Assembly: GCF_025628885.1 (NCBI RefSeq)
Contig: NZ_JAOTIF010000039.1
Span: 1-36,460 of the forward strand
Source: Paraflavisolibacter caeni
GTDB lineage: Bacteria; Bacteroidota; Bacteroidia; Chitinophagales; Chitinophagaceae
Direction: 5' to 3'
Length of the DNA stretch: 36,460 nucleotides
Shown one piece after another: positions 1-36,460 of the stretch; the first letter of the stretch is position 1; every line of letters starts with the position of its first letter. The notes under the pieces were generated by a model. That model had not been told where the DNA came from. It did no database searches and was given only the letters and a program-made list of their open reading frames with translations. The position numbers and the translations under genes were made by a program.

Positions 1-85
1 TGTTCATATTTTTTTCAGCAGTAAATGCTGACTGAAGCACCCGCTTTTGTGCGATAAAATTATGCATATCCTTTCCGAAAAGCGA

Positions 86-101
86 GCGCAAACGTTTGTG
101 C
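86..101. promoter_or_regulatory. LacI-family-like operator palindrome
   Basis: The 16-bp sequence GCGCAAACGTTTGTGC is an almost perfect palindrome, with one mismatched pair, centred on AAACGTTT. LacI/GalR-family operators often have a central CG and A/T-rich arms like these. It lies about 40 bp before the repeated operator motif in front of the first GH38-like gene, where a repressor or second activator could act. No LacI-type gene is in the window, so the assignment rests on sequence shape only. Confidence 0.3.
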
Positions 102-139
102 ATGATTCCTCCGTTAAGCGGATGCTAAAACGCTATAAG

Positions 140-204
140 GCAAAAAAAACATCAGAAATAGTCAATTTATCATTGATATGTGAAGTGTGATTGGATGAAA
201 TTTA
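140..204 (+). promoter_or_regulatory. Operator copy 1 and weak -7 box, first GH38-like gene
   Basis: This copy has GC at 140, an A-run, ACATCA at 149-154 and GTCAA at 161-165. These blocks have the same relative positions as in six other copies in the window. A weak -7-like box (GAAATTTA, 197-204) begins 49 bp after motif base 148. If the box is real, transcription would start near 210 and the GTG at 180 and ATG at 195 could not be used. The operator is better supported than the box. Confidence 0.5.
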
Positions 205-209
205 CAGCC

Positions 210-2969
210 ATGATGAAACTATTGTGCTGTCTAACCGTAAGTCTCTTTTGCATCAAATTCTTATCAGCCCAAAACTATGACCCGGCAAACACTTTGCCCG
301 GTAATGGGCCGCTGGCAACTGATGTATCGAATAAAAAAGGAGCGCCAACTAATTTGCAGCAGGTGGTAATTGTGTATAAAACCCATTTCGATATTGGGTA
401 TAGTGAAACCGTGCAACAGGTATTGCATGATTACCGCACTTCTATGGCCGACCTGGTGATTGATGCCATCGAAAAGAATAAAAATCAGCCTAAAGACAAA
501 CAATTTGTGTGGACTGTTTCCGGCTGGCCGATGAAACAGATATTATGGAATGGGCAGCCACCAGTGCGTAAAAAGAAAATCGAAGAAGCAATTACCAGTG
601 GTAATTTAAAAGTGCATGCATTTCCTTTCAGCATGCACGTTGAAACCTCCGATCCTGAAGATTTGGTAAGAGGGTTGAATATTTCCGCTACATTGGCCCG
701 TAAGTACCATCAGCCACTACCCATTAGCGCTAAAATGAGCGATGTGCCTGGGCAAAGCTGGATCATGCCAACCTTGTTGACTCACGCAGGTGTAAAGTTT
801 TATCATATGGGAGGCCCGGTGGTCAATAAGACCTTTGGATTGCCACCCTTTTTCTGGTGGGAAGGACCTGATGGTTCAAGGCTCTTAACCTTGTACAATA
901 ATGGATATGGCAGCAGTCCTTTGCCACCGGCTAACTGGCCTTTCAAGACCTGGGTATATATAAGTATGACGGGAGATAACCAGGGCCCGCCCTCTCCCGG
1001 AACAGTGGCAAAAGATATCGCCTTTTACCAGGAAAGGGGCATAAAGGCAACCGTAGGTTCTCTTGATGATTTCGCTAACCTGGTGCAAAAAGAAGATCTA
1101 AGCCATTTACCCGTTGTGCGCAGCGATATCGGCGATCCCTGGATACATGGTGCAATGTCTATGCCTGAGGCCAGCAAGCTTGCTCAGAATATTCGGCCTG
1201 CCATTGGTGGCATGGAGGCGCTCAATACGCTGGAAAAGCTATGGGGGATCTATCGTCCCGATATGACAGAAACAATAGCCAGTGCCCACGAAAATAGTTT
1301 GTTGTACAGTGAGCATACCTGGGGTTTGGCTAACCAGCACTATGTAAAGTTGCCTTATGGAAATGACTGGACCACCCGTTGGAAAAAAGGCTTGCCTCCA
1401 CAATACCAACTCCTCGAATCATCATGGAAAGACCATGCTGCCTATATCGACAACGCAGCTCGCCTGGTGACAAACCCATATAAGGATGCAGTAGCTGCAT
1501 TAGCCGACAATGTAAAAGCAGACGGTAAACATATTATCGTTTACAATCCATTGCCATGGTCCCGGAGCGGGGAAATTCAGTTCGATACCCGCCTCATTTT
1601 CGGAAATGATTTTGTTTCATTACAATCGGTTGATGGAGGGGAGCCCGTTGCTGTATCGCATGAATATGATGCGATTGAAGATAGCCAGCCTTTCAGCCGC
1701 TTTTACGTAAGTGATATTCCGGCCATGGGCTATCGGACTTTTGTTGCCTCGAAAACACCTGCTAAAGCACCGGCATTTTCCTTTAGTAAAGAACAGGGAA
1801 TCATAGAAAGCCCCTTCTTTAAGGCCCAATTGGATCCGCAAAAAGGAAGAATCGTCAGCTTAATTGATAAAAGAAGTGGCAGGGAACTGGTGGATGCAAA
1901 TGCGCCGCAGGGATTTGGCCAGTATTTTTATGAGCGCTTTAGCTATGCGCAGTTGGACAATTGGTTGACTCGCTCATTGTATCCTCAATACAAGGCGCAT
2001 AAGTTCGCTTTTGTAGCCTACGATATGCCAAAGGAAGAATCCTACCAATCCTTCCTGCCTCAGGATATGGAATTAAATATTGTACAATCTGCAATTGATA
2101 TTAAGGCAATATTGACAGGAAACTTAAAAACAGGTAATGAATCGCAACAGGTAAGTATGTCGCTTACCTTAAGTGGATTTGAACCCATTGCAGATGTAGA
2201 GCTCAGTTGGCAAAAGCAGCCCGACTCTTGGCCCGAAGCTGGTTGGATGTGTTTGCCATTTAAAGTAAGCAATCCATCCTTTCAATTGGGTAGGTTAGGA
2301 GCCAATGCCGATCCTGCAAAAGACATGAATGTGACCAATGCCAATCATAAATTGTGGTGGGTCAATACAGGTGCTGCTGTATATGATAGTACCACAGGTG
2401 CAGGCGTGGCAATTTGTTCGCCTGATGCGCCTCTGCTAAGTATCGGCGAACCTGGCGAATACCAGTTTGACAGTACGTTTACCAGCCGCAAGCCATATTT
2501 TTATCTGAATCTATACAACAATCACTGGCGCACCAATTTCCCTGCCTGGATAGGCCATGGACAAAGAATGAATGCAAAAGTCCGCTTATGGAGTTTCAAT
2601 AAGTTTAATGCTGAATCTGGCCTGTATACGCCTGCCATGGAAACCAGGGTGCCATTGATGGCGGCAGCTTCAAAACTAACTAAGGGACAATTGTCCCCTA
2701 CAAAATCTGGTATCAGCTTATCTCGGAAAGGTGTTGCCGTAACTGCATTTGGAGCCAACCCGGATGGCCGGGGAACGATATTGAGACTATGGGAACAGGC
2801 TGGAGTTTCCGGGAAATTGACCGTGTCACTCCCCGCTGAAGCTCCCTTCACATTTGCCCAGCCGGTAAATTTAAGAGGCGAAAAGCAGGGGCAAAAAATA
2901 CCAGTAATAAAAGGAAAGTTTTCTGTCGATGTACCAGCATATACGCCAGTTAGTTTAATTCTTGAATGA
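210..2969 (+). CDS. Secreted GH38-like (DUF5054-type) glycoside hydrolase
   Basis: Likely a secreted or periplasmic hydrolase of the DUF5054 group, whose N-terminal domain resembles GH38 alpha-mannosidases. A hydrophobic signal peptide ends in FLSAQ. A THFDIGY segment near the N-terminus has the His-x-Asp arrangement of the GH38 zinc site. SDVPGQSW about 120 residues later sits where GH38 enzymes have their nucleophile Asp, and SEHTWG may supply a further metal His. The C-terminal half is beta-rich. Starts at GTG 180 and ATG 195 are open in frame; ATG 210 (or 213) is preferred because it begins the signal peptide directly and fits the operator spacing. About 919 residues, similar to its paralogue at 32673-35402. 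It is a single-gene unit with its own operator and terminator. Family confidence is good; linkage and substrate cannot be read from the sequence. Confidence 0.85.
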   Translation: MMKLLCCLTVSLFCIKFLSAQNYDPANTLPGNGPLATDVSNKKGAPTNLQQVVIVYKTHFDIGYSETVQQVLHDYRTSMADLVIDAIEKNKNQPKDKQFVWTVSGWPMKQILWNGQPPVRKKKIEEAITSGNLKVHAFPFSMHVETSDPEDLVRGLNISATLARKYHQPLPISAKMSDVPGQSWIMPTLLTHAGVKFYHMGGPVVNKTFGLPPFFWWEGPDGSRLLTLYNNGYGSSPLPPANWPFKTWVYISMTGDNQGPPSPGTVAKDIAFYQERGIKATVGSLDDFANLVQKEDLSHLPVVRSDIGDPWIHGAMSMPEASKLAQNIRPAIGGMEALNTLEKLWGIYRPDMTETIASAHENSLLYSEHTWGLANQHYVKLPYGNDWTTRWKKGLPPQYQLLESSWKDHAAYIDNAARLVTNPYKDAVAALADNVKADGKHIIVYNPLPWSRSGEIQFDTRLIFGNDFVSLQSVDGGEPVAVSHEYDAIEDSQPFSRFYVSDIPAMGYRTFVASKTPAKAPAFSFSKEQGIIESPFFKAQLDPQKGRIVSLIDKRSGRELVDANAPQGFGQYFYERFSYAQLDNWLTRSLYPQYKAHKFAFVAYDMPKEESYQSFLPQDMELNIVQSAIDIKAILTGNLKTGNESQQVSMSLTLSGFEPIADVELSWQKQPDSWPEAGWMCLPFKVSNPSFQLGRLGANADPAKDMNVTNANHKLWWVNTGAAVYDSTTGAGVAICSPDAPLLSIGEPGEYQFDSTFTSRKPYFYLNLYNNHWRTNFPAWIGHGQRMNAKVRLWSFNKFNAESGLYTPAMETRVPLMAAASKLTKGQLSPTKSGISLSRKGVAVTAFGANPDGRGTILRLWEQAGVSGKLTVSLPAEAPFTFAQPVNLRGEKQGQKIPVIKGKFSVDVPAYTPVSLILE

Positions 2970-3042
2970 TTTGTTAACAACGGATTGGCAATTTCCATCC
3001 GTTAAAAAGTTTCTCATGTTAGATTATAGTTGATTAAGATCC

Positions 3043-3072
3043 GTAGGGGCTTTCTAGCCCCTACTTGTTTTT
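3043..3072 (+). terminator. Intrinsic terminator, dispersed GTAGGGGC family
   Basis: Perfect 8-bp stem (GTAGGGGC / GCCCCTAC) with loop TTTCTA, followed by TTGTTTTT. It lies 73 bp after the GH38-like stop codon. Near-identical hairpins occur at 13213, 14977 and 26321. The copy at 26321 also shares the upstream TTGATTAA context, so these are copies of one sequence rather than chance terminators. A weaker hairpin without a T-tail (arms around AACGGAT / ATCCGTT, 2979-3003) lies between the stop codon and this site. Confidence 0.8.
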
Positions 3073-3154
3073 ACTCCTAAAAGTAGTTTAACACAATTAG
3101 AGTTTCAGTAAGTTAAAATTAAAAACTACTTTCACGCAGCTTTGCTTGCCGACT

Positions 3155-3742
3155 ATGAAGACTGAGTTCTATGATGAAATAAAATTGCTTCACCTTTTGA
3201 AAGCTGGAGATACTGATGCTTACCTTCAATTATATAATAAGTATCATTCGGCTCTGTATGCGTATATCCTTCGTTTTATTAAAATTCCTGAACTTGCCGA
3301 AGATGTGCTACAGGAGGTCTTCCTTAAAATATGGGAAATTCGTGAGCGGATTAACCCTGATCTATCATTTCAGGCTTATTTATACCGGATAAGTAGAAAT
3401 AGTGTATTTAAGTTGGTAAAAAAGATTGCGGCCGATGAGGAGTTACGCAACCAGGTAGCCTACCATATCAGTGAAACAATTGAGGATGCTGATCTTAATT
3501 TACAATGGCAGCGCTATCATGAAATTTTACAAGCTGCTATTCATCAATTACCACCACAAAGACAAAAGATTTTTAAACTCTGTCGCCAGGAAGGCAAGAA
3601 ATATGAGGAAGTGGCAGCTGAACTGAATATATCACGCAATACTGTAAAGGAACATATGGTGCTTGCTGTAAAATTTCTTAAAGATTATGTTTCCAGGCAT
3701 GCTGATATTCAATTAATTATAGCATTATTTTTTCTTAAGTAA
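3155..3742 (+). CDS. ECF RNA polymerase sigma factor (FecI-like)
   Basis: Sigma-70 family extracytoplasmic-function sigma factor of about 195 residues. Region 2 is clear (YNKYHSALYAYILRF, then ELAEDVLQEVFLKIWE), and region 4 carries the helix-turn-helix (LPPQRQKIFKLCRQEG, then YEEVAAELNISRNTVKEHM). A TTG at 3146 would add three residues; ATG 3155 is preferred. The FecR-like anti-sigma gene follows after 182 bp, and a SusC with an STN signalling domain follows that. This is the classical order for trans-envelope induction: substrate loading of SusC is sensed by FecR, which frees the sigma factor. Its likely target is the SusC/SusD operon just downstream, which is inferred from neighbourhood. 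A TACTTTCA sequence at 3127-3134 could be its -7 box. Confidence 0.93.
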   Translation: MKTEFYDEIKLLHLLKAGDTDAYLQLYNKYHSALYAYILRFIKIPELAEDVLQEVFLKIWEIRERINPDLSFQAYLYRISRNSVFKLVKKIAADEELRNQVAYHISETIEDADLNLQWQRYHEILQAAIHQLPPQRQKIFKLCRQEGKKYEEVAAELNISRNTVKEHMVLAVKFLKDYVSRHADIQLIIALFFLK

Positions 3743-3762
3743 TTCAGCAACCTACCATTGAT

Positions 3763-3823
3763 GCTACCTCCCACTAGCCTGTTGTATTGAAGCTACATCC
3801 CACTATCCTGTTGTTGTATTCAA
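3763..3823. repeat. Imperfect ~30-bp direct repeat between sigma and fecR genes
   Basis: Two adjacent imperfect copies: GCTACCTCCCACTAGCCTG followed by TTGTATTGAA (3763-3791), then GCTACATCCCACTATCCTG followed by TTGTTGTATTCAAA (3792-3823). The copies differ at a few positions and by a 3-bp TTG insertion. They lie just after the sigma gene. The rest of the gap holds an A-rich block and CCACCCTT/GGGTAATATATA, which probably belongs to the fecR leader. No gene is visible in the gap. Confidence 0.6.
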
Positions 3824-3924
3824 AGCGAATTTCTTAAAAAAGAAAAAAAAGTTTCCTCCTGAACCACCCTTTCTTTTGTTTTTAGGGTAATATATATAAG
3901 GGTTCCGAAAATGACAATGATTAT

Positions 3925-5121
3925 ATGAACAAAGATGAGCATTACTATAGGGATTTATTAAAACGATATTTGGAAAACAGTTGTACGCCAACTGAAATTG
4001 GAGAAGTGTTGGATTTTTTGGAGAAGGACTCTTCTAACCGTTTATTGCTATTACAGTTAAAAGAACAGTTTTATAATACAGCAAATGAAAAAAATCAAAT
4101 AAGCAATAAACAAAGCGGTCGTATACGCGAAGCACTTTTAAAAAAAATAACTGAAGCACCGGTTATATCCATCAACAGGCGAAGGTGGCAATTTGTAGCA
4201 GCGGCAGCTGCCATTATTATGATGATTGGTATGGGTGCTTTTTTAATTATTTTCCAAAAAAATGCTCAGAAGCCGGAGGTTGTCAAAACAGAGCTAAAAG
4301 ACAAACGGTTTAAAAATGATGTACTTCCAGGTGGTAATAAAGCAGTGTTAACCCTGGCAGATGGTTCTGCCATTGTTCTTGATGATGCCCGGAATGGAGC
4401 ATTGGCCCAGCAAGGAAACACAAAGGTAATAAAGTTAGGAGGGAAGCTGGCCTATGATGTTGCAAATGCAGGGATAAAAGAAGTTTTATACAATACCATT
4501 GCCACTCCAAGGGGCGGTCAATACCAGGTAGAACTACCTGATGGAAGCCAGGTATGGTTAAATTCAGCTTCTTCTCTTCGATTCCCCACCACTTTTGTGG
4601 GTAAGGAAAGAAAAGTGGAAATCAACGGTGAGGCATATTTTGAAGTGGCTAAAAATAAATCCATGCCCTTTATTGTCAGTGTAAATGGTGCTGAAGTACA
4701 GGTTTTGGGTACTCATTTTAATGTCATGGCTTACAAGGAAGAATTTGATGTAAAAACTACTTTGCTGGAAGGATCTATACGGTTTGTGAGTGGGAACAAC
4801 ACCAGCCTGCTGAAGCCGGGACAACAAGCAAAACTCTCCAAAGAAGGACAGGTGAAAGTAGTAAATGATGTAGATGTTGATGAAGTTATAGCATGGAAAA
4901 ATGGCATGTTCAATTTTGAGAAAGTTGATATTGAAACAGTGATGAGGCAATTAGCACGTTGGTATGACGTAGAAGTGGTATATCAAAACGAAAAAGGTGG
5001 TGATCTGTTTCATGTAGAAATCCCACGAAATACTAAACTGTCTGATGCACTAAAAATATTGGAAGTTGCAGGAGGAGCAAGGTTTGAAATTGAAGGCAAA
5101 AGAATTAAAGTGTTACAATAG
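3925..5121 (+). CDS. FecR-family anti-sigma factor
   Basis: Inner-membrane anti-sigma factor or sigma regulator of 398 residues. The N-terminal cytoplasmic segment (about 1-85) should bind the ECF sigma factor. One transmembrane helix spans about 89-110 (VAAAAAIIMMIGMGAFLIIF). The periplasmic FecR domain covers about 190-290 (TPRGGQYQVELPDGSQVWLN, later GEAYFEVAKN and VQVLGTHFNVMAY). A DUF4974-type C-terminal domain follows at about 325-398 (GMFNFEKVDIETVMRQLARW), which is expected to contact the STN domain of SusC. The earlier ATG at 3911 stops after five codons, which supports the start used. It sits between the sigma gene and an STN-SusC, so the three probably form one signalling unit. Confidence 0.93.
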   Translation: MNKDEHYYRDLLKRYLENSCTPTEIGEVLDFLEKDSSNRLLLLQLKEQFYNTANEKNQISNKQSGRIREALLKKITEAPVISINRRRWQFVAAAAAIIMMIGMGAFLIIFQKNAQKPEVVKTELKDKRFKNDVLPGGNKAVLTLADGSAIVLDDARNGALAQQGNTKVIKLGGKLAYDVANAGIKEVLYNTIATPRGGQYQVELPDGSQVWLNSASSLRFPTTFVGKERKVEINGEAYFEVAKNKSMPFIVSVNGAEVQVLGTHFNVMAYKEEFDVKTTLLEGSIRFVSGNNTSLLKPGQQAKLSKEGQVKVVNDVDVDEVIAWKNGMFNFEKVDIETVMRQLARWYDVEVVYQNEKGGDLFHVEIPRNTKLSDALKILEVAGGARFEIEGKRIKVLQ

Positions 5122-5186
5122 ACAGACTGACTAATGTCGTTCCTGGAAGACAATGCCAGGGTATAAAATAAGTGGTTGACCTTAAT

Positions 5187-5217
5187 AAAAAACCGGAAGT
5201 GGTTCCAGCACTCCCGG
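5187..5217 (-). terminator. Minus-strand terminator-like hairpin between fecR and susC
   Basis: Read on the minus strand, CCGGGAGTG pairs with CACTTCCGG across a 7-nt loop, giving nine pairs with one G-U, and is followed by six T. On the plus strand the same bases have an A-C mismatch and no T-tail, so the signal is oriented against the surrounding genes. It could stop antisense transcripts entering fecR, or be a structured element in the susC leader. The 170-bp gap otherwise shows no gene. Confidence 0.45.
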
Positions 5218-5290
5218 CAAATAATTCAGGTTAACCCAATGGTAGACTCGTGTAATCTTTTATTGTTTAACCCTAAATCAAAACAAATTT

Positions 5291-8200
5291 ATGCATTTGA
5301 TTGCTTGTCGCAATCCTCTTCGTAAAAAGGGGATTGGAAAAACTTTGTTAATGATGAAGTTCACTGCCTTTTTATTGCTTGCCGTCTGTCTGAATGCCGC
5401 TGCCAATGGTTATGCCCAGAGGGTCAGTATTTCAGAGGAAAACGCTCCTTTAGAAAAAATATTCAGGGAAATCAGAACGCAAACCGGTTACACTTTTGTT
5501 TATAAAGAAGCCTTGCTTCAAAAAGCAAAAAAAGTTTCGGTAAGCATTAAAGATGCATCCCTGGAACAGGCACTGGATATTTGTTTGCAAGAACAGCCTC
5601 TTTCTTATTCCATTATTTCTAAAACTATAGTCGTCAAGGAAAAGGAATTGGTATTGATCAAAGAACAAATCTCTATTCCACCTCCACCCGTTACCATCCA
5701 GGGAAAAATCACTAATGATAAAGGCGAACCGCTTGCAGGTGCAAGTGTAATGGTGAAGGGCTCCAAGAGTGGAACTATAACCAATGATAAAGGTGAATTT
5801 GTTATCAATGTTCCTGACGATGCATCAAAATTGATCGTTTCCTACATAGGTATGGAAAATGCCGAAGTGAGCATCAAGGGAAAATCAAGTTTGAATATCA
5901 CCATGGCTGTTGCTGCTGCTCAACAGCAGGATATAGTGGTGGTAGGCTATGGCACACAGAAAAGAGCAAGTTTAACGACCGCTGTAACTTCTGTGAATAC
6001 CCGTGATATGTCTAATATCCCTACTTCCAATTTGTCCAATATCTTATCAGGTAGGGCATCTGGTGTATTTGTACAAACAGCAACTGGTATTCCTGGTAAA
6101 TCTTCTTCTGTAAGGATACGCTCTGCATCATCCTGGAATGCTTCCCCTCCATTATTTGTAATAGATGGCATCGTGAGAGATCAAACAGCATTTGATGCTT
6201 TAGATCCCAATCAGATAGATAATCTGTCTATTTTAAAAGATGCCGCTTCTACCAGCGTCTATGGATCCCGTGCATCGAATGGGGTTTTATTGGTAACGAC
6301 CAAAACAGGTAAAAAAGGAAAACCACAGGTGCAATTCAATTCCGTGTGGGGAGCTTATAGTAAGCCTGCAATACAATTCAAATACATGCCCTTGTTAAAA
6401 GCTGCAGATATCGTAAATAATTTATACGCTCCTGAGGTAAAATACAATGATTTTGACAAACAATGGATTGCTCAAAATAATCCAGATGGAAAGATTTATT
6501 ATAACGAAGTTTATCAGAATCCTTTCACCCAAAAGTATGGGTTGAATATTTCAGGTGGCAGCGATGACGTCACTTATTTTATAGGCGGTAACTATTATGA
6601 TGAGAAAGGTTTTCTGCCAAAACTGCACTATGATAGATATAATTTGCGTGGCAATATAGTAACCAGGCTGAATAAGGATTTATCAGTAGGGTTAAATCTG
6701 AATGTTAACAATGGCGACCGCAGGACAATTGTGAGCGCATTGTCTAATGATGAAGATTTGTCGGGCTTTTATGAAAAATTATTTTATTTGGGCGGGGGCA
6801 CAGCGCCTGCTTACATAGACGGGAAACCTGTTAACCCTAACTGGTTGGGGGGAAATCCTATTGAAGTGATGCGTAATGGTGGCTATAACAAATACAATGA
6901 CCAGCAAATTGATGCCTTGTTAACGACAGAGTATAAAGTGCCTTTTATGAAAGGACTTGCTCTGAAATTTGTGTACAGCAAAAATTTTGATAACAGGTTT
7001 ACGAAGTCTTTTGCACAAAAACATACCCTGTATAAGTTTAAAGCTGATCCAAATTCAAAAGCTGGCGTGTTAACTAATGAAGTAACAGGTACCGTGGAAA
7101 GTGGTCTGCCTACAACACCATATGTTGATAATACCAACGGCAAAACAAGTTCTTACCAACTAAATGGAATGATGACCTATGATAAAAAATGGGGGCAACA
7201 TTCTTTAAACGTTGTGACCGCCTATGAACAGGCAGAAGGATATTCTACTTATTCTTCTGTTTACAGGCAAAACTTCCCTTATTATGTTACCGATCAGTTT
7301 GCTTTCACCAGCCCCGCTTCAGCAGATGTGAAGGCGTCGGGATATGAAGCTAATTTACCTGCACGGGTATCTTATATTGGAAGGATTAATTATGATTTTG
7401 CAGGAAAATATTTAGCTTCTGTTTCTGCACGGGAAGATGGCTCAAGCAATTTCGCTAAAGAAAAACGATGGGGCCTGTTTCCTTCAGCGTCAGCAGCCTG
7501 GGTCATTTCAAAAGAATCTTTTTTTGATAACCTGGACAAAAGATCTTTCGTGGATTTACTGAAACTGAGGTTATCTTACGGTACTACCGGTAGCGATCCT
7601 TCTTTTAATTGGTTATGGAAAGAATTGTACAATGCTTCCAATACCACTTTAGCAATCGGCGATCCTGTTGTCAATTCAAGCATCTTAGCCTACAACGGTA
7701 TCTCTAATCCAAACTATTCCTGGGAAACGTCAAAAGCAATGAACGTGGGCGTTGACTTCAACTTCCTGAAGCATTGGAATTTCACTGCTGAATTTTGGTC
7801 AAAGAAAACCTATGATATTCTGGGCAAACGCATCTTGACACTGCCCATTGAATTTGGAGCAAACTTCCCTCCTGAGAATTATGGCAAAATGAATGCTAAA
7901 GGTTTGGAAGTCGAATTGAGTTATCTGAGGGCACAACTGTTTAAAGGATTTGAAATGAATGTTTCAGCCAATGTAGGATTGGCTACTACAGAGGTGGTTC
8001 AAATTGATGCTCCTGCCAATAGTCTGGAAGCTGAAAACCCCAATGGCAAGCCATTGAATGCATTAGTCGGTTACCACGCCACAGGTATTTTAAGAACGCA
8101 AAACGATCTGAAGGATTTGCCTGCCGGTTATACCATATTCGGCGCTGCGCCCGAGTTGGGAATGATGAACTTTGAAGATGTATCAGGTGCTAATGGAAAG

Positions 8201-8779
8201 CCTGATGGAAAAATTGATAATTACGACAAAGTAGTATTGTCTAAATATGGCAACATGGGAAACACCGCCGCCAGTTATAATGCAAACGCTTTATTTGCAT
8301 CAAACAATGCGCCCATTTCTTTTGGTCTGAATTTCAATTTTAAATATAAAGGCATTTCATTGGACATGCTTTGGAGTGGATTGGCAGGTTACAAAATTCT
8401 TTACAACGATCCTTGGGGACGCAGTTTCTCTGGCCTGGTGGCACCAACTTATTACGAAGACGCATGGACTCCTGAAAACCCGGATGGTAAAGCTCCAAAA
8501 ATTTTCCGTTCCGGCGATGCAAGAGAAAATGGATACAAAGTTCCCTCAACTTACAACATCTATAACGGCACATTTGTTAGATTGAAAAATTTGCAATTGT
8601 CCTACGATTTAGGCAGTATTTTAAATGGAAAAGCAGGTTTTAAATCTGCTGGCATATTTGTAAACGCTACCAATTTGTTCATCATTCGTGGTTTCAAAAA
8701 CTACGACCCTGAAACGTTTTCCGGCTCAAGCTATCCTGTAATGCGGACAGTGAATACAGGTATTAATTTCCAATTTTAA
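5291..8779 (+). CDS. SusC-like TonB-dependent receptor with STN domain
   Basis: Outer-membrane, TonB-driven oligosaccharide importer of 1162 residues. In order: signal peptide (MKFTAFLLLAVCLNAAANG, ending AQ), STN domain at about 50-115 (APLEKIFREIRTQTGYTFVY, then ASLEQALDICL), carboxypeptidase-like regulatory domain at about 133-210 (ITNDKGEPLAGASVMVKGS), TonB-box/plug from about 215 (DIVVVGYGTQKR; later LSILKDAASTSVYGSRASNG), and a beta-barrel ending in the aromatic GINFQF. ATG 5291 gives a long N-terminal lead; ATG 5351 (MMKFTAF) is an alternative. The STN domain is the part that signals to FecR, and the sigma/FecR genes lie immediately upstream. susD follows after 30 bp. Substrate specificity cannot be read from the sequence. 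Confidence 0.95.
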   Translation: MHLIACRNPLRKKGIGKTLLMMKFTAFLLLAVCLNAAANGYAQRVSISEENAPLEKIFREIRTQTGYTFVYKEALLQKAKKVSVSIKDASLEQALDICLQEQPLSYSIISKTIVVKEKELVLIKEQISIPPPPVTIQGKITNDKGEPLAGASVMVKGSKSGTITNDKGEFVINVPDDASKLIVSYIGMENAEVSIKGKSSLNITMAVAAAQQQDIVVVGYGTQKRASLTTAVTSVNTRDMSNIPTSNLSNILSGRASGVFVQTATGIPGKSSSVRIRSASSWNASPPLFVIDGIVRDQTAFDALDPNQIDNLSILKDAASTSVYGSRASNGVLLVTTKTGKKGKPQVQFNSVWGAYSKPAIQFKYMPLLKAADIVNNLYAPEVKYNDFDKQWIAQNNPDGKIYYNEVYQNPFTQKYGLNISGGSDDVTYFIGGNYYDEKGFLPKLHYDRYNLRGNIVTRLNKDLSVGLNLNVNNGDRRTIVSALSNDEDLSGFYEKLFYLGGGTAPAYIDGKPVNPNWLGGNPIEVMRNGGYNKYNDQQIDALLTTEYKVPFMKGLALKFVYSKNFDNRFTKSFAQKHTLYKFKADPNSKAGVLTNEVTGTVESGLPTTPYVDNTNGKTSSYQLNGMMTYDKKWGQHSLNVVTAYEQAEGYSTYSSVYRQNFPYYVTDQFAFTSPASADVKASGYEANLPARVSYIGRINYDFAGKYLASVSAREDGSSNFAKEKRWGLFPSASAAWVISKESFFDNLDKRSFVDLLKLRLSYGTTGSDPSFNWLWKELYNASNTTLAIGDPVVNSSILAYNGISNPNYSWETSKAMNVGVDFNFLKHWNFTAEFWSKKTYDILGKRILTLPIEFGANFPPENYGKMNAKGLEVELSYLRAQLFKGFEMNVSANVGLATTEVVQIDAPANSLEAENPNGKPLNALVGYHATGILRTQNDLKDLPAGYTIFGAAPELGMMNFEDVSGANGKPDGKIDNYDKVVLSKYGNMGNTAASYNANALFASNNAPISFGLNFNFKYKGISLDMLWSGLAGYKILYNDPWGRSFSGLVAPTYYEDAWTPENPDGKAPKIFRSGDARENGYKVPSTYNIYNGTFVRLKNLQLSYDLGSILNGKAGFKSAGIFVNATNLFIIRGFKNYDPETFSGSSYPVMRTVNTGINFQF

Positions 8780-8809
8780 CCTTCTTGTTGATCAGTAAAT
8801 GATTTATAA

Positions 8810-10690
8810 ATGAAAAATATTTTCTCAATCACATCGATATATGCAATTGCATTGCTGATGTTTTGCAGCAGTTGTCATAAAATATTAGACAAAGAGCCAT
8901 TGAATGCTTTGGATGAATCTAAAATTTGGGCCAATCCTTCAGCCGCAACAGCTTTCTTAGACACCGTGTATTACAATTTGATGCCAGGCATGGCTTATGG
9001 CACAGGCAACCCCGGTGGTTGCGCCAAAGGTTTGAACAACTGGTTTTGGGGTGGATGGAATGCGAATTCCGACCTTGTTCAATATGGTACTTATACAGGC
9101 ACTGATGAAGCATGCCCTACCGATATGGAAACTTCCAGGTATTTGTTAGGTACAGCTACTTACGACTGGCTTGAAAACTACGACAGGGCTGATGTTACCG
9201 AAGGATGGGCTGTGAAAACTTATGGAAGCATACGCAGCATCAATCAGATTTTGTCAAAAGTCGACGGAGCAACTTTTGATGAAGCCAGTAAAAAACATAT
9301 AAAAGGACAGGCCTTGTTTTTCAGGGCATGGGCTTATCATTCATTAGTTAAAGATGTGGGTGGAATGCCTTTGATTCTGACGCCCCAACCCGTTGGAGAT
9401 TTAACGGCGATTCAGCAGCCTCGCAATAAAACTTCAGAATGTGTAACGCAAATGCTGAAAGACTTGGATGATGCCATTGCTTTATTGCCCGAAAGTTGGA
9501 GCGGTAGAGACCTGGGTCGTATAGACAAAGGCGCAGCTATGGCTTTTAAAGGACGGGTATTATTGTTCTATGCCAGCCCATTGTTTAATGGATTGAACGG
9601 CATTGCCACCTGGCAAAAAGCCTACGAAGCTAATTTGGCAGCAAAGAACTTCTTAGACTCAAAGGGTAAAGGCTTGTATCCGGTATTTGGTAAAATCTGG
9701 GATGATGAATTGAATAAGGAAGTAATCATGGTGAGGCGGTTTAACTATCCTGATTCATATTATCCGGCACCGGGTTTTGTTCCATTGTTTGCTTCGGCAG
9801 ATGATTGGGAATCGGATTGCCCTTCTTGGGAATTGATAAAAGCCTTCCCAATGAAAGATGGATCGGCATTCAATCCTGCCACTGCTGCTGATTATGAAAA
9901 ATATTTTATCAACCGTGATGACCGGTTTTATGCTACAGTATTGTTTAATGGAGCACCGGTTATGTGGAGTGCAAAATGGCAAAAACAGAATGTATATAAT
10001 TGGTCATTCTTACAATTTGGCGAAATAGATGCAAACAATAATTGCCACGATAAAAGCAGCTGGAAATATAAGAATGATCTGAATCAGTCGTGGTCTGGGC
10101 TTACTGATCTCTCGCCCAATTGTACCTACCGGGCTAAAGCAATTGATAAAACAGCACCTGATGCCAACCATTCAGCTACGGACTGGCCCGAAATACGCTA
10201 TGCTGAAGTGTTGTTAAACCTTGCTGAAGCTGCTTTTGAATCTGGTAGAAATTCCGCAGAAGTACTCAGTTATGTAAAACCGATCCGGCAACGGGCAGGT
10301 ATTGATCAGGGTTCAGGAAATTATGGGATCAATACAACCGATTTACGCCAGGCCATTCGTGATGAAAGATTCGTAGAATTCGCATTCGAAAACAAACGTT
10401 GGGACGACCTGCGTCGTTGGAAGGCTTTTGATTATTTAAGAACATTAGGCAAGCGGCATGGATTCGCTATTATTTTAAAATCAGGCCAATCTTTGCCTGG
10501 AAATTTAGACGATATATATCAACCTTCGGTCTATACCAAATTTGCCTGTAAGGTAGTCAATGGAGATAAAGCGCCAATAGCTATAAAGGATAAACAATAT
10601 TTGTTTGGCTTGCCATATAGCATTTTGTCTCGTAACCCTAAACTGCAACAATCCACTACATGGGGTGGTTCGTTCGACCCATTCCAATAA
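8810..10690 (+). CDS. SusD/RagB-like glycan-binding lipoprotein
   Basis: Surface lipoprotein of 626 residues that closes over the extracellular face of the SusC partner. The signal peptide has a lipobox with Cys22 (MFCSSCHKILDKEPL). SusD/RagB features include the TPR-rich middle (GQALFFRAWAYHSLVKDVGG), AMAFKGRVLLFYASPLF, and the C-terminal segment RYAEVLLNLAEAAFESGR followed by AIRDERFVEFAFENKRWDDL. It is at the long end for the family. It is 30 bp after susC and certainly co-transcribed with it. A strong hairpin follows 15 bp after the stop. Confidence 0.95.
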   Translation: MKNIFSITSIYAIALLMFCSSCHKILDKEPLNALDESKIWANPSAATAFLDTVYYNLMPGMAYGTGNPGGCAKGLNNWFWGGWNANSDLVQYGTYTGTDEACPTDMETSRYLLGTATYDWLENYDRADVTEGWAVKTYGSIRSINQILSKVDGATFDEASKKHIKGQALFFRAWAYHSLVKDVGGMPLILTPQPVGDLTAIQQPRNKTSECVTQMLKDLDDAIALLPESWSGRDLGRIDKGAAMAFKGRVLLFYASPLFNGLNGIATWQKAYEANLAAKNFLDSKGKGLYPVFGKIWDDELNKEVIMVRRFNYPDSYYPAPGFVPLFASADDWESDCPSWELIKAFPMKDGSAFNPATAADYEKYFINRDDRFYATVLFNGAPVMWSAKWQKQNVYNWSFLQFGEIDANNNCHDKSSWKYKNDLNQSWSGLTDLSPNCTYRAKAIDKTAPDANHSATDWPEIRYAEVLLNLAEAAFESGRNSAEVLSYVKPIRQRAGIDQGSGNYGINTTDLRQAIRDERFVEFAFENKRWDDLRRWKAFDYLRTLGKRHGFAIILKSGQSLPGNLDDIYQPSVYTKFACKVVNGDKAPIAIKDKQYLFGLPYSILSRNPKLQQSTTWGGSFDPFQ

Positions 10691-10705
10691 AGTTCAATTG
10701 ATTCA

Positions 10706-10741
10706 AAAAACAAGGAAGTGAAAATCCACTTCCTTGTTTTT
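10706..10741 (+). terminator. Strong hairpin terminator after susD
   Basis: Perfect 15-bp inverted repeat (AAAAACAAGGAAGTG / CACTTCCTTGTTTTT) with a 6-nt loop, ending in a T-run. The next gene starts only 22 bp later, so this hairpin separates the susCD operon from the following enzyme gene. It may act as a partial terminator that lowers downstream expression. The A/T flanks make it plausible in both directions. Confidence 0.8.
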
Positions 10742-10763
10742 CCCTGCCTTTAAAAAATCCTCC

Positions 10764-13154
10764 ATGAAAGTAAAACGGTATCTGTTCTTTTTGATGGCAG
10801 TTCTAACCATCAATACGCATGTTTTTTCGCAGCCTGTTGAAGGGAAGCAAATGGGTAGATGGTTGTCATCCAAAAATGAGAGGACACCTTCAGGTATCAA
10901 TGATTTTTTGCAAAACCTGGACGGAAAAATGCGTTTGCTGGTTTGCCGTTATGAAAATAATGTTCCTGCCCAAATAACTTGCTTTGACAGCAAGGTTTTG
11001 GAAATGAATAATTGTAAATGGCAAGCGGAAACAAAGGTCACCCAATCAAGTCTGAATAAAGATGAAGTAAACTGTCTGGTTAAATTCAAATTACTCAGTG
11101 GTTCTGTGAAATCAACCGGGGTAGCTTTAGCTTTTGATTTTAATTCATGGACCATCAACAATTATGTATTTGCCCCTGCTATGCTATATGGTGGCAATCG
11201 GTTCAAAATTTTGCCACTTCAATATCCCCCTTATATACGGGATGCGAAAGACCGGCCTTTGGATATGCCCATTACCACTACCAATATTTTACATCTGAAT
11301 CAGGATGGATCTAATGCAAAAGTGGAAATGAATACGGGTAATCTAGCCACCCCGATGATGGGATTTTTTGATCTCAAGGACCATCGGGGCTTCTTGTTGC
11401 TCACGGAACAAAATACCCGGTTTGGCAATAATGGTATGCTCATAGAAGAAGAGGCTGCTGAAAATACAGGGAACAAAAAGATCTGCTTTGTAGTGAATGC
11501 GCCGGGGGTAAGGAATGAAAAATACGTGATGTGCGGCAGGGCCCCATCAGGTGATCAGGCCGCTGATTGGAAAGCTGGTGATGAAATAACACTCCGGTTT
11601 AACGTATACAATTTTGAGGCAAAGGATATTCCGGAATTCTACCAGAAAGTTTTTACAGTGCGGAAAGCATTGAGCGGGCAAAACAGTTTTTCAAATTCCA
11701 CACCCTACAGCGAAGCTGCTCGTTTGATTGTCGAAATGCACAATAAAAATAAGTGGTTTGAAAACGACACCACCGCTTATTACTGCCACCGTCCTGGCGA
11801 CAAAAGTCCTTATTCTTACCAGGTTGGTTGGAGTGGTTTACCCATCTTTTCTTTTCCGCAACTGGTAGCCGCTACACCAGAACGACTGAACCGTGTGGTG
11901 AAATCGTTTGATAATATGTTGTTTAAATCACAAGCGCCAACAGGACTGTTTTACGCTGCCAACCACAATGGAAAGATTTATGGCGACCCACATGGACAAA
12001 TGGAAACCTTGACCAACATTGCCATGATTCGGCGGAGTATGGAAGTGCTATATTTTGGAATAAAATCATTGGACTTATTAAAGAAACAAAATCACCAGGA
12101 TCTAATTAATCCCCAATGGGAGGGAGGCTTAAGAAAATGCGCCGATGCATTACTAAAAGTTTGGGACAAATATGGACAATTCGGACAGTTTATCAATGTG
12201 GATAATCTGGAGATGAATATAAACGGTTCTACCGCAGGCGCCTATGCTGGTGCAGGTTTGGCGTTGGCATCTGTTTATTTCAATGATCAGAAATACTTGG
12301 AGATTGCAGAAACGGCTACGAATTATTATTACAACAACTTTCTTTTAAAAGGATATTCCGGTGGTGGTCCTGCCGAAATATTACAAGCTCCCGATAGCGA
12401 AACTTTAGCCAATATGCTGGAAGCATGTATGGTGCTTTTCGATGTGACCCAAAAACCGGAATGGATTGAAAAGGCAAAGTTTCTTGCGCATTACCTGTCC
12501 ACCTTTATGGTTTCTTACGATTATCAATTTCCAAAAGGAAGTGCCATGCAAAAGGCAGGCACTCATGCAGCAGGAAGTCTTTTTGCCAGTTCTCAAAATA
12601 ACCACAGTGCGCCCGGTTATTATATATTACCAGGCGATATGTTATTAAAACTGTATCGTGCCACCGGCGATGAAAAGATCGCTGCATTATATAAAGACCA
12701 GACACACAATGTGATCCAGTATGTGGGGGCACCGCATAGTCCATTGCGAAAGCAAAGTGGTTTTGTGACAGAGCGAGTGCAGATTTCTGATTGGGAAGGT
12801 AATGACCAGGGTAGTGTGAACAATGAAGATTCCAATACCGCTTGGGAAATATTAGCGGCATTGTCTGCGACCATGAATCCCGGTATTTATCTACACACGG
12901 ATGATGAAACGTTTTTAGTAATGGACCATGTGGAGGCTAAAATAATAGAACGAAATCAATCCGGTCTCAAGCTCAGGATTACGAATCCTACACCCTATGA
13001 TGCAATCGTTTCGATATTATCCGAAACCGCTGCCGAAGCCAAAAAACCATTGCCCTTAAACAGTTTTATCAATTGGCAGAAGGTAAACATCAAAACAGGG
13101 GAAACAGTAACCATCCAAATTAAAAAACAAAATGATAACTACATGAAACTATAA
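10764..13154 (+). CDS. Secreted six-hairpin-like protein, unclassified glycosidase candidate
   Basis: I do not recognise a named family. The product is about 796 residues with a signal peptide (VLTINTHVFSQ). The N-terminal ~300 residues look beta-rich. The C-terminal ~450 are helix-rich with repeated aromatic/glycine segments (SYQVGWSGLPIFSFPQLVA, GLFYAANHNGKIYGDPHGQ, STAGAYAGAGLALASVYFND, HSAPGYYILPGDMLLKLYRA), as in (alpha/alpha)6-toroid glycosidases and lyases. NEDSNTAWEILAALSATMNP near the end is another typical helical-toroid segment. An upstream in-frame ATG at 10734 falls inside the terminator hairpin, so ATG 10764 is preferred. It follows susCD and probably acts on the imported or surface-bound glycan. 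Fold assignment is inference; the reaction is unknown. Confidence 0.7.
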   Translation: MKVKRYLFFLMAVLTINTHVFSQPVEGKQMGRWLSSKNERTPSGINDFLQNLDGKMRLLVCRYENNVPAQITCFDSKVLEMNNCKWQAETKVTQSSLNKDEVNCLVKFKLLSGSVKSTGVALAFDFNSWTINNYVFAPAMLYGGNRFKILPLQYPPYIRDAKDRPLDMPITTTNILHLNQDGSNAKVEMNTGNLATPMMGFFDLKDHRGFLLLTEQNTRFGNNGMLIEEEAAENTGNKKICFVVNAPGVRNEKYVMCGRAPSGDQAADWKAGDEITLRFNVYNFEAKDIPEFYQKVFTVRKALSGQNSFSNSTPYSEAARLIVEMHNKNKWFENDTTAYYCHRPGDKSPYSYQVGWSGLPIFSFPQLVAATPERLNRVVKSFDNMLFKSQAPTGLFYAANHNGKIYGDPHGQMETLTNIAMIRRSMEVLYFGIKSLDLLKKQNHQDLINPQWEGGLRKCADALLKVWDKYGQFGQFINVDNLEMNINGSTAGAYAGAGLALASVYFNDQKYLEIAETATNYYYNNFLLKGYSGGGPAEILQAPDSETLANMLEACMVLFDVTQKPEWIEKAKFLAHYLSTFMVSYDYQFPKGSAMQKAGTHAAGSLFASSQNNHSAPGYYILPGDMLLKLYRATGDEKIAALYKDQTHNVIQYVGAPHSPLRKQSGFVTERVQISDWEGNDQGSVNNEDSNTAWEILAALSATMNPGIYLHTDDETFLVMDHVEAKIIERNQSGLKLRITNPTPYDAIVSILSETAAEAKKPLPLNSFINWQKVNIKTGETVTIQIKKQNDNYMKL

Positions 13155-13212
13155 TCAACATAATAAAAAACGTAAATATTTTTCATCATAGGTGATTTAG
13201 TTTTCAAAAAAC

Positions 13213-13242
13213 GTGGGGGCTTTCTAGTCCCTACTCTTTTTT
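13213..13242 (+). terminator. Intrinsic terminator, dispersed GTGGGGGC variant
   Basis: Stem GTGGGGGC / GTCCCTAC with loop TTTCTA, then TCTTTTTT, 59 bp after the upstream stop codon. Compared with the copy at 3043 it has two substitutions, and both leave G-U pairs in plus-strand RNA (they would be A-C mismatches on the other strand). This suggests the hairpin is maintained as RNA transcribed rightwards. It shares an A-rich ...ACG upstream context with the copy at 14977. Confidence 0.75.
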
Positions 13243-13286
13243 CACCATTTGCCATTCATTATCTTCTGCAGCCAAATCATTAAAAG

Positions 13287-13320
13287 AAAAAAGCTACGGA
13301 TATGCATCCGTAGCTTTTTT
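13287..13320. terminator. Bidirectional intrinsic terminator
   Basis: Perfect 9-bp stem GCTACGGAT / ATCCGTAGC with loop ATGC, flanked by six A on the left and six T on the right, so it can terminate in both directions. It sits between the convergent unclassified enzyme gene (plus) and the lipoprotein gene (minus), the expected place for a shared terminator. Confidence 0.85.
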
Positions 13321-13377
13321 ATAGTGATCACCTGCTGTTTGAGCCACTGAGGCTTAATAGAGGGGTATATTAATTGA

Positions 13378-14040
13378 TTATTGTTTCTTTACACCTGTCC
13401 ATGTACCGCTAAATGTGAGGTAGCTCCATGTGCCAGAAACATTGTCGCCGTTGACTGTACCTGTAAATGTAGCATGATTCAGTACGCCTGTGGCAGTGAT
13501 TTGATTATTGGATATAGTACCTGCAACAGCATAAGGTACGTCATTGCCGGTTTTCCCGATACCTAAAACTTTGTCGCCATAGATAATAAGGTTAAATGTG
13601 CCAGTGGCAACTGAAGTACCTGTGTAAGTACCTTCATAGCATTTTACAGGTCTTGTGGATAGCTCTTTAGAGATGTTCATGAGCGCATTGGGGTGTCCGG
13701 CAAATACAAGATTTGTAATTTGTGGGTTGCCACCATTTGCATCTATTGAAAAAGTGAAAGACTTGTCGGTACCGCAAGTAAAGTTCAGGGTTGTTGCTTT
13801 GTTGATCTGGATAGTCTGTGTACAAGTGAAGTTGTAAATTTGACCATCTACTTTGATAACCGCAGTAACTGTTTTGTCGCTGTTAAGGGTGATGGTAATA
13901 GTACCACTGGAACCTACAAAAATACCTTTATAAGTTCCTAAGTTGCTGTTGTCGTTTTGAGCTGCAACATCACTTTTTTTGCAACCGAAGTATGCTACAA
14001 CAGAAAGCATAACAACGCTTAGAAGAAGAATTCTTTTCAT
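13378..14040 (-). CDS. Small beta-rich lipoprotein of unknown function
   Basis: Predicted lipoprotein of 220 residues. The signal peptide has a lipobox ending at Cys20 (LSVVAYFGCKKS). The mature part consists of short beta-strand repeats with Gly-Thr-Tyr/Trp turns (NLGTYKGIFVGSSGTITI, YEGTYTGTSVATGTFNLII, VSGTWSYLTFSGTWTGVKKQ), suggesting a small beta-barrel or sandwich. No catalytic motif is visible. It is transcribed opposite to its neighbours, so it is probably independent of the Sus genes. I do not recognise the family. Confidence 0.8.
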   Translation of the reverse strand: MKRILLLSVVMLSVVAYFGCKKSDVAAQNDNSNLGTYKGIFVGSSGTITITLNSDKTVTAVIKVDGQIYNFTCTQTIQINKATTLNFTCGTDKSFTFSIDANGGNPQITNLVFAGHPNALMNISKELSTRPVKCYEGTYTGTSVATGTFNLIIYGDKVLGIGKTGNDVPYAVAGTISNNQITATGVLNHATFTGTVNGDNVSGTWSYLTFSGTWTGVKKQ

Positions 14041-14126
14041 GGGGGGATTAATTTGAGAATGAAGATATTGTAATTAATGAAATATCAAAACTGCCCAATG
14101 CTGTCTTCAATAATTTTTTGCTTTTA

Positions 14127-14134
14127 TAAATTTG
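14127..14134 (+). promoter_or_regulatory. -7 promoter box before the decayed hydrolase
   Basis: TAAATTTG is an exact match to the Bacteroidota -7 consensus TAnnTTTG, 49 bp before the first ATG of the decayed hydrolase remnant. No clear -33 TTTG lies at the usual spacing, and no copy of the repeated operator motif lies upstream. The 140-bp gap between this pseudogene and the divergent lipoprotein gene shows no gene. Confidence 0.3.
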
Positions 14135-14182
14135 AAATACAAGTTTTCCCCTATCATTTCCCCTTTCTATGATTCAAAAACT

Positions 14183-14801
14183 ATGCACCCCATTTTTGAT
14201 AATGTAGTTAAGTATGCACATGCTAAAGGATTAAAAATCGGGTGATGGCTTTTATATACCAGGCAGTTTAAAGGATATTACGTCACAGGTACAAAAAACA
14301 GAAACAACAAATAGCGTAGCCGTTTCAATTGATCTAAACGCTGCCATGAAAGGCTACACAGTTTATGTGCTAACCCAGCATTACTACAATTACTGGAGTA
14401 ACCACAGTCCCCAGGCTGTAGCCAACCTTACCAATATTTTAAAAACATATGCTGACATACCCTTCGATGGCGTAGGTCTTGATGAGTACGCCAATTTGCC
14501 TATTATCCCTGCGTGGGAATTAAAAAATGGCGATGTTTTCAGGGAACGGTCCTATTCACTGGCCATGGATTCTGTTTTTAAAGCCAATACAGGCCTGGCA
14601 GCTATAAAAATTGATGCGAAAAACAATATTGAAAAGCTGGCTGCCACTGGGTTTTCATCATTGCAAAAAAACAGTAAAACCATTTTTGCTCTGGATAAAC
14701 CTGCAGATGTTTTCATAGAAGTGAAAAACAAAAAAATTTATATAACAATAGCTGGCAATGAAAATGAAACACGAATCATCACCAACGAAATTTTAAATTG
14801 A
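14183..14801 (+). pseudogene. Decayed secreted TIM-barrel hydrolase remnant
   Basis: Remnant of a larger enzyme. Frame 1 starts at ATG 14183 (MHPIFDNVVKYAHAKGLKIG) and hits TGA at 14243. The reading continues in another frame (GDGFYIPGSLKDITSQVQKT) into the open stretch 14346-14801. The pieces resemble the strand-helix-strand pattern of a TIM barrel (KYAHAKGLKIG; then ADIPFDGVGLDEYANLP with possible catalytic acids). No signal peptide and only about 200 residues remain, so large deletions are likely besides the frameshift. The 151-residue open part could still be read from ATG 14346, but as an incomplete domain. Exact family not recognised. Confidence 0.6.
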
Positions 14802-14856
14802 GGTTGGGAAAGTAGTTTTAGTTGTCCGTCAGATTTAACGGTTAAGGCAATACGTA

Positions 14857-14922
14857 GCAAAAATAACATCTATAATAGTCAAAATAATATTAGTTAGGCG
14901 GCGTCTTCACTTGTACCTTTCG
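14857..14922 (+). promoter_or_regulatory. Operator copy 2 and -7 box with no gene downstream
   Basis: GCAAAAAT, then AACATCT (14865-14871), then GTCAA (14878-14882) and AATA. A good -7 box (TACCTTTC, 14914-14921) begins 49 bp after motif base 14865. Unlike the copies before enzyme genes, the next feature in the direction of transcription is the terminator at 14977, about 50 bp beyond the expected start site. The site therefore drives either a short RNA of about 75-80 nt or nothing useful after loss of a gene. Confidence 0.6.
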
Positions 14923-14976
14923 ATCCACTACAATAGTGTATTATGTAGCAAATTTTTTTTGCTCAGAAAACGAAAC

Positions 14977-15006
14977 GTGGGGGCTTTCTAGCCCCTACTT
15001 GTTTTT
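14977..15006 (+). terminator. Intrinsic terminator, dispersed family, overlapping MFS 3' end
   Basis: Stem GTGGGGGC / GCCCCTAC (one G-U pair in plus-strand RNA), loop TTTCTA, tail TTGTTTTT. It would end transcription from the orphan promoter at 14857 or from the decayed hydrolase. The minus-strand MFS reading frame runs into this hairpin and takes its TAG stop from it (14988-14990). Confidence 0.7.
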
Positions 15007-16138
15007 AGCGAGGATACGATCATAATACCAATTCCTGCAGCAATAAGAAGCAAGAAGGAAATTCTAAAATTAGTGGCTTGTGAAATAAATCCTATTAATG
15101 GCGGTCCTGTTAAAAAACCAAGATAGCCAATAGTAGAAACTGAAGTAATAGCAGGGCCCGTACTTAAAGTAGAGGTTTTAGGCACCGTACTAAAAACCAG
15201 GGGCATTATACAAGAAACACCGGCACCTATTAAAAAAAGCCCAAGGCAGCAGTGGTAATATTCGGGAATAAAATTGCTAGTCCCACACCGGTCAAGACCA
15301 TTGTTCCACTTAATTGTAATATCCTTTTCACGCCCCAGTTATTCACTGCCCAATCACCTGCGAAACGTCCCACAGTCATTGCACAGAGATAGCATATGTA
15401 TCCAAGAGTTGTAAATCCTTTAGAGGTATTCACCTGTTTTTCGAAATAAATACTGCCCCATTCACCTATTGTTCCTTCGCAAACCATACTGCAGAAAGCA
15501 ATAATGGCCAGTTTTATGAGAGGTTTATCTGGAAGAATGAAAGCAGTGTTTCTTTGGTGTGGGTGGTTGTCATTTTGCAAAACATATCGAGATATGATAG
15601 TAATAATGATAAAGGTAATTATACCAATTATTAAAAAATGAGTGGTTACAGATACATCTCCCGAAATTATTAATGAAGCAATTGCGGCTCCGGCAAACCC
15701 TGCTACGCTCCATACGCCATGAAAAGAAGTCATGATTGATTTATCAAATAAACCCTGTACACCAACTGCCTGTATATTTACAGATATATTAAATAAATTA
15801 CGGAAAGAACCAAAGAAGAAAAGAATAATCCCCAACTCCCATACTTTAGTTGCCAAACCAAGCAAACCTAAAAGTAAAGAATATAACAAAGAGCCTATGA
15901 GCATTATATTCTTACTATTGTAAATATTTAGTAAGTAGCCGGCTACCGGCATCGTTAGCATTAAACCCAATGGCAACAATACAAGTAAACTGCCCAACTC
16001 TGCATCATTTAGTTGAAACTTTTTCTGTAAGTCCGGAATACGGGATGCCCATGTAGAAAAAGTAAATCCAGAAAGAAAAAAGAAAATGCTTACTGCTATT
16101 CGTGCATTTTTTTTATGTGTAAATTGTTCATTCGTCAT
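14988..16138 (-). pseudogene. YbjJ-like MFS transporter, frameshifted
   Basis: Inner-membrane major facilitator protein resembling the E. coli YbjJ group (SGFTFSTWASRIPDLQKKF, then LNDAELGSLLVLLPLGLML), with the usual hydrophobic helices. The first frame runs from the start to TAA just after ALGFF near 15230. The rest of the protein (LIGAGVSC, then IMPLVFSTVPKTSTLSTGPA and the last helices to SSLKTSRG) continues in another frame. The break falls in a run of seven T on the coding strand; one more T would restore a protein of about 383 residues, normal for the family. ATG 16138 is preferred, because the upstream ATG at 16153 lies inside the adjacent transposon remnant. The cause may be real inactivation, slippage or a sequencing error. 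Substrate unknown. Confidence 0.8.
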
Positions 16139-16149
16139 TTTGCTTAAAA

Positions 16150-16429
16150 ACAATACTTCGGTAAGTTTTAGGCTCTGAGTCTGCCGAAGTTCAGACTATC
16201 TTCATAGATGCATTTATATTTTTCACAACTCGGGTCAAGCTCTAAGTTGGAAAAAATTCTGTTGGTGAGTAGTTCATTCATGTGCCTCATTTTTATATCC
16301 GCCATGGAAAAACTCCACCTTTGCTTCTTGGGCTCAGATAAGTAATAAGCAGCCTTAGCCACAGAAACAGCCGTTAGCGCCAGGTTAAAATGATTGTTCA
16401 ACTTCGCTTCGCTTCTGGCCTGGCAATGC
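16150..16429 (-). mobile_element. Transposase 3'-end remnant, left copy (280 bp)
   Basis: Contains an intact reading frame for the last ~87 residues of a DDE-type transposase (HCQARSEAKLNNHFNLALTA, later FSMADIKMRHMNELLTNRIF, ending NFGRLRA) plus about 20 bp of downstream sequence ending AGTATTGT. The HCQARS...FN..LTA block is familiar from IS4-superfamily transposases; the exact IS family is uncertain. A stop codon lies just upstream in frame, so the rest of the transposase is absent. Its partner at 21901-22180 has the same length and limits in inverted orientation. A 7-bp inverted repeat (ACTTCGG / CCGAAGT, 16155-16190) lies at the outer end. Confidence 0.75.
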
Positions 16430-16861
16430 CCTTTCCTTTATCCCTATTTCATCTGTTTATACTAAGGTTCGCAAACTGACAATTAAAAAACGTAAAATGA
16501 CAGATTTCGGTTGTTGCATTTAAGTACTTTGCCCCTCCATTGAAATGCAGTCAATTCTCTCTGGAGTAATATGTCTGAGAATGTTTCAGATAGGTGATAG
16601 TGGGAATATGAATAACAGCATTCAGAACGATTAATCTCATTTACAATTAATGCCGTATGAAACTTGCGATCCCCTATACGTTCCTCTATACGTTCCCCTA
16701 TAAATTGAGGACAGTTCAAAAAATACAAACAAATTAAACGGAAATATGAAGCCACCCCTACTTTTTTCAGGATAGAAATATCTCTGTCAAGTTCTTGTTT
16801 TTAAACAATAAAGCAGAACAAACACAACTATCAAACTTAAATAAGAAATTATCCTCAAATC
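16430..16861. other. 432-bp non-coding leader of second susC
   Basis: No convincing gene; a 90-codon minus-strand open frame here has no protein-like features. Two 12-bp units (CTATACGTTCCT, CTATACGTTCCC) sit at 16674-16697, followed by the partial unit CTATAAATT. A small hairpin TCTGA...TCAGA lies near 16580. The last ~60 bp before the susC ATG are A-rich. There is no copy of the repeated operator motif and no sigma/anti-sigma gene, so this Sus pair is regulated differently from the first. Confidence 0.5.
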
Positions 16862-19800
16862 ATGAAATCAACAAATCTACAAAACACTCGTCTTGTTCCA
16901 GTGCGAATGAAACTATTGCTTTCGTTTGTCGCATTCTTCTGTTTCATGGGTGTGTCTCATGCACAGGTTAGCGGAAAAGTAATTGACGACAAAGGCCAAC
17001 CATTGGAAAACGTTTCGGTAACAATTAAAGGTAAAGGTATCGGAACACAAACTGACAATCTGGGAGCATTCACCATCACTCCTAAACTCCATGATGTATT
17101 GGAGTTTAGCATTACCGGGTTTCAATCGCGAACAGAAACCTATAATGGTCAAAAGTCTATGGGTATAAAGATGACGAAAGCGGTGGAAACTCTTTCCGAT
17201 GTAGTTGTAATCGGGTTCGGTCAGGTGAAAAGGAAAAATGCTCTTGGTTCTATTTCTTCCATTAGTGCAAAAAACCTTACAGATCGTGCTATCGTCAGTA
17301 CCTCAGAAGGTATGGCAGGACAATTGGCTGGTGTGCAGGTAATGCAACGTTCTGGCTTGCCAGGCGAAGATGGTATCAGCATCAAAGTCCGCGGTACTAC
17401 CTCTATTAGTGCCGGTGTAACTCCGCTATACGTAGTGGATGGAATACAAATGGATGATATCAAAGGATTGAACCCCAACGATATCGCAACATTAGATGTA
17501 TTGAAGGACGCTGCATCCTCAGCTATCTATGGTGCCCGTGGTTCTAACGGTGTAGTCATTATTACTTTGAAGAAAGGCGCTTCAACAGGAAAACCTAAAA
17601 TGGAAGTAAGATCCTACACCGGTTTCCAAAAGTTGGATAAAAAAGAGCCGGTGATGACTCGCGATGAGTATTTGACATACCAAATTTTTCGCCGTAATAC
17701 GGAATGGCTGAATGCTAATCCTGCTAATACAGTGGATCCATCGCAATACGCATCCCGCACGGGCACTTCAGTTTTATATCCTGAATGGATTGCTTGGATG
17801 AAGGGAGTTGATACACTGCCTAATAACGACTGGCAAGATCTGGCTTATCGCAATGCGCCCATGAGAAGTGCTGATATTAGCTTAAGCGGTGGTGGCGAAC
17901 TAGGAAATTTTGTTGTGTCGGGTGGACTGGTTAAGCAGGATGGCATTGTAAAAGGTACTGATTATTTTAGAACAAACTTCAGGGCTAGTGCCACATTCAA
18001 TGCTGCAAAATGGATGAAAGCTGGATTGGATATCATGCCAAACATTTCAACAAGGAATGACCCTGGCACAACAGGTAAAGACGCTATTCTAATGACGATT
18101 GTGAATACGCCTCCTATTCTACCCGTTAAGTCAAACACGCAGGAATTTGGATATAACTACCCTTATTTCGCAGGTACGAATACGCTGGCACTCCTTGAGG
18201 CTAGGTATAGAAGATACAAGGAGGTTAATTTGATCAGTAATGCTTTTGTAGAGATCAATCCTATGTTGGGTCTTTCTGTAAGATCGCAGTTGTCTTATGC
18301 GTATCGCAATGGTCAAAGCGACAACTATACCGGGATAAATGTGTCAGGGCTTAATGGTCAGGCTAGCGGTAGTAGTAGTCAGTCAAATGCGGCTAGACTT
18401 GACTGGCAAAATACGATTACCTACAACAAAACCTTTGCAAAAATCCACCAGATCAATGCGGTAGTGGGACAAAGTATCTACGATTGGGCTGGATACAGTG
18501 TTAGTGCAAGCGGAGGTACATATGCTATTGATAAGTTAGGACTAGGTAATGTAGGCTTGGCTTCAAGTAGTATATCTGGTTCTTCCGGAGTAAGTGATCA
18601 AATAAGAAAGGCTTCCTTCTTTGGTCGGCTACAATATAGCCTGATGGACAGATACCTGTTTTCTGCCAGTGTAAGACAAGATGGATCCTCTAAATTTGGT
18701 ACAAACTATCGTTATGGTACATTCCCTGCAATATCAGCAGGATGGAAGGTTAATGAAGAAAACTTCATGAAAGGTATCAACTGGCTGTCTCAATTGAAGT
18801 TGAGAGCTTCATGGGGTATGTCTGGTAATGACGCGATTGGTTCTTTCGATTATTTAGCAAAGCTTGGCGTAGGTAAGTATATATTAAATAATACTTTGGT
18901 AAATACTTGGGGTCCCGCTAACTACGGTAATTCTGACCTTAGATGGGAGTCTGTCACAGACCAAAACATAGGTCTTGACTTTGGTGCGTTTAATGACAGA
19001 ATCACGTTGAACGCAGATGTTTATAGAAGAGTCACCAACGATATGTTGTATGGTGTACCCGTTCCCAGAATGACAGGATTCGGCAGTATGACTTCAAATG
19101 TGGGCTCAATAGAGAACAAGGGTATTGAACTACAATTAACAACTGTAAATGTAGCAACTAAGGATCTTAGATGGACATCCTCTTTCAACTTTTCAATAAA
19201 TCGCAATAAGGTATTGAAACTTGCTGATGGTGTAGATTACAGAACAGATATTGAGTTTGGTGCCACTACTTTTATCACCAAAGTAGGACAGCCGATGGGT
19301 AGTTTCTTCATGTTCCACAAAACAGGCATGTTAACTGAGGCTGACAAAAAAGCGGATGGTACATGGAATGTGCCTGTTGCCACTGGACAGATGGTTGGAA
19401 ACCTCAGGTATCAGGACGTAAACGGATCAGCATGGATGGATGGTAAACCTGATGGTAAGATAGATGGAAATGATCTAACTTTTGCTGGAACAAATAACCC
19501 TGATTTTCTATATGGTTTCAACACGAACCTGAGCTACAAATCCTTTGACTTATCTGCTGCGTTTCAAGGTCAATATGGCGGAAAGACATTCTTCATGGGA
19601 TCAAGACATATGGATGCCGGTGGTGGCAACGGTATTAATCAGTTTAACAGATGGCTAGGTGCTTGGAAACCTGTTTATAAGGATGATCTGCACAACCCTA
19701 TTCCTATCATCAACGGCAAAAGAGCTGAAATGCCTTGGGATGGTGAAACACCTTACCCTGCCGGAGTTAACTTCCCTGGTGGTGGTTGGTCTGATGCATG

Positions 19801-20074
19801 GTTGTACGATGCTAGCTTCCTGAGAATTAAGAACCTTGTTCTGGGTTACAATTTCTATTCTCCGTTATTGAAAAAAGTAGGTATTACCAAATTGCGTGCA
19901 TATGCACAAGGCGAAAACCTATATACATTCACAAAATATCCGGGAGCAACTCCTGAAGGTAATAACTGGGAAGGTGGAGGTGTTGCAGGTAACCTTACTA
20001 CCATGCCGGGTGTTGACTATGGTAACTATCCATTGAGCCGTCGTTACACATTAGGACTAGATATTACTTTCTAA
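16862..20074 (+). CDS. SusC-like TonB-dependent receptor without STN domain
   Basis: Outer-membrane TonB-dependent importer of 1070 residues. Signal peptide (LLLSFVAFFCFMGVSHAQ), then directly a carboxypeptidase-like regulatory domain at about 36-110 (VSGKVIDDKGQPLENVSVTI), then TonB box and plug (DVVVIGFGQVKRKNALGSIS; later LDVLKDAASSAIYGARGSNG), then a barrel ending LGLDITF. It is about 90 residues shorter than the other SusC mainly because it lacks the STN domain, which agrees with the absence of sigma/FecR genes nearby. susD follows after 18 bp. The pair is bracketed by inverted transposase remnants, which suggests past mobility. Confidence 0.95.
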   Translation: MKSTNLQNTRLVPVRMKLLLSFVAFFCFMGVSHAQVSGKVIDDKGQPLENVSVTIKGKGIGTQTDNLGAFTITPKLHDVLEFSITGFQSRTETYNGQKSMGIKMTKAVETLSDVVVIGFGQVKRKNALGSISSISAKNLTDRAIVSTSEGMAGQLAGVQVMQRSGLPGEDGISIKVRGTTSISAGVTPLYVVDGIQMDDIKGLNPNDIATLDVLKDAASSAIYGARGSNGVVIITLKKGASTGKPKMEVRSYTGFQKLDKKEPVMTRDEYLTYQIFRRNTEWLNANPANTVDPSQYASRTGTSVLYPEWIAWMKGVDTLPNNDWQDLAYRNAPMRSADISLSGGGELGNFVVSGGLVKQDGIVKGTDYFRTNFRASATFNAAKWMKAGLDIMPNISTRNDPGTTGKDAILMTIVNTPPILPVKSNTQEFGYNYPYFAGTNTLALLEARYRRYKEVNLISNAFVEINPMLGLSVRSQLSYAYRNGQSDNYTGINVSGLNGQASGSSSQSNAARLDWQNTITYNKTFAKIHQINAVVGQSIYDWAGYSVSASGGTYAIDKLGLGNVGLASSSISGSSGVSDQIRKASFFGRLQYSLMDRYLFSASVRQDGSSKFGTNYRYGTFPAISAGWKVNEENFMKGINWLSQLKLRASWGMSGNDAIGSFDYLAKLGVGKYILNNTLVNTWGPANYGNSDLRWESVTDQNIGLDFGAFNDRITLNADVYRRVTNDMLYGVPVPRMTGFGSMTSNVGSIENKGIELQLTTVNVATKDLRWTSSFNFSINRNKVLKLADGVDYRTDIEFGATTFITKVGQPMGSFFMFHKTGMLTEADKKADGTWNVPVATGQMVGNLRYQDVNGSAWMDGKPDGKIDGNDLTFAGTNNPDFLYGFNTNLSYKSFDLSAAFQGQYGGKTFFMGSRHMDAGGGNGINQFNRWLGAWKPVYKDDLHNPIPIINGKRAEMPWDGETPYPAGVNFPGGGWSDAWLYDASFLRIKNLVLGYNFYSPLLKKVGITKLRAYAQGENLYTFTKYPGATPEGNNWEGGGVAGNLTTMPGVDYGNYPLSRRYTLGLDITF

Positions 20075-20092
20075 TTTTTAAAATGATAAACA

Positions 20093-21679
20093 ATGAAATT
20101 GAATAAATATAAAATAGCTATCGGGGGAATAATTGGGTTCTCATGTATGGCACTTACTTCGTGCAACAAGTACCTGGATAAAGCGCAGCCGGGAGGCTCT
20201 GTGGCTGCCACAGCCTTTGTTACGGCGAACGACTTCAACATGGCTGTATTGAATGAATATGCATCTTTACGCGGAACGTATAGTGCGGATTTTACATGTC
20301 ATAACTTAGACAAACACAGCGATGACCAATCTCCGATTATGGGTACTTTTCAGGAGCAGGCAGATTACAATCGCTTCATGGTAAATACGGCTACTACTAG
20401 TTTGGACCAGTATTGGAATGGCTTTTATGGCGCTATCAACCAAGCTAATACAGTGCTGGATCAAATAGATGGTGCTAATATTGATGCTACCTTGAAGAAC
20501 TACTATAAGGGGGAAGCTCTATTTATACGTGGCTACAGCTACTTCCAGTTAGGTTGGCTATACGGTGGTGTTCCTTTATATAGTCATGTAAATACTACTG
20601 ATGAAGTTAAAACAACAAAAAGAAGTACGCAAGCGGAAACATTTGCATTTGCTGCGGCTGACCTTAGCAATGCCAAAACCCTGTTGCCAGCTGCATGGTC
20701 CAGCAATAATTTGGGACGGGCTACCAAATATGCAGCAGAAGGTATATTGGCTAGGTTGTATCTCTTTCAAAAGAACTATGCAGCCATGAAGCCTTTGTTG
20801 GAAGATATCATAACTTCCAATAAGTATACTCCTTTTGTAAATTTCAAGGATGCTTTCCTGGAAACTTTCAACAACCAGAAAGAGAATATTTTCCAACTTC
20901 AGCATGCAACCGGAAACGGACAGGGTAATAACATAGCATATACTTACATTCCACCAGCATTAGATAATACTAAAAATAGTCCCTATCAAGATGCTTATAC
21001 CGACTCTTCTCAAGCACTTCTTGTTTATGGCAGAAGTACAGGTGGATACGATTTTAGGTTTAGTAATGATTTATGGAACTCTTTTGAGGCTGGAGATAGG
21101 AGAAGAGGTATTTCACTCAGAAAAGGATACACTTTGGTAGGCGGAGCGAAAGATTATAATACAATATATCTTGTAAAATATAATTGGGGTGCTAAGCCTA
21201 CCAGCGCAGGGGATTATCCTAACAACAAAACCCTCCTGCGTTTAACGGATGTGTATTTGATGTATGCTGAATGTTTGAATGAAACAGGTGGACCAACTAC
21301 TATAGGTGTTACCGATGCCACTTTGGGTGCATTGTCACCTGCATCTATTTTGACATGGGTAAGAACCAGAGCAGGCCTAACCACTACAGCACCTGCTAGT
21401 CAGGCTGCATGTCGCACTGCGATTTTCATGGAAAGAAGGCATGAATTTGTAGGTGAGTTTCTGCGTTGGTTTGATATTGCACGTCAAGGTTCAGCTCAAG
21501 CTATGTCTATTATCAATACTTTCCTGGTAAATGAAACTGGACAAACCATGAGCCAGTTGCAATCCACGTGGGGAGCTAATGTAGGTATGCAGGATTTTGA
21601 ATTGCTATTCCCTATTCGCCCATATGAGTTAGCTCAAGTTGGAAATACTAATTATCTGTGGCAAAATCCAGGGTATTAA
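20093..21679 (+). CDS. SusD/RagB-like glycan-binding lipoprotein
   Basis: Surface glycan-binding lipoprotein of 528 residues with lipobox Cys24 (MALTSCNKYLDKAQPGG). Family landmarks: YYKGEALFIRGYSYFQLGWL, GRATKYAAEGILARLYLF, RLTDVYLMYAECLNETGG, and AIFMERRHEFVGEFLRWFDI near the end, closing with LFPIRPYEL. It is about 100 residues shorter than the first SusD and clearly diverged from it, so the two Sus pairs probably bind different glycans. It is 18 bp after its susC and followed by its own terminator. Confidence 0.95.
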   Translation: MKLNKYKIAIGGIIGFSCMALTSCNKYLDKAQPGGSVAATAFVTANDFNMAVLNEYASLRGTYSADFTCHNLDKHSDDQSPIMGTFQEQADYNRFMVNTATTSLDQYWNGFYGAINQANTVLDQIDGANIDATLKNYYKGEALFIRGYSYFQLGWLYGGVPLYSHVNTTDEVKTTKRSTQAETFAFAAADLSNAKTLLPAAWSSNNLGRATKYAAEGILARLYLFQKNYAAMKPLLEDIITSNKYTPFVNFKDAFLETFNNQKENIFQLQHATGNGQGNNIAYTYIPPALDNTKNSPYQDAYTDSSQALLVYGRSTGGYDFRFSNDLWNSFEAGDRRRGISLRKGYTLVGGAKDYNTIYLVKYNWGAKPTSAGDYPNNKTLLRLTDVYLMYAECLNETGGPTTIGVTDATLGALSPASILTWVRTRAGLTTTAPASQAACRTAIFMERRHEFVGEFLRWFDIARQGSAQAMSIINTFLVNETGQTMSQLQSTWGANVGMQDFELLFPIRPYELAQVGNTNYLWQNPGY

Positions 21680-21720
21680 CAGATCGCTTCTGCGCTATAA
21701 ATAATAGTGAGAAGTAATTA

Positions 21721-21783
21721 CAAAAAGTCAAAATTCAGAGTAAACCTATTGTAGGTCTATTTTGAATTTTGGCTTTTTGTCTT
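21721..21783 (+). terminator. Long-stem terminator after second susCD
   Basis: A 17-bp stem (CAAAAAGTCAAAATTCA at 21721-21737 pairing with TGAATTTTGGCTTTTTG at 21763-21779, one G-U pair), loop of 25 nt, followed by TCTTTT. It lies 41 bp after the SusD stop codon and isolates the susCD unit from the GH92 gene. Confidence 0.75.
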
Positions 21784-21900
21784 TTATAAGATCGGTAATA
21801 CTTCAATACGCACCTATGGATTGGGCAAGTTCTGGAGTGGAACAGCCGACAGGGCCTTGAAGGGATTGGAAGTGGGCTGCCTTTGTATTGTGGGAGTGGA

Positions 21901-22180
21901 GCATTGCCAGGCCAGAAGCGAGCAAAAGCTGCACACCCATTTCAATGTGGCGTTGACTGCCGTATCTGTGGCTAAAGCCGTTTATTATTTAGCGCTACCT
22001 AAGAATAAAAGGAGCAGTTTTTCCATGGCAGATATTAAGATGCTTCACATGAACCAACTAATGACCAATAGAATATTTGTCAACTTGGATTTGGACCTCA
22101 GTGATCGAAAAATAAAACATCTTTATAACCTGTGTCTGAACTTCGGCAGACTCAGAGCTTAAAAATTACCGGAGTATTGT
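21901..22180 (+). mobile_element. Transposase 3'-end remnant, right copy (280 bp)
   Basis: Mirror partner of the element at 16150-16429. It encodes the same last ~87 residues (HCQARSEQKLHTHFNVALTA, then FSMADIKMLHMNQLMTNRIF, ending NFGRLRA) and the same trailing sequence to AGTATTGT. By eye about 70% of residues match the left copy with no insertions or deletions, while the DNA at both limits is nearly identical. The open frame can be extended to ATG 21821, but the first 26 residues show no transposase similarity. The GH92 start codon lies only 14 bp beyond its outer end. Confidence 0.75.
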
Positions 22181-22194
22181 AATTTTACATCTTC

Positions 22195-24558
22195 ATGAAA
22201 AGACTCTTATTTGCTTTGTTTTTGTTTCTGTCAACGACCGTATTTTGTCAGCAACAAGCCGATCTGGCAAATCCGCTTGTTGGCACTATTAAACCGCGCT
22301 TTGATTTTTTTGCTGCGGCCTCTTTGCCTTATGGTATGGTAGCCCTGAGCCCTGATACGCATCATGGTGACTTGTGGAATGCGGGTTATCGCTACAACGA
22401 TGGCTATATCCTCAACTTCAGTCATATTCATAATACACAAACAGCCGGAATTCCTGTAATGCCTGTAGTGGGTACCTGCAAAGCACTGCAGGGTTTGGAA
22501 GCATCAAAGTCAACATTGAATCACCAGGGAGAAATAGCAAAACCCGGCTATCATAAAATATTGCTGCAGGATTATGGTATCACTGCAGAACTAACCTCAT
22601 CTCAGCGTGCTGGGTTTCATCGCTATACATTTCCTGCTGCGCGGGAAGCGCATATAATTATGGATCTTACTGCAGCACTTGGACCCGTGCAAATGCTGCG
22701 TGGATACGCCAGTAAGAAAAGTGATCGGGAAATAGAAGGCTATTCAGTAATGGCGCCTACGTTCAGGAGAAAGAAGAATTGCACCGTATACTTTGTAGCA
22801 CGATTCAGTAAGCCCTTTGATAAAATAAACTTCTGGAAATCATCAGCTGATTCATCCGTAAAAGAACTGGTTAATGGCGACATGACCGATGACAGCAAAG
22901 CCGGTGTATATGCGAGTTATTATAATCTCAAACAAGGCGAGCAAATATTGTTACAGGTTGGGATATCCTTTGTAAGCATGGAAAATGCAAGGATGAACCT
23001 CGACAAAGAAATACCCAACTGGAATTTTGACGCAGCAGTTGCAAATGCGAAAAGTGCATGGAATGATTACCTGGGCAGAATAGAAGTAAGCGGTGGCACA
23101 CGGAGGCAACAAGTAAAGTTTTATACCGATTTGATGCACACGGCCATTGGTCGCCGAATCTCCGAGGATGTAAATGGTGCCTATACAGACAACAGTGGCG
23201 CCACACCTGTGGTAAGGTATGTACCACTTACGGCAAAGGGTAACCCGTCGTATCATTTTATGGATGCCGATGGCCTATGGGGGTCTCAATGGAATTTGAA
23301 TATTTTATGGCCGATGGTTTATCCTGAGTATGGCAATGATTTGGCATCCACCTTCCTTACATACTATAAGAATACAGGCACTATGGCTAGGACATCCTGG
23401 GGAGGGCAGGAATGTTATGTGATGGTAGGCGATCAGACAGTTCCCTTACTGGCCGCATTGCTTCAAACGCATCGTGCCACATTTAATAAGGAGGAAGCTT
23501 TTGCCGGAGCTTATAAGAACGGTTTCCCCGGCGGCATAAGAGACAGGGCTGGCTATGAATCAGGCCCTTCTCCTAAAGGTGGCGGTATCGATTGGTACAT
23601 AAAGTACAAATATGTTCCCTTTGAGATCAGGTTCCGTGGCGATGGATTTCACCGGGGCGGTGCTGCCATGACGCTGGAATATGCTTACCAGGATTGGTGT
23701 ATTGCTAACATGGCTAAAAGCTTAGGCAAAAATGAAAACTATGATCTGTTCATGCGGCGGTCTGCTTATTGGAAAAACATCTATGACGCTTCAAGCGGTT
23801 ACATGCGACCAAAAGATACGTTGGGTAATTGGCTTACACCTTTTGAGCCAGTTGGTACATCCACTTCGGGCGGGCACGCAACCCCGGGCTTTATTGAATC
23901 CAATTCAGCTATTTATAGTTATTATGTTCCCCAGGATGTGAAGGGCCTGATTCAAGCTATGGGAGGTCAATCGGCATTTGTGGAAAAATTGGAAGAAAGT
24001 TTTAAAAGTGCCATTCCATCCGGCTTTGCTGCCGAACACGGAGAACATTGGGCGGCACGTGTTGATTATGATAATCAACCCGGTTGCCACCTGGCACATT
24101 TATTCAGTCATGCTGGTGAACCATGGAAAACCCAGTACTGGGTACGGCAGGTAAAGGAAGCCACCTTTGGTGATACAACGACAACGGTAGGGTATAGAGG
24201 TGACGAAGACCAGGGACAAATGGGTGGATTAAGTGTGTTAATGGCGGTTGGCCTGTTTGATGTACAAGGCCTGGCCGATGTGAATCCTACACTAGAAATC
24301 ACTTCTCCCATATTTGATAAGATCACTTTTCACCTCCCGGGTAAAAAGACATTTGTAATACAAACCACATCGCCTGCAGAAAAGGATAACACATATATAC
24401 AATCCGTTATGTTGAACGGAAAGCCATTGAACAATTTTGAATTTCCTTTTAGTGCGTTTGCAAATGGAGGTTCAATCAAGATAAATCTCGGTCCGCAACC
24501 AAATAAAACATGGGGGACAAATATTCTTGATAAAGGGTCCGTTCGAAGCAGCAACTAA
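22195..24558 (+). CDS. GH92 exo-alpha-mannosidase
   Basis: Calcium-dependent exo-acting alpha-mannosidase family (CAZy GH92), probably periplasmic; signal peptide LFLFLSTTVFCQ, 787 residues. Family landmarks in order: LANPLVGT; YILNFSHIHNTQ; LWGSQWNLNILWPMVYPEY; GFIESNSAIYSYYVPQDVKG with Glu568 at the position of the catalytic acid; DYDNQPGCHLAHLFSHAGEP; and DEDQGQMGGLSVLMAVGLF near the C-terminus. Known members remove alpha-1,2, -1,3 or -1,4 mannose from N-glycans or yeast mannan; which linkage applies here is not visible. It overlaps no operator motif and begins 14 bp after a transposase remnant. TAATTTTA at 22180-22187 could be a -7 box giving an almost leaderless mRNA. The esterase gene follows after 26 bp, so they are probably one operon. 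Confidence 0.93.
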   Translation: MKRLLFALFLFLSTTVFCQQQADLANPLVGTIKPRFDFFAAASLPYGMVALSPDTHHGDLWNAGYRYNDGYILNFSHIHNTQTAGIPVMPVVGTCKALQGLEASKSTLNHQGEIAKPGYHKILLQDYGITAELTSSQRAGFHRYTFPAAREAHIIMDLTAALGPVQMLRGYASKKSDREIEGYSVMAPTFRRKKNCTVYFVARFSKPFDKINFWKSSADSSVKELVNGDMTDDSKAGVYASYYNLKQGEQILLQVGISFVSMENARMNLDKEIPNWNFDAAVANAKSAWNDYLGRIEVSGGTRRQQVKFYTDLMHTAIGRRISEDVNGAYTDNSGATPVVRYVPLTAKGNPSYHFMDADGLWGSQWNLNILWPMVYPEYGNDLASTFLTYYKNTGTMARTSWGGQECYVMVGDQTVPLLAALLQTHRATFNKEEAFAGAYKNGFPGGIRDRAGYESGPSPKGGGIDWYIKYKYVPFEIRFRGDGFHRGGAAMTLEYAYQDWCIANMAKSLGKNENYDLFMRRSAYWKNIYDASSGYMRPKDTLGNWLTPFEPVGTSTSGGHATPGFIESNSAIYSYYVPQDVKGLIQAMGGQSAFVEKLEESFKSAIPSGFAAEHGEHWAARVDYDNQPGCHLAHLFSHAGEPWKTQYWVRQVKEATFGDTTTTVGYRGDEDQGQMGGLSVLMAVGLFDVQGLADVNPTLEITSPIFDKITFHLPGKKTFVIQTTSPAEKDNTYIQSVMLNGKPLNNFEFPFSAFANGGSIKINLGPQPNKTWGTNILDKGSVRSSN

Positions 24559-24573
24559 TTTTTCATGATCAAC

Positions 24574-24580
24574 AAGGAGG
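24574..24580 (+). promoter_or_regulatory. Strong Shine-Dalgarno before the SASA esterase gene
   Basis: AAGGAGG followed by four bases (CCAT) and then ATG at 24585. Most genes in this window, as usual in Bacteroidota, have no Shine-Dalgarno match, so this near-consensus site stands out and fixes the start codon. It may support re-initiation after the GH92 stop codon, 26 bp upstream. Confidence 0.55.
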
Positions 24581-24584
24581 CCAT

Positions 24585-25430
24585 ATGAATCGATTGCTAT
24601 TTTTCTTATTGTGTACATTAATATTGTCGAATGCAAATGGGCAGATATATATAACTCCCACCGATGCCGATACAGTACGACAAGTCAGCCTTTCCAATCT
24701 TACAAAGGATAGACATACAATGATCGCGTTGGTATTTGGTCAGTCAAATGCCGGTAATTATGGGAAAAGTGAGTATACGTTGCACAATGGTTCTGTATTC
24801 AATTATTATGGAGGGAAATTGTATGCTGCGAAAGATCCATTGATTGGGACAACAGGTACAGGCGTAAGTGTATGGACTCGCGTTGCTGATATGGTAATTG
24901 ATAGCGGTCTTTACAACAAAGTCATCCTTATTCCGATTGCTGTTGGTGGTTCTGCTATCAGCCGATGGGCAAGTGGTGACTGCTCAATAAAATTACAAGA
25001 AACACTAAGGCTATTAGATAGCCAACATATAAAACTCACTCATGTGTTCTGGCACCAGGGCGAAACTGATAATCTTTTAAATACAGCAAAGGAAACATAC
25101 AAGAAGACACTTGATACGATTTTAAATAGTCTTCATACTCATCATCAGGATGCTGAAATGTACGTGTCAATTGCTTCTTATCATCCAGGTGCCATTGCCA
25201 AACCATTGGGAGTGGATCGTGTAATAAGAACGGCACAAATGGAATTTATAAATGAGCAAAAGGGAGTGTTGTTGGGACCAGATACAGATCTGCTCATTCA
25301 TGCCATTCACCGGCATGATGGTGTACATTTTTCCGATTTTGGGCTCACCGCTTTTGCCAGGTTGTGGTTCAAAGCCTTGGTGGAGAAGAGAGAGCTAGCT
25401 AAAGATGATTTTCAGCTGTCAAATAAATAA
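24585..25430 (+). CDS. SASA-type SGNH carbohydrate esterase
   Basis: Probable secreted carbohydrate acetylesterase of the SGNH/GDSL superfamily (sialate O-acetylesterase-like SASA domain), 281 residues. Signal peptide LLCTLILSNANGQ. Catalytic blocks are visible: FGQSNAGNYG with nucleophile Ser54; IAVGGSAISRW with the block II Gly; VFWHQGETDN as block III; and DGVHFSDFG with Asp245 and His248. It is likely translated from one mRNA with GH92 and would remove O-acetyl groups that block the mannosidase, as in other glycan loci; that role is inferred. Sialic acid itself need not be the substrate. Confidence 0.88.
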   Translation: MNRLLFFLLCTLILSNANGQIYITPTDADTVRQVSLSNLTKDRHTMIALVFGQSNAGNYGKSEYTLHNGSVFNYYGGKLYAAKDPLIGTTGTGVSVWTRVADMVIDSGLYNKVILIPIAVGGSAISRWASGDCSIKLQETLRLLDSQHIKLTHVFWHQGETDNLLNTAKETYKKTLDTILNSLHTHHQDAEMYVSIASYHPGAIAKPLGVDRVIRTAQMEFINEQKGVLLGPDTDLLIHAIHRHDGVHFSDFGLTAFARLWFKALVEKRELAKDDFQLSNK

Positions 25431-25441
25431 ATTAATATGAT

Positions 25442-25582
25442 ATGAGAATTTATTTCTTGTTATTGGTTATTCTTTTTACAGGGGGTAAAGATGCGTTCGT
25501 TACAGTTAATGGTCGTCATGGCACCATGCCAACGACTTATAATAATGAACCAACCTTCAGCAACTCCGATAGCCCTTTGTAG
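25442..25582 (+). pseudogene. Truncated secreted enzyme, possibly a GH5 mannanase stump
   Basis: A 46-codon frame begins 11 bp after the esterase stop codon: a signal peptide (MRIYFLLLVILFTGGK) then DAFVTVNGRH, after which the sequence becomes unstructured and stops at TAG 25580. The FVTV.GRH motif just after a signal peptide resembles the start of secreted GH5-type endo-mannanases (FVTV..GHF.LNGKPYY), but the match is short. The position suggests a third gene of the GH92-esterase operon whose body was lost. Confidence 0.4.
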
Positions 25583-26178
25583 CAGATAATATACATAAAA
25601 AAGGCCCCGCCAAAAAGCAGGGCCGAAAAGATCATGCAAATGCGAAAGGCGATCAATCCCAACCGCCGCACCGTAGCCAGGTAATCCAATCCCTTCAGGC
25701 TGAGATATGTATAGGATTTTAAAAGTTGTTAACCCCGGAGGAGGCCTTGCAGGAGCAACAACGATGATTGATATTGATTGCCATCCTCGAGACAATGATA
25801 GGGGAAGATTTCAATTTTTTTCATGACAATACCCACTTTGGTCGCGATTGCACCCATTTGCACCTGTTGGCACCTACTGACGCCCATGGCTACCCGTAAA
25901 AAATAGGTCAACCCAACCCAAAATGTATGTTAGCACCGGACAAACACATTTCCAATAACCCCTCACTTCCTAACCCCATTCTTCGTTCCTCATTCCAATC
26001 ATACCTCATTCCCCCAGGATATTCCCACCATACTCCCACCATACTCCCATGATACTCCCAGGATAGTGCGTGAAAATGACAATTTCCTCATCGCCAAAGC
26101 CCTCCTCTGGCCTACTAGTCTATACACCGGTTAGTTGATTGTATGTGTCAAAATAACACAGGGAAAATCCCGGTAATT
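25583..26178. other. Gene-poor degraded region
   Basis: No intact gene. On the minus strand, about 25563-25725 reads without stops as a hydrophobic segment (LGLIAFRICMIFSALLFGG, then AFFMYIICYKGLSELL) and is GC-richer than the surroundings; it may be a fragment of a lost membrane protein. An imperfect inverted repeat (GGCCCCGC / GCAGGGCC) lies at 25601-25624. Further right are short degenerate GCACC repeats (about 25850-25880) and a tandem array of 11-mers. The region looks like a scar between two enzyme units. Confidence 0.4.
26019..26062. repeat. Four tandem 11-bp repeats
   Basis: Four consecutive 11-bp units starting ATATTCCCACC, then ATACTCCCACC, ATACTCCCATG and ATACTCCCAGG, followed by the partial unit ATAGTGCG. 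The 11-bp period is close to one helical turn. Units are contiguous with no spacers, so this is not a CRISPR array. Function unknown; it could be a protein-binding array or a simple-sequence expansion. Confidence 0.75.
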
Positions 26179-26244
26179 GTAAAAATATCATCAGTAGTAG
26201 TCAAAATAGTGGTAGTAGAATGAGTATAAAATGGTCAACTTTAT
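26179..26244 (+). promoter_or_regulatory. Operator copy 3 and weak -7 box with no gene downstream
   Basis: GTAAAAAT, ATCATCA (26187-26193), then GTCAAAATAG from 26200, all in the register of the other copies. A weaker -7-like box (AACTTTAT, 26237-26244) begins 50 bp after motif base 26187. The next feature is the terminator at 26321; between them the longest frame from an ATG is about seven codons. Like copy 2, it would give a short RNA of roughly 100 nt or is left over from a deleted gene. Confidence 0.55.
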
Positions 26245-26320
26245 AACTCAGTTTCGATGCTCCAAAAACAACCATGCTAAAATAGTTCTCTCATGTGGCA
26301 ATCATAGCTTGATTAATTTC

Positions 26321-26349
26321 GTAGGGGCTTTCTAGCCCCTACTCGTTTT
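26321..26349 (+). terminator. Intrinsic terminator, dispersed GTAGGGGC family
   Basis: Hairpin identical to the one at 3043 (GTAGGGGC, loop TTTCTA, GCCCCTAC), tail TCGTTTTA. The 35-40 bp before it also resemble those before the 3043 copy (TCTCATGT...TTGATTAA), so both derive from the same 3' untranslated region. No gene ends nearby; the last one upstream stops at 25582. Confidence 0.75.
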
Positions 26350-26460
26350 ATTAACTACATGCATATCCATTAAAAAAAGCCCCGGTACTTTAAAAGTTAT
26401 TATGACTAGATGAGCTTGGCTCTTATATTTGAATTGAATAAGGTTACTTTCCTCTGTGCT

Positions 26461-26526
26461 GCAAATAAAACATCAACATTGGTCAAATTAGAAAAGGTCT
26501 GAACAAAAACTCTCTTGTACTTTTAG
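26461..26526 (+). promoter_or_regulatory. Operator copy 4 and -7 box, GH31 gene
   Basis: GCAAATAA, AACATCA (26469-26475), GTCAAA from 26482, and a -7 box TACTTTTA starting at 26518, 49 bp after motif base 26469. The GH31 start codon is at 26547, giving a leader of about 15 nt. This copy is only 112 bp after the terminator of the previous, gene-less unit. Confidence 0.6.
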
Positions 26527-26546
26527 CCTCCCAAAAATGTATTGAT

Positions 26547-28856
26547 ATGATAAAGAATCCCCATGGTAAGTTGTCCCTGCTGTCCTTTCTTTTACTGTTG
26601 ATAACCCATGTGGGGCTTTGCCAGAACTTTACCAAAACCAATACAGGTATTAAAACGAGCGTGGATGGTTTAACAGTTGAAGTGCAGTTTTTCAATTCCC
26701 GGATTGTCCGGGTAATCAAAGCACCCGAAGGTACTTCCTTTAATAAGCAAAGTCTTTCGGTCATTAAAACGCCAGCCGCCACTCCTTTGCAAATTCAGCA
26801 GCAGGGAAATGCCGTTCTGCTGAAGAGTGAAGCCCTGCAAGTAGCACTTGATCTGCAGACAGGTAAAGTTGCTTTCAGTAACCTCAATGGCGGTCTGCTC
26901 TTTACTGAAAAAGATTATGGCTCACAGTTCACTGCCATTAAAGATGTCAACAAGAATACCTACAGTGTTCGCCAGGCCTTCCGGTTGGACAAAGACGAGG
27001 TTATCTATGGGCTTGGTCAACAGCAAAACGGTAAAATGAACCAGCGCGGCCAAAAGGTGTTCCTGCGCCAGGATAACACGAAGGTTTGCATTCCCTTCTT
27101 TCAATCAGTAAAAGGATATGGCGTGTTTTGGGATAACTATGCACCTACCACCTTTTTAGATAATCCCCATGAAACTTCTTTTGATTCGGAAGTAGGGGAT
27201 GGCTCCGACTATTATTTCCTGTATGGTGGCAGTGCTGATGGCGTGATTGCCCAAATGCGTGATTTAACAGGACAGGCACCCCTGATGCCACTCTGGGTGT
27301 ATGGCTTCAACCAATCCAGGGAGCGCTATAGAACCCAATACGAGCTTTTGAATGTGGTAAAGAAATACCGAAGCCTGAAAGTACCCCTGGATGGCATCAT
27401 CCAGGACTGGCAGTATTGGGGTAAAGACAGCAACTGGAATGCTATGAGTTTTGAACCCTCAACTTATCCCCGTCCAAAAGAACTGATCGATAGTGTGCAC
27501 CAACTGAATGCTCATATCTTTTTTGTGGCATGGCCGGGCTTTGGTCCCAATACCCCTCAGTATAAAGAACTGAAGGAAAAAAAGATGCTGCTCAATTTTG
27601 AAACCTATCCTCCCAGGTTCATGTCCACGCCTTATGATGTTTACAACCCTATGGCTCGCGATATCTATTGGCGTTACTTGGACAAAGGCGTGTTCTCCTT
27701 AAATTCCGATGCATGGTGGTTGGATTCATCTGAGCCAGATCATTCAAACCTGAAAGAAAGCGACTTTGACCTGCCTACTTACCTCGGCACTTTTCGCAGT
27801 GTGCGCAATGCTTTCCCTTTGCAACATGTAGGTGGCGTATACGATCATCAGCGGCAGTCAACTTCTGATAAAAGGGTAATGATCCTTACCCGCTCAGCCT
27901 TTGCCGGCCAGCAGCGCTATGGTGCCAACACCTGGAGTGGTGATGTGCATTCCAACTGGGAGACACTTCGCAAACAGGTACCTGCAGGTTTGAACTTTTC
28001 TTTGTGCGGTATTCCCTATTGGAACACTGATATTGGGGGCTTCATTGGAGAAGGTTTTCCGAAAGGAGCAAAGAATCCTGAATTCCAGGAACTCTATACC
28101 CGCTGGATGCAGTTTGCAACTTTTACCCCCATGATGCGTTCCCATGGAACAAGCATTCCCAGGGAAATCTACCAATTTGGTAATCGTGGTGAATGGCCAT
28201 TTGATGTTCAGGAGAAATTCATCAATTTACGCTACCAGCTTTTACCCTATTTATACGCTACTGCATGGGATGTAACCAGTCATTCCGGTTCTATCATCCG
28301 TGCTTTGTATATGGATTTTGTAAATGACAAGAAGGTGTATGATATCGATAATGAGTACCTGTTTGGAAAGTCATTTTTAGTATCCCCTGTAACGGATAAA
28401 GGGACCACTACCCAATCTGTTTACCTGCCTGCCGGTGCTGTATGGTACGACTTCTGGACTGGCGAACGTACTGACGGCGGCAAAGCTGTGGATAAAGCAA
28501 CACCAATCGACATCATTCCCTTATACGTGAAAGGCGGTTCTATTGTGCCCTGGGGGCCAAAGGTTCAGTATGCGGAAGAAAAGAAGTGGAATAACCTGGA
28601 GTTGCGCATTTATCCTGGTGCTGATGCTGCATTCACTTTGTATGAGGATGAAAACAATAACTACAATTACGAGCAAGGCAAATACGCTGAAATTACTTTT
28701 AACTGGAATGATCAGGCTCGTACATTAACCATCAAAGATCGTAAGGGCAGTTTTCCTGGCATGCTCAGTACAAGAAAATTCAATATAGTATTGGTGAACA
28801 ATCAAAATTCAAAAACAATAACCTACAAAGGCAAAGAGGTTACAGCCAAATTCTAA
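26547..28856 (+). CDS. GH31 alpha-glycosidase (xylosidase/glucosidase group)
   Basis: Secreted or periplasmic retaining alpha-glycosidase of CAZy GH31, 769 residues. Signal peptide (LLLLITHVGLCQ), N-terminal beta-sandwich (to about 230), and a TIM barrel with DGIIQDWQYWG. The nucleophile motif WWLDSSEPD contains Asp393, the acid/base motif WSGDVHSNW contains Asp466, and CGIPYWNTDIGGFIGEG follows. C-terminal beta-sandwich domains include YLPAGAVWYDFWTGERTDGG and YVKGGSIVPWGP. GH31 includes alpha-glucosidases, alpha-xylosidases, alpha-galactosidases and others; the DSSEPD version fits the xylosidase/glucosidase side but does not settle the activity. It is its own unit with the shared operator upstream; no clear terminator follows. 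Confidence 0.93.
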   Translation: MIKNPHGKLSLLSFLLLLITHVGLCQNFTKTNTGIKTSVDGLTVEVQFFNSRIVRVIKAPEGTSFNKQSLSVIKTPAATPLQIQQQGNAVLLKSEALQVALDLQTGKVAFSNLNGGLLFTEKDYGSQFTAIKDVNKNTYSVRQAFRLDKDEVIYGLGQQQNGKMNQRGQKVFLRQDNTKVCIPFFQSVKGYGVFWDNYAPTTFLDNPHETSFDSEVGDGSDYYFLYGGSADGVIAQMRDLTGQAPLMPLWVYGFNQSRERYRTQYELLNVVKKYRSLKVPLDGIIQDWQYWGKDSNWNAMSFEPSTYPRPKELIDSVHQLNAHIFFVAWPGFGPNTPQYKELKEKKMLLNFETYPPRFMSTPYDVYNPMARDIYWRYLDKGVFSLNSDAWWLDSSEPDHSNLKESDFDLPTYLGTFRSVRNAFPLQHVGGVYDHQRQSTSDKRVMILTRSAFAGQQRYGANTWSGDVHSNWETLRKQVPAGLNFSLCGIPYWNTDIGGFIGEGFPKGAKNPEFQELYTRWMQFATFTPMMRSHGTSIPREIYQFGNRGEWPFDVQEKFINLRYQLLPYLYATAWDVTSHSGSIIRALYMDFVNDKKVYDIDNEYLFGKSFLVSPVTDKGTTTQSVYLPAGAVWYDFWTGERTDGGKAVDKATPIDIIPLYVKGGSIVPWGPKVQYAEEKKWNNLELRIYPGADAAFTLYEDENNNYNYEQGKYAEITFNWNDQARTLTIKDRKGSFPGMLSTRKFNIVLVNNQNSKTITYKGKEVTAKF

Positions 28857-28935
28857 GATCAGGAACATTGTAACGAAGCTGGTGGGGACAATTTACAATA
28901 TAGTACTACAATATTAATCTGTACAATACTTTAAT

Positions 28936-28999
28936 GGTAAAATAACACCTTTGGTTGGATCATAATTGATAAGTACAAAAACGCATATTTTCAGTTTCT
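28936..28999 (+). promoter_or_regulatory. Possible degraded operator before the GH89 pseudogene
   Basis: GGTAAAATAACACC and GGATCA lie roughly in the register of the repeated operator, but both core blocks carry changes (CACCT for CATCA, GGATCA for GTCAA) and the box about 48 bp further on (CAGTTTCT) is poor. Position relative to the GH89 ATG at 29019 is as expected. This would fit decay of the promoter along with its gene, but the match is weak enough to be chance. Confidence 0.25.
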
Positions 29000-29018
29000 G
29001 AATAGCTACAATAAAATC

Positions 29019-29851
29019 ATGTTTCAACTAAAAATGACAAGAATAAAAAAAGCAGGTCTCATTGGTTTTTGCTTTTTACTAACCAGTATTTCTGCTTCAG
29101 CACAAAATAAAATTGATTTTTCACCCCTGAACGACCTGGTGAAAAGACAAATACCATCCTTATAAGGAAGGGTAATTTTTAAGCCTATAGAAAAACAAAA
29201 TGGACAGGATGTATTCGAATTGGCTACAACAAAAGATAAATTGACAATCTCCGCGTCTTCCGTGCCATCTGCCGGGCAGGGGATCAATTGGTACCTGAAA
29301 TATTATTGCCACCAAATGATGGCGCTTCAAAGTTCTAACCTCAAACCAATCAGGTCGCTGCCTCAGGTAAATGCACCGGAACGCCATGTAAGCCAGGCAG
29401 AATACCGTTATGCATTTAATTATTGCACCTTCAATTACTCGATGAGCTTCTGGAGATGGAAGGAGTGGGAGACTGCATTAGACTGGATGGCATTGAATGG
29501 GGTCACTACCTCACTGGCGATGGTTGGCATGGAACAGGTTTGGTACAATACATTGCAGCGTTTGGAATGTACACAAAAAGAAATTGACGATTTTATTCCC
29601 GGTCCTTCTTATACAGCCTGGTGGCTGATGGGTAATTGTCCACACTTTATTATGACCGCTGGAAAAAATACATAGATCATAAACAAGCTGAATTAGAGGG
29701 CAATTCAGAAGGTGCAAAAGCTATAGATTTTTATGCTATGGAAAAAGACTGGGCAAACAAGACCGGTGAGAAGTATGAGGAAAAAACAATTAAAGACTAT
29801 GTTGGGCTTGCAAATGCTGTATATAAAAAAGCTATTTCTTTAACAGACTAA
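29019..29851 (+). pseudogene. GH89 alpha-N-acetylglucosaminidase pseudogene
   Basis: Remnant of a NAGLU-type enzyme (GH89, normally about 700-750 residues). A signal peptide (CFLLTSISASAQNK) and 48 codons lead to an in-frame TAA at 29163. The same frame resumes with the N-terminal domain and the family hallmark AFNYCTFNYSMSFWRWKEWE followed by DWMALNGVTTSLAMVGMEQVW. After GPSYTAWWLMGN (about 29635) the similarity ends abruptly. In a different frame the sequence jumps to the C-terminal helix region (YYDRWKKYIDHKQAELEG to the end at 29851). About 1.3 kb encoding most of the catalytic domain is missing. The enzyme cannot work; it shows that the ancestral locus dealt with alpha-linked GlcNAc. Confidence 0.88.
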
Positions 29852-29934
29852 ATTAAGCTCATGGTTCCCCGTACTTGTGATTTCATGGAGTGAATGTATA
29901 TAGGAAGAAATATTAACAAACATTTGTGCGGTGT

Positions 29935-29999
29935 GCAAAAATAGCATCAACTCCGGTCAATTTTGATGTTGTCTTAAGGGCGTCCTTCCCATATTTTAG
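29935..29999 (+). promoter_or_regulatory. Operator copy 5 and -7 box, unclassified TIM-barrel-like gene
   Basis: TGCAAAAAT, AGCATCA (29943-29949), GTCAA at 29956-29960, and -7 box TATTTTAG at 29992-29999, 49 bp after motif base 29943. The start codon at 30015 follows within about ten bases of the expected start of transcription, so the leader is very short. Confidence 0.6.
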
Positions 30000-30014
30000 C
30001 CCCAAAATGATTTC

Positions 30015-32507
30015 ATGATAAAGAAAATATATGGCAGAATGGCGTTGCCATTCTGCCTGTTTGTTTTTGGAGCAATGGTGCAGGATGCAGATGCCCAGGT
30101 GCAGTTGAAAACAAAGCAATGGGGCATGCAACTCGATGCTTCTGGTAAACTGGCCAGTATGAAAAGCTTAAAACTGCAGAAAGAATTTCTGGTCGCAGAA
30201 AAGGCAACTGCATTATTGAGTATTAAAAAGAATGGACAGTTGCTGGCGCCCCAGCGTTGTGTATGGAATGCGAAAACTTCGGAAATCCAGTTGTCTTATC
30301 CGCAGGTAGGAGAGGAAGCTACGATCAAAGTAAAGCAGAATGATCAATACATCACTTTTGAATTGATGAAACTGACCCATGCAGACCAGGTTGATTGGGT
30401 GCAATGGGGCCCATTCCCTACCAATATCGCTGATACGGTTGGCGAAGTAGTAGGCGTGGTGCGTAATGCCAATTTTGCCATTGGCATCCAGGCGCTGAAT
30501 GTGAAAACCCTGGGCGGCAGTCCTGAGGTGGAAAGCGATATCCAACCATCTTATGATGTGTTTACGAATGGAAACACAGTGGATATAAACAAAGATGACC
30601 TGAACAAGCAATTGTTCCGGGGCGATGTGGCCAAAATAATGCCTTATGGCAGCCTCTTACAGGCATATACCCGCAATCGTAATAAAGACCGTATAATTGA
30701 TAACTGGAGCCATCCCCGCTACCTGGCACCTGCGTTTCCCCAGGACGGAGGAGTGATCGGCAGTAAGCTGGCCATGTTTGGTGTGGCTACTTCCGGGGTA
30801 TTATCCACCATTTCTACTATTGAGCAAAAAGAGAACCTGCCGCATCCCATGTTGGATGGCGTATGGGCCAAAGAAGCCCGTCATGCATCCGAATCATACC
30901 TGATCATGGATTTCGGAGAAAGTAACTTACAGGAAGCACTTGACCTGACACGCCAGGCCGGGCTTCGTTACCTCTACCATGGTGGCCCGTTTGATACCTG
31001 GGGGCATTTTAAGTTGAATAGCAAGGAGTTTCCAAACAACTGGGCCAGTTTAAAAGACTGCGTGGATAAAGCCAAAGCTCAGAATATGCGCCTGGGTCTC
31101 CACACGCTTTCCAACTTTATTACAACCAACGATCCTTATGTAACCCCTGTGCCCGATGCCCGCCTGGCAAAAGTGGGATATTCCCAATTAGTCAATAACA
31201 TTGGCGTAGATACAAAAGAGATCGAGATCAAAGAACCTGGATTTTTCAACCAGTATCAAAATAATACACTCAAAGCAGTCGTAGTTGGAAATGAGATCAT
31301 TCGTTATAGCAAGGTTTCAGACGTTGCACCCTGGAAACTATTAGATTGTCAAAGAGGTGCCTTTAATACAAAAGCAACATCTCACAATGCCAACGACAGC
31401 ATCGGCAAACTGATGGATCATGGTTATAAGGTCTTCCTGGGTAACTATGAACTGGACCAGGAAATGGCTAAAACGATCGCTCGTTTGTTTAACGAAACCG
31501 GCTTGATGCAAATTTCTTTCGATGGACTCGAAGGCTGCTGGAGTGAGGGTATGGGCGATTATGGCAAACAATTATTTACCAAAACCTGGTTCGATAACCT
31601 CAAGCCTGAATTGAAAGGCAAAGTGATCAACGATGCCAGCAATCCTGGACACTTCTTTTGGCACATCTACACCCGTATGAATTGGGGCGAGCCCTGGTAT
31701 GCTAGTTTCCGTGAAAGCCAGTTGCAGTTGCGCTTGAAAAACCAGCATTTTTATCGTCGCAACCTGATGCCTTCCATGTTGGGATGGTTTAGCCTGAAAG
31801 CCGAAACTACGCTGGAAGATATTGAATGGATGCTGGCAAGAGGTGCTGGTTTTGATGCAGGCTTTGGATTGTCTACCAGTATCGAAACACTAAAGAAACA
31901 TGGTCGTAAAGATGAGATCCTGGCCACGATCAAACTGTGGGAAAAAGCAAGACAAGCTAATTTGTTTACTGCTGCTCAAAAACAACGCATGCAGGATACT
32001 AAAAATGAATTCCACCTGCAAACCACTGCTGATGGCGCTTATCAGTTAGTACCGGTATATAATACCTTCCTGGTGCACGAGCAAAAGATAAAACAGCCCG
32101 GTGAACCTGTATTCTCAACTTTCCAGTTCAATAATCCTGCGGCTGCACAGCCAATGGCTTTTATCATGACAATGGCGCCCAAAAAAGATAGCGACCCGGA
32201 TGTGTCTTTCGATAATCCTTCTATAGCTATCAACCAGCAGGATGCATTGGTGTTACCTGTTAGTTTGAAGCGCAACCAGTTTTTGTATTGTGATGGTAAG
32301 ACCGTAAAACTGTACAACAAGCAATGGCAACTGTTGCAAACAATAACATTAAGCAAACCCTTGCCACAGTTTGCAAACGGCAACAACGACATCATTTTCG
32401 ATGGGAAATACTCCGGTGAAAATGGCGCAGATATAAAAATTGAATTACGTGCCAAAGGAACGCCCGAACTGTTGCAAACTTCAAGCGGCAAACTGGCTTT
32501 TAATTAA
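30015..32507 (+). CDS. Unclassified secreted TIM-barrel-like glycosidase candidate
   Basis: I do not recognise a named family. 830 residues with a signal peptide (FCLFVFGAMVQDADAQ). Residues about 25-280 are beta-rich (substrate-binding sandwich-like). About 290-650 look like a TIM barrel: SYLIMDFGESNLQEALDLTR, GLRYLYHGGPFDTWGHF, KAQNMRLGLHTLSNFITTND, LMQISFDGLEGCWSEGMGDY, NPGHFFWHIYTRMNWGEPWY. Asp503 (in SFDG) and Glu in NWGEPW are candidate catalytic acids by position at predicted strand ends. The C-terminus is beta-rich again. The layout resembles retaining alpha-glycosidases of the GH36/GH101-like architecture, but this is inference. It has its own operator and terminator and lies among other alpha-glycosidases. 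Confidence 0.75.
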   Translation: MIKKIYGRMALPFCLFVFGAMVQDADAQVQLKTKQWGMQLDASGKLASMKSLKLQKEFLVAEKATALLSIKKNGQLLAPQRCVWNAKTSEIQLSYPQVGEEATIKVKQNDQYITFELMKLTHADQVDWVQWGPFPTNIADTVGEVVGVVRNANFAIGIQALNVKTLGGSPEVESDIQPSYDVFTNGNTVDINKDDLNKQLFRGDVAKIMPYGSLLQAYTRNRNKDRIIDNWSHPRYLAPAFPQDGGVIGSKLAMFGVATSGVLSTISTIEQKENLPHPMLDGVWAKEARHASESYLIMDFGESNLQEALDLTRQAGLRYLYHGGPFDTWGHFKLNSKEFPNNWASLKDCVDKAKAQNMRLGLHTLSNFITTNDPYVTPVPDARLAKVGYSQLVNNIGVDTKEIEIKEPGFFNQYQNNTLKAVVVGNEIIRYSKVSDVAPWKLLDCQRGAFNTKATSHNANDSIGKLMDHGYKVFLGNYELDQEMAKTIARLFNETGLMQISFDGLEGCWSEGMGDYGKQLFTKTWFDNLKPELKGKVINDASNPGHFFWHIYTRMNWGEPWYASFRESQLQLRLKNQHFYRRNLMPSMLGWFSLKAETTLEDIEWMLARGAGFDAGFGLSTSIETLKKHGRKDEILATIKLWEKARQANLFTAAQKQRMQDTKNEFHLQTTADGAYQLVPVYNTFLVHEQKIKQPGEPVFSTFQFNNPAAAQPMAFIMTMAPKKDSDPDVSFDNPSIAINQQDALVLPVSLKRNQFLYCDGKTVKLYNKQWQLLQTITLSKPLPQFANGNNDIIFDGKYSGENGADIKIELRAKGTPELLQTSSGKLAFN

Positions 32508-32552
32508 GTGATGAAGTTCTCCATTTATAATGCAGGTTTATTGTTAATTTCT

Positions 32553-32584
32553 AAGGGGCTTTTCCAGGCTCCTTATTTCTTGAT
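32553..32584 (+). terminator. Intrinsic terminator, AAGGGGC family
   Basis: Seven-pair stem AAGGGGC / GCTCCTT (one G-U pair), 8-nt loop TTTTCCAG, then ATTTCTTGATTT. It lies 45 bp after the stop codon and only 11 bp before the next operator copy, so one unit ends right where the next begins. The core GGGGCTTT resembles the GTAGGGGC terminators. Confidence 0.7.
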
Positions 32585-32594
32585 TTAATAAGAG

Positions 32595-32660
32595 GCTAAT
32601 ATGCCATCAGTATTGATCACAATAGCATCTGTTTGAAAACAATCATTCTTGTTACTTTAT
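32595..32660 (+). promoter_or_regulatory. Operator copy 6 and -7 box, second GH38-like gene
   Basis: GCTAATAT, GCCATCA (32603-32609), GATCA in place of GTCAA (from 32616), AATAGCATCTG, and -7 box TACTTTAT at 32653-32660, 50 bp after motif base 32603. The second CATC lies 21 bp after the first, as in copy 7, so the site reads as direct repeats two helical turns apart. ATG 32673 follows 12 bp after the box. Confidence 0.6.
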
Positions 32661-32672
32661 GTGCATACTCGT

Positions 32673-35402
32673 ATGAAAAAATTAAAATTGACATTTCTAT
32701 TGGCCTTCCCTGTTCTGTTACAAGCACAGATCAGTGCTGTTGATGCAGGGAAAGGTGCAGTAAATAATACTGTTACGGATATCGTGGTGGCCTTTAAAAT
32801 GCATGTTGATATAGGCTATACAGACTGGGCCGAGGCAGTGCTTCAGAAATACTCCGGCCCTATGCTGGATAAAACTCTAGCTTTTATTGACCAAACGGCT
32901 TCTCTGCCTAAGAATGAACAGTTTGTATGGACAATTCCTGCATGGCCTTTGCAATACATGCTTGATAATTGTTCTCCTCAAAATAAAGGGCGGCTGGAAA
33001 AAGCCATTAAAGAAAAACGGATCGTTCCTCATGCCTTGCCATTTACTTTGGAAACTGAGTCAAGCGACTTGGAAAATCTCACCCGTGGATTGTCGTTTGC
33101 AAATAATATCAACCGCCGCTATGGATTAAAACCTGCGCGTGATGCCAAGTTCACCGATGTGCCCGAGCATTCATGGGTCATCCCGACTTTATTAAAAAAC
33201 GCAGGTGTGGATATTTTACATATCGGTTGTAATCCCGGTTCAACTTCACCCGATGTGCCAACCTTGTTTTGGTGGCAGGGGCCTGATGGTTCAAAACTGC
33301 TCACCTTTTATTGGGCGCAGTATTATGGCTCCGGAATTTTACCGCCTAAAGACTGGCCCCACAAAACATGGCTGGCTATGATTCATACGCATGAAAACAC
33401 AGGAGCCCCCGATCCTAAAGAGGTAGCAGCCTTATTAAAAGAGGCAAAAGAGAAAATGCCCAATGCACGCATACACATCGGAAGGATTTCTGATTTTTAT
33501 GATTTGTTGATGAAGGAAAATCCAAAATTACCGGTCGTAAAAGGCGATATGCCGGATACTTGGATTCATGGCTTTATGTCTATGCCGGAGGAAGTGAAAA
33601 CAAACAAAGTTTTTCAACGTGAAACTTATGTGACCGAGCAGTTGAATACGCACATGAATTTATGGAAAGGCAAAGACGTTTCAATTGACAAATACGTGAA
33701 TAAGGCGACAGAAAATATGTTACTGTTTGATGAACATACTTTTGGCGGAGCTATTTCGCATGGGCATCAACTATTCTGGAAATATGGAGATGAATTTAAA
33801 ATTAACAGGGCCGCAGGCAATTATTATTTCCTGGAAAAATCATGGGAAGAAAAATCAGCCTACACAAAAGAAGCTGAGAAAACTATATGGCCATTAAAAC
33901 GGAACCTCCTTTTCGAGTTAGTGAAATCTGTGAAAGATAAAACATCGCATGTCACCGTTTACAATCCCCTGCCATGGGCAAGAAGTGGGCGTGTATCCCT
34001 GTTTCAAAGCTATTATGAAAATCCGTCACATCCTGTACCGCCCATTACAGCCCTGAAGGATATCGAAACAGGAAAGATCATCCCTGTCCATCAGGATCAT
34101 AACCTGCTTTCTTTTGATGCGATGGATGTTCCGGCAGGCGGATATAAAACTTTTGTGGTTTCCAATGATGATGGAGCTATTGCTTCATCGCTTTCCGCTA
34201 ACGAGCAGAACAATGTATTGGAGAATAAATATTTTAAATTGATCATCAATCCATCCACGGGAACATTGCAGTCAGTCTTTGACAAGCAAAACAATCGGGA
34301 ACTGGTGGATGCTAAGAGTAAATATTCTTTTGGTGAATATGTGTATGAACAACTGGGACAGGAACAAATAGAGGCATACAACAAAAACTATATAAAGCCG
34401 GGCAGTGAGGATTGGGCAGGCCAGGAGTTTATCAGGTTAAAGAGCCAGGTGCCTAACCAGCAACATATTAGATTCACCGGGAAATGCGATAAAATAGATT
34501 GGCTCAAAAATAAAAGCTTGGTACGCGCCACAGCAATGTGTCAGTTAAATGATAGCAGTGCGCAGCGTTACCTGGTGAGTTATACGCTTTACGAAAATCA
34601 ACCTTATATTGAAATTACAGTAGGACTGGACGGAAAGAAACCTGTACCCAATCCTGAAGCAGGCTGGGTGGCTTTCCCGTTTGCTTTAAACAAACCGGAA
34701 TACCGGCTGTTGCGCACAGGCGGTATTGTAGACCCGCAAAAAGATTTGGTGAACAAAACCAATCACGACTTTTATTTTCTCAACACAGCAATGGCAATGT
34801 ATGATAAGGCAGGTGGCATTGGATTGAACTGTCCACATACACCAGGCGTAAGTATTGACCAGCCGGGAATTGGGGTTTATTCCAAAACAAGAACACTTTC
34901 AACTGGCACTGTGTTTTCTAATTTGTATAACAATGCCTGGGGTACCAATTTTACAGAATGGGTGGAGGGATCGCACGCGGCTAAATTTTACATCTGGAGT
35001 TATAAAAATTATGATGCGGAGTCTACCTTCATTACCCCTGCGGAAGAAACACGTACACCTTTGAGCGCAGCGTTTTATGCACCGAATGGACTGGCGTTTT
35101 CATATAATTATGAAACCACCGGTGAGTTGCCTAATTCCCAAAGCGGACTTACACTGGATCGTAAGGGTATTATAGTTACTTCATTCAACAAACAAGGCAA
35201 TGAAGGGATGATTCGTTTTTGGGAAGAAGCAGGCCGTTCGGGGAAATGTACCGTAACACTCCCTGGAAATGCCTCATTCAAAAAAGCTTACCTCTGTAAT
35301 TTACGAGGTGAACAATTGGATGAAAACGGAATTACGATTTCCAATAATTCTTTTGCATTTGAAATTGGCGCTAACCAGCCACGGACATTTATCTTGAAAT
35401 AG
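32673..35402 (+). CDS. Secreted GH38-like (DUF5054-type) glycoside hydrolase, second copy
   Basis: Paralogue of the protein at 210-2969, about 909 residues from ATG 32673 (a TTG at 32649 is open but would lie upstream of the expected transcription start). Signal peptide TFLLAFPVLLQAQ. Shared landmarks: KMHVDIGYTDW (His-x-Asp), WTIPAWPLQYML, FTDVPEHSWVIPTLLKNAG with the presumed nucleophile Asp, PDTWIHGFMSMPEE, and LLFDEHTFGG. The beta-rich C-terminal half also aligns (VYNPLPWARSG, KYFKLIINPSTGTLQSVFDK). The two proteins are clearly diverged and probably cut different linkages or residues. GH38-like chemistry is inferred; the family is poorly characterised. It is a single-gene unit with operator and terminator. 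Confidence 0.85.
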   Translation: MKKLKLTFLLAFPVLLQAQISAVDAGKGAVNNTVTDIVVAFKMHVDIGYTDWAEAVLQKYSGPMLDKTLAFIDQTASLPKNEQFVWTIPAWPLQYMLDNCSPQNKGRLEKAIKEKRIVPHALPFTLETESSDLENLTRGLSFANNINRRYGLKPARDAKFTDVPEHSWVIPTLLKNAGVDILHIGCNPGSTSPDVPTLFWWQGPDGSKLLTFYWAQYYGSGILPPKDWPHKTWLAMIHTHENTGAPDPKEVAALLKEAKEKMPNARIHIGRISDFYDLLMKENPKLPVVKGDMPDTWIHGFMSMPEEVKTNKVFQRETYVTEQLNTHMNLWKGKDVSIDKYVNKATENMLLFDEHTFGGAISHGHQLFWKYGDEFKINRAAGNYYFLEKSWEEKSAYTKEAEKTIWPLKRNLLFELVKSVKDKTSHVTVYNPLPWARSGRVSLFQSYYENPSHPVPPITALKDIETGKIIPVHQDHNLLSFDAMDVPAGGYKTFVVSNDDGAIASSLSANEQNNVLENKYFKLIINPSTGTLQSVFDKQNNRELVDAKSKYSFGEYVYEQLGQEQIEAYNKNYIKPGSEDWAGQEFIRLKSQVPNQQHIRFTGKCDKIDWLKNKSLVRATAMCQLNDSSAQRYLVSYTLYENQPYIEITVGLDGKKPVPNPEAGWVAFPFALNKPEYRLLRTGGIVDPQKDLVNKTNHDFYFLNTAMAMYDKAGGIGLNCPHTPGVSIDQPGIGVYSKTRTLSTGTVFSNLYNNAWGTNFTEWVEGSHAAKFYIWSYKNYDAESTFITPAEETRTPLSAAFYAPNGLAFSYNYETTGELPNSQSGLTLDRKGIIVTSFNKQGNEGMIRFWEEAGRSGKCTVTLPGNASFKKAYLCNLRGEQLDENGITISNNSFAFEIGANQPRTFILK

Positions 35403-35446
35403 ATGATTGGGAAACTACATTGTTCTCTCATATAATTTAAACACAC

Positions 35447-35480
35447 AAGGGGCTTTTCTAAGCCCCTTATTTATTTTATT
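35447..35480 (+). terminator. Intrinsic terminator, AAGGGGC family
   Basis: Perfect 9-bp stem AAGGGGCTT / AAGCCCCTT with loop TTCT, followed by ATTTATTTTATT. It lies 45 bp after the GH38-like stop codon and 12 bp before the next operator copy, repeating the arrangement at 32553-32595. Confidence 0.8.
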
Positions 35481-35491
35481 TATAATGCAAT

Positions 35492-35557
35492 GCAAAAATA
35501 ACATCAGTAATTGTCAAAATAGCATCTGTTTTCCAGCGATCATGTCCGTTATTTCGT
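35492..35557 (+). promoter_or_regulatory. Operator copy 7 and -7 box, second ECF sigma gene
   Basis: GCAAAAAT, AACATCA (35500-35506), GTCAA at 35513-35517, AATAGCATCTG, and a weak -7 box TATTTCGT at 35550, 50 bp after motif base 35500. This is among the best copies of the motif: the two CATC blocks are exactly 21 bp apart. It precedes a sigma factor gene, so the regulator of this motif may control that sigma factor as well as the enzymes. Confidence 0.6.
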
Positions 35558-35584
35558 GATTTTACGACGATTGCTTTTTTAGTT

Positions 35585-36205
35585 ATGAATGATTTGGACG
35601 AACAACTAAAGATCACTGATGTGGCCAAAGGCTGTGCAGAAGCGTCTAAACAATTATATCAGCTGCACAGGAATAAAGTGTATTACGTTTCTCTCAAGTT
35701 GCTGAAGTCAGAAGCGATGGCAGAAGATGTGCTGCAGGAAATTTTCTTGAAATTATGGTTGAATAAAGAAACACTGCCCGGAATCAATAACTTTTCAGCT
35801 TACCTTAATACTCTGCTCCACAATCAAATTTACAATATGCTGCGTAAGCAGGCCAACGCTGAAAAATACCTTAAGGAAGCAACACTGCAACCAGCTTTCA
35901 GCAACCACACCCAGGATGTAGTGCAATGGCAGGAAACAAAAAAAACATTGCAGGAAGCAATCGCCCGGCTGTCTCCGCAGCAAAAGAAAGCATTTGAGTT
36001 AAGTCGTTTAGAAGGATTGACACACAACGAAATCGCATCACAAATGAAGATTTCAAAAGAAACAGTGAAAAAGTATATTATGGATGCATCAGCTTCGGTT
36101 AAAAACTATTTATACACCAAATGTGATATGCATGTGGAACTATGCCTGTTTTTGTTGGTGCTCTTTTCAAAAAAAAATATTTTGATCCAATACCACCAAT
36201 GTTAA
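35585..36205 (+). CDS. ECF RNA polymerase sigma factor without adjacent FecR
   Basis: ECF sigma factor of 206 residues. Region 2: LYQLHRNKVYYVSLKLLKSE, then AMAEDVLQEIFLKLWLNKE. Region 4: LSPQQKKAFELSRLEG, then LTHNEIASQMKISKETVKKY. The C-terminus has an unusual hydrophobic tail (CDMHVELCLFLLVLFSKKNI), also seen in shorter form in the other sigma factor of this window. No FecR-type anti-sigma gene follows; a secreted beta-helix protein starts 19 bp after the stop codon. A FecR gene might lie outside the window or the sigma factor may be controlled transcriptionally through its operator. Confidence 0.9.
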   Translation: MNDLDEQLKITDVAKGCAEASKQLYQLHRNKVYYVSLKLLKSEAMAEDVLQEIFLKLWLNKETLPGINNFSAYLNTLLHNQIYNMLRKQANAEKYLKEATLQPAFSNHTQDVVQWQETKKTLQEAIARLSPQQKKAFELSRLEGLTHNEIASQMKISKETVKKYIMDASASVKNYLYTKCDMHVELCLFLLVLFSKKNILIQYHQC

Positions 36206-36224
36206 GAATTACTAAAATAAAATC

Positions 36225-36460
36225 ATGAAAATGAAAATGAAAATAGAAAGGTTCATTGTTTTTTTCTTTTTACTGACCTGCATTTCTGCTTCAGCACAAA
36301 ACAAAGCAACAGTTACCAAATCCCAATACAAAGAATATCATGTTTCGGTCAATGGAAGTGATAGTAATGATGGCTCATTAGCTAGTCCATTGAAAACGAT
36401 TACGGCTGCTTCAAACCTGGCAATGCCAGGCGATCTGGTTACTGTTCATGCCGGTATTTA
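36225..36460 (+). CDS. Secreted parallel beta-helix protein, N-terminal part
   Basis: Open to the window end, so only the first ~78 residues are seen. Signal peptide FFFLLTCISASAQNK, then YKEYHVSVNGSDSNDGSLAS and PLKTITAASNLAMPGDLVTV. The pattern YxVSxNGSDSNDGS...PLKTIxxA...PGDxVxVxAG is the standard first coil of right-handed parallel beta-helix proteins (DUF1565-like; polysaccharide lyases and some glycosidases). Activity cannot be told from this part. It starts 19 bp after the sigma gene and may be co-transcribed. Its signal-peptide DNA is nearly the same as that of the GH89 pseudogene at 29019. Confidence 0.8.
   Translation, partial: MKMKMKIERFIVFFFLLTCISASAQNKATVTKSQYKEYHVSVNGSDSNDGSLASPLKTITAASNLAMPGDLVTVHAGI

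Follow-up and report, generated by a model that had tools for sequence, protein, structure and literature searches.

The window analysed here, 36,460 nucleotides of Paraflavisolibacter caeni DNA that make up one entire contig (C33), carries seven plus-strand copies of a putative operator motif and contains two ECF sigma genes. An earlier note had placed these copies at 140, 14857, 26179, 26461, 29935, 32595 and 35492, and all seven start positions proved exact. Its assignment of five genes downstream of the sites, coding for two GH38-like proteins, a GH31 enzyme, an unclassified protein and an ECF sigma factor, was likewise supported. In the list below E-values of the sites refer to a model termed R1, bit scores to a motif derived de novo from other species, and the boxes are graded by matches to the six defined positions of TAnnTTTG, with their offset from the first G of the site.

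140..181, plus strand: operator site 1, 5' of a GH38-like gene (R1 E 8.7e-7; 32.9 bits)
197..204, plus strand: -7-like box of site 1 (4/6, offset +57)
210..2969, plus strand: GH38-like target (PF01074, E 1.2e-10), probable start at 210 or 213 in place of 180 or 195
14857..14900, plus strand: operator site 2, orphan (R1 E 5.8e-8; 32.4 bits)
14914..14921, plus strand: -7-like box of site 2 (5/6, offset +57)
14980..14995, plus strand: terminator-like hairpin (GGGGCTTTCTAGCCCC) past orphan site 2
26179..26217, plus strand: operator site 3, orphan, followed by a hairpin and site 4 (R1 E 9.8e-8; 34.0 bits)
26236..26243, plus strand: -7-like box of site 3 (4/6, offset +57)
26324..26339, plus strand: terminator-like hairpin (GGGGCTTTCTAGCCCC) past orphan site 3
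26461..26502, plus strand: operator site 4, 5' of the GH31 gene (R1 E 4.8e-7; 27.9 bits)
26518..26525, plus strand: -7-like box of site 4 (5/6, offset +57)
26547..28856, plus strand: GH31 target (PF01055, E 4.3e-92)
29935..29978, plus strand: operator site 5, 5' of the gene for an unclassified 830-aa protein (R1 E 4.6e-6; 33.4 bits)
29992..29999, plus strand: -7-like box of site 5 (5/6, offset +57)
30015..32507, plus strand: unclassified target (26% identical to L152:16678-19215 along 840 aa, E 2.6e-78)
32595..32638, plus strand: operator site 6, C24 subtype, 5' of the second GH38-like gene (R1 E 1.3e-7)
32653..32660, plus strand: -7-like box of site 6 (4/6, offset +58)
32673..35402, plus strand: GH38-like target (PF07748, 2.5e-7; PF01074, 1.9e-6), start at ATG 32673
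35492..35535, plus strand: operator site 7, 5' of the ECF sigma factor gene (R1 E 8.3e-11; 29.1 bits)
35549..35556, plus strand: -7-like box of site 7 (4/6, offset +57)
35585..36205, plus strand: ECF sigma factor target (PF04542, PF08281)

All seven copies have CATC at +10 and a GTCAA-like block at +21 (ATCAC stands in its place at 32595), so that the 11-bp offset noted earlier between the two blocks holds; the gap from CATCA to GTCAA is six bases rather than the seven variable bases originally given. The suggestion that the motif consists of direct repeats was borne out by an offset comparison over 25 sites of this genome, in which 21 bp ranked first among offsets of 8-30 (identity 0.495 versus a mean of 0.289). 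At site 6 a second CATC lies 21 bp past the first, at site 7 both 21-bp units are well kept and each matches the repeat-unit pattern, and outside the window C24:45386- comprises three tandem units. Among 37 sites of relatives offsets 22 and 21 lead, at 0.386 and 0.359, and the second half-site is weakly kept.

The TAnnTTTG-like box begins 57 bp after the first G at six of the window sites and 58 bp after it at 32595. Its quality at 14914, 26518 and 29992 (5/6) is the same as previously reported and the other four boxes reach 4/6; among these, the box of site 26179 is placed at 26236, in lieu of the 3/6 match formerly assigned to 26237. Across 26 sites of the genome the +57 box scores 4.04 of 6 (mean over offsets 1.87, sd 0.52) and across 40 sites of relatives 4.03 (mean 1.79, sd 0.52), and in both sets +57 is the best offset for TAnnTTTG, the sequence of sigma-ABfr promoters at -7. 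The Bacteroidetes housekeeping promoter is described as having TAnnTTTG at -7 and TTTG near -33 (PMC7366714). Set against that description, the window promoters are alike in having a TAnnTTTG-like box at a fixed distance, but their boxes match at only 4-5 of six positions and a separate -33 element is not evident. The GTTTG that occupies positions 37-41 of the site and precedes the box by 16-17 bp doubles as the end of the second half-site. Judged by the box, the operator would be located nearer -70 to -30, by our estimate, than the -57 to -29 proposed earlier.

The GH38-like gene behind site 1 has in-frame ATGs at 195, 210 and 213, and since the box of this site overlaps ATG195 translation probably starts at 210 or 213. 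Searches with the 30015..32507 protein recovered no Pfam or NCBIfam matches, and the ECF sigma factor scores 121.1 bits with TIGR02985, slightly below the cut-off of 126.4. The observation that neither susCD nor GH92 genes carry the motif stands within the window and fails outside it: in the same genome sites precede susC-like genes at C30:17354- (Pfam Plug) and C30:9383- (read from translation), and in C. polysaccharea they precede a susC-like gene (read from translation) and a gene for a GH92-like protein that is 24.7% identical to the GH92 of the window (E 2e-54).

Sites 14857 and 26179 have no ORF of their own downstream, just a short stretch running to the terminator-like hairpin. In folding, both stretches outdo shuffled sequences (z -5.3 and -2.6), mostly owing to the hairpin. 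An sRNA reading of the orphan sites was rejected, neither stretch being conserved in 18 relatives (no full matches; one 22-base match for the first, none for the second). Given the gene remnants nearby, scars of gene loss seem likelier than sRNAs. An Rfam search of the window recovered nothing at gathering scores.

A position weight matrix (PWM) built on 18 sites that lie outside the window ranked the window sites as its top seven (27.4-52.3 bits; next match 11.1), the 18 sites having themselves been found via a window-derived pattern or a PWM that included window sites; the highest score in 20 dinucleotide shuffles was 9.4 bits. This gap and the shuffles indicate that the seven sites are not due to chance. 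The repeat-unit pattern, the first PWM and model R1, which was trained on sites of this genome, all include window sites, and only two tools are independent of this genome: 1) the motif learned de novo in other species, which recovers six of the seven window sites at 27.9-34.0 bits (maximum over 100 shuffles 11.6) and has no match of at least 6 bits at site 32595; 2) model R2, trained on 37 sites of relatives, which at E<=0.01 detects 18 sites in the genome, six of them in the window, as against 1-11 in 17 relatives of our choosing.

The pattern search of the genome gave 42 matches, of which 25 were read out and 17 (2-3 mismatches, off the clusters) left aside; C10:115345- and C1:18480- were dropped as lying inside ORFs, leaving 23 sites for the first PWM. 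The R1 search returned 35 matches at E<=1, 25 strong and ten weaker; two of the latter, C30:17354 and C24:45386, which is a third repeat belonging to the site at 45365, were accepted by position and the other eight left unclaimed. In all we count 26 sites in the genome, namely the 25 strong R1 matches and C30:17354. A random scatter through coding DNA, named in advance as the outcome that speaks against a regulatory motif, was not observed: none of the 26 overlaps an ORF of at least 150 aa (counted at an overlap of at least 10 bases), although ORFs of this length take up 88% of the 257,602 bases analysed, and 22 lie 40-318 bp 5' of a same-strand ORF. Five sites (on C10, C19 twice, C34 and C51) precede genes of outer-membrane (OMP) or thioredoxin type, three tested and two read from translation, with no evident link to glycans. 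A possible 27th site outside this count, C31:4492- (17.6 bits), lies 88 bp 5' of an AKR operon.

Candidate regulators are encoded on contigs C30 and C24. The first, AraC-30 (G000:C30:18289-19173), is a 294-aa AraC-type protein with a C-terminal AraC double helix-turn-helix (HTH_18, E 1.7e-19), and Pfam detected helix-turn-helix domains alone in it, with no kinase or receiver. The top-scoring site of the genome, C30:18112-, sits in its divergent upstream region; by our reading this site is also 5' of a decayed reading frame. The modelled fold of a relative is AraC-like, matching ToxT/Rns over the whole model and L-arabinose-bound AraC over its N-terminal part, with full-length Foldseek matches reaching a TM of just 0.39-0.44 (rmsd 8.5-12.5). 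AraC-30 scores 47.1 bits with NCBIfam RhaS (cut-off 288) and 22.1 bits with RhaR (cut-offs 363 and 525), well short of either family. A paralogue on C78 (76% identical) has no site across its 20-kb surroundings.

A scan covering 58 close relatives of AraC-30 revealed that the motif found de novo upstream of their genes, with the present genome left out, is the window motif. It is present in 47 of the 58 upstream regions at 14.8 bits or more, these being training scores for the 56 regions in the training set, and the other 11 have negative scores in the 350 bp upstream; six of these 11, at 57-65% identity, represent second copies carried by Chitinophaga (L204, L206-L208, L210 and L212). With R1, taking matches to E 1, a divergent site lies no more than 600 bp 5' of araC in 39 of the 58, 18 of the 42 with an AKR gene have a site 0-700 bp 5' of it, and 12 of the 71 matches fall elsewhere. 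The 21 loci of distant AraC proteins gave no motif match. Members of the 30015 family, typified by L152:16678-19215, are present at 27-30 of the 58 loci, and in Pedobacter sp. V48 one site precedes an ECF sigma operon and another a 30015-family gene, with a GH38-like gene two genes further on.

On the scale of whole genomes, R1 at E<=0.002 has a match in four of the seven genomes in the sample that encode a close relative of AraC-30 (G000, G025, G069 and G218, against G024, G094 and G104), the matches in G025 and G218 lying away from AraC-30, and in five of the other 237 genomes, one match each. Weak matches also occur in genomes for which no close relative of AraC-30 is known (G008, G021, G039, G043, G053 and G054, only some of which were covered by the AraC-30 search, and G061, G114, G131, G155 and G237).

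The matches upstream of the relatives, together with the absence of any at the distant AraC loci, support the AraC-type option of the earlier note. Hence we consider it probable that the motif is the operator of the one-component AraC-family regulator AraC-30, and that this protein, activated by a sugar, controls a scattered glycan regulon.

The closest competing explanation divides the sites between two paralogous proteins, with AraC-30 reading the main subtype and AraC-24 (C24:66697-67569) a C24-like subtype that includes 32595; we regard this as possible, if on balance rather unlikely. Six C24 sites and 32595 form a separate cluster (in a clustering of 26 short sequences at an arbitrary cut), and six of these seven score below 10 bits with, or are missed by, the AraC-30 motif. 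Altogether, six of the 26 sites, 32595 included, fall below 10 bits with the relatives' motif and may therefore be recognised by a second AraC protein. AraC-24 also has its own upstream site (C24:67784-), by our reading of the alignment resembles AraC-30 in the first helix-turn-helix and diverges in the second, and has a relative in G218 about 6 kb from a site of 27.8 bits. On the other hand, its 69-70% identical relatives in G025 and G218 have no site directly upstream, and in V48 two CATCAATATTGATCAATAT-type sites lie about 23-34 kb from an AraC-30 relative. AraC-24 as sole regulator was rejected, since these two close relatives lack an adjoining upstream motif that relatives of AraC-30 carry.

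The hybrid two-component option, in which a sensor kinase joined to an AraC domain reads the motif, fared worse and appears improbable. Bacteroides HTCS operators are described as direct repeats averaging 21 bp (PMC3878776), and the best PDB sequence match of the AraC-30 profile, 12aw, is an HTCS protein. However, the motif follows a 294-aa one-component araC at 39 (R1) or 47 (de novo) of the 58 loci; with a footprinted regulator of this size that has the AraC helix-turn-helix alone, the hybrid option is unsupported. That the sites serve as a promoter element for an ECF sigma factor, and not as the operator of an activator, is very unlikely: the window does hold two ECF sigma genes, but the conserved part spans about 40 bp with 21-bp periodicity, ends 16-17 bp 5' of a housekeeping-type -7 box and tracks the AraC gene. 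Equally slight is the chance that DNA duplication or a mobile repeat gave rise to the copies and that they have no shared regulation, since, although by eye the C10, C19 and C51 sites are similar far past the motif and those of C10, C19 (4180-) and C51 precede related genes, the flanks of the window sites are otherwise dissimilar by eye, the box spacing is fixed and the motif is kept beside the regulator in other genera.

Operators of this general kind have precedents. RhaR, the L-rhamnose regulator of Bacteroides, Bacillales and Enterococcus, is described as an AraC-type protein with 21-bp-periodic direct-repeat operators and a motif of its own in each group (PMC3870299). AraC-30 resembles it in family and in 21-bp periodicity, the operators being likened by description, and in that its neighbours include a RhaM-type mutarotase as well as a sugar transporter; it differs in that these neighbours also include an AKR, an MR-type dehydratase and an SSS symporter. 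Operators of glycan regulators were predicted earlier in gut Bacteroides, among them that of HTCS_Man of Bacteroides thetaiotaomicron, with two 16-bp sites and a 5-bp spacer (PMC3878776). As outlined there, such regulons share with that of AraC-30 the approximately 21-bp repeats 5' of glycan-utilisation genes and the AraC-type DNA-binding domain, but HTCS proteins have a periplasmic sensor, a histidine kinase and a receiver, none of which was found in AraC-30. The AraC-family regulator CgrA, which governs the carrageenan regulon in Zobellia galactanivorans and whose positive effect is reported from deletion (PMC5698469), is comparable by description as a PUL-linked AraC regulator in a Bacteroidetes bacterium, with a regulon that extends to distant genes and to a susCD pair. 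In our literature search neither Chitinophaga nor Pedobacter turned up with a regulon of this sort, and no earlier description of this operator together with its regulator was found; as 21-bp direct-repeat operators are already known as a class, the putative AraC-30 operator is a new case of it.

AraC-30 combines a beta-rich N-terminal domain, whose predicted ligand is a sugar and probably a monosaccharide set free from the glycan, with its C-terminal double helix-turn-helix. Two monomers would occupy the tandem 21-bp half-sites, the first GYMAAAATARCATCAGTATT-like and the second GTCAAAATAGCATCTGTTTG-like, along the same face of the DNA and some 70 to 30 bp 5' of the transcription start. The adjoining housekeeping promoter is predicted to be weak, its sole clear element being the TAnnTTTG-like -7 box at fixed spacing, and the sugar-bound dimer would recruit RNA polymerase with sigma-ABfr to it. 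The regulon would then comprise some susC genes, genes for GH38-like, GH31, GH95, GH3 and unclassified enzymes and for sugar transporters, a sugar-acid operon and the ECF sigma gene, and promoters that have no operator could be switched on indirectly via the ECF sigma factor.

More speculatively, and with somewhat less than even confidence, we envisage a two-tier super-regulon that grew out of a local PUL switch to take in several PULs, sugar-acid catabolism and outer-membrane or thioredoxin-like genes, in which the AraC protein would act through the ECF sigma factor on the operator-less susCD genes; in Pedobacter sp. V48, too, an ECF sigma gene is preceded by the operator. For Chitinophagaceae and Sphingobacteriaceae the present analysis jointly proposes a regulator, the operator that it would read and a set of targets, which makes the proposal directly testable. 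It also groups unclassified enzyme families, namely the 30015 family and the GH38-like proteins, through their putative co-regulation, and predicts that an ECF sigma gene would be under AraC control.

All seven copies of the motif described in the earlier note were found where it had placed them (140, 14857, 26179, 26461, 29935, 32595 and 35492), and the best of them align without gaps as GCAAAAATARCATCAGTAATTGTCAAAATAGCATCTGTTTG, placing CATC at +10 and the GTCAA-like block at +21. When the whole P. caeni genome (7.01 Mb in 89 contigs, the window being the entire contig C33) was searched for the pattern with up to three mismatches, there were 42 matches versus 10 with the reversed pattern, the good matches being concentrated on a few contigs. 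Across the window and 14 of 15 retrieved genome stretches, a position weight matrix from 23 sites recovered 27 matches scoring at least 29 bits, with the next at 18 bits. When the matrix was trained on only the 18 sites outside the window, the window's seven sites ranked at the top (27.4-52.3 bits; next 11.1), and 20 dinucleotide shuffles never exceeded 9.4 bits. R1, a sequence-only model built from 24 sites, returned 25 strong matches (E<1e-5) and ten weaker ones (E<=1) from the whole genome.

The outcome that the earlier note named as refuting, a motif scattered at random in coding regions, was not seen: none of 26 own-genome sites overlaps an ORF of at least 150 aa by 10 bases, and such ORFs occupy 88% of the 257,602 bases examined. 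A codirectional ORF lies 40-318 bp downstream of 22 sites; those lacking one are 14857, 26179, C30:18112- and C52:6965+, the last being close to a contig end. Matches to the TAnnTTTG-like box peak at +57 (4.04 of 6; mean over offsets 1.87, sd 0.52), with the best box at +63 or +64 instead in four of the 26, and the peak recurs at +57 in 40 sites from relatives (4.03 of 6). Self-similarity within the sites is highest at offset 21 (0.495 versus a mean of 0.289) and C24:45386- comprises three tandem repeat units; the element is thus a 21-bp direct repeat in tandem, the arrangement one would expect if two AraC-type domains sat on the same DNA face. The gene downstream of this triple array (C24:45320-45386, minus strand; L033:5320-5386) has a weak Melibiase-like match. 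Two operators of Pedobacter sp. V48 (L246:6163-6208 and L246:16084-16129) each contain a perfect palindrome, ATATTGATCAATAT, inside the direct repeat.

Two genes of the AraC family are found close to sites:
AraC-30, C30:18289-19173, 294 aa, divergent from the genome's top-scoring site
AraC-24, C24:66697-67569, its own gene preceded by a site

Relatives of both occur on a single contig of another genome (G218), with about 27 kb between them. R1 at E<=0.01 found matches in 9 of 58 genomes searched, and its weak matches in two genomes (G024 and G025) adjoin AraC-30 relatives. Scanning named genomes with an AraC-30 alignment yielded 79 loci: 58 close relatives (identity >=57%; at least seven genomes contribute two copies) from Chitinophaga, Pedobacter, Niabella, Sphingobacterium, Pinibacter and other genera, and 21 distant AraC proteins (24-38% identity) that served as controls. 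In 39 of the 58 close-relative loci R1 (E<=1) detected a divergent site no more than 600 bp upstream of araC, and it produced zero matches at the 21 control loci. A stricter R1 search (E<=0.002) of 244 genomes of the family was less clean than this locus-based result: 4 of the 7 genomes that carry a close AraC-30 relative had a match, versus 5 of 237 others; only P. caeni had more than one match. P. caeni also encodes a 76% identical paralogue of the regulator (C78; L144:9729-10622), directly following an apparent ECF-FecR-SusC-SusD operon, with no operator within its 20 kb.

An expectation-maximization motif finder was then applied to the upstream regions (350 bp each) of 56 non-redundant relatives, without own-genome data (60 starts, best kept). 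The resulting motif, GCAAAAAAAGCATCAATAATGGTCAAATTAAGGGTGGT, scores at least 14.8 bits in 47 of the 58 relatives' upstream regions, the remaining 11 being negative, and exceeds 15 bits at 20 of the 26 P. caeni sites. Six of the window's seven sites reach 27.9-34.0 bits, against a maximum of 11.6 in 100 shuffles of the window. R2, a model built from 37 relatives' sites, recovered 18 own-genome sites, including six window sites, at E<=0.01; in each of 17 other hand-chosen carrier genomes it recovered 1-11, counts that include those genomes' training sites. Of the earlier note's two options for the regulator, the AraC type is supported and narrowed to a probable AraC-30; the hybrid two-component option is not supported.

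In an AlphaFold model of the C. pinensis AraC-30 relative (mean pLDDT 78), the N-terminal part matches AraC with L-arabinose and RhaR, and the model matches the full-length AraC-type proteins ToxT and Rns with TM scores of 0.39-0.44. We propose with modest confidence that the N-terminal part of AraC-30 fits a ligand-binding, beta-rich domain.

Window site 32595 forms a separate cluster with C24:67784, 66472, 70962, 40074, 31600 and 45365. On six of these seven the relatives' motif scores under 10 bits or below the reporting limit, the exception being 45365. AraC-24 may be a second regulator that reads this subtype; no such site lies directly upstream of its two nearest relatives.

Putative targets of the operator in P. 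caeni
GH38-like genes: downstream of sites 140, 32595, C24:70962- and C30:24684-
Further enzymes, transporters and regulators: GH31, GH3, GH95, SDR, two Sugar_tr transporters, AraC-24
Other putative targets: two susC-like genes, proteins like the unclassified product of 30015..32507 (the 30015 family), one ECF gene
Sites on C19 and C34: precede OMP_b-brl_3 and AhpC-TSA genes

The SDR gene starts a run with a galactonate-type dehydratase, SMP-30 lactonase, Aldedh and FAA hydrolase, a content suggesting that a sugar, L-fucose for example, is oxidized without being phosphorylated. The genes next to the sites on C10 and C51 resemble, by eye, those on C19, and the three contigs seem to carry duplicates of one non-PUL gene set with this operator in front. 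Their operators (L038 on C19, L039 on C10 and L041 on C51) have long near-identical surroundings upstream of apparent OMP_b-brl_3 protein copies, and AhpC-TSA and Porph_ging-type proteins lie near those on C19.

Gene families within 6 kb on each side of AraC-30 in 58 loci
RhaM-type mutarotase: 44
MR-type dehydratase: 43
SSS symporter: 43
Aldo/keto reductase: 42
SusC: 31
SusD: 28
Unclassified family: 27-30

A second site lies 0-700 bp upstream of the aldo/keto reductase gene in 18 of the 42 loci having one. In P. caeni a degenerate site of 17.6 bits on C31 (L239:4404-4492), at about the same position as that of the relatives, lies 88 bp upstream of an apparent AKR-MR-SSS-mutarotase operon. In Pedobacter sp. 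V48 one of two sites heads an ECF sigma operon (FecR, SusC and SusD from reading the translations) and the other a 30015-family gene, with a GH38-like gene two genes on. Five of the 11 C. polysaccharea sites were inspected, and these lie upstream of susC-like, GH92-like, 886-aa and two lipoprotein-like genes. With susC-like genes behind sites in this species and in P. caeni, the earlier note's exclusion of susCD is not supported beyond the window. The ECF protein of V48 is only distantly similar to that of the window (20.5% identity, E 0.045). What recurs under the operator is thus gene families rather than single orthologues.

The orphan sites 14857 and 26179 carry boxes matching at 5 and 4 of 6 positions, have no ORF of their own downstream, and are followed by a terminator-like GGGGCTTTCTAGCCCC at 14980 and 26324. 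An identical copy stands at 3046, after the first GH38-like gene, and a variant at 35449, after the second; a similar palindrome precedes the C78 AraC paralogue. Short RNAs from these sites are possible; the site-to-hairpin stretches showed no conservation in 18 relatives, and promoters left by gene loss are the likelier reading over sRNA genes. Elsewhere in the window, 29220-29675 encodes a 151-aa truncated NAGLU (GH89) fragment that seems to be a decayed gene, the frames reading as an in-frame stop before it and an apparent frame change after it. The ORF at 14346-14801, which has no Pfam or NCBIfam match, looks, together with the bases before it, like what is left of the C-terminal part of a longer gene.

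Both the predicted Bacteroides HTCS operators (PMC3878776) and the operators of the AraC-type RhaR (PMC3870299) have been described as 21-bp direct repeats, a form that the P. caeni operator shares. The proposed mechanism is therefore of an already known kind. Within a literature search that covered few subscription papers, this family of regulators, the operator it is proposed to read and how large the regulon is in P. caeni seem to be new.
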